NCBI RefSeq assembly: GCF_963675165.1 | Contig: NC_087390.1 | Span: 2,092,001-2,156,000 of the forward strand | DNA: 64,000 nt | Reading direction: 5' to 3' | From: Halichondria panicea | Taxonomy: Eukaryota; Porifera; Demospongiae; Suberitida; Halichondriidae | Shown: one piece after another, positions 1-64,000 of the stretch | Position numbering within the stretch: the first letter of the stretch is position 1 | Layout of the letters: every line of letters starts with the position of its first letter | Notes under the pieces: model-generated | What the model saw: only the letters and a program-made list of their open reading frames with translations | Told to the model about the DNA's origin: nothing | Database searches by the model: none | Made by a program: the position numbers and the translations under genes

Positions 1-1147
1 ATCTCATTACCATGGTTATGATCTTGTTATGTCGTTGACTGTGTGACCTACCTTCACGAGTTTTGAAAATGCTGCCTCCAATACCAAGTTGTAGAAAGTA
101 ACATTGAATATTGGTATCAAAAGTTAGCTCTTAGTGAAAAAAGGTGGATATTTGGTGTGACCTCATTCTAGCTCTGATTACAGTGACTTTATTGATCAAA
201 AAACGTGAAAATTTATGAGTTGAATGTTCACTGTACAAAATACGTGATAGCAGCCCTAAATATCCATCGTTTCTATTGCACTAGTACTGTAGTAAGAGCT
301 TTGATATAATTATACTAATATAAGATTTTATTGCTTTTTAATAAGTGCTGACATCAGCGTTTTACATTCAAATTGCACAGGAAGCGACTCATCACCGACT
401 GTGCAGATATTTTTCCATATTGCACACCCGGAAGTATTATTGCACACTTGTTATTGCACACTAGGAAGTGATTCTTATTTGGAATAAAACGTTTTCAGCA
501 GTGAGAGAACAAGAAAAAACATAGTTTACACACTTATAATCATGCATTGCAATGTTTATCAGTCTCTTTTCTTGTTTTCTGATGCTCTGTATCACTTCTG
601 TGCTATTTTTGCAGTGAAGCTGAGGGTCAGGAGGTTGTCAGTGTTCATATTTAACGCATCAAACAGGCATCAGTGTTGGAAGTGGGTGCTTTGAGCGGAG
701 TATTGCACATGTAGAAGTGTACTGGACCACCATATAAGCCTGTTCAGGCTTGTATAAAGTCGTTTTGGCTTCAAAAACGGTTGTCACACTTTTCTTCAGT
801 TATAGCGGTGCATGTTTCCTCTTCTGATACACTGGAGCATGATAGAAAGCAAGCACATGCTGTTTATCCTTCAGAACTATCCATTTTCAAAACGGGTTGC
901 TGGTTGTCAACGTTTTTCTTGTCTTTTTTCTTGTCTGTTCTCTACAAAATCTTTAAGTAGCCTTCTGCAAGCTCTCTTGGTGTTCTAGAGTCTTATTTCT
1001 TTGTCTTTCTAGCTGTTTTCTTTCTCTTAAACTCGTCTTCAACTGGGAGAAATCAATTTTGTTGCTACGCATTCTTCTGGTTGATAAAGCAACCGCATGT
1101 TGCGCATGCGCAGATTCAACTTGCATTTTGGTTGCCAAGCAATAAAT

Positions 1148-1274
1148 GCATTATCCTATGGATACTGATGATTATCACTCGTCCGTGCCTAGTAACTGTC
1201 ACTCGTGCCTTGCAGGCACTCGTGCAGTTACTGGCACAGACTCGTGATAATCTTCAGTATCCATAGGATAATAT
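1148..1274. repeat. Foldback (palindromic) element
   Basis: The left arm, starting ATTATCCTATGGATACTGA, is repeated in inverted orientation at the right end (CAGTATCCATAGGATAAT). Internal arms, CACTCGTGCC and GGCACTCGTG, extend the pairing. The unit could fold into one long hairpin and resembles the many other short inverted-repeat elements in this window. No coding potential is seen. Confidence 0.75.
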
Positions 1275-1301
1275 CATAGTACCATGGTACACAACAAGGC
1301 A

Positions 1302-1315
1302 GTAACCATGGCAAC
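1302..1315. promoter_or_regulatory. RFX-type X-box palindrome
   Basis: The 14-mer GTAACCATGGCAAC fits the RFX-factor X-box consensus (two half sites around ATGG). RFX factors drive ciliary genes in animals. No ciliary gene is visible immediately to its right; one could lie left of the window, or this could be a chance match. Confidence 0.3.
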
Positions 1316-1483
1316 GATGTTATCATCCTGATCCATTTTTGACGTATAATATGAATCCCAAATAAAAAGCTACAATAATACAATGCACAATGACAGATTG
1401 CAATGCACCCTCATTTATGTTGTGAAACAGCCTTAACCACTATAATAATGTTAATAACGTCACATGAACATTCTATTAATTAC

Positions 1484-1640
1484 CTGTGGTACACCCTCAG
1501 ATGGTATTGGTGATACAATAATAATTATTGGCCTGATGAACCCTACTATAAACACGAAGCATGCAGCTATAGCTAGCCAGTTTCACAATTCTGAGTGCAC
1601 AGTACTGGTTATCAATAGCTTGTAGTGTACTGGTGATTAT
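1484..1640 (-). pseudogene. Remnant of a third Death-domain GTPase gene copy
   Basis: On the minus strand, 1484-1518 matches the 35-bp exon that links Death domain 2 to the coiled coil in the genes at 1826-6469 (exon 4964-4998) and 8928-13489 (exon 12075-12109), including the donor. Further right, 1591-1637 matches part of the Death-domain-2 exon, around the residues reading STLQAIDNQY. Order and orientation match the intact genes, but the rest of the Death domain and the coiled coil are missing. It is best read as a relic of another tandem copy. Confidence 0.65.
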
Positions 1641-1825
1641 AGTTATAAATTGTCGGATTGCTCAACTCTTTAATGAACATGATTTTGGAGAAATTGGGTA
1701 CACAATCGATAATTAATCTCAGGACAATAAATTATAAGGGAGAATAAATGTACACAGTAAAAATGTGAATAGTCAAACAAAGCAAAGAGCATACTATTAA
1801 ACAAAAAAGGTATTTATAATTATAA

Positions 1826-4800
1826 CTAATTTACCAAATTGAATGCACGTGCGGTACACTGGTATACTGTGTTTTTCTTAGCTTGTTGTATCACCTCCAG
1901 CTTTTTTTTGACCTCATCCCTGGTCTTACAAAGGTCTTCGGACTCGGGGCCAGTTGAAGCTTCAATACGTGTGTCAATCACAGCCAACTGGGATTCCAAT
2001 ATCTTAGTGTAATTTCCTGCTACGCTCTCGTCCTCAAATTCACTGATTTGTTTCAGCAATTTCTCTGACAATTTCTTCCTTTCTGCAGCAGCAGTGCGTT
2101 TCTTTTCGTTCTGCTCATTGAATCGTGATTGAGCTTGGATTTCCTCAGTTGATGCTTTGTCGAACTTTTTTTTCTTTGATTCCTTAACACGTATCGAAGG
2201 CGTATTCTCCTCAAGCTTTCCGTCGTAATGATCAATGTAACTATGACCGCATTTCCGACAAGTGTTTGATCCGTCAAAAACGACACAGCATTTAATCATT
2301 TCTTTATCCAATAGTTTCGAAAAGTCATCACATGGGGTATGGCAATTGCTTTGGCAATTACTGTATGCACATAGTATGCTGTGCTTGTGCTCCCCCCATT
2401 TGGTCGGAATAAAGGTTTTGTAGTCTTTGTTATCAGACTTTTTTCTCACCGCTGCTTTTACTTCGGCCTCGGTATCTATGAGGGATTTCTCCAGCATCAT
2501 CTGATTGTCATAGGCAGTCAGCGAGTCTAGAACGCTCTTCTCAATATCTTGCTTCTTCTCATAGAGCTCAATAAATCGATGTGTTTGAACTTGAGGGAAA
2601 TTTGTGATGGTCTCACACATCTCAGTAAGAACTTCGGAAGTGTCTTCAAAAGCTTTCTGCAAGCTCTTAGTCAATCTATCAATACCTAGTTGACCAACTT
2701 TTGCTTTTGCTTTCTCAAACCGGCAGTACGGATTTTCAACACAGAGAATGTTCTCAATTTCTATCCCAAAATATTGTTTCAGCAGGCCTGTATCAAAATC
2801 GACGTCAAGAAAATCGCCTGTGTTACTGAACACAACAATTACATTGTCAAGAATACCTTTCGGAAGGATAGCAGCTATATCAGTGAGGACATACTTCAAC
2901 AATGCATCTGCTCCAAGCTGACGACCATTGATGATCAGGCAGACACAGTTGATGTACTCTTCCTTTTTGAGGGCGCTGATGATTCGTTGTGCATTCGTTT
3001 TGTCTTGTTCAAGGCCACGAGAGTCACCAAATCCAGGAGTATCGATCACCCCAATCTTCAGGTCACCTACTTCCACATTGTACAGTGTAGCATCACTTGT
3101 TTTGGTTTCCTTAGGGTGTGCTTGTGCTTTTTCAAGTTTAATGTCATTGAACTGTGTAAATTGCTCAAGACCTTTCGCTTCAAACCCAGAGCCAACAGTG
3201 GCACAGTTGTAAAGAAGATTGAGAAAAGAGGTCTTCCCAGATCCAATTTTGCCGATGAGCAGCATTTTAAATGCTCTGTCTTTGAACGCTCGCAGCATGA
3301 CACAAGGACTAGCAATGAGCTGATCATCAACAAAGACGGAGAGTACTCCCTCACCACTAGAAGGTGAAGTCAATGAAAGCATGTACGTGTCAGGAGAATC
3401 ACTAGAGGAGGAAATATTTGCTTTAATCTTCTCGGATGCCGTATCGGGAAATTTCAAATATGCTGACACGTTCTGTTGTGAATTAACAGGATCACCATTC
3501 TGGTCTTTCAGTTGCACGAGGGCACCAAACTTCTTGCGTTGGACAGCTTTCTTGTCTAAAACTGTAATGGTGCAGTTTGGGGGATGAGGACTGTTCAGGA
3601 AGAACATATTGAAGGGCGTTTCATTGATGGGTGTACTGTTCACGGCTACTACTAACGAGTGCTCCCCCAGACATGAGGGGGTATAGGAGAGAGAGTAAGT
3701 GCCAGGGGTACTGTTATTGGGCTCGGTAAACATCTGCTCATCTGTTTCACAGCATAGAGAAACTAAATGCTGTCCGCTGCATGGCTCCCCGTCTCTGTCG
3801 TAAATATGGACCTTGATCTCTATGGCAACATATGCTCTTGCCTTGTGTACGGGTACGTCGATACCATCTACACTGCATTTGCTCAGTTCAGGCTGGAAAT
3901 AAAAGGGAATGTACATTGGATTGACCATTATACATGATTAAAATTGTGTGCTAACAATCAAATTAATGATAAACTCACCAAACGGTTTTTTGCTTTTTGA
4001 AAATCTTTTTGATGATAAGCTAGTTCTTGTGTGGAATCTTGACGTTTGATCTCTGCTTTAGCAAGCTCCAGTTTGCGATTTATTACGTCCATTTTCAGCT
4101 CAGTGAGCTCAATCTGCTTCTCAACAAAAACCTCGGTATTACTTTCCAGAGTTTTGCAAACTTGTTCTTTGGTAGCAATGTCTCCTTCAATGCTAGCAAT
4201 AATGGTGGCAAGGTCAGAGCACTGTTTGTCAACAATGTGGCACTCTTCTTCAAGGCTCTTCACGCATTCAGTTTCAGTTTCAATTTGTGACTAAAAAATC
4301 AAAAAGGTAAAAATAACACAATGAGCACACATTCAACGTTAATTCATACCTTTATTTCAGCCAGATAAGCAGCTTGAGAAACTTGTTTCGCCTCCACCAG
4401 CCGTTTTTGATAGTCTAGCCTTCGCCCATCAGCAATTCTAAAAGCATCATCACATTCCAAAAATGACTCTTTAATTTTAGACAGTACAAACGACTTCTCT
4501 ACGAGTTCACTCGTTTTCAATGACAAGGTTGCAGCAAGACTGGCCATTTGCTGAGATTTTTCATTGTACTTCATATTGGTGTGATCAAGTTCACTCTTTA
4601 GATCAGCTACTGTCGACTGTTTCTCAATAATCTTTTTCTCGATGGCCTTTATTTTCTGACGGTGTTGTTTGTCTTTTTGCTTCAATTGAATGGCCAGGAG
4701 TCTTTTCGATTCATGAAGGCTGTTGCACTGTGTTTCTTCTTGCTCAAGACGTTTTTGGATCCCATCTTTTTCTTCTTTCAGCCGCTTCAGCTCATGTTTA

Positions 4801-6469
4801 ATATTAGCATAATCTTGCTGGATAAGAGTGTCAATGTCTTGTCGAACTTCAGTGACAGAGGACTCTACTTCAATTTTCCACTGCTCTGTATCACCGGCTT
4901 CAGCTTGCTACATGCAAGCAAGAAAATTAAGTACATGCACACATGAACATTTGTTTTCCTTACCTGTGTTACACCCTCAGATTGTACTGGTGAGATATCT
5001 GCACACGCAATCAGAACATCACAATTATTATTGCACACAAGAATCCCATAAGTATACATAGAAGCCACTATAAGCTCACCATGTGATTGTCTGATTTGTT
5101 CCGCTAGGTCTCCATATCCAATCTGGCCCAGAGCTTGTGCTACTGAGGACCATGTGATGCGTGAGTTTTCAATCACCCATATAAGCATTCTAGTGAGGCA
5201 GTCATCACAGTCTGAGTGGTACTGGTTGTCAATTGCTTGTAGTGTACTGGGGGGAACTCCTAGAAGAGCACCAAAGTTGAACCACTTGGCACTGACCACA
5301 GCTAGAGATTGGCTCAAAGATTGAAGAGTGGCTGCACGTATATGAATGCTAAAACATGTCATGGTTGCATTGCTACTCACGTTTAGTTAAAGACGCTGTA
5401 TCTTCATTATTAGATTGACTCAAAGATTGGAGAGTGGCTGCATGTATATAATTATATATGAATACATAAAATTAGTCTAAAACATGTCATAGCTACTCAC
5501 GTTTAGTTAAAGATGCTGTATCTTCATTTTCAGCCCTCAGGAAGCAAACACCTATACATGCGATTAAAATAATGTTAATACATTTTGAGCAGTATAAAAC
5601 TTACCATGTTCCTCACTGACTTCCTCTGCTAGATTGCTTAGCCCAACAGTGGAAAGCGTTGAGACCACCTTTCCCCACGTAAGCTCGGTTTTACAGTCCA
5701 CCACATTCTTCAGCATGTGTGTCAAACAAGACTCTGGATTCTGGTATTGCTTCTCAATTGTCTGCAATTTCTCAGCAGATACTCCAAGAAAAGCTCCAAT
5801 ATTGAACCACTTGTGACTGGCCTTCTCACTCAGTGCTCGAAGCAGTGACGCAAATGACACAGCAGCAGCTTTAGAGGATAATCCAATGATAGTAGGAGAC
5901 GAGTTGGAACTGTCGGCAAACAGCTCAGAGAATTTAAAAATCTTGCTTCCTAAAAAGGTCAAAAAAATCTCGTCTGATTTGTCTGATAAGTCTTCTCCAA
6001 GCTGAATTGCAGTGACTTTGGAAGTTGAAGAGCTGTCTTTTGCAGGGGAGCAAAGAAGAAGCTGCATGTGAACTGTCACTGCAGTTTTGCAAGAAACTCT
6101 TGAAAAATATCTCTCAGCGATGCTGGAACAAACATTTGAGAAGGCGGGTAGCAAAGATTGTATTCCCTCGTAGGATATTGGAGGAGGTAGATCAATGGCA
6201 TAGAGTGGATAGTTGTCATCGTAATAGGCTCCTTTTAGTGCAATATGGTAATCAGCTAGCACAGTGGAGACATGCTGAGCTAGTACGACCAGTTGCACTG
6301 AGAGCTCCACCTCAGGACAGTATAGCACAGGAGTGCCATCGATCATTTTGATGATACTTGGTTGGTTGTTGACCTTGATGGGCATTCGCAGCAGGAAGAA
6401 GTCCCTGTGATAAGCTGGGCTAGGATGGTAGATGTGAGTGGAGAGGGGGACCAATGACTGAGCTGCCAT
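1826..6469 (-). CDS. Death domain x2 / coiled-coil / filamin repeat x2 / AIG1-like GTPase protein (gene 1)
   Basis: Seven coding exons read without a break: 6469-5605, 5551-5501, 5331-5080, 4998-4964, 4907-4350, 4290-3979 and 3892-1826, all GT-AG with matching phases, giving about 1379 aa. A non-coding 5' exon ends at 6567 and splices to 6486. Domains: unknown N-terminal domain (about 1-195); Death domain 1 (about 205-289, WFNIGAFLGV core); Death domain 2 (about 306-390, WFNFGALLGV core); coiled coil (about 402-692); two filamin/ABP280-type Ig repeats (about 695-792 and 799-894); P-loop GTPase domain with GKIGSGKT near 906-913 and DTPGFGDSRG; a Cys/His cluster ending CGHSYIDH; and a charged C-terminal coiled coil. 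The G4 position reads SNTGD rather than NKxD/TKxD. The layout suggests a cytosolic sensor or adaptor that oligomerises through the coiled coil and recruits Death-domain partners; function is inferred. I chose the MAAQ start because an acceptor lies 17 nt upstream. Confidence 0.85.
5385..5470 (-). repeat. Partial internal duplication of a Death-domain linker exon
   Basis: Between exons 5080-5331 and 5501-5551 of gene 1 there is a second, decayed copy of the linker-exon 3' part (ACGTTTAGTTAAAGACGCTG on +), fused to a copy of the start of the Death-domain-2 exon (GATTGGAGAGTGGCTGCA). It lies in the intron and is not needed for an open reading frame. The gene at 8928-13489 lacks it, so it is specific to gene 1. 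Confidence 0.6.
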
Positions 6470-6486
6470 TGTTGTCTGGTAGTGCA

Positions 6487-6600
6487 CTACAGGGGTATAA
6501 ACTATAATTTTATCATGCTAGACTATAGTTGGCATGCATGTGTTTCGTACTGTAAGTCTCACTTACCTGCAGATGATCAGGATCCAAATTACAGTAACTA
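6487..6600 (-). promoter_or_regulatory. 5' leader intron and non-coding first exon of gene 1
   Basis: On the minus strand a donor (CTGCAG|GTAAGT, exon edge at 6567) and an acceptor (CCCTGTAG, exon edge at 6486) bracket an 80-nt leader intron. The same arrangement, CTGCAG|GTGAGT and CTCTGTAG, lies upstream of the paralogue (13506-13557). The conservation supports a 5' UTR exon, and the MAAQ codon just inside the second exon as the start. The transcription start itself is not visible. Confidence 0.55.
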
Positions 6601-7365
6601 CTTCACAGACTTTCAACAACACTTTAGGCCATGCAAAGTCAATTTGTAGTTTCTCAGGTTATCGCAAGCGATTGAATGATAATGATATTCATAGAAATTT
6701 AATTGAAAACACACCCCTAACTTCCTCAATAAGCGGAAGTGCATAATCTAATTATTAGTCATAATTATTTTCATGACCCAACAACCACGCATTTCTTTTC
6801 GAGGTCACGTGATATTTAAGAACGTAGTCAATTTCCAAGCGCGAGGGCCTGAGAAACTACAAATTGATTTTGCATGGCCTTATACAGTAGACTATCTAAT
6901 GATTAAAAATTGAGTTTTTAGAGAAATAAACCGCTTGGTTATAGGGTTTAGGAGTGGGGTCTTTTTTTTTGTTAAGAACCTGCTTTTGCATCCCTGATAA
7001 CTTCATGTAATTAATTAAGCTGGCTTAGCCTAACTTTACAATTCGATATAATAATTATATACAAAATGCTCCAAACGTAAGGTATATGCATAATTATGTC
7101 ATATCGCCTCATCTTCGATCAATAATCACATGAATGCACTAAGTGAAGGAGGCTAATATATAGCTAGTGCAGTTTCATGTGCATGCAGGATAACAGTTTT
7201 GTCACCACGCCTTCCCAATACAATGTAAAACGGTCCCTACCCAAAGCAAAAGATGACCTCTTTCTACATGTTCTACACATACACCTTTCTAGCCTCCATT
7301 CAAGGCCGATTAAAATACGTATTTTAATCGGCCTGGAATCGAGGCTAACACCTTTCCAGCAGCTA
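6600..7365. other. Intergenic, no gene seen
   Basis: AT-rich sequence without a supported exon. It contains a near-perfect foldback at about 7288-7352, built around AAAATACGTATTTT with GGCCGATT and AGCCTC arms. Confidence 0.5.
7288..7352. repeat. Foldback element with TAGCCTC ends
   Basis: A near-perfect inverted repeat of about 30 bp per arm, centred on TACGTA. The arms begin TAGCCTC and contain GGCCGATTAAAATACG. Similar TAGCCTCG-ended foldbacks occur at about 16310-16390, 32490-32565 and in TMEM67 intron 4 (28836-28898, 36230-36290, 50333-50391). Confidence 0.75.
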
Positions 7366-7530
7366 TGCTGTCTATTAGTTTATTGTCCTCTGCAGCCTCC
7401 TAGGAGCTCTATGGATCAGCCCCTCTGAATGGCCAACTGACAGGACCCTCTCCAGTGGTGTTTGTGTCACCAGAGAACTGTAGTGAGGGGGTGGAGTACT
7501 ACAGTCCCTCTAGACTGACGTAGATGTACC
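7366..7530 (+). pseudogene. TMEM67: TMEM67 exon 1 fragment
   Basis: This stretch closely matches exon 1 of the intact meckelin gene (49382-49571): signal-peptide codons, then the segment encoding GPSPVVFVSPE and EGVEYYSPSRLT. It is disrupted by a short insertion in the signal-peptide region and ends abruptly at GACTGACG, before the Cys codons. No exon 2 follows; instead a DCTN2-like exon starts 120 bp downstream, marking a duplication breakpoint. Confidence 0.8.
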
Positions 7531-7653
7531 TGTCTTATAGCTCCAGGTTTTTATTATTTGCTAGGTTGTCTTGGTTGTATATGTGATTGTTTACATTTTA
7601 CACTTTTGCACGTATAAACTATACGATGGTTTACCATGCCACATGACCTGCAG

Positions 7654-8794
7654 AGCGCTGTGATCAACCTCCAGGCTAAGGTGGCCCTACTGGACCCTGC
7701 TCACATCAACACCATCGTGGAACAATTACAGGTCAGTAGTGAAGTTATAAATGTAAGTGTAAGTGTATAAGTGCACGTACATGGCTGCCCAGCAGGTACG
7801 CTAATACAGTACAGTAGTTGATGTAATTATGCTGCGCCAGAAAAGTATTTATATTATGTTGTTTGGAGTATAACGCTGTTCTTACATCTGTTGTGTAACA
7901 GTGTTGCTACACTGTGTACTGGCCTTACTACAGTGTATGTACAGTAACTATAGTTGATATTCTGGGCATTTTGTTCCCAGTGTGTAGGTATAGTTCTGGT
8001 AGTGAGTGACTGTCTTATTGTATGTTCCAGCATTTTTATTGTGTTTCCTCCAGCATAAGACACACCCCCTCCCCCCAGATCTCTGAGACTCTGGACAAAG
8101 TGTGACTGCTCACATCAACACCATTGGAAGACAGGTCAGTGGTGTACATTTGTTCCATATTATGGAAACTAAGCAAATACAGTCATGTGTATTGCTTTTG
8201 TCTACTGTCAAGTACTAGTCATGTGGCATTGTAGCGTACACATGCAGGTTTGCCTACTTGGAGTTGCCAGCATTAAGACTGCTTAACAAACCACCAACCC
8301 CCCCCCCCCCCCACACACACACAAAGTACAAAGTCTGCTGGAAAGCATGATTCTGATGAGGAGACCAAGGTATGTGTACATTGCACAACCATCTACTTAA
8401 ACTGCACTGTGTACTTTACAATGCTATCACGTACTGCACGGGTATTTGCATCACATGTACTCCCCACCCCTCACCACAGATCTCGGAGGCTCTGGACTAA
8501 ATGGGTGTGGTCTCAGCATGCAGTAGCCCCCCTCATCTCAGACCTAGTCGCTAGACTCCCCACACTCAAGGACCTTCACGAGAGAGCTGCTCAGTTTGCA
8601 GGTATCATGGATGACAGTCAAGAGAAACTGACCAATCAGATATCAGATTTACAGTCACTTCTCACCACGATAGCCCATAACAAGTCATGTTTAATTATGA
8701 TATGTTACTGCAGGTTCAGGGCATATTCCAAAGCAACCTGTCCACAATCCAGTCAGAGTTCAGCGGATTAGAATCAAAACTGAAGACTGAATAA
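7654..8794 (+). pseudogene. DCTN2: DCTN2 (dynamitin)-like 3' exons, decayed
   Basis: Exon 7654-7731 encodes NLQAKVALLDPAHINTIVEQ, matching the dynactin subunit 2 pattern LQAKVxxLD. A second, chimeric exon follows at about 8080-8133, a short one ends DSDEETK near 8370, and a long last part (about 8482-8794) reads LVARLPTLKDLHERAAQF and LSTIQSEFSGLESKLKT before a TAA. This matches the C-terminal coiled coil of dynamitin. A premature TAA lies just after the segment ISEALD, and the order near 8080-8133 is scrambled, so this copy cannot encode the normal C-terminus. It lies tail-to-tail with the GTPase gene at 8928. Confidence 0.7.
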
Positions 8795-8927
8795 ATTAAC
8801 ATGGCAGCGTATAATAATTATTGTTACTGTCTGTAATAACTAATAAAGTGTATATGACTGTTACAGATATCTCATTATAATAAAAAAACCGTTAAAAGTT
8901 TCCTACCACTTGAAAGTCATAATTAGT

Positions 8928-11900
8928 CTATGCCAGATCGGCAGCTTGAATCACTTCAAGCCTTTTCTCCAGCTCAACGTACGTCTTGAAAAGATCATCT
9001 GATTCAGGGCCAACAATGCCTTTAAGATGGCTCTCGATCTTGGCTAGTTGGTTTTCAATCAGCTTGGCATAGTTGTGAGTTCCACTCAATGTCTCAAATT
9101 CTGCAATATCCTTAAAAAGCTTAACTGACAATTGCTTCCCTGTTGCTTTAGATTTCTGCAATTCATTTTCAAGATTGCTATACAGCATTTTAGCTCGCTC
9201 CTCATTGCTTTCTGCTTTTTCAAAGTTGACTTTCATTTCGTAATCAATATCATCTGTTACACATTCTTCTCTTTTGAAAATAGACGCTTCGTGACAGTGT
9301 TGCATGTAGCTGTGGCCACACACTCGGCACAACCCATTTCCTCCATTAATGCACGCACATTGCTTGAGCATTTCTTTATCAGATGACTTTGGAAGGTGAC
9401 ACGATACTTTGCAATTGCTATAGCAATTTTCGTACCCACAGCGCAAGTTGCGGTTATCTGTTTTCTTTACAACCCATCGCATTGATAGCTTGTCTCTTCT
9501 GAAGTCTTTGTTGATAGTCTTTGATTTCACCGCTGCGTTAACTTCGGCCTTGGTATCGTTAAGAGACTTCTTTAGCCTCATCTGATTGTCATAGACTGAC
9601 AGCGAGTCTGCAACGCTCTTTTCAATTATTTCGTAGAGCTCGATGAAATGATGCGTGTGAACTTGAGGGAAATCTTTAATGGTCTCACACATCTCGGTAA
9701 AGACTTCGGAAGTGTCTTCAAAAGCTTCCCGCAAGATCTTAGCCATTCTATTAATACCTAGTTCACCCACTTTCACCTTTGCTTTCTCAAACCGGCAGTA
9801 CGGATTTTCAACAAAGCAGATCTTTTTAACTTCTTTTCCAAAGTAATCTTTTAGCAAGCTTGGGTCAAAAATGAGGTCCATACGGTCGGCTGCATTACTG
9901 AACACAACAATCACGTTATTAACGATATCTTTCGGCAGGATGGCAATAATCTCGGAAAATTCATTCATGATCCCGGAAACACTTGTTCGAGGTTGACGAC
10001 CATCGATGATCAGGCAGACACAGTTTATGTACTCTTCTCTTTTGAGGGCGCTGATGATTCGCTGTGTAGAGGCACAAGAGTCACCGAATCCAGGAGTATC
10101 GATCACCCCAACCTTCACGTCACCTACTTCCACATTGTAGAGAGTGGCATCTTCGGTCTTGCTCTCCATAGAGAGTGCTTGTGCATTTTCAAGCCTTATG
10201 TCATTGAATTGTTTGAATTGCTCAAGACCTTTTGCTCCGAACCCACAGCCAAGAGCCTGCACAGTGGCACAGTTGTAGAGAAGGTTAAGGAACGAAGTCT
10301 TACCAGATCCAATATTGCCGATGAGCAGCATTTTAAACGCTCTGTCTTTAAAAACTTGAAGCATATTTTCTCTTTTAGAAATGGTGATGACACAGGGACT
10401 AGCAATGGGCTGATCGTCAACAAAGCCGGAGAGTACTCCCTCACCGCTGGAAGGCGGAGTCAATGCAAGTTTGTACTTGTTAGGAGAATCACAGAAGGAA
10501 ATATTTGCTTTAGTGTCCAATGTTATGTCAGAAAATTTCAAATACGCAGACACGTTCTGTTGTGAATTGACTGGGTCACCGTCACCATTCTGGTCTTTCA
10601 GTTGAACGAGGGCATCAAATTTCTTGTGTTGGACAATTTTTTTGTCAAAAACTGTAATGGTGCAGTTTGGGGGATGAGGGCTGTTCTGGAATAACAAGTT
10701 GAAGGGATTTTCGTTGATGGGTGTACTGTTCACGGCTACCACTAACGACTGCTCCCCCAGACATGAGGGGGTGTAGGAGAGAGAGTAAGTGCCAGGGGTA
10801 CTGCTATTGGCCTCAGTAAAGATCTGCTCATCTGTTTCACAGCATAGAGAAACTAAATGCTGTCCGCTGCATGGCTCCCCGTCTCTGTCATGAAGATGGA
10901 CCTTGATCTCCATAGCAATGTATGCTCTTGCTTTGTGTACGGGTACGTCGATACCATCCACACTGCATTTGCTCACTTCAGGCTGGAAATAAAAAGTTGC
11001 TCTGTTACAGGGAATGTATACATTGGATTGACCATATACATGATTAAATTATTGTGTGCGCCAACAGTCAAACTAATGATGAACTCACCAAAAGGTTTTT
11101 TGCTCTTTGAAAATCTTTTTGATGATAAGCTAGTTCTTGCGTGGAATCTTGACGTTTAATCTTTACTTTAGCAAGCTCCAGTTTGCGATTGATTACGTCC
11201 ATTTTCAGCTTAGTGAGCTTAATCTGGTGCTCAACAAACACCTCTGTATCACTCTCCAGAGCCTTGCAAGCTTGTTCTTTGGTAGCAATGTCTCCTTCAA
11301 TACTAGCAACACTGGCGACAAGATCAGAGCACTGTTTATCAACAATGTGGTACTCTTCTTCAAGGCTCTTGACGCATTCAGTTTCAGTTTCAAGTTGTGA
11401 CTAAAAATGGGAAAAGGTAGATAACAGCACACATTCAACGTTTATTCATACCTTTATTTCAGCCAGATAAGCAGCTTGAGAAACTTGTTTTGCTTCCACC
11501 AGCCGTTGTTGATAGTCTAGTATTCGCCCATCAGCAATTCTAAGAGCATCATCACACTCAAAAAAGGACTCTTCAATTTTAGACAATACAAATGACTTCT
11601 CTACGAGTTCACTCGTTTTCAATGACAGGGTTGCAGCAAGACTGGCCATTTGCTGGGATTTTTCGTTGTACTTCATATTGGTGCAATCAAGTTCACTCTT
11701 CAGATCAGCTACTGTCGACCGTTTCTCAATAATCTCTTTCTCGATGGTCTTGATTTTCTGACTGTGTTGTTGGTCTTTTTGCTTCAATTTAATGGCTAGG
11801 AGTCTTTTCGATTCATGAAGGCTGTTACACTGTATTTCTTCCTGCTCAAGACGTTTTTCGATCCCAATTTTTTCTTCTTTCAGCCTCTCCAGCTCGTCTA

Positions 11901-13489
11901 TCATATTTGCATAATCTTTGTGGATAAGAGTATCAATGTCTTGTCGTACTTCAGTAACAGACCTTCGCACTTTGATTTTCCACTGCTCTGTATCATGATC
12001 AGCAGCTTGCTACAAGGAAAACACAACACTCGTCAACTATGCACACGTGAACATGCATCTGGGGTTTTTTTTACCTGTGGTACACCCTCTGATGGCACTG
12101 GTGAAATACCTGATCAGAAAAGAAAATTATTATATCGCGAACATTTGTTCTGAGGGCTCTTGAACCAAATAGTGAAAATTTGCAACCTCCAAAATTGCCC
12201 ACTATAGAAGCCACCATAAGCTCACCATGTGATTGTCTGATTTGTTTCGCTATAGGTCTCCATATCCAATCTGGCCCAGAGCTTGTGCTACTGAGGACCA
12301 TGTGATGCGTGAGTTCTCAATCAGCCACATAAGCATTCTAGTGAGGCAGTCATCACAGTCAGAGTGGTACTGGTTGTCAATGGCTTGTAGTGTACTGGGG
12401 GGAACTCCTAGAAGTGCACCAAAGTTGAACCACTTGGCACTGACCTCAGCTAGAGATTGGCTCAAAGATTGGAGAGTGGCTGCACGTATATGAATGCTAA
12501 AACATGTCATGGTTGCATTGCTACTCACGTTTATTCAAAGACGCTGTATCTTCATTTTCAGCCCTCAGGAAGCAAACATCTATATATGCAGGTTCCATTA
12601 ACATTATAGAGCATGTATAAAACTCACCATGTTCCTTACTGAGTTCCTCTGCCAGATTGCTCAGCCCAACAGTAGAAAGCGTTGAGACCACCTCCTCCCA
12701 CGTAAACTCGGTGTTACTGTCCACCACATGCTTGAGCGTATGTAACAGGCAAGACTCTGGATTCTGGTATTGCTTCTCGATTGTCTGCAATTTCTCAGCC
12801 GATATACCTAGCAAGGCTCCGAAATTGAACCACTTGTGACTGGCCTTTCCACTCAGTGCTCGAAGCAGTGACGCAAATGACACAGCAGCAGCTTTAGAAG
12901 ATGATCCAATGATAGCAGGGGATGAGTTGAAATTGTCAACAAAGAGTTCGGAGAATTTAAAAATCTTGCTGTCTAAAAAGGTCAAAAAAATCTCGTCTGA
13001 TTCGTCTGATTCTTTTCCAAGCTGAATTGAAGTGACTTTGGAAGTTGTAGAGCTGTCTTTTGCAGGGGAGCAAAGAAAAAGCTGCAAGTGAACTGTCACT
13101 GCGGTTTTGCAAGAAACTCTTGAAAAATATCTCTCAGCAATGCTATAGCAAACATTTGAGAAAGCATGAAAAAGAGATCGCCTTCCTTTGCAGGATATTG
13201 GAGGAGGTAGATCAATGGCATAGAGTGGATAGTTGTCATTGTAATAGGCTCCTTTTAGTGTGATACGGTGTTCAGTTAGCACAGTGGAGACATGCTGAGC
13301 TAGTACGACCAGTTGTACTGTGAGCTCCACCTCAGGACAGTGTAGCACAGGAATGGTACCGACCATTTTGATAACACTTGGTTGGTTGTTGAACTTGATG
13401 GGCATTCGCAGCAGAAAAAAGTCCCTGTGGTAAGCTGGGCTGGGATGGTGGATGTGAGGAGGGAGAGGGTCCAATGATTGAGCTGCCAT
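8928..13489 (-). CDS. Death domain x2 / coiled-coil / filamin x2 / AIG1-like GTPase protein (gene 2), frameshifted
   Basis: A tandem paralogue of gene 1 with the same exon plan: 13489-12628, 12579-12529, 12479-12226, 12109-12075, 12009-11452, 11400-11089 and 10982-8928. Exon lengths are identical or nearly so, except that the Death-domain-2 exon is 254 rather than 252 nt. The extra two bases turn the codons after GYGDL into a TAG stop and shift the frame. The GTPase domain has GNIGSGKT, but the loop after DTPGFGDS is about six residues shorter than in paralogues. The filamin repeats, Cys/His cluster (CRVCGHSYMQH) and coiled coils remain open over long exons. It may be a young pseudogene, or may yield a truncated two-Death-domain protein of about 380 aa. 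A sequencing error in the 2-nt site is the alternative. Confidence 0.7.
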
Positions 13490-13569
13490 TGTTGTCTGGT
13501 AGTGCACTACAGAGGTATAAAATAATTTTATCATGTGTACAGTAGGTCTAACTCACCTGCAGATGATCA

Positions 13570-14190
13570 GGTAAACCATTAACAGGTTTCACAGATTTTC
13601 ATCAACAAAATTTATAACTTATGAATTTCATTAATTAAAAATTAAAGAGAGTGGGAGTTTTAGAAATTGTTGGGCTTCCTAAACCACTCAGTGCAAGCAC
13701 AGAGGAGGTGCGGCATCAGTGTGTTGTTCCACTAAAACGAAACAGTATACAGTTGTGTGTATAGTAAATAATGGGCGTGGCATCTAACTCTGTCCCTAAC
13801 CCTAACCCTAACCCTAATCTAGCCCATTTTTACCCATCGTTTCCGGTTGTTTTGTTTTAGCGGGACTACACGCGTGCCTCGATTCAGCAATTTGTCTCTG
13901 CAATAACGTTGATGAGCGTGGGCGGAATTATGCCTCCCACGCTCAACTTTATCAGAGGCTAATTGCAAATCGAGGCACGTTTGTCGTATCTCCTCTGGTG
14001 CAAGCATAGCCTCGAGACCAGACGGACATTTAATCCCCAAAAACAGACCAGGCAGCAAAAAAAAAGAACGATAAATATCATTATAAAACCACAAACAGAG
14101 TCACAACACACCACAAAAAGTCACTTTAGCAAACATTACAACGTTTTGCTAGATCACATGGCTATTCTGACTTCTGACCTGGACCACTAA
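13570..14190. other. Intergenic with foldback and telomere-like repeat
   Basis: No exon is supported. It contains four CCCTAA-type repeats at about 13793-13817 and a foldback (about 13862-13983) with arms built on GCCTCGATT and GTGGGCGG. Confidence 0.5.
13793..13817. repeat. Short interstitial telomere-like repeat
   Basis: CCCTAA is repeated about four times in a row. It equals the animal telomere repeat TTAGGG on the other strand. The array is far too short to be a chromosome end and no other telomeric sequence surrounds it. Confidence 0.7.
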
Positions 14191-15180
14191 TTGGTTTATT
14201 TTTTGGGGCATTCTGCAAAAATATGACCCGGAAATCCGTGAAACATAAGATTAATTTGGTGTGGCCCTACTGTACTCCAAACCGTGAAAATGAAATGAAA
14301 AACACACAGTAACCCAGAGAAACACATTATGGCCAGCTTAATTGGTGACTCTAGACTATAGCTGTGCATGCATGTGTACAATTTATACTTCTGGGGAAAC
14401 ACATTATGGGCAGCCTATTGTTTTTAATACGTATAGGTGCACAATAATCATTTTACTTCTGCATGGGGAAACACGATATGGGCAGCTTATTGTTCTAAAT
14501 TATACGTAGGTGCACAATATACATTGTATACTTCTGGGGGAAAAACACATTATGGGTAGCTTTGTTCTAGTATAGGTGCACAATATACATTGTATTTTTC
14601 TGGGGAAACACATTATGTAGCTTAGATTATAGGTGCACAATGTACATTGTAGAGACTAATTCTGGGGAAACACATTATGAGCAGCTTTTATGGGACTAGC
14701 AATGTTGACAGACGTAACTATACAACACTCGTCCCCAAATAACTGTTCATATACTCTCACCATTTGCAGGTAGGGTACTGAAATGTTGAAGCTCTCATTG
14801 AGGTTAGGTTAGAGTGCCACACCACACGCACATTAGTGATATACATCGTACCAAGGTTGCCCTGGAGTGCAAATGACAGCATGGTAAAATACTATCAAGC
14901 AATATGGCTGTCAACTCTATACCAGCTCATGATGATACTTCCAAACACCCAGCCTTTCAACTGAAGAGAAGACAAGTAGGCAAAAAGTCACATTTGCGTG
15001 AACACATAAATTATAAAAACATGGATATAGTTGAATTGAGCATTTGGGAAAACAATTGGGAAAGCCCTGAAGTGCTATAGCATAACTGAAACCCTTTCTA
15101 AACACCACCAAACACATACAATGTATAGATGAACACTATATAGGCTAGCTGTTTATAATGGGAAAGCCTATAGCATAACT
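14190..15180 (-). pseudogene. BBS5: BBS5 exon 7-8 fragment with intron-8 satellite
   Basis: About 14765-14872 matches BBS5 exon 8 of the intact copy (24296-24391), including the [11 protein letters not shown] segment, but with a six-base insertion (GTTAGG). A truncated exon 7 follows near 14935-14960. To the left (14200-14690) lie copies of the AAACACATTATGGGCAGC repeat that fills BBS5 intron 8 elsewhere. The other nine exons are absent. It is a dead fragment from one unit of the tandem array. Confidence 0.8.
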
Positions 15181-15825
15181 GAAACCCTTCCTAAACAGGC
15201 TATATAATCAAATCATATATCATAGAAAAAAATTTATACGTGAAGTGCACATACGTATATACTCTTGTACAGTATACCGTTTTTGATACAGCGCCAAATC
15301 ATGAATTTAATTACACACGATACAGGGTTTGCTGTCTGTCGATTTGCTGGGCAACCAGTACTGAAGAGCAGTGATCTTGACAATTAAGGAGACCAATTAG
15401 ATACTGTATTATACCAGGGGCCGTAAGAAAATTTTTTAGGTGGGGGAGCAAAAAAAAGGAATGGGCCCTCTCCTTGCGACGCAGGGGGTGGGTCCGGGAG
15501 AGGGAAATTTCCCTTCTGTTCTGCCGTAGGCGAACTTTTTACGTTCTCAGAGATAAATAGGAGAAAGATACATAAATGAAATAATCTGCATGTGAGAGCT
15601 ATAGCAAAATAGTTTATTCGACGTGTGTTAGTGGAAGCAAAGTCACGAGCAACGTACTGCTTCAAAGTCAAGAGCAACGTACTGCTTCAAAGTCAAGCGA
15701 ATCAGTTAGCAACTTGTGTATATAAATTAAGAATATAGACGCTGGGGATTCATCGAGCTTCGTAAGAAGAATTGAAGGTCTGCAGAGGAGCCCCACCCCA
15801 TTTCACTTTAAGTTCCCCTGGTTCA

Positions 15826-15972
15826 TACGGCCCTGATAGCGGGTATATTTCAAGGGCAAACATTTTCGCGGAAATACTTTTAGAAAGGTTTTCGTGGATT
15901 TGTGGAATAGCGCTTTTTTGCAAAAACCACGAACATTTATACCCTCGAAATATACCCGCTATACGGTATACT
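15826..15972. mobile_element. MITE with TATAGCGGGTATATTTC ends
   Basis: Inverted-repeat element: the left end GATAGCGGGTATATTTCAAG pairs with the right end CTCGAAATATACCCGCTAT; internal CGCGG/CCACGAA arms extend the fold. It belongs to the same family as 57904-58239. Confidence 0.7.
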
Positions 15973-16216
15973 ATATGGCCTGCCCACATAATAATATTGT
16001 ACAACTGCTGTGCTGCATGTGTATAGGCTATACCATGTAGGGAAATTTTCACGTTTTTCGAGGGCAGATTAAAACTGGGATAAACTCCGACGCACCGGTA
16101 TTTCACATGCAAAGCTATTGGTTTCCTGGCATTGAAACGGGAATATTAGAACCAACGAAAATTTCTGCTGAGGGCTCTGGAGCTGAATAACAAAAATATC
16201 CTGCTATTATATAATT

Positions 16217-16500
16217 ATATACCGTATAGCCGGTAATTTTCAGGGGGCAAAACATTCGTGGTTGAGAAATAATAATTTAGTCACTTTGTGGATAATGGTC
16301 TATAGCCTCGATCCCAGGCCGAGTTTTCACTTTTTAGTTTTTCGCCTAACCGTTATAAAAGCGAAAACTCGGCCTGGGATCGAGGCTATGGATAATGGTT
16401 GCTATTTGCACTGAAGGAAAGGTCGCTTCATTCGTGGTCAGAGCTCCAACCACGAAAACCGCGAATATTTTGTCCTCCGGAAATTATCAGCTATACGGTA
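16217..16500. mobile_element. MITE with TACCGTATAGC ends and nested foldback
   Basis: The left end TACCGTATAGCCGGTAATTT pairs with the right end AAATTATCAGCTATACGGTA. A second foldback (about 16310-16390, TAGCCTCGATCCCAGGCC arms) sits inside, so one element appears to have inserted into another. Confidence 0.75.
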
Positions 16501-16504
16501 TATG

Positions 16505-16650
16505 TATTTGCATCAGATGTACTCCCCCTCTCAGATCATCTCGTCAGAGGCTGGAGACAAAGTGGGTGTGGTGTGGTCTCAGCAGTGGGCCCCCTGGACC
16601 TGGTCGCTATCAGAGGAGGCTAGACCACTTGACCTTAGCCACTAATTCAA
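16505..16650 (+). pseudogene. DCTN2: DCTN2-like last-exon fragment
   Basis: Sequence from TTTGCATCAGATGTACTCCC to about GACCTTAGCC matches 8443-8577 of the first DCTN2-like fragment, at lower identity and with small indels. No downstream exon remains. It marks another unit boundary of the array. Coding capacity is lost. Confidence 0.6.
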
Positions 16651-17620
16651 GCCAAAGATGGTGGGCATGTACAGTATGTTACTTATACAACAGCAACAAA
16701 TTGTTATTGCATGCATGCATGGGCAATTGCTTAGCGATGTAAAACACCAACAATTGTCAGCTAAGGTTTGGAGCTCTGGCATAACTTATATCGATTATCA
16801 GTGGATAGTCTAACATACGCATAGTTTTACAAGGGGGAGCAATGGAAATTTGTCAGCTAAGATCTACCGCAAAATCTCGATTTAAGGCGACCCTCTAAAA
16901 GCGACACTTGGCATTTCGCCCATATAGCAAACTCATTTTTTTGTGTACATTAAAACTTTACTTTTGCAAAACGTAATTATTTAAAAGTGTCGCTTTAAAT
17001 CGAGTTTTAGGATTATAGGGTTGGGATTAGGGTTAGTTATACGGTACCTTATTGTTACTATTATAAACGGGTACTAATTTTAGTGAATTTGTAATTAACG
17101 CTAAACTTTTGTATACTTTTGAGAGTATGCTAAGCAAGCTAGCCCTTTCTTCATCTGTATCTGACTCCAACTTTCCATTCAACCTTAAAACTCATACTTG
17201 TACATCTTTTGAGATATAATTATTGTGGTAATGAATTTGCTACAAATCCGCCAAAATTAGTACCCTATAAACAGAGAAAAATCTGAAAACTCTAAAATTA
17301 CTACCCGTCTATAATAGTAACATTAAGGGTAATTGTTTTACCTGTGTTTTTTTTTATTTTATTGTCTAAAAACTTTTCCAGAAACAATTTACTTCCAGAA
17401 TAATTAATGTATATGTTTTTATGATCACCCCCGTGATTCACCTAAAGGATTTCCAAACTTTTTTTGGAGAAATATCATTCACCTACACAACGGCAGCACC
17501 ATGCATTTCTTCCAATTCGCACCCTTCAAGGCAAGGGAGTTCATGCATGAGGGATGCGGAGTTTATGGTGTATATAATTATGTTATATAGTTATACTATG
17601 GTTCTAAGGATTTGTGGCAG
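16650..17620. other. Intergenic, nothing recognisable
   Basis: AT-rich sequence with a diffuse inverted repeat around 16870-17000 (CTCGATTTAAGGCGAC against GTCGCTTTAAATCGAG). No gene is seen. Confidence 0.45.
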
Positions 17621-17622
17621 TA

Positions 17623-19942
17623 CAGTAGACTCTCGTTAATCCGGTCACCCTTGGGACCATGCAGCTTGGCCGGTGTCACAGCAGATACAGTCCAGGCCAA
17701 AAATGTGTCCGGCCGGACACTAAACACTAGCGGAAATGGTCCGAACTGATTACTTTTTAGCAGAAACTGTCTGTCTATCAATAGCAGTAATTCACTGCCA
17801 AACCACCCATTGGCTAACTTTATTTTACAGCAAGGAAGTGAAAAGACAGAGTCAGAGTAAGATATTAAAGTGTAAACAGCAATAGAAGTTCTCAGTCTGA
17901 ATAAAATAATATAATAAAAAATCTAGATCTAGCTACAAAATTAATCATGAAGATTACAGATACATGAATACTTAATGACTTGTTATCATCAGTCTAGTCA
18001 GGTGGGAAAACAATGCATCACTCTATAGGAACTATGAAACAGGTCTTGTGGTATCACGCACTCTTCGCATTTTGCACATTCTATCATCTACACTCCCTGC
18101 TTCTTTGGTCTTGAGTGGAAGAGCTTCTTCCCATTGGTACATGTAATGATATACTTATTCACGGGGTGTCTCTTTTAGATCTAGTGGGCTAATCAAATCA
18201 TTACCAATCCTGTGCCAGACACTGCTGACAGGCACACAGTTTTTGTTAAGAGTGAGATTGGCTCGTTGGCAGCTATCACAAGTGTTGACATAGTTGTTTT
18301 GATCATTTCATTCTAGTAGTGCCTGCATAATATGCATGCATTTAATTATGAGCTTTTTAATACAACTGAGTGTACAACCTTAATTAAATAATGCCTGAGC
18401 TTATCTTCTCCCTAGTTTTAAATGCCCAGCTAGCTTGTCTGAATGACAAGCAGTTATGATCCTCTTCTTTCTACCCTCATCTCTGATCCACTACCTCTCT
18501 CTGCCACCATGAGTACGTGTAGTAAAGAAGGCCATCATGAATTCTGAACTTCTCCTTTAATTAATATGCTTCTCTGGCCCCTTCACTTGCATTATCCCTT
18601 TACCGGTCAAAATGTTGTAATTTTTACAACAACAATCTGGGAGGGAGCGTGCTATCAACTTGTGAATGTTGCACGATATTGGAGTTATGCTATCTACGGT
18701 TTATCCCCCCAGACAATACACACGGCACCTAGACTCGCAAGCCACTCCCTTTTCTCTGATTGGACGGGGGCGGGAGAAGAAAAGGGACTGGTGACTGGTG
18801 TAAATCAGGAATGCTATTAAATATTAATGTCACGTGCAAATTATCCAATTTATTCTGATGCGTCAAAAGCTAAAGACACACAGAAGACAAGCTAGTATAC
18901 AGATCTATCTAGCCAGCCTTTTGATTTTATAGATCCTTGTACCAGTGTCTGTTGTGCCACAACTTGTGGATTAGCATGGAACAGCTGATGAACGTAGAAA
19001 TCTTGGCAGTCCTTCTTTGAACCGAGGAGTGGCAGGGATTTAAGACAGCTTGTACAAGTCTGACTACTCTCAATTCAACTGCTGCCGTCTGCCATTATCT
19101 GTATTGTATTGTACAGGTTATTAAAAGCTTTAGGCAACCAATGACTTTCGGCTGCCAGTTCTCATCACGTAAAACTAAAACAAGCTAATCTCTGCTGGTG
19201 TCTTAGATGACTATATCCTAGCTGAATGCCTGATGATGTTATTACTCCATCATCTTCTCTTTTCTAGCACTAGCATCCATTCTTAAACTGTTGCTAAGAA
19301 GCCCGCGATCACTTTTGCAGGCTACGCAATTCTACTTAACCTCACGCAATTTTTGGATCACGTGGAAAAATCAATGAATAATCTCTACCCAAATTCTGGT
19401 AGAGACACAAAATGTGTCCCAGAGTCACCAGTCCCTTTTCTCCCGCCCCCGTCCAATCAGAGAAAAGGGAGTGGCTTGCGAGTCTACACGGCACCAGACA
19501 GGAAATGCGACGCGAACGCTGTCCGTTTATGCGCGCGCAATTAGTCCCCCGGACCGAATTATGGTGGCCGGATTTATTTCCTGTGACAACACCGGAATAG
19601 CGAGGTGGCTGCAGCTCAGAAAATAGCCGCGGCTTAAAAACGACCTTACCTCGAATCTAATGACTACTTTTGCGGTTCTTGTCTCGAGGATAATGTAGGA
19701 TAATGATGTAATTATTTGCTAAACCACACCCAAAACGTCATATCCGGCTGTAATACACATAAAATTACATTGAAAACCTTGTTTGGGACAGCCAGCACTG
19801 GCCGGTAACCGGAATAGCGAGTGGCCGTACTTCAGGGTGAGTTTTGTGCAGTAAACATATAGCTAGCATTCCGTGCCAAGCCAAATGGCCGGTATATCGA
19901 GGTGGCCGTACTTTAGGGAGCCGGAATAGCGAGAGTCTACTG
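17623..19942. mobile_element. Tigger/pogo-like DNA transposon, non-autonomous
   Basis: The left end CAGTAGACTCTCGTTAATCC and the right end CGGAATAGCGAGAGTCTACTG are inverted copies, each flanked by TA (17621-17622 and 19943-19944), as expected for the Tc1/mariner/pogo superfamily. The 2.3-kb interior has no transposase ORF. Internal copies of the motif GCCGG-AT(A/C)GCGAG-TGGCC occur at 19560-19600, 19795-19825 and 19885-19930, suggesting internal repetition near the right end. A second inverted-repeat element (18709-19500) is nested within. Confidence 0.7.
18709..19500. mobile_element. Nested inverted-repeat element
   Basis: About 85 bp at 18715-18800 (ACTCGCAAGCCACTCCCTTT then TCTGATTGGACGGGGGCGGG) recur inverted at 19418-19500. 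The roughly 620-bp spacer has no ORF of note. The same GGAGTGG..AAAGGGACTGG style of terminus occurs in the MITE at 25380-25711, so they may be related. Confidence 0.6.
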
Positions 19943-20195
19943 TAAACCCACCGAGCCCAAGGGCGCAGATACATAATTTATGCATTCCAAAGACAAGTAC
20001 ATTAACTACTCACAAACATCTATATTATACTCTGTAGATTACATGCAGGCACTGTATAGCAGGTATGTGTGTTTGATTAAAACATCAGGTTCTGAGAATT
20101 TAATTGGGGTGTGCATGCAATAATGCTAAACACTATATTAAACTATGAAACGTAATTATTACAAAGCAAATAGTCAGGATACCATAGGGTACACT

Positions 20196-21728
20196 TTACT
20201 TTCTTTTCTTGGCTTTTTGCACCACTTCCAGCTTTTTCTTGAGCTCAACTTTGGTCTTTCGAAGGTCTTCGGACTCAGGGCCAGTTGAAGCTTCAATATG
20301 TGTGTCTATTAGAGCCAATTGGTTTTCCATCAACTTTGTGTAGTTCCTTGCAATTCCCAGGGTCTCGAACTCTGTGATTGCTGCGAAAAGCTCGTCAGAC
20401 AGCTGCTGTCGTTTGGTTTCAGATCCTTGCATTTGTTCCTCAAGCTCCTCGTAAAGCAGTTTAGCTATTTCTTCATCGCCTTTGGCTTTGTTGAATTTAG
20501 CCTCCATTGCATCATTAACCACAGGTTCGAATGAAACTTGTTTCTCGAATAATTTCTCCCCATGATAGTGATGTGTGTAGCTGTGCCCACACTCAGAACA
20601 GGTGCTACCGTCCATTGCTCCACATGATCTGAATGACTCTTTATCAAATGATTTTGAAAGACCGCATGGAACATGACAGTTGCTATGGCAGTTAGTGTAA
20701 GCACACAGAGTGTTGTGGCGATCGGTTGGTTTTGCTACCCATCGTTCGTTTCGCATTGTGGTTCGAAACTCCTTGTTGAGCTCTTTTCGACTCAAAGCAG
20801 CAGTCACTTCTTCTCTCTTGTTTCTTATTTCCTTTTCCAAGCGCATCTGGTTGTCATACTCAGTAAGTGCAACCAGAACCTTACTTTCAATGGCTTGCTT
20901 CTTATCATAGAGCTCAACAAATCGATGTGTGTGAACCCGATGGAAATCTTTGATGGTGGTGCACAGTTTACTCAGAACCTGACCAGTATCTTCAAACGAT
21001 TTTTTCAGAGAGCTTGCGATTAAGTCAATACTGAGCTGGCCCTCTTTGCTCTGTGCTTTCTCAAACCGGCAGTAAGGATTTTCGATGAAAAAGATGTGCT
21101 CGACTTTCTTCCCAAAATATTCAGTTAGTGAATTCGGATCGAAGTTGAGGTCCAGTGCATCACTGGTGTTACTAAAGACAATGATTACATTGTTAAGAAT
21201 ATCTCTTGGCAAAATGGCAGTGATCTCGGACAGAACATACTGGAGCGAAACAGTGTCTCGAGATTGACGGCCATTGATGATCAGGCAGACACAGTTAATG
21301 TAGTCTTCAGATTTTAGTGCATTCACAATCTTCTTAGTATTTTCCTTGTCTTGGTCCAGACCACGAGAATCACTGAAGCCAGGAGAATCGATTACTCCAA
21401 CCTTAAGGTCTCCAACTTCAATATTGTATCGCTTGGCATCGTTTGTTTTACTTTGCATTGCATGCTCCATTGCATTTTCAAGCTTGATGTCATGGAATTT
21501 TTTGAATTTCTCGAGACCCTCAGATCCGTACCCACAGCTAAGTCTCTGCACAGTGCCGCAATTGCACAGGAGGTTTAGAAAAGAAGTCTTGCCAGATCCA
21601 GTTTCACCGATGAGAAGCATTTTGAAGGGATGGTGAGGATCTTGTCCTTTGAATGCCTGGAAAAAACCAGTAATACCATCCGAAATCTTTTCTCCTACAC
21701 CACGTTTTTTCGTTCCATGAGATGCCAT
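20196..21728 (-). CDS. AIG1/septin-like P-loop GTPase, single exon (gene 3)
   Basis: An uninterrupted 510-aa frame from MASHGTKKRG. The P-loop GETGSGKTSF is at about 41-50 and the switch-II motif reads DSPGFSDSRG, against DTPGFGDSRG in relatives. The G4 region reads FSNTSD. A conserved ENPYCRFEKA segment follows, then a Cys/His cluster (NCHSNCHVPC ... CSECGHSYTHHYH) and a C-terminal coiled coil. The domain order from the P-loop onward equals that of genes 1 and 2, but the Death domains, long coiled coil and filamin repeats are absent. Its N-terminus shares the QAFKG(Q/K)DPHHPFKM leader with genes 4 and 5. It is the most diverged of the three short GTPases. Nucleotide binding is likely; its cellular role is unknown. 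It lies directly downstream of the intact BBS5 on the same strand, separated by about 420 bp. Confidence 0.9.
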   Translation of the reverse strand: MASHGTKKRGVGEKISDGITGFFQAFKGQDPHHPFKMLLIGETGSGKTSFLNLLCNCGTVQRLSCGYGSEGLEKFKKFHDIKLENAMEHAMQSKTNDAKRYNIEVGDLKVGVIDSPGFSDSRGLDQDKENTKKIVNALKSEDYINCVCLIINGRQSRDTVSLQYVLSEITAILPRDILNNVIIVFSNTSDALDLNFDPNSLTEYFGKKVEHIFFIENPYCRFEKAQSKEGQLSIDLIASSLKKSFEDTGQVLSKLCTTIKDFHRVHTHRFVELYDKKQAIESKVLVALTEYDNQMRLEKEIRNKREEVTAALSRKELNKEFRTTMRNERWVAKPTDRHNTLCAYTNCHSNCHVPCGLSKSFDKESFRSCGAMDGSTCSECGHSYTHHYHGEKLFEKQVSFEPVVNDAMEAKFNKAKGDEEIAKLLYEELEEQMQGSETKRQQLSDELFAAITEFETLGIARNYTKLMENQLALIDTHIEASTGPESEDLRKTKVELKKKLEVVQKAKKRK

Positions 21729-21729
21729 T

Positions 21730-22150
21730 TCGTTTTGACTTAGAGCAGAGCTGGTGAGATGACTAATTCACTGTAAACTATAGGGAGCTTTAAATAGCCA
21801 AATGACAGGATGAGAAAGGTATACATGCACAGCAAAAACACATATGTTATATGGGATGCATCATCGTATTTTAGTGTTAAAATGACAGAAATTTATGTCA
21901 TTTCTACATTAAATTTCAAATGATGCATTTTATTTGAGATGTTTTATGTTATTATAACATATCTGTTTTTACTATGTGTATACAGAATGCTATGAGGGGA
22001 AAGACCAGTGACAATACCGGTACCATGATTAGAACAGTAGCAAAAGGAAGTACATGTAACAGGGAAAATGTATATTTGATGTACATGTATAAAACTGAAA
22101 GTCTATATTATTATAGCAAACATTTTATCATGGATAAGATAGTTCGTTTA
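21730..22150. other. Intergenic between gene 3 and BBS5
   Basis: Contains the 5' flank of gene 3 and the 3' flank of BBS5. No exon is supported. Inverted ATG-rich palindromes (for example around 21880-21960) are present but unremarkable. Confidence 0.4.
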
Positions 22151-22151
22151 A

Positions 22152-25100
22152 CTAGGTCACGTCCCATAGGTCTTGGAGAGAGTATCCTTCTGGTAGTTTT
22201 TCAATGGCTAGTCCCAGCTCAGGGGAGAACACAGGATCACGATCCACGGACTTGTGGGGGTCAGCATAATACGCCTGCAAGGGTGAGGGTATGATTAAGG
22301 GAGACAGTACCCAGAGAACTTACAGCAAAAGTGTCCATCTTGTCTTTGGTCTCCACCACCTCAATATCATCAGTCACACTCTCAGGCACTGGCAGAGATT
22401 GCTCATTATCACCAGAGCTCTACATGAACGGAATGTACCGTTAATGAAACAAAACTGTACTCACTTTGAGTGAAGCCATTTAATAATGTGCAGTATTCAT
22501 AATCCCTTCTCTGTTGTTAACCCACCCTGTTGCTATAGCACACCCACTCACCTGTTGTTCCACTTGGAACTCCACCCCAAACACGGGACTGGCGCAGTAC
22601 ACCTGATAGAGTGAGTGAATCTCTTGTACCACGTCCTTAAGCTTCTCATACGGATCAACTCTGAACCCAAGCACAAACCCCCCACTGTGTTCCGACGTCT
22701 CCATCACCATAGCAACACCGAACTTGGAGTCTCTGACCTTCACAAGCCGCTAAAAACGATATTCATTGATGACTGATTACAGAGCTACTCCTAAAGTGAA
22801 ATGAAAAACACACAATTTCCACTACGTAACCCAGAGAAACACATTATGGGCAGCTGTGTGAAATATTATGGGCAGCTTTGTGACTCCAATATGCTTCTAA
22901 GAAACACATTATGGGCAGCTTTGTGACTCCAATATGCTTCTAAGGAAAAATATTATGGGCAGCTTTGTGACTCCAATATGCTTCTAAGAAACACATTATG
23001 GGCAGCTTTGTGACTCCAATATGCTTCTAAGGAAAAATATTATGGGCAGCTTTGTGACTCCAATATGCTTCTAAGAAACACATTATGGGCAGCTTTGTGA
23101 CTCCAATATGCTTCTAAGGAAAAATATTATGGGCAGCTTTGTGACTCCAATATGCTTCTAAGAAACACATTATGGGCAGCTTTGTGACTCCAATATGCTT
23201 CTAAGGAAACACATTATGGGCAGCTTTGTGACTCCAATATACTTCTAAGGAAACACATTATGGGCAGCTTTGTGACTCCAATATATACTTCTGGGGAAAC
23301 ACATTATGGGCAGCTCTGTGACTCCAATATATACTTCTAAGGAAACACATTATGGGAAGCTTTGTGACTCCAATATACTTCTGAGGAAACACATTACTGG
23401 AAGCTTTGTGACTCTAGATTAATATCCCTTTACAGTTCAATGCAAGCAATCTTAGTTTGCATTTGTGGTTCAAAAGATCAGCCCAATCTACCATGATTTT
23501 ATCGTCACCCCCAATGAAATGGCCATGGCTTAAAGATGGGCGTGCCTTGCTGCTGCCTCGATGAAAGTATGTGTGGCTTTTAACAGCTACACTCTGGTTA
23601 ACTAAGCTTCTTAGCAAGCATGTAGACTATTGTAGATCTGCTGGCTTGTGTATGCTAGCTTGTGTAATACCTGTGTACAACAAATGGCTTGCTGCTTCGT
23701 CTTTGATAACCATTGCTTGTAGTCAGAACATTAAAGGTTTAGGCAATTTGAAACAGAAATTGGGGGAGCTACCCACAGAGCAAAATAAGTATGGAACATC
23801 CAATTTCAGTAGAACCGGCACTACAGAGTGAAGCCAATTTTAGCAAAAAGGGGGCAATTTTATTCATTCAAGATTCATATTCTATGGCTACCAAAATAGT
23901 CCAGAAGGTCTACCAATGATTCTACCAATGATACTACTCAGTCCTATATGGTGCACAGCTGGTCTAAACCTTTTTTTATTCTGTCCTGTCCAGCAAAACT
24001 TCAAAGTATAATCACATTCATCCAATCTACCACAAAAATAATCATTGAAAAGTTAACATGTTGTACTGTAAAAAAGGACAATATACTTCTGGGGTAAACA
24101 CATTATGGGAAGCTTTGTGATTTCTGGAAACACATTCGGCTTTGTGCAATATACTTCTGGGGAAACACATTACGGGGGGCAGCTTTGTGACTCTAGATTA
24201 CAGCGTATAACATAAGGATTTGTGTTAATTCTGACTAGAATGTTGACATAATTATATAACACACGTCCCCAAATTAACTGTTCATACACTCTCACCATTT
24301 GCAGATAGGGTACTGAGATGTTGAAGCTCTCATTGAGGTTGGAGTGCCACACCACACGCACATTAGTGATATACATCGTACCAAGGTTACCCTGGAGTGC
24401 ATGGTAACAAGCAATAAGGCTGTCATCCGTATACCAGCTCATGATACTTACCTGGTCACTGCACAAGTTCCAAACACCATTCAACTGAAAAAAAGACAAC
24501 AATTAATAACAAAAGGTCACACAAACTAATGACTAATGATAATATAATCATAAGAACATACAAGATAGTACACTATAACTGTATACACGCACTTGGGAAA
24601 GAAATTGGGAAAGCCGTAGAGTGCTAGCATGACTGAAACCTTTCTGTATATGCAGCTACAGGACCCACCAAAAGGTACCTCGTTGTAGACACCAGACAAC
24701 CTTCACCACACACACACCCAGCAGTAGTTTCAAGACCGAATCAAGAGTAACCAACACACCACAGACTCACCTTAGTGTATAGCTGCTCTCTGGGCAGTAG
24801 CTTCAACTCTTTGCTCTCTCCCAGTAGGGCACTGCGTAGCTTGAGCTCTCGATAAGGTTTGGACGTCTCGTACGCTCTGTACACTGACATCACCGTGGAG
24901 AACAGGCGAGGGCTGTCCGGAACCTTGCGTACAGGGAGGGAGGGGATTGGTAGATGAAAAAAAAAATTTTGAAATTACTGAATTGAGGAACTACTTACAA
25001 GATTAGTGAAGATAAATTCAAACTGAGTTTTGTCAACTTTAGTCATCAAATACAGCGCTTCAGTTGTCCCTCTTTGTTTCTATGGAAACAGTGTCAAATA

Positions 25101-26855
25101 TAGAGTATTCACGAGTACATTCAGTAACTGTGCACTCACAGAATTCACTCTCTTTGTAGTCACTGAGGTCACTGTGTGGTAACCAATGGCTACAAGAGGG
25201 TATAAGCAAATGTACAGAATTATAGGCTAGTTGGTGAAAGCAATGAATGGATGTACATGTACATCAGAGCTTCTTGATAAAACTCACAAAGGTTGACTCT
25301 CTGATAGTCAGCTGACGTCCAAATCACTCGCAGGTTGGTCACAAACAGTTTACCTGTGTGGGGGAGACATGGTGTTACCTAGACTGGAAACCACTCCCCT
25401 TCTCTCGGGAGAAAGGGACTGGCAAGCTGCCGTGTTGAGAGTTGTCCCAGTGCGTGAGGAATGTCACGCTGCCACAAGAATGTATACGTCACAAATACTC
25501 TGTGCCACCGCCCACACGCTAACTATTACTGCACAAAATATTAACGGCCTCGAGTATAAGTACATTCACTGGCGGTCTGTTATCAAGGCTGAACTAATAT
25601 CATTACGCATTTTGTGGTTTATTCTAATTGCATTCCAACAGGACAACTCTCAACACGGCAACTTGCCAGTCCCCAGAGCCCAGAAGTAAAGGGAGTGGTT
25701 TTCCAGTATAGGTGTTACCTTTATCACCATGGTAACACTAGTGTTCAAGCTGGCGCTGTGCTAATGCCTCTCGCCATGTTTTTGCTTTCGCTGAAAAGTT
25801 ATATTAGTTTCTATAATGAATTTTATATAAAGTTAGCTTATCTATATAAATTCACTGAGAAGAAAAGACTTATTTACATGCATCTATTGTTGTATTATGT
25901 AGACCTCAAGAAAGAAGAAAATTGATTTGTAGTTCAGCATATATAATATCTAAGAAGAAAAGACCTGTGTACATGCATAATTATTGTTATCTATAATATT
26001 ATTGTTATATGGTAGTGTGTTTTGTGGCTTACCAGGCCTTCAAGACAATAATGATTCTGCCAGGAGGATCTGGATCTGGATCTTGGAGTCTTACACATGG
26101 GGAATGAGCACGCATGCGCATTACATCCACAGGAATAATTAAAGGGTGTGTCCAAAGAGATCAATTTCACAAATGGCTACTGCTAGCTAGCTGTTTTAAC
26201 AGATATTTTCTGAGTATTGTAGCTAACAAAAAGCTAGCGCTTTAGTGCAAGGCTAACTCATATATTGAATAGAAAGTTTGTGCGGACAGATGATGCTATG
26301 AAATATTCTGAAGAGACTGCAACAGCCTTCAATGTGAGTCAAACTAGCCATAACTCGAGAAAGAAGCTTTAGTTTGCTAATCCACGAATCAAAATCCAAA
26401 AGAACGTGGCTAGAAGCCTATAGAAGCTGTTAGCTTTCGTCGCATTGCAACCGTTGAGCAGTTATAGCTGGAATACACACACACACAGACAGACACACAC
26501 ACAGTCAGCTTTACCGTATCCCTCGTGCGGCTACGCCTCGAGGCATAATAACAACAACATACCTCTATGTCCATTGTTCCCTTTAGTGTCCTCCACTTGA
26601 GACAAGTAGTCGATCACCGACTCTCCTGCCCTCATCTGGAGCAGGCTGGGTGTGCAGGTGTGTAATGGGTATCATAAAAAATGAGCACATAATTCTAAAC
26701 ACATAAAACTATCCGAATTAACTTACTGTACACCCATGCTTTCAGTGTATATTGTCAGTTTTGTCCCAGCATAATTACACACTACCTAGCTTCACTTACT
26801 GTACTGGGGCATCGAACTTGATCTCCCTGTCCTGCCATACGGTGCTAGAGGCCAT
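22152..26855 (-). CDS. BBS5: BBS5, BBSome subunit (intact copy)
   Basis: Eleven exons join in phase to 344 aa, close to the 341 aa of human BBS5: 26855-26800, 26645-26563, 25353-25288, 25189-25140, 25079-24999, 24923-24771, 24484-24452, 24391-24296, 22749-22552, 22419-22324 and 22274-22152. Diagnostic segments are [83 protein letters not shown] and [15 protein letters not shown]5 has two PH-like domains and is part of the BBSome, which moves membrane proteins into and out of cilia. The gene is divergent from a broken TMEM67 copy, with 144 bp between start codons. Intron 2 carries two inserted elements, and intron 8 holds a long satellite. It is the only BBS5 copy here without disabling changes. 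Confidence 0.93.
22838..23411. repeat. 43-bp tandem repeat in BBS5 intron 8
   Basis: The unit begins AAACACATTATGGGCAGCTT and continues TGTGACTCCAATATGCTTCT. About 13 copies lie head to tail. In the left part they alternate between two variants (AAACACATTATGG and AAAAATATTATGG), giving an 86-bp higher-order unit. More copies occur at 24080-24190 in the same intron, and degenerate arrays occupy the equivalent intron of other BBS5 copies (14200-14690 and 45440-46320). Confidence 0.9.
25381..25711. mobile_element. MITE in BBS5 intron 2, 9-bp target duplication
   Basis: The ends TAGACTGGAAACCACTCCCC and GGGAGTGGTTTTCCAGTATA are inverted copies. GGTGTTACC flanks both sides; the empty site is present once in the other two BBS5 copies near 34850 and 48327. 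A 9-bp duplication points to a Mutator-like or hAT-like source, not a Tc1 type. No ORF is seen inside. Confidence 0.8.
25723..25736. promoter_or_regulatory. RFX-type X-box in BBS5 intron 2
   Basis: ATCACCATGGTAAC fits the RFX X-box (half sites around ATGG). The identical 14-mer is kept in the two other BBS5 copies (34861-34874 and 48338-48351). In the copies without insertions it lies about 320 bp inside the BBS5 start and roughly 450 bp from the TMEM67 side, close enough to serve both ciliary genes. In this copy the inserted elements have moved it further from the promoter. Confidence 0.5.
25738..26550 (+). mobile_element. 0.8-kb repeat element, copy 1
   Basis: Begins near CTAGTGTTCAAGCTGGCGCT and ends ACGCCTCGAGGCATAAT. 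It matches 27656-28460 in inverted orientation and 46888-47723 in direct orientation; the final 200 bp also occur at 32650-32845. The end is a GC-rich hairpin (CCTCGTGCGGCTACGCCTCGAGG). It sits in BBS5 intron 2; the empty site is seen in the copy at 34875. No ORF of recognisable type is inside. Confidence 0.8.
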
Positions 26856-26999
26856 TTTGCAGCAGATTAGGGTGGAGATACGCCCCCTTTCCTGGAGGCC
26901 TGAGAGGGTGGAGATACGCCCCCCTATCCTGCAGGCATAACCTCTAATAAGCTCCATGATTTAGACACCTCCAGCTAGCTCTTCTCGATCTCCGGAGCT
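26856..26999. promoter_or_regulatory. Bidirectional BBS5/TMEM67 promoter, unit A
   Basis: 144 bp separate the two divergent start codons. The region holds two direct copies of GGGTGGAGATACGCCCCC followed by (T)ATCCTG. The same block is found between the start sites in unit B (about 35205-35260) and unit C (49268-49325). No TATA box is obvious. The spacing and the conserved block suggest one shared promoter. Confidence 0.6.
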
Positions 27000-28823
27000 A
27001 TGCTGTCTATTGCTGTCCTCTGCAGCCTCCTAGGAGCTCTATGGATCAGCCCTCTGAATGGCCAACAGACAGGACCCTCTCCAGTGGTGTTTGTGTCACC
27101 AGAGAGCTGTACTGTAGTGAGGGGGTGGAGTACTACAGTCCCTCTAGACTGACCTGTCTCTCATGTACGTGGGGCTAACCGGACCACTGCAGAAGATGGT
27201 AAAAATGAGATGAGCTCGGGAATAAAGTGTATGTGCGATTGTTTGTACTGTACAATGGTTATGGTAACTAGTGGGTAGTGATTAATATTATGGGTTTTGC
27301 AGGGTTGACGTGCACATGCTCGCCTGGTTTTATTCAGATCACAGGATTGCACGGAATGTGCCAGCCCAACAGTAAGCACACACCCTCACCCCTAGCAACC
27401 GTCCCTGTCCCATGCACTGTAGGTATCGTCTCGTGATGGTCTGTTCTGTCTGTCGTGTGTGGATGGCTACAACTCAGCCACTGGACAATGCAACACATGC
27501 CCTGGGGGGAGATCACACATCTTGGGTGAGTGACATTATGGTAACCCCTTACTTAGTACATGTATGAGTATGAATAATACCAGGCACGCTTAAGTTTGCA
27601 TTATTTGCAGTGTTTACAACCTTAAAATTGCTTTTACACTGTACATAATTAATTATGCCTCGAGGCGTAGCCGCACGAGGGATACGGTAAAGCTGACTGT
27701 GTGTCTGTGTGTGTGTCTGTTCCAGCTGTAACTGCTCAACGGTTGCAATGCGACGAAAGCTAACAGCTTCTATAGGCTTCTAGCCACGTTCTCTTGGATT
27801 TTGATTCGTGGATTAGCAAACTAAAGCTTCTTTCTCGAGTTATGGCTAGTTTGACTCACATTGAAGGCTGTTGCAGTCTCTTGAGAATCTTTCATAGCAT
27901 CATCTGTCTGCACAAACTTTCTATTCAACTGAGTTAGCCTTGCACTAAAGCGCTAGCTTTTTGTCAGCTACAATACTCAGAAAATATCTGTTAAAACAGC
28001 TAGCTAGCAGTAGCCATTTGTGAAATTGATCTCTTTGGACACACCCTTTAATTATTCCTGTGGATGTAATGCGCATGCGCGCTCATTCCCCATGTGTGAG
28101 AAAATAATATCCAAGATCCAATCCAGATCCTCCTGGCAGAATCATCTTTGTCTTGAGGGCCTGGTAAGCCATAAAACACTACTATAACAATATAGATAAC
28201 AATATGCATGTACACAGGTCATTTCTTCTTACACACTGAACTACAGATCCTGGAAGAATCAATTTTCTTCTTTCTTGAGGTCCTGGTAAGCCACATAATA
28301 CAACAACAATAGATGCATGTAAACAAGTCTTTTCTTCTCAGTGACTTTATATAGATAAGCTAACTTTAATATAAAATTCATTATAGAAACTAAAATAACA
28401 CTCTAATACTGTTGAGCGAAAGCAAAAACATGGCGAGAGGCATTAGCACAGCGCCAGCTTGAACACTAGTTAATACTGTACTAAATTCATGTTGCTCAGC
28501 ATGCCCCCTAGAATGTTGTGGTCCTCATCAGCCAGATTGCTCCACTGACACGTGCAACCTCCATTTTGTTGGCTGCTGAAGGCAATGATGTACATACTAA
28601 CTGGACATGGCAATATGTACTGTAGCCTTGTTGTGCCTTTTACTTCGTGCCCTATAATGGCACACAGTGCGTATTAACCCCTGTAACTCCTCCCCTAGTT
28701 GACACACCCTGATCCTGCTGGTTCTCCCTGCAATCGTGAGTGTGTAGAGTGTCCTGTAGGGACCTGGGCGACTGTGGGGGGTCTCCAGTGTACCCCTGTG
28801 GAGTGGGAGACTGCTCTCAGTGT
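27000..28823 (+). pseudogene. TMEM67: TMEM67 exons 1-4, broken copy (unit A)
   Basis: Exon 1 (27000 to about 27190), exon 2 (27303-27371), exon 3 (27423-27525) and exon 4 (28699-28823) match the intact gene. Disabling changes: a 5-nt insertion in exon 1 after GAGAGCTGTA, a 4-nt insertion before GTGGGGCTAACC, and an 8-nt deletion in exon 2 that removes the PIG codons. Intron 3 carries the inverted 0.8-kb repeat element. No exon beyond 4 is present; a DCTN2 fragment follows at 30004. Confidence 0.88.
27656..28460 (-). mobile_element. 0.8-kb repeat element, copy 2 (inverted)
   Basis: Reverse-complement of 25738-26550, starting ATTATGCCTCGAGGCGTAGC and ending CCAGCTTGAACACTAGT. It lies in intron 3 of the broken TMEM67 copy. 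With copy 1 it frames the BBS5 and TMEM67 start region in a large inverted repeat. Confidence 0.8.
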
Positions 28824-28835
28824 GTGAGTGTTGTT

Positions 28836-28898
28836 AGCCTCGTTCGATCCCGGTCGAACTTTTCTTTATGGAACAATTGGTCTGGGAACGAGACTAGA
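28836..28898. repeat. TAGCCTCGTTC foldback in TMEM67 intron 4
   Basis: Arms TAGCCTCGTTC(GAT)CCCGGTC and GTCTGGGAACGAGACTA flank ATGGAACAATTG. The same element is found at the same place, 10-20 bp after exon 4, in units B (36230-36290) and C (50333-50391), so it predates the duplications. Confidence 0.75.
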
Positions 28899-28899
28899 G

Positions 28900-29990
28900 T
28901 GTTATAATTATTGACTTGTATGACAACATCATGATATCCTAATTGCCAGATCACAAAGATTTTTTGATCACTTGGCTCATTTGCTAAAGTTTTAACATTG
29001 TAGTAATACAGCACATGTATCGTATATCAAGTTTAGAATGTTAGGTTAATCGATCACACTGTACAAGCCTGATTGCGTTTCTAAGTATTGCGATTGCATG
29101 GGAAATTGCATGCACATGCTCACTCTTCACAGTTTCTTTCGATTGCGAATTATGGGAAGCAACTCGCAATCGAAAGAATGTCGCATTCGAAAAAATATTA
29201 TGCAGTGTAAATAAACAAAAGTTCAATTGTTTACTTATAACTACTACATTTATACATTATTTATTTTATCTTATACCGTATAGCGCGAAATTTTCGAGGG
29301 GCTTAATTTTCGCGGATTTCGTGGGTTAGAATTCTACACGAAAATAAGTCTACGAAAATTGTTCTTTAATTAGAATTACCTGCTATCGTGCAAATATTTA
29401 AAGGCGTGGCTTCCGGTAAGCAGTCATTCCGCGAACATTGTGCAACGAAATGGCTTTTAGAGGCCAATCCACGAAATATAAGTGCCTCAAAAATTTCGCG
29501 CTATACGGTACTAAGCATAGTATTGCAGACTCACTATCGTCTAACTAATTTCTAAGTGCTCTGTACATGCATGTGTGCATGGCTGATAACGCAATTGATC
29601 TAATAATAGTGAATACCGTATAGCGGGTAATTTTCGTATACGCATATGAACTACCCATTTAAATATTTCGTATTTCAAATAAATTATTCGTACAGCTCAG
29701 GATGGTGACATTGAATCTATTGCGGTAGAATAATTTCATAGTTTTAATTTTCGAAATAGACGAACATTTCCACTATACGAAAAGAACCCACTATATATGT
29801 ACCTTGAATCTAATACTAATTTTTTCGGTTCTGTATCAAGGATAATGAATCAGCATGCTCTACAGTTTTGTAAGTGTAGTCTAATTTTATCTGCCAAACC
29901 ACACCCAACACGTCATCTCCGATCCGTATAATAAACGTATATGCATTAAAAACCTACAGTAGTTTGGATTAACGAGAGTTTACTGTATTC
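28900..29990. other. Intergenic with TACCGTATA MITEs
   Basis: No exon is supported. Elements at 29274-29510 and about 29614-29795 are palindromic. The sequence 28900-29230 is shared with 36430-36740 of the next unit (TMEM67 intron-4 derived). Confidence 0.5.
29274..29510. mobile_element. MITE with TACCGTATAGCGCG ends
   Basis: The left end TACCGTATAGCGCGAAATTT pairs with the right end AAATTTCGCGCTATACGGTA, 20 of 20 bases. The interior is non-coding. The flanking bases are TTA and CTA. Confidence 0.85.
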
Positions 29991-30003
29991 CCCACCCCCA
30001 CAG

Positions 30004-30325
30004 ATCTCAGAGACTCGGGACAAAGTGGGTGTGGTGTCAGCAGTGGCCCCCCCTTTATCCCGCCACCTGGTTGCTACACACCTAAGAACCTTCATGAGAG
30101 AGCTGCTCAGTTTGCGGCTTTTATGGGGCAGACAGTCAAGAGAACATGACCAATCAGATCTCAGACCTACAGTCACTGCTCACCAAGGTAACCCATGACA
30201 AATCAGCTGTATTGTTGTAATGATTGTGTGTTTCTTGCTGCAGGTTCAGGGCACATTCCAAAGCAACCTAGCTGTCTACAATCCAGTCAGAGTTCAGCAG
30301 ATTAGAATCAAAACTGAAGATCTAA
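30004..30325 (+). pseudogene. DCTN2: DCTN2-like last two exons, broken (unit A/B boundary)
   Basis: A stretch preceded by CCCCACAG encodes remnants of ISETRDKVGVVSA and TNQISDLQSLLT; a second exon after a roughly 60-bp intron encodes the tail up to ESKLKI then TAA. Deletions between GCCCCC and GAGAGAGCTGC shift the frame. It is tail-to-tail with GTPase gene 4, as in the other units. Confidence 0.7.
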
Positions 30326-30509
30326 CATGTAGCTAGAATTAATTTCAGAACTATATGACTCTTAAAATAGTTGATATTGTCACACTCATTTGATCTCTCG
30401 ATCTCATGCTAGATCATAACTAAAAACTATACACAACAGGAATAAAATAAGATGCGTCATGCAATGTATAACGCATCAGTTACTCACTATTATTATATAC
30501 TACTGTTAT

Positions 30510-32138
30510 CTAATATACTTCAGAGTTGTAGTTTATGCTTTCAGACTTAGCAGCTCGAATCACTTCAAGCCTCTTCACCATCTCATCTCTGGTCTTGCGG
30601 AGATCATCTGTATCAGTGCCAACGGTGCCTTCAAGATGGCTCTCGATCACAGCTAGTTGGTTTTCAATCAGCTTGGTATAGTTGCGAGCCGCACCCAATG
30701 ACTCAAATTCTGCGATATCTTTAGAAAGTTTAACTGACAATTTCTTTCTTGCTGCTATAGACTTCTGCAATTCTTTTTCAAGATTTTTGTACAGCATTTT
30801 AGCTCGCTCCTCATCGCTTTCTGCTTTTACAAAGTTGTCTTTCATATCATCAGCAATAAGATCCTGTACAACATCTTCTTCTCTGAAGAGAGACTCTTCA
30901 TGATAGTGGTAGGTGTAGCTGTGGCCACACACCTTGCACAGCTCGCCTCCTCGAATACACGCACAACGCTTGAACACTTCTTTATCAAATGACTTTGGAA
31001 GAGAACAAGACACATGGCAATTGCTGTGGCAACCTTTTTTCCCACAAAGGGTGTTGTGGTCGTTAGTTCCCTCTACAACCCATTTTTTGAATCGCTGTAC
31101 AGTTTTGAAGTTTTTATTGAGGGTCTTCGATTTCACCGCCGCGTCAACTTCGGCCTTGACATCTTTGAGAGACTTCTCCAACATCATCTGATTGTCATAG
31201 GCTGTTAGCGAGGCTAAAACACTCTTCTCGATAGCTTTCTTCTTTTCGTAGAGCTCAATGAAGCGATGCGTGTGAACTTCAGGGAAATCTTTGATGGTCT
31301 CACACATCTCAGTAAGGACTTCTGAGGTTTGTTCGAAAGCGTTTTTCAAGCTCTTAGCCACTCTATCTTTGCCTAGTTGACCCACTTTCGCTTTCGCTTT
31401 CTCAAACCGACAGTACGGATTTTCAACAAAGAAGATAGTCTTAACTTCCTTTCCAAAATACTCCATCAGCAAGCTTGCATCAAAAGTGAGGTCCAGAGGG
31501 TCGGCTGTGTTACTGAACACAACAATCACATTGTCAAGGATACCTTTCGGCAGGATGGCAGTAATCTCAGAAAGAACATACTTCAATGAAGCACTTGCTC
31601 GAGCTTGACGACCATTGATGATCAGGCAGACACAGTTGATGTACTCTTCTTTCTTGAGGGCGCTGATGATTCGTTGTGCATTCGTTTTATCCTGCATGAA
31701 GCCACGAGAATCACCAAATCCAGGAGTGTCAATCACCCCAACCTTCAAGGCACCGACTTCCACATTGTAGAGTGTAGCATCATCAGTCTTGCTCTCCATA
31801 GAAAGTGATTGTGCATTCTCAAGCTTGATGTCATTGAATTGTTTGAATTGCTCAAGAGCCTCAGTTCCGAACCCACAGCCAAGAGCCTGCACAGTACCAC
31901 AGTTGTAGAGAAGGTTGAGGAACGAAGTCTTGCCAGATCCAGTTTCACCGATGAGCAGCATCTTGAAGGGATGGTGAGGATCTTTTCCCTTGAATGCCTG
32001 GAGAAAGTTGGAAGCCATATTTTTCACTCCAGTTGCTGCAGCTCCGATGCCATCTTTGATACGATCTCCTAAGCCGCGATCTGGCTTATCCTTCGATGCC
32101 TCACATTGTTTCTTTGACTTTGTCTGTCTTGTTGCCAT
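30510..32138 (-). CDS. AIG1/septin-like P-loop GTPase, single exon (gene 4)
   Basis: A 542-aa uninterrupted frame. The N-terminal 50 residues are basic and helical (LGDRIKDGIGAAATGV), the P-loop GETGSGKTSF is at about 64-73, DTPGFGDSRG at about 137-146, and SNTAD, in place of a G4 NKxD, at about 209-213. A Cys/His cluster spans about 365-413 (CHSNCHVSC and CKVCGHSYTYHYH), followed by a C-terminal coiled coil to about 535. It is very similar to gene 5 over the full length, so the two are recent duplicates. It lacks Death domains and filamin repeats. The 5' flank has GGGAAAGAACCAGGGAAAA about 150 bp from the start, shared with gene 5. Likely a nucleotide-binding protein; its role is unknown. 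Confidence 0.92.
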   Translation of the reverse strand: MATRQTKSKKQCEASKDKPDRGLGDRIKDGIGAAATGVKNMASNFLQAFKGKDPHHPFKMLLIGETGSGKTSFLNLLYNCGTVQALGCGFGTEALEQFKQFNDIKLENAQSLSMESKTDDATLYNVEVGALKVGVIDTPGFGDSRGFMQDKTNAQRIISALKKEEYINCVCLIINGRQARASASLKYVLSEITAILPKGILDNVIVVFSNTADPLDLTFDASLLMEYFGKEVKTIFFVENPYCRFEKAKAKVGQLGKDRVAKSLKNAFEQTSEVLTEMCETIKDFPEVHTHRFIELYEKKKAIEKSVLASLTAYDNQMMLEKSLKDVKAEVDAAVKSKTLNKNFKTVQRFKKWVVEGTNDHNTLCGKKGCHSNCHVSCSLPKSFDKEVFKRCACIRGGELCKVCGHSYTYHYHEESLFREEDVVQDLIADDMKDNFVKAESDEERAKMLYKNLEKELQKSIAARKKLSVKLSKDIAEFESLGAARNYTKLIENQLAVIESHLEGTVGTDTDDLRKTRDEMVKRLEVIRAAKSESINYNSEVY

Positions 32139-32139
32139 T

Positions 32140-33160
32140 ACTCAATAATGATATATAATCGTCCTGCAAGTTATATCATACTGTTATACATGCAAATTCA
32201 TGCTCTTCTTTTATAACAGCAGATGAAACAGTATAGTGTTACAATAATAGATCTATATATAGAGTTATAACGATCACAAACCTATAGGGAAAGAACCAGG
32301 GAAAAGATAGAATTGAGTGAATACTTGGCCGGTGGGGAAAAAACCAGGGAAAAAACCAGGGAAAGGGGCATAAATCACCGAGTACAATCAAAACTTAAGG
32401 AGTATCCTATTCCCATGCACATTCCATTCGCTAAATACGTCACTAGCAACGTGTAAACTGTTAGGTAATCACTTGTGCGTGTGCCAAGTTAGTCTCATGA
32501 ATCAGCCGCCGTTCTTTTGGAACCACCAAAAGAACGGCGGCTGATTCATGAGGCTAGTGCCAAGTAATAGCAGCTAGGAGTGCATGAATGGGAGAGCAAC
32601 TACTATACAGCCCATACAAACCCGTTGTTGTCTGAGTACAATATGTGTGTAAAACACCCACATCTCAAGTGGCTATTAAAAACAGTGCCAAAAGAACATG
32701 CTAGAAGCTTATGGAAACTGAGAAACTGTTCGTTTTAGTCGCATTGCAACCGTTGAGCAGTTACAGAGTTACAACTGGAATACACACACACACACGGTCA
32801 GCTTTAAATTACCATATCCCTCGTGTGGATACGCCTCGAGGCATAATTATTAATTAAGGCGCCACAAAAAATTACTTCTATGGTACCAAATTAAATAGAA
32901 CGGAGAAAAATACATAAGCCTCAACTGGTGCCTCATTTATACTGATGGCGACGTTGATATTGTAGGATAAATAGGTTTGATCACAATTATGGCTTCATTT
33001 GGCAACCCAATTAGAACCAAGACTATTCAAGGTTGGCGTTAGACGTTTTATGATATTGGTAGAATTTCTGATTGTAGCCCGCCTGCCATATAGCCATACA
33101 TTATGGTCATGCCAACACAGTTTACATTACTACAAGTGTTTGTGAATAGTATAACAGCTG
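32140..33160. other. Intergenic upstream of gene 4
   Basis: Holds repeated AACCAGGGAAA motifs (32284-32365), a foldback with 33-bp arms (about 32490-32565, ATGAATCAGCCGCCGTTCTT), and a 200-bp truncated copy of the 0.8-kb repeat element (about 32650-32845). No exon is seen. Confidence 0.5.
32284..32365. promoter_or_regulatory. Repeated AACCAGGGAAA motif upstream of gene 4
   Basis: GGGAAAGAACCAGGGAAAA appears once, then AAACCAGGGAAA twice more. The same 19-mer lies at 40432-40450, at a similar distance upstream of gene 5. It is the clearest shared promoter-proximal element of this GTPase pair. The factor that would bind is unknown. Confidence 0.4.
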
Positions 33161-35185
33161 CTCTTTGGGCACTGAGTAGCTTCAATATAGCTTCATAGCC
33201 TGAGCTCTCAATAACGTTTGGACGTCTTGTATGCTCTAGCTATATACTGACATCACCGTGGAGAAGAGGCGAGGGCTGTCCGGGACCTGTGCATGGGGAG
33301 AGGGATTAGTAGATAAAGAACAAGACGCTCATAGAGCATTCACCCCGTGCGTTGAGCTTCATCGCTGTACCATATAATGACCTTAGAATGATTATGAATC
33401 TATAAAGCAACGATTATAAAACAGTTGTTTTGTCGCCTTTGAAGATCACCTACTATCAGTAGCCTATATATTATTTTTCAATTACTGTCTCATGAAGTTA
33501 AAGCAGTTCATGAAGTGTTACGTACGCTGCAAATAGCTCTTTTTGTGTCCACTAGCATAACGAAACTTTTCCTAAATAGAGATATGGGACATTATCAGAT
33601 AAAATTAACCCAACAAAAGATGACAACACTACACAACTATTGTAAACACCAGGAGCATATGAGGAGATGAAGCATGCGGCTGATAACGCGGCTGATCTAA
33701 TAATAGTGAATATCATTATAAGTACACTGAGAATAATTTTAGCTAGAACTTAGCGGTTTGACATACATGGCAATGTTGTACAAGAATCCGCGTAATAAGA
33801 CGCTTCATCTCATGTGCTCCTGTAAGCACCCAGACAGACAACTTTCACTAAACTTTCACTACACACATAACCAGACCAGTTTCAGTACCAACACACCACA
33901 TACTCACCTTAGTGTATACAGCTGCTCTCTTGGCAGTTTCATACTCTCGATATGGTTTGCACATTTCGTACGCTCTGTACACTGACATCACCGTGGAGAA
34001 GAGGCGAGGGCTGTCCGGGACCTTGTGTACAGGGAGGGAGGGGATTGGTAGATGAAAAGAAAGTTTTGAAATTACTGAATTGAGGAACTACTTACAAGAT
34101 TAGTGAAGATAAATTCAAACTGAGTTTTGTCAATTTTAGTCATCAAATACAGCGCTTCAGTTGTCCCTCTTTGTTTCTATGGAAACAGTGTCAAATATAG
34201 AGTCTATTCACGAGTACATTCAGTAACTGTGCACTCACAGAATTCACTCTCTTTGTAGTCACTGAGGTCACTGTGTGGTAACCAATGGCTACAAGAGGGT
34301 ATAAGCAAATGTACAGAATTATAGGCTAGTTTGTGAAAGCATAGATGATACAGTACTGACGTGGATGTGAAATGGCCTAGTATCCGGAGGGGTCCACGGG
34401 AATTGTCTGAAGCTATCATTGTAACGAGCAGATTATGTTAGAAACCCTGTAACTGTCATGTTTATATAGCAACCAGAGCGTAATAAACAGTGTTCCGTGT
34501 CTGAAAACTGGTGAAAATGACCGGCACACATTGATACTTGCAGTGGGCTTGTAGGTAAGACTAGTTCTCTAAGCTCATGGGAGAATATCATATTTTAGCA
34601 TAAATTTTCCAGTAAAAATACTTTGTGTGAGATTTTTGGCTTGGACAGTAAATATTCAGGTTACCATTCAGTAGTAATACTTGAAGTACACTGTAAGTAC
34701 TGTATCATCTATGGTGAAAGCAATGAATGAATGTACATGTACACCAGAGCTTCTTGCTAACTCACAAAGGTTGACTCTCTGATAGTCAGCTGACGTCCAA
34801 ATCACTCGCAGATTGGTCACAAACAGTTTACCTGTGTGGGGGATACATGGTGTTACCTTTATCACCATGGTAACATAACAACAACATACCTCTGTGTCCA
34901 TTGTTCCCTTTAGTGTCTTCCACTTGAGACAAGTAGTCGATCACGGACTCTCCCGCCCTCATCTGGAGCAGGCTGGGTGTGTGCAGGTGTGTAATGGGTA
35001 CCATAAAAAATGAGCACATAATTCTAAACACATAAAACTAACCGAATTAACTTGCTGTACAACCCATGCTTTCAGTGTGTATTGTCAGTTTTGTTCCAGC
35101 ATAATTACACACTATCTAGCTTCACTTACTGTACTGGGGCATCGAACTTGATCTCCCTGTCCTGCCATACGGTGCTAGAGGCCAT
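33160..35185 (-). pseudogene. BBS5: BBS5 exons 1-6, broken copy (unit B)
   Basis: Exons 1 (start codon at 35185), 2 (about 34893-34980), 3, 4 and 5 are close to the intact gene, but exon 6 (about 33907-34022) has lost its middle (the [15 protein letters not shown] part). A second, more diverged exon 6 lies at about 33160-33290. Exons 7-11 are missing. The X-box at 34861-34874 is kept. The copy cannot encode a full BBS5. Confidence 0.85.
34861..34874. promoter_or_regulatory. RFX-type X-box, unit B
   Basis: ATCACCATGGTAAC, identical to the unit A and unit C copies, in intron 2 of the BBS5 fragment and about 310 bp from its start codon. Confidence 0.45.
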
Positions 35186-35324
35186 TTTCACAGCAGCAGA
35201 TCAGGGTGGAGATACCCCCCCTATCCTGCAGGAGGGTGGAGATACGCCCCCATCCTGCACGACCCCTATCGACCTCTGCTCCATGAAGACACCCTCGACC
35301 TCCAGCTAGCTAGCTCTTCTCGGT

Positions 35325-36221
35325 CTAACAGACTGGACCCTCTCCAGTGGTGTTTGTGTCACCAGAGAGCTGTAGTGAGGGGGTGGAGTACTACAGTCCC
35401 TCTAGACTGACCTGTCTCTCATGTGGGGCTAACCGGACCACTGCAGGGTAACTTTTATTAAAATTGAGATGAGCTCGGGAATATATAGAGTGTATGTGTG
35501 ATTGTTTGTACTGTACAATGGTGTGTTGGTTTCTATGGTAACTAATGAATATTGATTAGGATTATGGGTTTTGCAGGATTGACGTGCACATGCTCTTCTG
35601 GTTTTATTCAGCCAATCGGATCACAGGATTGCACGGAATGCGCCAGCCCAACAGTAAGCACCACACACCCCCTACCCCTAGCAACCGTCCACTGTCTCAT
35701 GCACTGTAGGTATCGTCTCGTGATGGTCTGTTCTGTCTGTCGTGTGTGGACGGCTACAACTCAGCCACTGGACAATGCAACACATGCCCTGGGGGGAGAT
35801 CACACATCTTGGGTGAGTGACAACTTACTTAGTAATACCAGCCACGCTCAAGTTTGTAGTGATTTACAACCTTGAAATTTATTTTACACTGTACATAATT
35901 GAAACGTTGCCCAGCATGGCCCCTGGAATTGTGTGGTTCTCCTCAGTAAGATTACTCCACTGAAACGCAACTTCCTTTTGTAGACTCAGGCAACGGATAT
36001 ATACTTTATGTATTTACTGTACACTGAATGTACCAAAGCTTTGTGCCCTATAATGGCATACAGTACTTATTTACCCTTGTAACCCCTCCCCTAGTTGACA
36101 CGCCCCCTGACCCCGCTGGTTCCCCGGCAGTCGTGAGTGTGTGGAGTGTCCTGTAGGGACCTGGGCGACTGTGGGGGGTCTCCAGTGTAACCCCTGTGGA
36201 GTGGGAGACTGCTCTCAGTGT
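35325..36221 (+). pseudogene. TMEM67: TMEM67 exons 1-4, broken copy (unit B)
   Basis: Exon 1 lacks its start codon and signal peptide: sequence jumps from the promoter (CTCTTCTCGGTC) to TAACAGACTGGACCCTCTCC, and its end has lost the AAGAT before the donor. Exons 2 (ending near 35652), 3 (about 35709-35814) and 4 (36095-36221) follow. Exon 4 has small indels and an altered donor. There are no later exons. It is not translatable as meckelin. Confidence 0.85.
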
Positions 36222-36229
36222 GTGTGTTG

Positions 36230-38160
36230 TTAGCCTCGTTCCCGGTCAGACTTTTTGCTATGGAACAATTGGTCTGGGAATGAGGCTATAGAGTGTTGTA
36301 CAATGTTTGCATGGCATGTAAGGACACCCATATATCGTATTACTGCTGTTTTGTGAGCATCAAACATAAATTATGCAAACTCTGCGAGTGCTAATGGCTT
36401 TACAAAAAAAAAAATAGCAAAAACCTTTATTGACCTGTATGACAACACCATGATATCCTAATTGCCAGATCACAAAAGGTTTTCTGCTCATTTGGCTCAC
36501 GATACATGTGCTGTATTACTACAATGTTAAAACTTTAGCAAGTGTATCAAGTTTAGAATGTGAGGTTAAAAATGACACTGTACAAGCCTGATTGCGTTTC
36601 TAAGTATTACGAATTTGCATGGAAAATTGCATGCGTGTGCTCACTCTTTGCGGTTCTTTGTGTTTTTTCGATTGCGAATTATGCGAAGCAATTCGCAATC
36701 GTTGCATTTGAAAAAATATACAGTATACTATGCAGTGTAAATGAAAGTTCGATTGAATGTATTGTTATGCCTCGGTGCGCATGCGCAAGCGAGGTATACG
36801 GTAGTGTGTGCATGTGTGTGTGTGTGTGTGTGCGTGTGTGTAGAGTGCTACAGCTGCTCAAGGATCAATCAGATCAGTACTTAGTAGTTAGCTCTGCACT
36901 AGAACACTAGCTATTGGTAGCTGCAAGAGTGATAAGAGAGCTGCAAGGCTCTGCTGATGCAGTCATTCGATTTGAACTTTTGGCATCGATCGCTTTTAAC
37001 ATCAATCATGGTTGATCATTCATTACCCAGTCTTTGAGTTTGCATGCAGCAAAATTAATTAAGATGCAAAAATGTTCATCATGTGTGTATAGTAGTAGCT
37101 TTATGTTATGTAGCTTTGGCATATCCACCGAGGCATCAGCACCTGCATTTTACTAACTGCTGCCCGGAGCATCTTACTATGCATAGTATTGCGGACTTAC
37201 TATCGTCTAACCAAAATTCTAAGTGCTCTGTACATGTGTGACTGATAACGCAATTGATCTAATAATAGTGAATACCGTGTAGCGGGTAATTTTTGTAGAT
37301 GCAAATTTTTGTATGAACTACCCATTTAATGTAAGCACCGCAGGTGCTGATGCCTCGGTGGAGATGCCAAAGCTACATATAACATAAAGCTACTAATAGC
37401 TTAATTTTTTTATACACGTACACATGATGAACAGTCAACTCAAAGAGTGGGTAATGATCGACCATTATTGTTGTTAAAACCGATTGATGCCAAAGTTCGT
37501 CTAAAATTAATGGCTGCTAGTAGCAGCAGAGCCTTGCAGCTCTTCTCACTCTTGCAGTTACCAATATATATAGCTAGCGTTCTAGTGCAAATAAGTAGAG
37601 TAGCAACACTCGGTAAACAAGTTTGGCTACGTGCTCTTCTGAAAAGGCTGCAATGGTATTCCAAGTAAGCAAAACTAGGCATAACTTGAGAACGAAACAT
37701 TATTTTGCAAATCCACGAACTAAAATCCAAGAAAACATGACTAGAAGCCTATAGAAACTCTTACTTGCACTTGATTCATCCTTGAGCAGCTGTAGCAGTC
37801 TACACACACAGACACAGACACACAAACACACTACCGTATACCTCGCTCCTCGCTTGCGCATGCGCACCGAGGCATAAATATTTCATATTTCAAATATTCG
37901 TACAGCTCAGGATAGTGACGTTGAATCTATTGTGATAGTCATTTTCGTATGATACGAAATAGACGAACATTTCCACCATACGAAAAGAACCCACTATTCT
38001 AATGACTAATTTTTTCATCGAGGATAATGAATCAGCATGCTACAGTTTTGTAAGTGTAGTCTAATTTTATCTGGAAAACCACACCCAACACACGTCATCT
38101 CCGGTCCGTATAATAAACGTATATGCATTAAAAACCTACGGTAGTTTGGTCTACTGTATT
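36230..38160. other. Intergenic with inverted-repeat elements
   Basis: No exon is supported. It contains the TMEM67 intron-4 foldback (36230-36290), an approximately 1.1-kb element bounded by inverted GCCTCGGTGCGCATGCGCAA ends (36768-37877), and a degraded TACCGTATAGCGGG element. The right part repeats 29612-29990 of the previous unit. Confidence 0.5.
36768..37877. mobile_element. 1.1-kb element with GC-rich inverted ends
   Basis: The left end TATGCCTCGGTGCGCATGCG pairs with the right end CGCATGCGCACCGAGGCATA; both are next to TACGGTA/TACCGTA and CA/TG runs. The interior has no transposase-like frame. The flank on both sides matches unit A, which lacks this insert, so it inserted after the duplication. 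Confidence 0.7.
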
Positions 38161-38174
38161 CCCCACCCCCACAG

Positions 38175-38501
38175 ATCTCGGAGACTCGGGACAAAGTGGG
38201 TGTGGTGTCAGCAGTAGCCCCCCTTTATCCCGCCACCTGGTTGCTACACACTCAAGAACTTTCATGAGAGAGCTGCTAAGTTTTGCAGGCACCGTGGCTT
38301 TTATGGGGCCGACAGTCAAGAGAACCTGACCAATCAGATCTCAGATCTACAGTCACTGCTCACCAAGGTAACCCATGACAAATCAGCTGTATTGTTGTAA
38401 TGATTGCGTGTTTCTTGCTGCAGGTTCAGGGCACATTCCAAAGCAACCTGTCTACAATCCAGTCAGAGTTCAGCGGATTAGAATCAAAACTGAAGATCTA
38501 G
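38175..38501 (+). pseudogene. DCTN2: DCTN2-like last two exons, broken (unit B/C boundary)
   Basis: Closely similar to 30004-30325. It opens ATCTCGGAGACTCGGGACAA and its final exon ends ESKLKI then TAG. A deletion after GTAGCCCCCC removes the VARLPTLKD codons in frame and brings a TGA into frame. It is tail-to-tail with GTPase gene 5. Confidence 0.7.
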
Positions 38502-38687
38502 CTAGAATTGATTTCAGAAATAATTATATCTGTATGACTCTGTCACACTCATTTGATCTCTCGATCTCATAACTAAAAAACTGTACACAACAGGAATAAA
38601 ATAAGATGCGTCATGCAATGTATAACGCATCAGTTACTCACTATATTATATATACTGCTGTTATCTAATATACTTCAATTCAGAGTA

Positions 38688-40310
38688 TTAGTTCATGCTT
38701 TCAGACTTGGCAGCACGAATCACTTTAAGCCTCTTCACCAGCTCATCCCTTGTCTTGCGGAGATCATCTGTATCAGTGCCAACAGTGCCTTCAAGATGGC
38801 TCTCGATCACAGCTAGTTGGTTTTCAATCAGCTTGGTATAGTTGCGAGCCGCACCCAATGACTCAAATTCTGCGATATCCTTAGAAAGCTTTACCGACAA
38901 TTGCTTCCTTGTTGCTATAGATTTCTGCAATTCCTGTTCAAGATTGTTGTACAGCATTTTAGCTCGCTCCTCGTCGCTTTCTGCTTTTTTAAATTTGTCT
39001 TTCATATCGTCAGCAATAAGATCCTGTACAACATCTTCTTGTCTAAAGAGAGACTCTTCATGATAGTGATAGGTGTAGCTGTGGCCACACACTCGGCACA
39101 TCCCATCTCCTTCAATGCACCAACAGCTCTTGAATCCTTCTTTATCTAGTGTCTTCGGAAGGGAACACGACTCATGGCAATTGCTATGGCAACCTTTTGT
39201 CCCACAAAGGGTGTTGTGGTCATTCGTTTCTTCTACAACCCATTTTTTGAATCGCTGGACAGTTTTGAAGTTTTTATTGAGAGTCTTTGATTTCACCGCA
39301 GCGTCAACTTCGGCCTTCACATCTTTGAGAGACTTCTCCAGCGTCATTTGATTGTCATAGGCTGTTAGCGAGGCTAAAACACTCTTCTCGATAGCTTTCT
39401 TCTTTTCGTAGAGCTCAACGAAGCGATGGGTGTGAACTTCAGGGAAATCTTTGATGGTCTTACACATGTCAGTAAGGACTTCGGAGGTGTCTTCAAAAGC
39501 TTTTTGCAAACTCTTAGCCACTCTATCAATGCCTAGTTGACCCACTTTCGCTTTCGCTTTCTCAAACCGACAGTACGGATTTTCAACAAAGAAGATGTTC
39601 TTAACTTCTTTTCCAAAATACTCCATCAGCAAGCTTGCGTCAAAAGTGAGGTCCAGAGGGTCGGCTGTGTTACTGAACACAACAATCACGTTTTCAAGGA
39701 TGCCTTTCGGCAGGATGGCAGTTATCTCGGAGAGAACATACTTCAATGAAGCACTTGCTCGAGCTTGACGACCATTGATGATCAGGCAAACACAGTTGAT
39801 GTACTCTTCTTTCTTGAGGGCGCTGATGATTCGTTGTGCATTCGTTTTATCCTGCTTGAAGCCACGAGAGTCACCAAATCCAGGAGTATCAATCACCCCA
39901 ACCTTCAGGTCACCTATTTCCACATTGTAGAGTGTAGCATCATCCGTCTTGCTCTCCATAGAGAGTGCTTGTGCATTCTCAAGTTTGATGTCATTGAATT
40001 GTTTGAATTGCTCAAGAGCCTCAGTTCCGAACCCACAGCCAAGAGCCTGTACAGTGCCGCAATTGTAGAGAAGGTTGAGGAATGAAGTTTTGCCAGATCC
40101 AGTTTCACCAATGAGCAGCATCTTGAAGGGATGGTGAGGATCTTTTCCCTTGAACGCCTGGAGAAAGTTGGAAGCAATATTTTTCACTCCAGTTGCTGCA
40201 GCTTCAATGCCTGCTCCGATGCCATCTTTGATACGATCTCCTAAGCGACGTTCTGGCTTATCTTTCAATGTACCAGAATGTATCTTCGACTTTGTCTGTC
40301 TTGCTGCCAT
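38688..40310 (-). CDS. AIG1/septin-like P-loop GTPase, single exon (gene 5)
   Basis: A 540-aa uninterrupted frame, near-identical in layout to gene 4: basic helical N-terminus, GETGSGKTSF P-loop, DTPGFGDSRG, SNTAD, Cys/His cluster (CHSNCHESC and CRVCGHSYTYHYH) and C-terminal coiled coil. Differences from gene 4 cluster in the N-terminal 40 residues (a GAGIEAAATG insertion) and between the Cys pairs of the zinc-like cluster. The 5' flank shares the AACCAGGGAAAA motif. The open frame and the substitutions in variable surface-like segments suggest both paralogues are maintained. Its function is not known. Confidence 0.92.
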   Translation of the reverse strand: MAARQTKSKIHSGTLKDKPERRLGDRIKDGIGAGIEAAATGVKNIASNFLQAFKGKDPHHPFKMLLIGETGSGKTSFLNLLYNCGTVQALGCGFGTEALEQFKQFNDIKLENAQALSMESKTDDATLYNVEIGDLKVGVIDTPGFGDSRGFKQDKTNAQRIISALKKEEYINCVCLIINGRQARASASLKYVLSEITAILPKGILENVIVVFSNTADPLDLTFDASLLMEYFGKEVKNIFFVENPYCRFEKAKAKVGQLGIDRVAKSLQKAFEDTSEVLTDMCKTIKDFPEVHTHRFVELYEKKKAIEKSVLASLTAYDNQMTLEKSLKDVKAEVDAAVKSKTLNKNFKTVQRFKKWVVEETNDHNTLCGTKGCHSNCHESCSLPKTLDKEGFKSCWCIEGDGMCRVCGHSYTYHYHEESLFRQEDVVQDLIADDMKDKFKKAESDEERAKMLYNNLEQELQKSIATRKQLSVKLSKDIAEFESLGAARNYTKLIENQLAVIESHLEGTVGTDTDDLRKTRDELVKRLKVIRAAKSESMN

Positions 40311-40431
40311 TGATATACTAAATTATGTTCTGCAAGTTATACATGCAAATTGCTTTTATAAGAGCAAGGTGAACAGGAAATGCAGTTATTCTTCCTGGTG
40401 GGTGATTGCATGCATGTACTATTACACTCCT

Positions 40432-40450
40432 GGGAAAGAACCAGGGAAAA
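40432..40450. promoter_or_regulatory. AACCAGGGAAAA motif upstream of gene 5
   Basis: GGGAAAGAACCAGGGAAAA lies about 120 bp upstream of the start codon. It matches the motif at 32288-32306 upstream of gene 4. It could be a shared regulatory site or just conserved duplicate flank. Confidence 0.35.
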
Positions 40451-41027
40451 GAAAGTTATAGCATGATATGGGTGACTGAGCCTGAGTTACAACATGTAGA
40501 GTAAACCACTGAAGATCAGCCACCATGATAAATCGGCTGCTCGTACGCCAACACAGCACTTGCAAATTGATTTATTTTTGCTACTATATAGAGCTCTTGA
40601 TGTGATGTTCCTATGAGCCAAACGAGACTTGCAACCAACGTTGTGTTCCGGAGTTAGAGTTAACTTTCCAGCGCTGCCAAAAGTACATATATTCAGCCAA
40701 TTGCATGTATTTCTGGCACAACGATCTACTCTAGAGTAAGGAGACACGATCCAGCTAAGATTAACTTCTAGTAGTAGCTAACTATGTCTACTAGCTGCAT
40801 GCAAAATATAAAACTCTGTGGTGCAGCTGTTCCACTACTAGCCACGCTTTTTTCTCACAAATTTACTGATTGAAATTCGGCCACGCCCCATTGCAGGTTA
40901 TAGCATCATTAGCCTCGACTCCAACCGCCCCAACTATTATAAGAGCAATCCTCAACGATTATATGGTAACACAGACAAAATAGACAAAATAGACTACAAA
41001 AAGAACATAAAAACAATATTATTATTA

Positions 41028-41314
41028 TTACTGGCTACACGACATACAAAACCATGTTTTTTGAGTATCATTAAAAACAGCGTTCGGAATGTTTTCGCAA
41101 TCCTGGTGGTACCATTTACTGCAACTGTCACATGACGCCATATCCCCAAACCTCGATGTGACTTCCACATCAGAATATCGGCAACTACAGTATACAGGAA
41201 CCTGCGTTTTTGCGACTATTGTCTTGGGGCAATCCCTTTTTTTTGCAGCTCGTGGGAAGCGTGACAGTTCACGATTGTTGAAGCAACGCTCCAGATGAAC
41301 TCTCATAAGTGTAC
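41028..41314 (-). CDS. PHD-finger terminal exon of the pogo-like element
   Basis: After an acceptor (CTACTACAG-like, edge at 41314) the frame reads LERCFNNRELSRFPRAAKK, then a PHD finger: CSC, GDMASCDSCSKWYHQDC, and WFCMSC with a stop right after. The Cys4-His-Cys3 pattern is complete. PHD fingers read histone tails; in transposon proteins they may guide integration. Upstream it should join the small exons at about 41484-41590 and 41765-41876. Confidence 0.65.
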
Positions 41315-41469
41315 CTACAGATACAATGACATACATAACAAGATGCTCATAGAGCATCATAACAAATCTTACCCCACGAAAATTACCCGCTGTATAATAT
41401 ACAACTATATGATATTATCCTATGGAGTGTAACTGCACAAGTAATACATTATTTACCTTATATGCCTTC

Positions 41470-41880
41470 GAGTCACCAGCACGTGTACTAAAGGGCGTAG
41501 ATTTGACATTCCTTGCAGCACTTTCCCCGCTGCTTTTCACTGGGCTCTCAGGATCAATGACAACAACAGGAGCTTGGTCGTCTGGAGCTGCATTTTACCA
41601 TTAATATACAGTCAGTACAATACATGCATGGTACACAAATACAAACCTGTTTTCTTTCTCCCAGTCTGAACACTCACTCCTATAAATGCACATCAGAATC
41701 ACGTGGTAACAAAACAATGAGACCCACACATATACAAGTACATGCACATGCACATTACTCACCAGCGCGTGTTCTAGAGCGCGTAGATTTTACGTTCCTT
41801 GTAGCACTTTCCCCGCTGCTTTTCACTGGGCTCTTAGGGTCAACGACAACGACAGGAGCTTGGTCATCTGGAGCTGCATT
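41470..41880 (-). CDS. Duplicated linker exon of the pogo-like element
   Basis: Two copies, about 41470-41590 and 41762-41880, each encode DDQAPVVVVDPKSPVKSSGE followed by an RNVKSTRSRTRA-type basic stretch, with acceptor and donor on both. The intervening intron is also repeated (the CACTCACTCCTATAAATGCA block), so this is a tandem exon duplication. The segment is probably a disordered, basic linker. Confidence 0.55.
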
Positions 41881-42049
41881 TTACAGTCAGTACAATACAT
41901 GCATGTACACAATACAAACCTGTCTCAGTCTTTCTCCCAGTCTGAACACTCACTCCTATAAATGCACACCAGAATCACGTGGTAACAAAACAATGAGACC
42001 CACACATATACAAGTACATGCATGCACATTACTCACCATCTGTGGCTTT

Positions 42050-42515
42050 TGCTCTTGCTACAGACAATTTAGCAGGAATTCGCAAAACTAGTTCCGAGTG
42101 TCGCTTTGTGAAGCTTTCATACCAACCATGAGTGACTGTGACCTTGACTCCTTTACGGTCGCACACTCTTTGCACAATTGCAATTACATTACTTCTGGTT
42201 TTAGGAAAGCCAACAGAGGCACATCTAATCAAGAACCTGGTCAGTTCTGCTTCTTCTGCATCAGAGACTTTTGGCACCAGGAAGAGTGCTTCCTCGATAG
42301 TAATCGCCCAGTGTGGACCTAGGAATACCATATTCTTCAGCAGCACGTCGTTGACTCAACGTACCATTTCTAATAGCTGAACAAGCAGTGCTTACGGTTT
42401 TCAAATCCCAATGCTTGTATGACGGTGGGCGATTTTTTGAGTTAACTTCACAAACAGTCGCAGCTTTCTTAGTACGGCTATAAAATATTCTTTCTTTTAG
42501 CGGTACTTCAGCCAT
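42050..42515 (-). pseudogene. psq HTH / CENP-B-like DNA-binding ORF, frameshifted
   Basis: From the ATG at 42515 the frame gives a psq-type helix-turn-helix (GTLSQRRAAEEYGIPRSTLG). The CENP-B-like second half (FLIRCASVGFPKTR ... WYESFTKRHSELVL ... LSVARAKATDG) continues in another frame. The shift falls near 42275, where the first frame ends KSL-stop. The combination is typical of pogo/Tigger/Jerky transposases. The catalytic DDE domain that should follow is missing. Confidence 0.65.
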
Positions 42516-43179
42516 ATGTAACCTACAGAATAAGCAAAGACAAAAATAAATGTTCAGCACCATAATTGTGGGGTTCTAAGTTTGTCTCAAAGTGAAGTGA
42601 AGCTGTTGTTATTACAATACTAAAAGCACACTGTAAACCATTGCCAAACATAGATACAAATATGGCCATGAAGCTAGCTAGCTCATTAATTACCTAGAAG
42701 CGAGCCTAGAAGCACCTAGTACCTGGAAACACGTCTCACACAGTAGCACTTTCGATTTATCCACGTGGCAAGATAGTTTTGAAAGCAATGGGCGTGGCCG
42801 AATTTCAATCAGTAGATTTGTGAGAAAAAAGCGTGGCTAGTAGTGGAACAGCTGCACCACAGAGTTTCATATTTTGCATGCAGCTAGTAGACATAGTTAG
42901 CTACTACTAGAAGTTAATCTTAGCTGGATCGTGTCTCCTTACTCTAGAGAAGATCGTTGTGCCGGAAATACATGCAATTGGCTGAATATATGTACTTTCG
43001 GCAGCGCTGGAAAGTTAACTCTAACTCCGGAACACAACGTTGGTTGCAAGTCTCGTTTGGTTCATAGGAACATCACATCAAGAGCTCTATATAGTAGCAA
43101 AAATAAATCAATTTGCAAGTGCTGTGTTGGCGTACAAGCGGCCGATTTATCATGGTGGCTGATCTTCAGTGGTTTACTC

Positions 43180-43600
43180 TATACAATATAGGAAATGAAA
43201 GCACCACGGGTGCTAGGTTACATTCCATAGCGAGAACGATAGCCTCGAATTCAAGTCGCCCTTCAGTTCAGGATTGATGTAGTACTGTTACTGACAGTAT
43301 ACATGTAGTTGGTTCAATTAATACAACAATTCCTTTGTTACACAAGGCTTGTAGATTCTCCGTAATCTAAATGGCTAAATACGGTGACACACACAAACGT
43401 AAAATAGTGAATATTATTTATTTGGTCCCCAAGTTTTGTAGCATAACTTTCTTCTGATAAGCAGTTATGTATACACATGGTGTCAAGAATGTAATAAAAA
43501 ACTGGATCACGTGATCGTGTCGGACCTCTTTAGGACTGTACAACAATAGGGAAAGGGGGCATGAACAATGCAGAGGATGTGGACAACATTGTGCATTGTA
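43180..43600. other. Intergenic, nothing recognisable
   Basis: No exon, repeat or element can be supported between the transposon and the BBS5 pseudogene. Confidence 0.4.
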
Positions 43601-44073
43601 GTTTCTCAATGGCTAGTCCCAGGCTCAGGGGAGAACACAGGATCACGGTCCACTGACTTGTGGGGGTCAGCATAATACACCTGCAATGGTGGGGGGGAAG
43701 GGGGGTATGATTAAGGGAGACAGATCCAAAAAATGTCACTTACGACAAAAGGTTACAATACTACTTTTGGGGGAACACATTATGGGCAGCTTTGTGACTA
43801 GCAACCTGGCACTTCAGAGTGAAGCCAATTTTAGCAAGAAGGGGGTAATTTCATTCTTTGAGGATTTCTCGGATGAAAATATTCTATGGCTACCAAGATA
43901 GTCCAGAAGGTCTACCAATGATTCTATCGATGATACTACTCTTTCAGTCCTACATAATTATAGTGTATAGCTGGTCTAAACCTTCTGTCCTAATTGAACA
44001 GCTCAGCAGAACTTCAAAGGATAATCACATTCAAATCTACCACAAAATCCAATATCAAATTGACAAGTATATA

Positions 44074-44477
44074 CCGTATTTACTTGATTAAACGCCCATC
44101 TCGTTTAAACGCCCACGGTAAAAGCTGTCTTTGTCAATAAATGCCCCTAGCTCTTAAATAATCCCGCCCATGTATGGGGCGTGGCACTGTGGGTGGAGCT
44201 GAATTAGCACATGGAACCAGCTGAAACAATGGCAGCATAGAATACTATTGGGCAGAGAAGACACAGAGGGAGAAACACCACTCCTTATACGACTTAAGAT
44301 TGAAGCTGAGAGCTGTGGCAGCAGCCAAAAGAGCATAATAACTGCTGATGAGCAAGAGTTTGAAGTAGACAAAACAATAAACGCTCGTTTCGAATAGCGC
44401 CCATCTCGTTTAAACGCCCCCTCTACAGATGTTGCTATGAAATAAACGCCCGGGCGTTTAATCAAGTAAATACGGTA
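44074..44477. mobile_element. MITE with TACCGTATTTACTTGATTAA ends
   Basis: The left end TACCGTATTTACTTGATTAA and the right end TTAATCAAGTAAATACGGTA are perfect inverted copies, extended by CGCCC/GGGCG. Internal GTTTAAACGCCC repeats are present. It lies in the former intron 8 of the BBS5 pseudogene. Confidence 0.85.
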
Positions 44478-45439
44478 CATAACAAATGTTGACTGTAAAG
44501 GGTTATAGCATGTACAATCATAGATATAAGAAGGGAGAGGGATGAGAAACGCAATGTAAATAGCATTGACGATTCGCGTTTCAGTAAACATTTTCTTCTT
44601 TATTTTCTCCAGCCCATGCTTCTAGCTAGTACTAGGCTATAAACTAGCTTCTGAGCTCCATGTATTAACAATGGCTAGTGGGACAGTCACAACAAGGTAG
44701 CAGCAATAGTTAGTGAGACCCCTCCAAGCAGCAAAAAGCAGCTTGAACACAAATACTTGAGAGGAGTCCTGTCTGTACCATTGAGTATTCCAGTACAGTC
44801 ACAAACATGATAGAGAATTATGGAAATGTAGCTATCGTAAATGACTGTGCCGATACAATAAACCAACTATCAATGAATACAAAGAGACATATTTACTAGT
44901 TTACATTCAATCATTGATATAACTTTCTAAATGGGTACACAAAGAGTCTGCATTTCAAAACCAGCTTACTAAGACAAAAATGAATATTACTTACCAACCT
45001 AATTCCAAGTGCATGGCTTTGATTTTACTTGCATACAATGCCTATAATTATATATATAGCTATATTTAAGAAAGAGGGAATCACTACACTAATATTTTGT
45101 ACTGTAGTCACAGCCTCTCCTTGTAGAAGGTACACAAAGCCACTAGTATAGAGCCGAAACGATAATACAACACTTAAAACACTGCCTTTAATTGCCAAGC
45201 TCTTGGTGACATAGATAACGCTTCTATTATGATATGCACAGTAGGTGTGGATGCATGCTCAGCACAGGACTAAGAATCCCAATGGGGAGCTGTGAATGAT
45301 AGTAATAACATTTCCCGCTGGGTTGGCGGGGTGTCTGGAGGCGAAACACGAATCAACATTTGGCATTATACACAGAAGTGATTGTGCGCACGTGTCCGTT
45401 TCTAATTAATCCCCTTCCGGTTCTTATATCTATGGTACA

Positions 45440-46330
45440 ATATACTTTGTACTTCTGGGGAAACACATTATGGGCAGCTTTGTGACTCCAATATACTTCT
45501 GGGGAAACATTTAATAATATGCATGGGGAGCTTTAATTGTGACTCGATCTAGATTATAGGTGCATGTGCAATAATTATATATACACTTCTGGGGGAAACA
45601 CATTATGGGCAGCTTTGTGACTCAAACTGAGGAAACACATTATGGGCAGCTTTTAACTCTATAGATTATAGCTGTACAATTATACTTCTGGGGAAACACA
45701 TTTAATATAGGCAGCTTTGTGACTCGATCTAGATTATAGCGTATGTGCATGTACAATATACTGGCAACTTTGTGACTCTTAGGTGCACAATAATTATACT
45801 TATGGGGAAAACACATTATGGGCAGCTTTGTGACTCCAACATACTTCTGGGGAAACATTTAATATGGGCAGCTTTGTGACTCTAGATTTATAGGTGGGAA
45901 TTGTACAATATATACTTATGGGGAAACACACATTATGGGCAGCTTTGTGACTCCAACTGGGGAAACACATTATGGGCTCTAGATTATAGTGTGTACAATT
46001 ATACTTCTGGGGAAACATTTAATATGGGCAGCTTTGTGACTCAAACTGAGGAAACACATTATGGGCAGCTTTGTGACTCCAACATACTTCTGGGGAAACA
46101 TTTAATATGGGCAGCTTTGTGACTCGACCTAGATTATAGGTGTACACAGTACAATATACTTATGGGAAAAACACATTATGGGCAGCTTTGTGACTCCAAC
46201 ATACTTCTGGGGAAACACATTTAATATGGGCATACAGCTTTGTGACTCTAGATTATAGCGTGTACAAGATATACTTCTGGGGCAACACATTATGGGTAGC
46301 TTTGTGACTCTAGATTATAGCGCGTACAAC
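45440..46330. repeat. Degenerate AAACACATTATGGGCAGC array
   Basis: About 15 irregular copies of the BBS5 intron-8 repeat, with spacing varied by TCTAGATTATAGG-like segments. It is less regular than the array at 22838-23411, so it has not been homogenised the same way. Confidence 0.8.
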
Positions 46331-46887
46331 ATACGCATTTGTGGAGAGTTTTTTAAAAATTCTGACTAGAAATGTTGACATAATTATACAACACACGTCC
46401 GTCCCCAAATAACTGTTAATACCCTCACCATTTGCAGGTAGGGTACTGAGATGTTGAAGCTCTCAGAGTGCCACACCACACGCACATTAGTGATGTACAT
46501 TGTACCAAGGTTGCCCTGGAGTGCATGCATGTAACAAGCAATAAAGCTGTCATCCGTACCAGCTAGCTCATGATGATACTTACCTGGTCACTGCACAAGT
46601 TCCAACGAGTAACCAACACACCACAGACTCACCATTCAACTGAAGAGAAGATAAATAGGCAAAAGGTCACACAAATTAGCATGAAAATAATCACAATATC
46701 AGATAGTTGACACACTAGCTGTACCCACAATTTGAAAGGGAAGTGGGAACTTGAAGCCGTTAGAGTGCTAGCATAACTGAAATCTTTCCTGGATATTAGT
46801 AGTAGCTACAAGACCCACCAAAAGGTGACTCACTACACACCTGGTGTAGACACCTGACAACCTTCACCGCACACATACCCAGCACCA

Positions 46888-47723
46888 GTTTCAATGAGTG
46901 TTGCAAGCGTGCGCTTGCTAATGCCTCTCGCCATGTTATGCTTTCGCTCAAAAAGTATTAGTGTTATAGTATAGTTTCTATAATGAATTTTATATTAAAG
47001 TTAGCTTATCTATATAAAGTTACTGAGAAGAAAAGACTTATTTCTATTGTTGTTATTTATTGTATTATGTGGCTTATAATTACCAGGACCTCAAGAAAGA
47101 TGATTCTTCCAGGATCTGTAGTTCAGTGTATATAATATCTAAGAAGAAAAGACCTGTGTACATGCATATTGTTAATTATTGTTATATGGTAGTGTTTTGT
47201 GGCTTACCAGGACCTCAAGAAAAATATGATTCTGCCAGGAGGATCTGGATCTGGATCTTGGATATTATTTTCTCACACATGGGGAATGAGCGCGCATGCG
47301 CATGCTCATTACATAATTAAAGGGTGTGTCCAAAGAGATCAATTTTACAAATGGCTACTGCTAGCTAGTTGTTTTAACAGATATTTTCTAAGTCTTGTAG
47401 CTAACAAAAAGCTAGCGCTTTAGTGCAAGGCTAACTCATACGTTGAATAGAAAGTTTGTGCAGACAGATGATGCTATGAAAGATTCTGAAGAGACTGCAA
47501 CAGCCTTTAATGTGAGTCGAAATAGCCATAACTCGAGAAAGAAGCTTTAGTTTGCTAATCCACGAATCAAAATCCAAGAGAACGTGGCTAGAAGCCTATA
47601 GAAGCTGTTAGTTTTCGTCGCATTGCAACCGTTGAGCAGTTACAGCTGGAACAGACACACACCGAGACACACAGACAGTAAGCTTTACCGTATCCCTCCT
47701 GCGGCTACGCCTCGAGGCATAAT
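46888..47723 (+). mobile_element. 0.8-kb repeat element, copy 3
   Basis: Direct copy of 25738-26550, ending ACGCCTCGAGGCATAAT. An AATGAGT repeat on each side looks like a target duplication. It sits in intron 6 of the BBS5 pseudogene. Confidence 0.75.
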
Positions 47724-48337
47724 GAGTAACCAACACACCACACACTCACCTTAGTGTACAGCTGCTCTCTGGGGAGTAGCTTCAACTCTTTGCTCTCTCC
47801 CAGTAGGGCACTGCATAGCTTGAGCTCTCGATAAGGTTTAGACACATCACCGTGGAGAACAGGCAAGGGCTGTCCGGGACCTGTGTACAGGGAGGGAGGG
47901 ATTGGTTGATGAAAAGAAAAAAAGAATTACTAAATTGAAAGAATTACTAAATTGAGGAACTGCTTACAAGATTAGTGAAGATGAATTCAAACTGAGTCTT
48001 GTCAACTTTAGTCATCAAATACAGCGCTTCAGTTGTCCCTCTTCAATGTTTCTATGGAAACAGTGTCAAATATAGAGTATTCACAAGTACATTCAATAAC
48101 TGTTTTCTCACAGAATTCACTCTCTTTGTAGTCACTGAGGTCACTGTGTGGTAACCAATGGCTACAAGAGGGTAAGCAAATGTACAGAATTATAGGCTAG
48201 TTTGTGAATGTACATGTACACCAGAGCTTCTTGCTAACTCACAAAGGTTGACTCTCTGATAGTCAGCTGACGTCCAAATCACTCGCAGGTTGGTCACAAA
48301 CACTTTACCTGTGTGGGGGAGACTTGGTGTTACCTTT

Positions 48338-48351
48338 ATCACCATGGTAAC
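48338..48351. promoter_or_regulatory. RFX-type X-box, unit C
   Basis: ATCACCATGGTAAC in intron 2 of the BBS5 pseudogene, about 1.0 kb from the intact TMEM67 start because of the exon-1 MITE. It could still act on TMEM67. Confidence 0.45.
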
Positions 48352-48665
48352 ATAACAACAACATACCTCTGTGTCCATTGTTCCCTTTAGTGTCCTCTAC
48401 TTGAGACAAGTACACTGTAGTCGATCACCGACTCTCCAACTTCTGGAGCAGGCTGGGGGTGTGCAGGTGTGTAATGGGTACCATAAAAATAATAATACTT
48501 TACACCCAATTATTATTAAAAACTATCTTGCTGTACGTACAACCAGGAGTACTCCTGGTACAACCCATGCTTTCAGTGTATACTGTCAGTTTTGTCCCAG
48601 CATAATTACACACTATCTAGCTTCACTTACTGTACTGGCCGGGGCATCGAACTTGATCTCCCTAC

Positions 48666-49221
48666 TACAGTACTTTTCAAGTAGGTTGAATCATTCAAAG
48701 TTGAATGTTGAAGTGAGTACTCACACCACTAAACCACAAAACAAAGCTGATCATGATTATGATCTACCCACAAGCTTCATAATTATGTACAAATGTATAT
48801 GTGTATCTTTGCTTGAACTTCTCCTAAGTAAGTGCCTAGATTTTCAAAGAGTATCTGTAGCACTGTTACGGATTCAACATAGGATGAGGACCATGCATGC
48901 CTTTGCTACTTTGGCTCGACATCTCCACTTCTCCCGAACTAATGCTCTATTCTTTTACAGTACTTTTGCTGATGTACATTAATTCTCTTACTTGGTTTGC
49001 TTAAGTAGTGTAGCAACACTCTGCACCTCAAGTCATTTGAATATGCATCTAGATGAACACCCACACATGTAGTCAGTGCTGTGTATTATCATGCATGGCA
49101 TCATCACACTGACAGGCTGTGACAGCCATCTACAGTTGTATCAGCTTTGTGGTTTAGTGGTGGGAGTACTCACTTCAACATTCAACTTTGAATGATTCAA
49201 CCTACTTGAAAAGTACTGTAG
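48666..49221. mobile_element. MITE inserted into BBS5 exon 1 (unit C)
   Basis: Inverted ends of about 75 bp: CTACAGTACTTTTCAAGTAG at left and CTACTTGAAAAGTACTGTAG at right, continuing through TTGAATGTTGAAGTGAGTAC. It interrupts the exon between codons for EI and QD. The empty site is seen in units A and B. The target duplication is at most a CT dinucleotide. Confidence 0.85.
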
Positions 49222-49250
49222 CTGTCCTGCCATACGGTGCTAGAGGCCAT

Positions 49251-49381
49251 TTTCACAGCAGCAGATTAGGGTGGAGATACGCCCCCTATCCTGCAGGAGG
49301 GTGGAGATACGCCCCCCTATCCTGGAGGCATGACCCCTATCGACCTCTGCTCCATGATTTAGACACCTCTTCTCCGGAGCT
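49251..49381. promoter_or_regulatory. TMEM67 promoter region (shared with dead BBS5)
   Basis: 131 bp between start codons, with two direct copies of GGGTGGAGATACGCCCCC. The block is conserved in units A and B. It now probably drives only TMEM67 usefully, since the BBS5 side is broken. Confidence 0.55.
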
Positions 49382-52300
49382 ATGCTTTCTGTTGCTGTCC
49401 TCTGCAGCCTCCTAGGAGCTCTATGGATCAGCCCTCTGAATGGCCAACAGACAGGACCCTCTCCAGTGGTGTTTGTGTCACCAGAGAGCTGTAGTGAGGG
49501 GGTGGAGTACTACAGTCCCTCTAGACTGACCTGTCTCTCATGTGGGGCTAACCGGACCACTGCAGAAGATGGTAACTTTTATTAAAATTGAGATGAGCTC
49601 GGGAATAAAATGCATGTGCGATTGTTTGTACTGTAAGGTGGTGTATTGGTTTCTATGGTAACTAGTGTATCGATTAAGATTGTGGGTTTTGCAGGGTTGA
49701 CGTGCACATGCTCGCCTGGTTTTATTCAGCCAATCGGATCACAGGATTGCACGGAATGTGCCAGCCCAACAGTAAGCACCACACACCCCCTACCCCTAGC
49801 AACCGTCCCTGTCCCATGCACTGTAGGTATCGTCTCGTGATGGTCTGTTCTGTCTGTCGTGTGTGGACGGCTACAACTCAGCCACTGGACAATGCAACAC
49901 ATGCCCTGGGGGGAGATCACACATCGTGGGTGAGTAACATCTTACTTAGTAATACCAGCCACGCTCAAGTTTGCAGTGATTTACCACAACCTTGTCACAC
50001 TGTACATAATTGAAACGTTGCCCACCATGGCCCCTGGAATTGTGTGGTTCTCCTCAGTCAGATTACTCCACTGAAACGCATCTTCCTTTTTGTAGACTCA
50101 GGCAACGGATATATATGTACTTACTGTACACTGAATGTACCAAAGTTTTGTGCCCTACAGTACTTATTTACCTTTGTAACCCCTCCCCTAGTTGACACGC
50201 CCCCTGATCCCACTGGTTCCCCCGGCAGTCGTGAGTGTGTGGAGTGTCCTGTAGGGACCTGGGCGGCTGTGGGGAGTCTCCAGTGTACCCCCTGTGGAGT
50301 GGGAGACTGCTCTCAGTGTGTGAGTGTTGTTAGCCTCGTTCCCGGTCGGACTTTCCTCTATGGAACAATTGGTCTGGGAACGAGGCTAGAGTGTTGTACA
50401 ATGTTTGCATGGAATGTAAGAACACCCATATATCGTATTACCGTATAGCTGGTTATTTTCGAAGGATTGACCCAAAAATTAGTGCCTCAAAAATTGCTTT
50501 ACATCCGTACTAAACCTCTCTATTGTAGAGATGTGGTCATTTGAACCGCTATCCTTGAAAATATAATGATTTGGGCAATCCGCAAAAATTTAGTGCCTCG
50601 AAAATAACCCGCTATAACAGTACTGCAATGTTTTGCGAACTTAATTGGCAAGTGCTAATAGCTTCGCAAAAAAGATCACAATAAACTTTGCCAGCTAGAT
50701 CACACATTGTTAAAATTTTTTGGCTCATTCGTAAAAGTTCACTCACAAAACATTGTGATAATACGGTACATGTATAGCGAGCGGGTAGTTTGCGGTTTTC
50801 GCTAATTGAGCATGTACCGCCATAGATAATAGGAAGGGGATTGGAAACGATCACGTGAACTTGCTTGCAACGAAAGGCCTCTGGACAGTCCGCATGTCAA
50901 CCAATAGACACCTTGAGGTGTGATATCACTGGTTTTGAGGTAATTTTCGTGGGGCAAAATATTCGTGGTTTTTGTGGTTGGAGGTCTGACCACGAATATT
51001 TTACCCACGAATGAAGCGACCTTGCCTACCTTTACCTGCAGTGCAAGCAGCTACCACGAAAATATTACCCACGAAATGTCTCAATATTGCTGAACCATGA
51101 ATATTTTGTCCCCCGAAAATTACCCGCTATACGGTATACTTTATAGCCTAGCTAGCTAGCTGTGGCCCTCTATGGTGTTGTCGAGAAGGCTTGCACACTA
51201 GTCTGAAACCAGAAGAGGCTCTCATCTACCTCTATGATGGCTGGATGGTCGTGATGTTTTGAACTTGGTTTCTGTTATAAATGAGAGCTTCGATCGATCT
51301 TCTGGCTCCAGACTAGTGTGCAAGCCTTCTCGATAACACCATAGAGGGCCACAGCTAGCCAGCAAGTCTTCTCGACAACGCAATAGAGAGCATAAGCCAT
51401 AGCTTCACAGGAGACAAGTATTTGTACGGAAAGAAACTAGTAAACAAACTAGTTTACGGTATAATTTTACAAAGGTTTAATAAAGTAAATAATGGGTGAC
51501 CCAGATTCTGGGGTGACTCAGTTCGCGCATGTGTACTATTATAGATACCAGGCTGTATTTTAATCGGCCTGCATGGTCTCGAGGCTAGTCGAGTCATGGA
51601 CCCACCATAAATATTCCATTTTTTGCCCTGAGAACGTCATTATGATGTAATGATCTTTACCAAAAATGGATACTGATGCCTATAATTATTATATATTCCT
51701 AGCTATAATATATACATGTAGCCTTGACTGGTCACCCCAGGCCGCAACTTCATCAGGGGAGACCAGTGAAGGAGGCTAGGAAGGCCATGCAATCAGGTTA
51801 CCTCTGATTCCCAATATGCTTTAGACACCTATGCTAGCAATCAACCTGTATTTAACGTATCAACTCATTATGAACCAAGTTCTATACTACATTAATTGTA
51901 AACTAGTATTACAGGTTCAGAGAGTTAGTCTTATACTTCCAGACTTGGCAGCTTGAATAACTTTGAGCCTCTTCTCCAAATCATTTTTGATCTTGCAGAG
52001 ATCATCGGTATCAGGGACAACAGTGCCTTCAAGATGTGTCTCGATCACAGCTAGTTGATTTTCAATCAGCTTGGCATAGTTGCGAGCTACACCTAATGAC
52101 TCAAATTCTAAGATATTGCTAGAGAGCTTTTCAGACAGTTTCTTTCTTTTTGCTTTTGATTTATTCAATTTCCTTTCAAAATTGCTATACAGCATTGTAG
52201 CTCGCTCCTCATCACTTTCTGCTTTTTCAAATTTTTCATCATCGGAAATAAGATCCTCTACAACTTTTTCGTGTATAAAATCATTGTGATAGTGATAGGT

Positions 52301-54638
52301 GTAGCTGTGGGTACACGCATTGCACATCTCGTCTTCATCTCCATTTATAATGCATGCACAACGCTTGAATACTTCTTTATCGAATGACTTCTGAAGGTAA
52401 CACGGCACATGGCAGTTGCTATGACAACCCTTGAACCCACAGAGTGTATTGTGGTCATCTGTTTCTTTTACAACCCATTTCACGAATGTCTGAATGGTTT
52501 TGAAGTCTTTGTTGAGAGTTTTAGATTTCACCGCTGCGTCAACTTCGGCCTTGGCATCTTTGAGAGACTTCTCCAACATCATCTGGTTGTCATAGGCTGT
52601 CAGCGAGTCTAGAACGTTTTTCTCAATCGCTTTCTTCTTCTCGTAGAGCTCGATGAAGTGATGCGTGTGAACTTCAGGGAAATCTGCAATGGTCTTACAC
52701 ATCTCAGTAAGGACTTCAGAGGTTTCTTCAAACGATTTCTTTAAGCTTTTAGCAACTTTCTCAATTCCTAGTTGACCCAATTTTGCTTTAGCTTTCTCAA
52801 GCCGACAGTACGGATTTTCAACAAAAAACGTATTTTCAACTTCTTTTCCAAAATACTCTTTCAGCACATTTGTATCGTAGTTGAGGTCCAGAGCGTCGGC
52901 TGTGTTACTGAACACAACAATGAGGTTGTCAATGATACGTCTCGGCAAGATGGCAGTTATCTCAGAAAGGACATACTTCAATGAAGCACTTGCTCGAGGT
53001 TGACGGCCATGAATGACCAGGCAGACACAGTTGATGTACTCTTCTCTCTTGAGGGTGCTGATGATTCGTTGTACTTTCGTTTTGTCTTGCTTGAAGCCAC
53101 GTAGGTCACCAAATCCAGGAGTATTGATCACTCCAACCTTCAGGTCACCTACTTCCACATTATAGAGTGTAGCGTCATTGGTCCTAGTTTCCATAGGGAG
53201 TGCTTGTGCGTTTTCAAGCTTGATGTCGTTGAATTGTTTGAGTTGCTCGAGACCTTCAGCTCCAAACCCAGAGCTAAGAGCTTGTACAGTGGCACAGTTG
53301 TAGAGAAGGTTGAGGAAAGAAGTCTTGCCAGATCCTGTTTCACCGATGAGTAGCATCTTGAAGGGATGATGACGATCTTGTCTCTGGAATGCCTGGAGAA
53401 CACGAGCGTTTATCCCAGATGGTGTTACAAAAGATCTAAAAATGGCGCCTATATAGCTCACTCCTTTTTGGTGATCTTTTCTGGATGTTACTGTAAATAA
53501 ATAATTATTTAAAAGGCTATTTGCTTCACATGCAAGGGTCATTATACCTTGTGTTTTTCGTGTTACGGTGGGTTGTTTTGACTCTGGTGGGTTGTTGTGT
53601 CTGATGGATTGTTGAGGTTCTACCACTTTTGTTCTTGTGGACTGGTTCTATAAAGTAATAATTGTAGGTGGGTGTATGCTATGCATGCTATCACTATTAT
53701 ACCTGATCCATGTATTGTATGGTGATTGTAGTTTTCTCAAAAGCTTCCAATAGTTCCAGTACACACTCATGTGATACTTCAATCTCTTGCCCAATTCTCA
53801 TCTTCACTTTAGTACTTGTGTTCCTCTCACTAGGTCTTGTCGTTGTTATCGTGCTGTGCGATTCAAAGCAATTGTTTAGTATCTCAACAATTGATTTAGT
53901 CCATGATCCTTGTTCCTTTAAGACAGCGACAAATTTGTGATAGACTCGAGGGTTGTTTTCAATTGAGGTCTCCAAAGCGTCCAGAACTTTCCTAGTTTTT
54001 TTGTTTGGCGTTGAACTGCTTTGATGTATCTGATTTTTCAGATATTTAGAAATCAACTCTTGTGAGTATAAAGTATCTCCTATGCTAGCAACAGATTGTT
54101 GAAGAAGTTGTACTAACTTGTCATAGCACTGTCTAATTGTCTTGTGCTCTGGTGAACTCCCACAAGTAGCTTGAGGATTGTATGTAGCCATCTTTAGCAT
54201 ACAGGTATACTAAATAGCTAGATGTACATTTACTATATCAACAAGTTAATGGGCTTATAGCACACCTGGACGAAATCACAAGACTTATGAATTTTGATAG
54301 TACTAGATATTCACTTATTCACTATTCTCTCCTCCTACAGACGATTGCCACCACTCATGGTGGAGTGTGTTTCCCCCCCACCCCTCCATTACCCTCACCC
54401 CCGACCAATGCCTTCCCCTACTACCAGGAACACTTCACTGCAGCCACTCAACTTTGTGTGGTGAGAATGAGTGGGTGTATACATTGTGTGTGTGTGCATT
54501 GTTTACAAAGCCATATGCACATGTGCTCTGTACATTGTGTACTTCCCTGAAAAGGGTTCATTTAGCCTACTATAGCTACTTTATTTTTCGTTCACACGCA
54601 CGCACACACATGCACGCACGCACACACACGCATGCACG

Positions 54639-54683
<45 letters not shown>

Positions 54684-54684
54684 G

Positions 54685-54734
<50 letters not shown>

Positions 54735-57700
54735 ATGGCAATGCTTCGTCCTGTCAACTGTTGGCCAACCTGTGTACTCTACAACTCTACAACCGTGACG
54801 ACCCTGCCTGTGTGCTGATTCAGCAGTACTCAGAGGACCTCCTGCAGAGCCTCTATTACCCCCCAGGGAGCGCTGACCAGGTGTTGGAGAGCACTGGCAT
54901 CCAGACACCTCTCATTACCGGAGAGGGTGCCGAGGTAAGTTACTCTTAAATGTTTCCACAAGAGAGCTGGGATTTACAATCCATGCACATGTACAAAAGC
55001 TATTATACAAACCACTATTCTAACGTGCCATATACAGTAGCTGAAATTCACATGACATGTACTACCCCCCCCCCCCCTCTCTCTGTGTAGGGTGTGTCTA
55101 ATCTCCCACTGTGGGCGGGCTCCTACTCTCTCAACGGGACCCTACTGGGACTGGAGGAGCTGACTCAGCAGATACTACTCTGTACTGAGCCCCAGCCGAG
55201 GGCCAGCGCTCTCTGGAGGGTGGGTGTGGTCTATCAAATCTCGGTGAGCCCCTAGTGTAGTAGTGTAGTGTAGCCAGCATGTATTAGTACAAAACGTATG
55301 TGCAGTTAATTGTGTATTCTAGACTGAGTCCTATTCTATTCCCCACGACATGTATACTCACACAAGTGTACAGTGTCCGCTGAAGCTCTGCTCAGAAAAG
55401 GCTCAAATGCTCCAGTATTCTACGAGCTCTGTATCCTCCAATACCTCTATTGTAGTGTACCGAGCATGCCCAGTAGTCTCCTAACACACCGAGCATGCCC
55501 AGGAGTCTCCTAACGCACTAAGCATGTCCAGTAGTCTCCTAACGCACTAAGCATGCCCAGTAGTCTCCTAACGCACTAAGCATGCCCATAGTCTCCTAAC
55601 ATACTAAGCATGCCCAGTAGTCTCCTAACGCACCAAGCATGCCCAGTAGTCTCCTAACGCACTGAGCATGCCCAGTAGTCTCTTAACACACCGAGCATGC
55701 CCAGTAGTCTCCTAACGCACCAAGCATGCCCAGTAGTCTCCTAACGCACCAAGCATGCCCAGTAGTCTCCTAACGCACTAAGCATACCCAGTAGTCTCCT
55801 AACGCACCGAGCATGCCCAGTAGTCTCCTAACGCACCAAGCATACTGAGAATGACCAGTAGTCTACTAACATACTGAGAATGACCAGTAGTCTACTAACA
55901 TACTGAGAATGCCCAGTAGTCTCCTAACGCACTGAGCATGCCCAGCAGTCTCCTTAACCACACCCCAGACCTACGTGATCAGACCTCAACCACGGACACT
56001 CTCCACACTCTACCAGTGCTCATCACTAACTATAGGAGCACGTCTGGGGAGGCAGTCAACGACGACAGCAATGTGGGAAGCTGGCAGTTTGTGAGGAGAT
56101 TCTTCCTCTTTGAGTCCGTCACAGCCCGCCCCCTCTACACTAGCTCCACCACCCTCACGTAAGTCACACTTACTTATCAAATTCGGTGAATCTATTCCCT
56201 ATATCTCAGAATTTAGTTTTTTTATTGATTTTTGCCTCTCCTAAGATGTAGTAAACGTCACAGCTCTATTTTAATATTACAGAGTGTTGATGATGTCTGA
56301 GGGAGGGAGAATATTCCCCCCTTATCTTAGAGTGAGCTATTCTAATTGGACGCCTACTGACCAGGACCTTCCAGTAAGTGATGTAACCATGACAGTAGTG
56401 TAGCATTCGACTACAATTTAGATTGATGATCACAAATGTGTACCCTCCTCCGCCAGAGCTCCCATATCACGGAGTATGCGGGTACTAGTCAATCATTCCT
56501 CATCGCTCTGATAGTGTTGTCCCTTGTCTGTGCCGTTCTGGGTGGTGTGTACTCAGGGTTAAAGGTCAACGGGTTCGTACGACGGACTGGACTCACCTGC
56601 TGTGACCTACACGTTAGTTGACAGTGAAAATAGAGTAGTACATGTGAGAGGCCATACATGTACTTAATATAGTCGTTAGCTAAGTGTTTGTTTGCTCTGA
56701 CGTTTACAGCCTATGAATTTGATTACTTTTTGCTGGTGAAATTTTTTTGAATGAGCAAAATCAGCAGAAAATTGATCTTTTGCGATCTAACTATAACTAT
56801 TGCGATTTGACAAGGATTGCAGTGGCGTAGGCAGGGGGGCTGGCAGAGCTAGAGCCCCCCTCCCTTTATGCTCCATCAACTCCAACTTAGCTTGAATCAT
56901 CGTGATCTGTCGATCTATTTTGCTGAGGAAAAGTGATGGTTCAGCGCCTATGCTCAACCAATTTGAGCTCTGTCCTTCCCAAAATCCTGGCTACGCCACT
57001 GGAATGTATGCATTTACCAGTACTAATTTAAGTTTTGAGATTTTGTTTGCATTATGTTTGATGCTCGCAAAACATTATAGTGTAACACGGTATTTACTGT
57101 TGCAGTAATAATCCTCTCCTCCTCCCTCTCTTCCAGTCCCTTGTGTATGCTGTGGTGATGTTCTGTGATGGAACCTCAACCCTCCTCTACCTACTCCTCA
57201 CTGCCATCTCTCTCTTCTGGCTCATATTCTACAAGGTGTGTGTATAAAGCTATCTCGTTGGTAGCTACTGTACTCTGTGTAAAAGTAAAAGACAGTATTT
57301 TGGTACTTTCCCGGCTAATTCTAGCAATTTCAATGTTTTTTCCGGCTAGCCTGTGTTATTTGTGGGCGTACAAGTACACCCTTGTATACATAACTAGACT
57401 TACTATATAATTATGCTACATAATAATATAGCTGTGTATTTGTAGCAGTCGATGTGTGGGCGTACAAGTGCACAGCTACATGTACACAGATATACATGTA
57501 CAGATTTTGCTCCTTATCTTATACACTTTCAATTGACCAAAATTGTGTCTGTTACTTAAGATTGACTCTATACATGTTCCCCCTCAGGTACAATACTACC
57601 TGCTGCTACCCCTCCCCTCACCAACAGAGGACCTCACATTCATCCTCCTATTAGCAATGGCTGCACTCTTCAGAGTGAGTAGAATATTGCACTACTTTTG

Positions 57701-60700
57701 TGAATGGGTGCATTGTAAATTGTAAATAGCTCAAGAGCTGCCGTGTTTTGCACGCTTCAATCCAACAATGGTTATAACGTTTGTCAGGATTAATGTCTGA
57801 TTTTCTGAAAGCGTCCCATGCATGGTCTTGAAATATGGTCTGTGTCAAATTTAGTGCTTCTCATATGAAAGTACAGGGTAATGGTAAAGGCATTTTTGGT
57901 GTATACCGTATAGCGGGTATATTTCGAGGGTATAAATTTTCGCGGATGGACCATTACAAAGGATTTCGCGGATTTTATTTTCGTGGTCTGAGTTCCAGCC
58001 TTTTGGCGCATGCGCACATCAACATGCAGCTGTTACCACCACACCGTTAGCCTCGAATCCAGGCCTAGCCTATAACGGTGAGGCACCTCTTATTGTCGAT
58101 AGGTGTGGTCAATAATACTGAACACGTCTACTATTCAATAAAGATATAAATTTTCGTGGGTATAAATTTTCGCGGTAGAGGCTCAATCCGCGAAAACCGC
58201 GAACATTTATACCCTCGAAATATACCCGCTATACGGTACATGTAGCAACAAAATGTTTGCATCATTTTGAAAAGTTTCTTTCTAGCTTTTTCAGAAAAAG
58301 AGATTGCAAAATTAATTAATGGTGCCCTCCCCCTAAAATGTGCGGTAATATTCGTTTGGTCTTAACCCCCCTCTCCCTCAGATTCTGCATGTGCTCTACC
58401 AACTGTGGCATCAGAGCAAGGTGGATGTGTTCTTCATTGACTGGGAGAAACCTCGTGGACTAGTACAAACAACCAATCAGAATGCAGACGTCGCCCAAAC
58501 CATCCCCCCTAACAGGATGTCACCAGTCAGTATTTGGCGGACTTATTTTGTTGTTAACGAATGGAACGAGTTACAGTCTCTACGGAGGATCAACAATACG
58601 CTACTGGTTGCCATGGTGCTACTGTTTGCCCATGTTATTGGATTAGAACACTTGGCAGAAAGAGATCCTGCCTCCAACGTGACCTCTGACCCCTCTCGAT
58701 ACTCTGCCCCCTTCAGTCCGATACTAAGATTCTCGATCACAACCATCTTCTTTTCCCTCTTTGCTGCCCTCCTGGTGAGCAACATACAATATCATTCGAC
58801 ACACCTATACATGCATGTACCTGACTATTGTAATTCTGACTCTGTACAGAGGGGCTATATGTTCCTGATTTACGAGCGCTACTTTGAGCACAAGTTGCGT
58901 CAGTTTGTGGATCTGTGCTCTGTAGCTAACGTGAGTGTCCTGGTATTGTCCCGGCAACTGTACGGTCATTACATCCACGGCAAGTCTGTGCACGGTCATG
59001 CGGACACTGACATGAGACAAATGAACTACAACTTCAAGAAAGAACAGGTATACGTACGTATTACGTTAATTAAGTGAATGGTATTATGTACTATTAATGT
59101 GCAGTTCATTCTGTATAGTTAAGTGCGGTCACTCTTACTGGGTAGACCAACCAGTATAGCTGTAATAACAAAAAAATACAAGTCCAAACACATGCTATAA
59201 CCTAACCTTTGGGGCCTGTTAAACTGACTGTATTATCATATTAAAAGCGTGACCTGATTATAGTGTGATCACAATAGACAGATTTTCAGTTTGTGTGCGT
59301 ACTCTATTGATCGGTTCTATATTCGATGTATACAGGAGGACATGTGTGGTAGGCGTGGCCTAGAGGGTGACGACCAGCTGTTTGAGATGCTCCTGACACG
59401 AGAGTTCAGGACTCATTACGATAAGATAGTCACTCCGTTACGAGGGGACGGGTTGTCACATGCACAAGCTGGTGAGGAGTGTGAGGGTGTGTGTGGTGTG
59501 ACGCTTGTGCTCCCCCCTCAGGTCAGACGGGTGTGAGTGAAGCTGGTCTCAAGGCACACCAAGGATTAACTTATTACTTGAGTACTTTTATAGAACACGT
59601 GAGGCACCGTATACATGCATGTAGCTATCGACGTGTATGAAAAAGAGAACTTTCAATGTTATTGCTAAAACGTGATTTGTTGACACATTGAACCCCCCCC
59701 CCCCACACACACACACTCTCTCTTTATAGGGTCTCAAGGATGTGGACTACATTGTAGGAGTCAAGACTGCCATGGAGAGGCTACTAGGGATTGAATTTTT
59801 TGACGCCCTGGGAAAATGTGTTTTCTACAAGAGTGAGTGAACCGATCACTGTATGCATAAGTGGAGTCAAGTGGGAGTACTGTTACATAGGCGAATCTGA
59901 CGATACCCGTTTAACTAAACATTTTCTCGGATTTAATTTTGACTTCAACCCCCCCCCTTCCTACACACAGCCGCTAGACACTCGTTTGGCGATGTGTTGT
60001 TCCACGGTTGTGAGTGGAGTCTATTCCAGCTGGACCTGCTCCTCTTTGGGATCATAGATGTCGTATCCAATAGTTACCCACTGGCTGCCGTTATCACTCT
60101 GCTAGTATCTTGGGTGAGCGAAACCACTAATAAAACTACATGTATACAGAAAGTACTAAATTATTATATACTGCAGATTGAGAGTTTATGTTTGCTGTGT
60201 GTATACCGTATATCTTCTAATTTATCGGACATAATTATTTTGGAAATTGTCCGGGTATAATTGGAACAGATTTTTATAGAGCATGCGAAGTGTCCGGAAA
60301 ATTAGGCAGCTGCATGCGAGCTAGCTAAGTTTAATAGAACAGTGTGCGACTGAATAGTTGCACTAGCTATCTAAAACTAGCTACTCAAAGCTATCTAACT
60401 GCAGCACTCTAAGTCTTACTTGCCGTCTATGAATGTAACTCAACTTTTCAAGGTATTGTCCAGATATTTAAAACGAATGTAATATTAAAGCACTGGAGTG
60501 TCCGTTGTATTAGAACAGCGAAAATTGCCCAAAAGAGTGTCCGGGGTAATTAGAAGTGTCCGATAAATTAGAAGATATACGGCATGTACTTTTTGATGTA
60601 CTTTTTGATCTCATCCTTTGCCCCACCCCCTCTCAGCTGGTGATGTTTGTGAGGGACTGGGCAGGTCGCAGGAACATTGCTAAAAAGACTCTAGTGGATG

Positions 60701-60716
60701 AACGATTCTTGTTGTG
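49382..60716 (+). CDS. TMEM67: Meckelin (TMEM67/MKS3), intact copy
   Basis: About 20 exons: 49382-49571, 49695-49771, 49827-49929, 50192-50319, 54341-54460, 54734-54934, 55091-55243, 55323-55451, 55969-56158, 56283-56373, 56457-56612, 57137-57235, 57588-57674, 58382-58774, 58850-59047, 59336-59471, 59522-59598, 59730-59832, 59971-60113 and 60637-60716, about 950 aa (human 995). Signal peptide, then a Cys-rich extracellular part, then several membrane segments (first near ALIVLSLVCAVLGGVY). Diagnostic: VDVFFIDWEKPRG, WRTYFVVNEWNELQ, RQFVDLCSVANVSV, YYIHGKSVHGHAD-like GHYIHGKSVHGHADT, and C-terminal KKTLVDERFLL. Meckelin acts at the ciliary transition zone. The exon 8/9 junction is uncertain: my phases do not match and a minisatellite fills the gap. 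Intron 4 contains a GTPase gene on the other strand. Confidence 0.93.
50440..50625. mobile_element. MITE with TACCGTATAGC ends in TMEM67 intron 4
   Basis: The left end TACCGTATAGCTGGTTATTT pairs with the right end CGAAAATAACCCGCTATAAC. CTCGAAAAT/GTTATTTTCG arms support the fold. More TACCGTATAGC-like half sites follow to 51137. Confidence 0.65.
51140..51400. repeat. Inverted repeat in TMEM67 intron 4
   Basis: GAAGGCTTGCACACTAGTCT at 51186 is repeated inverted near 51312-51331, with GTGGCCCTCTATGGTGTTGT (51163) inverted at 51337-51356, forming arms of about 50 bp with CTCTCATC/GATGAGAG-like inner parts. Confidence 0.65.
51917..54200 (-). CDS. CARD-like domain plus AIG1/septin-like GTPase (gene 6), nested in TMEM67 intron 4
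   Basis: Three exons in phase: 54200-53703, 53647-53548 and 53490-51917, about 723 aa. The first exon encodes a helical segment of about 100 residues (CYDKLVQLLQQSVAS ... ENNPRVYHKFVAVLKEQGSW) that resembles the CARD-like adaptor modules common in invertebrate immune proteins, then a Ser/Thr-rich linker. The third exon carries the P-loop GETGSGKTSF. Switch II reads INTPGFGDLRG, with Asn where all five paralogues have Asp. SNTAD and ENPYCRLEKA follow, then the Cys/His cluster (CHSNCHVPC, CNACTHSYTYHYH, where the usual CGH is CTH) and a coiled coil. An alternative is a three-exon gene with an unrelated helical N-terminus. It may share the adaptor-GTPase logic of genes 1 and 2 by a different N-terminal domain. 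Confidence 0.85.
54592..54733. repeat. CA/CG-rich microsatellite at TMEM67 exon 6 acceptor
   Basis: A run of CACA with CACG and CATG interruptions that ends directly in the AG acceptor of exon 6 (54734). It replaces the usual pyrimidine tract. Open frames across it are simple-repeat artefacts. Confidence 0.9.
55468..55955. repeat. 29-bp minisatellite between TMEM67 exons 8 and 9
   Basis: About 17 head-to-tail copies of GCATGCCCAGTAGTCTCCTA followed by ACGCACTAA. Every unit contains an in-frame or near-frame TAA for the exon 8 frame, so it must lie in an intron if the gene is active. The last copies are more diverged (TGAGAATGACCAGTAGTCTA). Confidence 0.9.
57904..58239. mobile_element. MITE with TACCGTATAGCGGGTATATT ends
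   Basis: The left end TACCGTATAGCGGGTATATT and right end AATATACCCGCTATACGGTA are perfect inverted copies; TCGAGGGTATAAATTTTCGC extends the left arm and is repeated internally (58146-58172). It lies in the intron before TMEM67 exon 14. Confidence 0.9.
60203..60595. mobile_element. MITE with ACCGTATATCTTCTAATTTA ends
   Basis: The left end ACCGTATATCTTCTAATTTA pairs with the right end TAAATTAGAAGATATACGGC, extended by TCGGACA/TGTCCGA. It lies in the last TMEM67 intron. Confidence 0.85.
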
Positions 60717-60849
60717 AACATTCACTCACGACCCATGCAAATAATGTGCAACACTTATCACTTGTTTATGTTATGTACCACAACATGTGCAGAATTGTAT
60801 AAATGTTATTATAATAAGGTGTTACTGAAAATGTTGTTTGCACAAATAC

Positions 60850-61198
60850 AGTGTACACATGCATCAATTGTTATTCTCGATAAGATTACTGAAAATGGTT
60901 TGCACACTACAGTGTACACATGCATCGATTGTTGTTCTCGATAAGATTACTGAAAATGGTTTGCACACTACAGTGTACACATGCATCGATTGTTGTTCTC
61001 GATAAGATTACTGAAAATGGTTTGCACACTACAGTGTACACATGCATCGATTGTTGTTCTTGATAAGATGTTACTGAAAATGGTTTGCACACTACAGTAC
61101 GTGTACACATGCATCGATTGTTGTTCTTGATAAGATGTTACTGAAAATGGTTTGCACACTACAGTACGTGTACACATGCATCGATTGTTGTTCTTGAG
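60850..61198. repeat. 61-67-bp tandem repeat downstream of TMEM67
   Basis: About six copies of a unit starting TGTACACATGCATCGATTGT and ending GGTTTGCACACTACAG. Later copies carry small insertions (ACGTG, GT). It follows the TMEM67 stop by about 130 bp and may lie in the 3' UTR. The short open frames here are repeat artefacts. Confidence 0.9.
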
Positions 61199-61232
61199 CT
61201 ATAAAAATGATTACACAAGCAGTCAATACCTT

Positions 61233-62099
61233 TTAGCGTTGAGCGTGACTGTACACTATTGCATATGTTCCACCAACAAGAGCTATGTTGGCCAGGTGCA
61301 ACACAATGCCACTGACGATGCCTCCAATTCCCCACTTCTTAGCATTTTGAGAGTGTTTATGGGCCAGCTCCCTGTCTCCTTTACTCCATTCAGTGTCAGC
61401 CTGCATGCGCGTGGAGGAGGGGTTGGAAAACACCATCATAACATCATCACATAACATGCATGTGTCCATCAATTTACTGTCATGCTTTCCGGATTGACTT
61501 AAATTTTACTCTCTGATTGCTCATAATTTATACTGGCCATGGAATTATTATACCCCAATTTTATTGTATACGTGTATACGTCGATGCATGTGCATTGCAG
61601 GACCTAATGTATAGCGTGAACAGCCATAAGACCATCTTGCATTTAGTTTCCATAGCTGTATACGTATTGTATTACAAGATTATTTTGCTGGTGATAAATC
61701 TTTCAAACGAGCCAAAATCGGAGAAAATTGATCCTTTGCAGGATCTAACATTGTATTCTGGCTAGGTTTTGCCACAAATTTGATGCTCGCAAAGCATTCT
61801 ATAGTATTACGGTCGGTATATAGACACCATTATATAACTGTTCACTTGATGACCAAAGTAGAGTCCGATTGCTCCACAGACTAGGCAACAACAGAACGTA
61901 GCAACAACAGTTAGGGGAAAGTAGTTAGGTGGTTTCACCATTAAGTAAGCATTGTTGTCTTGACGATGCGGGAATGGCTGTGCGTTTGGCTGTTGATTCA
62001 CCACACCACCATAATAGGGTCTTCCTGGCGGTGCTGAGGGTCGGTAAGGGGGCAGGGCAGGCTCACCACTACCACCTGGTGGGGCTGACGGTGCACCTC
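61233..62099 (-). CDS. Dispanin/CD225 (IFITM-like) two-pass membrane protein, 5' end not found
   Basis: Two exons join in phase: 62099-61846 and 61400-61233. The first encodes a Pro/Gly/Tyr-rich cytosolic stretch (PPYRPSAPPGRPYYGG) and a first membrane helix with the CD225 signature (NYFPLTVVATFCCCLVCGAI). The second starts ADTEWSKGDRELAHKHSQ, gives the loop NAKKWGIGG and a second helix. Length, Pro-rich N-terminus and the CCC motif after a Pro-aromatic segment fit the dispanin family, which includes IFITM and PRRT-type proteins. An acceptor at 62100 shows that at least one more exon lies upstream; I cannot place it or the start codon. Some family members restrict infection in vertebrates, others act at membranes; no specific role can be assigned here. 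Confidence 0.75.
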
Positions 62100-62459
62100 C
62101 TGCAACAAAATGCACGACATTATAATTATGTGACATGTACCAGCAGTGCTGCACAGAGATCAATATGTATACGTATAGCTAGCTATAATTATATATACCG
62201 TATTACTAGAATGTTTTGCGAGCATGCATGCATCAAACATTTGCGAACTTTGCGATGGTTGATCAATTCGCAACAATAAAATCCGCAAAACCTATTTTGT
62301 TACTAGTAGATACACACGATCCTTGCCAGAACGCAATAGTTAGATCGCAAAGGGTCAACGTACTTTTCTGCTGATCAGGGATAAAGTAAGAGAGGGATTG
62401 GCAACGGGCTAAAAAATGAAACTATCCGTGATGCGCTACGTCATTGGAATGCATAATTT

Positions 62460-63569
62460 TGTTTTATCTTTTGCAGCCTCCAACCCACGTGGCTAATGAC
62501 ATTAAAACAGTGCAGTGCTGCATGCATGTAAACATCATAGCTAGAACTGTTTCCAAGGCAGTGAAGGAGGCTAAAACTGTGCATGATATGGCAACAGCAG
62601 TAGAACCAGCCTCAAGTTCAAGTGAGAAAGTCAAACGAGCTCTGATGGAGGTGATCAACGAGAAACAATTGGAAACACCAAGATTCAGTCTCATGCTAAA
62701 AACTGGGAGAGATATACTTGGTAAGATAGAGGGAGCTGCAAGCAATGAAGCAGAACCTTTTAGTGTCGAACTGGTAGAGGCCCTTCAAAGCTGCTTTGAT
62801 TGTGCTAAGAGGTGCCGTTCTATAGGTACCAAAAAACCAAAGATATTGACCTCATTTCATCAAGTACAACAGGAAAAGCTACCGTCAGTTTGAAGACCCA
62901 CTACTGCACCAGTCAGTTAACCAGAGGCTTTTTGATAAGTTTTTGCAAGAATACTGTCAAGGTTTCATCAGAAGCGACACTGACCATACTACTTCGTCAG
63001 AGGATGCAGGTACATCTAGTATGAGCAAGGATGAACTCAATGTGTTGCAGTATGTCGGAGGGTATGTACTGCACTCGTTACTAAAAAAGTATGAGAAGCG
63101 GAATAGCAGTAAATATGAACAGTTTATAACATGTTTAGGGAATATGGCAGTTTTAAGTGAACACGATAGTTTTCTGGATTACACTAAAGAATGGGTACAG
63201 CGAGTCAACAGAGGAGGCTTATTCCTGCTTAATAATACAACATATCTATTTTTTGTTAGTATAGAAAAACAAGTGAGAAATATTCTTGTGCCTTATTTAG
63301 GCAAGAATCGTACGTCATCCAATGAGCAATTTCAAGAAATTATTATAAAGACTGTATTTGATGATGAGGAGGTACAATGGCACTGGTTGCTGCTAAGCAA
63401 TGATATAGACACTAAAGAGGATGCTAACGAGCTCTTAACTGACATAATTACACTGTGGGTTACAATCAGAGGCTTTTCAATTTGCGCCATGTGGATGGAA
63501 CAATACAAACAAGATATTAAAAAGGGTACAAGGAAATCAGTTAGTTTACGAAAAAAACTCGACACTTAA
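62460..63569 (+). pseudogene. Transposase-like protein gene, frame-shifted
   Basis: After an acceptor-like TTTTGCAG (62476) a frame runs to a TGA at 62891 (VKRALMEVINEKQLETPRFS ... ELVEALQSCFDCAKRC). The following frame, offset by one, is open from about 62850 to 63569 (EDPLLHQSVNQRLFDKF ... DELNVLQYVGGYVLHSLLKK ... WVQRVNRGGLFLLNNTTYLF ... LWVTIRGFSICAMWMEQYK). The pattern YxGGYVLHSLLKK, then a Cys, then a WVxxxNRGGL stretch resembles the C-terminal part of P-element/THAP-type transposases. Either a very short intron near 62830-62870 or a frameshift joins the parts. I cannot name the family with certainty. Confidence 0.45.
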
Positions 63570-63679
63570 TAATTAATAGTACATGTACATAAATAGCATG
63601 CAATTATTAACTATTTCTTTTTTTACTACAACGTAAGAGGTGTGCAATCAACTTCGATAGGCTTTTCTAGCAATCTCAA

Positions 63680-63833
63680 GTAACAGGATCAGGACTCTGG
63701 TCCACCCACGATTTATGTGTAAGGGTCATTGTTGAGTGAAGGACTTGAAGAGTTGTGGCAGGTGGAGAGTCGGCATTGATGGGTGGAGAGTCGGGTAGAG
63801 ATTCGGGTGAAGTTGAAGATAGCCCAAATTTCT
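63680..63833 (-). CDS. Possible 3'-terminal exon, unknown protein
   Basis: On the minus strand an acceptor (TTTGTCTTCAG) is followed by an open frame rich in Ser, Pro and Thr (KFGLSSTSPESLPDSPP ... HKSWVDQSPDPVT) and a TGA. A donor-like ACATGTAAGT sits at about 63886. Too little is inside the window to identify a gene. Confidence 0.25.
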
Positions 63834-64000
63834 GAAGACAAAGGAACCAATAAAAATAATACCTCTAAAGGATAGAGGTACTTACATGTACAGGCTGCAG
63901 CTTTCTCTTCTAGTTTTTACTATAATGGATTCTTGGTTTACGAGGCATACTGTAACGTCAACTGCATGGAAACATGAATGAACAGTAAAAACCACATCAG

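What the first reader, a model, noticed from the sequence alone, without database searches (positions are those of the whole stretch)
22152..60716. Reciprocal decay of a duplicated head-to-head ciliary gene pair
BBS5 and TMEM67 share a promoter of under 150 bp in three units. In unit A BBS5 is intact (11 exons in phase) and TMEM67 is broken. In unit C TMEM67 is intact and BBS5 is broken by at least five lesions. In unit B both are broken. The working copies now sit about 22 kb apart and use different copies of the same promoter.
Basis: partly seen in the sequence, partly recalled or inferred. Interest (0 to 1): 0.8.

Follow-up and report, generated by a model that had tools for sequence, protein, structure and literature searches.

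The report
Ciliary gene pair split across duplicates
In this animal genome two cilia genes that share one start region were copied several times along with neighbouring immune-like genes, and no copy kept both genes whole: one copy keeps the first gene, three others keep the second.

Summary
The in-window observation holds. Unit A has a complete BBS5 (11 exons) and a truncated TMEM67. Unit C has a complete TMEM67 (20 exons) and a wrecked BBS5. Unit B has neither. Start codons lie 144 (A) and 131 nt (C) apart. But the window cuts the array: the flanks hold two more units, D and E, within 43 kb of its end, each with a TMEM67 that reads complete and a dead BBS5. One complete BBS5 was found in the assembly. 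No unit keeps both genes, but 1 and 3 survivors among 5 units avoid each other by chance 2 times in 5. In A and B, TMEM67 exons 5-20 are absent, as if removed by deletions that also took the 3' part of the next unit's BBS5. The array is also a cluster of AIG1/septin-like GTPases, one nested in TMEM67 intron 4. Best reading: an expanding, possibly immune GTPase cluster copied the ciliary pair as a passenger, and deletions then uncoupled it. No expression data were available; the species was not determined.

The parts
22152..26855 (-). BBS5, unit A, the only complete copy found: 11 exons, 344 aa
   Evidence: no other complete copy among the matches
26856..26999 (.). Shared start region of unit A, 144 nt between start codons, holding two copies of a 16-nt promoter word
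27000..28823 (+). TMEM67 unit A remnant: exons 1-4 with indels, exons 5-20 not found
33196..35185 (-). BBS5 unit B remnant: exons 1-6, exon 6 broken and partly repeated, exons 7-11 not found
35186..35326 (.). Start region of unit B; the TMEM67 start codon is lost
35327..36221 (+). TMEM67 unit B remnant: exon 1 (from nt 65) to exon 4
43598..49250 (-). BBS5 unit C remnant: exons 1 (split), 2-8 (7 partial) and a fragment of 11; exons 9 and 10 not found
49251..49381 (.). Shared start region of unit C, 131 nt between start codons
49382..60717 (+). TMEM67 unit C, complete: 20 exons, 929 aa in the revised model
   Evidence: two further copies lie beyond the window (D 70215-86818, E 95072-106348 in extended window coordinates)
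20199..21728 (-). X-type AIG1/septin-like GTPase downstream of BBS5 A, open frame of 510 aa
30513..32135 (-). Y-type AIG1/septin-like GTPase at the A-B border, open
38691..40307 (-). Y-type GTPase at the B-C border, open
51920..53419 (-). Y-type GTPase nested antisense in TMEM67 C intron 4, open
53700..54191 (-). CARD-like open frame upstream of the nested GTPase, same strand
   Evidence: CARD 23.8 bits, just under the cut-off of 23.9
55431..55968 (+). TMEM67 C intron 8 (revised model) with a minisatellite of about 29 nt; the near-identical C/D and C/E blocks begin in it
7384..7519 (+). Relic of TMEM67 exon 1
14761..14861 (-). Relic of BBS5 exon 8

Best explanation
A head-to-head BBS5/TMEM67 pair lies inside a tandemly expanding cluster of AIG1/septin-like GTPase genes: one type (X) lies just downstream of BBS5 in A, D and E, another (Y) is nested antisense in TMEM67 intron 4 in C, D and E. 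Unequal exchange between similar GTPase copies, and at a minisatellite in TMEM67 intron 8, multiplied the whole block and carried the ciliary pair along as a passenger. Redundancy then let the passengers break: in A and B the last 16 exons of TMEM67 were removed by deletions that run into the 3' part of the next unit's BBS5, and BBS5 in B, C, D and E lost exon 9 and more. What remains is one complete BBS5 (A) and three complete TMEM67 (C, D, E), each beside its own copy of the once-shared start region. Shown: copies, their order, lesions, missing exons, open frames. Inferred: that the GTPases were the driver, that each border deletion was a single event, and that the complete copies are the expressed ones.
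For: All matches to BBS5, TMEM67 and the promoter word lie in one stretch of one contig (16 of 16, 14 of 14, 33 of 33, 21 of 21 and 8 of 8; the tool scores only the best candidates). GTPases alternate with the pair: X at 20.2, 65.1, 91.2 kb, Y at 30.5, 38.7, 51.9, 77.5, 98.3 kb; 6 of these 8 are open frames of 512-576 aa, Y77 and Y98 are short (266 and 338 aa). The A-B and B-C borders run from a Y GTPase through repeat-like DNA into truncated BBS5; DNA comparison of 31900-33950 and 40300-43700 shows no TMEM67 exon 5-20, CD225 gene or second X GTPase there. TMEM67 C vs E differ less in exons than outside: 11/498 vs 45/436 (exons 1-4), 5/564 vs 26/542 (5-8), 8/1740 vs 33/2970 (9-20), Fisher p 1e-7, 7e-5, 0.02. 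dN/dS 0.32 (C-E), 0.41 (C-D), 0.20 (E-D). Both used the older exon 8/9 ends. AIG genes are called prone to expansion and loss, usually in tandem arrays, in a snail (PMC7053062, abstract read).
Against: No expression data: nothing shows that any copy is transcribed. The direction of cause rests on layout only; two of five Y GTPases are themselves truncated. The border deletions have no exact breakpoints because repeat-like DNA fills both borders. The 99.4% identical C/D block could be an assembly effect. Exon/intron contrast for BBS5 remnants is mixed: 5 of 10 unit pairs have p < 0.05 and 5 do not. D counts as intact only with the revised exon 8 donor, which is weak.
Confidence: 0.6

Rival explanations
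1. Reciprocal decay proper: after duplication each unit slowly lost the partner it did not need, leaving one working BBS5 and one working TMEM67.
For: No unit keeps both genes complete; BBS5 in C and D carries several small indels typical of slow decay.
Against: Three complete-looking TMEM67, not one; TMEM67 A and B lack exons 5-20 outright; a disjoint outcome is expected by chance in 2 of 5 arrangements (arithmetic).
Confidence: 0.15
2. Selection for extra TMEM67: several copies are kept because dosage or diverged ectodomains are useful, while extra BBS5 brought nothing.
For: All three read open with GT-AG introns; amino-acid differences among C, D and E lie at positions 62-380 apart from one at 857; dN/dS 0.20-0.41.
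Against: The last 12 exons are nearly identical through recent copying or conversion, so the clustering of differences follows the switch point in intron 8 and needs no selection.
Confidence: 0.15
3. Assembly artefact: haplotypes joined in tandem create some of the units.
For: C and D blocks are 99.4% identical over 12.5 kb; the X GTPases at 65.1 and 91.2 kb are identical over 1533 nt; C and E differ by about 1% outside exons in the last part.
Against: C differs from E by 5-10% and from D by about 12% in introns upstream (C-D exons 5-8 left out because that alignment is strained) and by large indels; A and B have structures of their own; no BBS5, TMEM67 or promoter match was found on other contigs; the 164 kb hold no N.
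Confidence: 0.1

Closest known systems
Tandem arrays of AIG1/GIMAP GTPase genes in invertebrates (Biomphalaria glabrata, PMC7053062, abstract read)
   Same: Tandem array of GTPases matching the AIG1 model, with added domains on some members
   Different: AIG1 and Septin models both match weakly here, and a ciliary gene pair is interleaved with the array
Head-to-head gene pairs with a shared promoter (PMC3024869, PMC7817982; only the starts of the abstracts in the listing seen)
   Same: Two genes start within 150 nt of each other on opposite strands
   Different: The pair is multiplied and then uncoupled; transcription starts were not tested
TMEM138-TMEM216 linked ciliary genes (recalled; one search gave a listing only)
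   Same: Two ciliary genes side by side with shared regulation (recalled)
   Different: Head-to-tail in vertebrates and not multiplied (recalled, not tested)
Complementary loss after duplication, the duplication-degeneration-complementation model (recalled)
   Same: Ancestral functions end up on different copies
   Different: The units of loss are two whole genes rather than subfunctions of one, and large deletions seem to do much of the work

Membership tests
BBS5 (BBSome subunit) | Full-length similarity to BBS5 | tested here: met
   Unit A protein matches solved BBS5 over 5-343 of 344 aa, E 1.3e-136; Pfam BBL5 hits over the cut-off
TMEM67 / meckelin | Similarity from the Cys-rich ectodomain to the C terminus | tested here: met
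   Unit C protein matches 7fh1 over 30-929 of 929 aa, E 8.9e-141; Pfam Meckelin hits
Head-to-head pair with shared promoter | Divergent genes with starts under 1 kb apart | tested here: met
   144, 131, 130 and 142 nt between start codons in A, C, D, E; start codons, not transcription starts; in B the TMEM67 start codon is lost
Head-to-head pair with shared promoter | Transcription in both directions from it | not testable with these tools
RFX-controlled ciliary promoter | X-box motif (recalled consensus) above chance | tested here: not met
   Best matches 9, 9, 9 and 8 of 11 positions in A, C, D, E, reached by 108, 106, 95 and 199 of 200 letter shuffles; 0 exact matches of the 3-nt-spacer form in the window
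Reciprocal decay of a duplicated pair | One working copy of each gene, in different units | tested here: not met
   One complete BBS5 but three complete-looking TMEM67, two even under the rejected exon 8 model; 'working' itself is untested
AIG1/GIMAP GTPase family | AIG1 domain over Pfam's cut-off | tested here: inconclusive
   Of 6 GTPases scanned, 4 pass the AIG1 cut-off (27.7-31.0 vs 27 bits) and 4 pass the Septin cut-off (27.5-29.6 vs 26.2 bits)

The most novel reading that the evidence does not exclude
A GTPase gene of immune type (CARD-like plus AIG1/septin-like) nested inside a ciliary gene drives recurrent copying of that gene: selection or recombination at the GTPase has multiplied TMEM67 to three constrained copies, broken its shared start region with BBS5, and left BBS5 and TMEM67 at different copy numbers although their products serve one organelle.
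Probability: 0.3. Interest if true: 0.6.

Novelty: new member of a known kind. Interest (0 to 1): 0.42.

Why it matters
It is a concrete case of how a gene pair with a shared start region can be uncoupled: copying as passengers of a fast-changing gene cluster, then loss at unit borders. Complete, partly broken and relic copies sit side by side, so the order of events can be tested by sequencing relatives. It also shows how a 64-kb window can make a passenger array look like tidy reciprocal loss.

Tried and rejected
First exon 8 model of TMEM67 (end at 55456 in C) made unit D look shifted by 5 nt. I rejected it: moving the exon 8 end to 55430 and the exon 9 start to 55969 scores better against meckelin (474.2 vs 469.7 bits, whole protein; 27.7 vs 22.3 bits, local piece) and opens all three copies. 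The donor (GTATCC) is weak, so RNA is needed. In one search a fixed search word misplaced exon 9 in D and E; one search corrected it.

Rows dropped: figures for C vs D exons 5-8 and C vs A exons 1-4 are distorted by global alignment across large inserts and are not used; the exon counts stand in. In one search introns whose lengths differed by more than 40% between two units were left out of the intron sums by the script (this removes intron 3 of unit B). Searches used the older exon 8/9 ends. In one search the broken copies were compared only at codons aligned without gaps to the complete copy; that cannot tell on which lineage a change fell, and I do not lean on it. In one search the two three-row segments gave no tree and the script reprinted an older one, which I ignored. 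The listings are capped at 45 rows a stretch.

X-box: no signal above chance. Literature: no held paper has BBS5, TMEM67 and 'bidirectional promoter', or BBS5, TMEM67 and 'synteny', or 'bidirectional promoter', 'ciliary genes' and 'head-to-head'. Searches gave background listings only.

Full report
Setting. The window is G000:C14:2092001-2156000 of a 131-Mb, 39-contig assembly. To see past the window I fetched 40 kb to the left and 60 kb to the right. Coordinates above 64000 are extended window coordinates (contig position minus 2092000).

The observation. Splicing by hand gives one complete BBS5 in unit A: 11 exons, 26855 to 22152 on the minus strand, 10 of 10 introns GT-AG, 344 aa, matching solved BBS5 over residues 5-343. 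TMEM67 in unit C has 20 exons, 49382-60717, 19 of 19 introns GT-AG, 929 aa, matching solved meckelin from residue 30 to the end. A search with each of the 31 exons in the 164-kb region and exon alignments show what is missing elsewhere. BBS5 exon 9 (198 nt) is found only in A, 1 of 5 units; in a protein search of the whole assembly the only match that spans it is also in A. TMEM67 exons 5-20 are found in C, D and E only, 3 of 5 units; a search of the whole assembly with the last seven exons gives 21 matches, seven in each of these three. Unit B has neither gene complete.

What the window hid. The array continues. 55459-67941 is repeated at 81564-94032 with 99.4% identity, and 55550-62375 at 101185-108017 with 97.4%. 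Units D (BBS5 remnant 66.9-70.1 kb, TMEM67 70215-86818) and E (BBS5 remnant 93.0-94.9 kb, TMEM67 95072-106348) each hold a TMEM67 of 20 exons, 2790 coding nt, one terminal stop and GT-AG introns throughout. C, D and E differ from each other by 25-43 nt and 11-17 aa. BBS5 D and E are dead: D has exon 1 split and exons 8 and 9 not found, E has exons 1 and 7-9 not found, and both share damage at the end of exon 6, the exon 10 donor and in exon 11.

A difficulty. Under my first model exon 8 ended further on, and D alone was shifted by 5 nt. I chose the earlier end because it matches meckelin better; it also opens D. The donor that it uses is weak.

Start region. Start codons are 144 (A), 131 (C), 130 (D) and 142 nt (E) apart; in B the TMEM67 start codon is gone. 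The word GGTGGAGATACGCCCC has 8 exact matches in the assembly: A 2, B 1, C 2, D 2, E 1; the reversed control has 0. No X-box stands out. Whether transcription goes both ways is untested.

Is the complementarity meaningful? One BBS5 survivor and three TMEM67 survivors among five units avoid each other by chance in 2 of 5 arrangements (arithmetic), so the pattern alone is weak evidence for a reciprocal process. In addition, TMEM67 A and B end after exon 4, next to a Y-type GTPase, and the next thing along is repeat-like DNA and then a BBS5 that lacks its own 3' part. The simplest account is one deletion per border that removed the 3' part of TMEM67 of one unit together with the CD225 gene, the X GTPase and the 3' part of BBS5 of the next. 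That would link the loss of TMEM67-A with that of BBS5-B, and the loss of TMEM67-B with damage to BBS5-C. This is inference; no breakpoint is resolved.

The neighbours. Between and inside the pairs sit GTPases of two types: X at 20.2, 65.1 and 91.2 kb, Y at 30.5, 38.7, 51.9, 77.5 and 98.3 kb, and two filamin-GTPases at 1.8 and 8.9 kb. In C, D and E the Y GTPase lies antisense in TMEM67 intron 4. Of six GTPases scanned, four pass Pfam's AIG1 cut-off and four the Septin cut-off. An open frame upstream of the C copy is CARD-like (23.8 bits, cut-off 23.9), a frame at 5567-6517 is Death-like (20.0, cut-off 22.6), both just under the cut-off; a frame at 61810-62178 passes as CD225 (32.9, cut-off 27.1). 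AIG genes are described as prone to expansion and loss, usually in tandem arrays, in a snail (PMC7053062, abstract). In the sponge Dysidea avara (written 'D. avara' in the passages), GTP-binding proteins of the GIMAP family were among the genes responding to symbionts, while such genes were not detected in Amphimedon queenslandica (PMC11229196, passages; the genus name is recalled). This makes the GTPases the likely driver and the cilia genes the passengers, but layout is the only direct evidence. Y77 and Y98 are truncated, so GTPase copies decay as well.

Constraint. Between C and E, exons differ less than the rest in all three parts of the gene: 11/498 vs 45/436, 5/564 vs 26/542, 8/1740 vs 33/2970. 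Between C and D the first and last parts show the same (8/498 vs 50/431; 2/1740 vs 17/2985); the middle part was dropped (see Tried and rejected). dN/dS is 0.20-0.41. Both calls used the older exon 8/9 ends. For BBS5 exons 2-6 against introns 3-5, 5 of 10 unit pairs have p below 0.05 (A-C, A-D, A-E, C-D, C-E) and 5 do not (A-B, B-C, B-D, B-E, D-E); in A-B the exons differ more than the introns (4.6% vs 2.2%). So TMEM67 copies look maintained; for BBS5 remnants the signal is mixed.

Mosaic history. In exons 5-7 E differs from C at 4 of 474 positions and D at 22 of 474, yet from intron 8 onward C and D are nearly identical (99.4%). The near-identical blocks begin at 55459 and 55550, in the intron 8 minisatellite, a plausible crossover point. 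The trees of BBS5 exons 3-6 and of the start region with TMEM67 exons 1-4 disagree on the grouping of units, as expected for an array with exchange, so I give no order of duplications.

Verdict. The sequence facts are good; the story 'one working copy each, by reciprocal decay' is too neat. A better reading is passenger copying in a GTPase cluster with deletion at unit borders, leaving one complete BBS5 and three complete-looking TMEM67. It is an instructive case of a known kind of process.

Noticed in passing
51920-54191 (-), in TMEM67 C intron 4: CARD-like open frame followed on the same strand by a GTPase; a possible donor and acceptor would join them into one CARD-GTPase gene nested antisense in TMEM67. 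The frame is also open in E; the D and E GTPase frames are short.
   Followed up: partly
40497-43181: Element with inverted ends of about 398 nt, 98% alike, and an internal direct repeat, between the unit B GTPase and the BBS5 C remnant; no target-site duplication of 7-10 bases found.
   Followed up: partly
25737-26549, 27652-28470, 46897-47723: A repeat of about 820 nt sits in BBS5 A intron 2, inverted in TMEM67 A intron 3, and between exons 7 and 6 of the BBS5 C remnant.
   Followed up: no
22774-23295, 45437-46334, 14287-14702: Minisatellite of 43-44 nt in BBS5 A intron 8, with related repeats in the BBS5 C region and beside the relic BBS5 exon 8.
   Followed up: no
61810-62178 (-): CD225 (IFITM-type) open frame, repeated at 87911-88279 and 107445-107813 in extended coordinates.
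   Followed up: no
1829-3937 and 8931-11048 (-): Two long open frames joining a filamin repeat to the same kind of GTPase.
   Followed up: no
G000:C14:2884707-2885909: A further GTPase, 72-79% identical to the X type, about 0.7 Mb from the array; no BBS5 or TMEM67 match lies near it.
   Followed up: no
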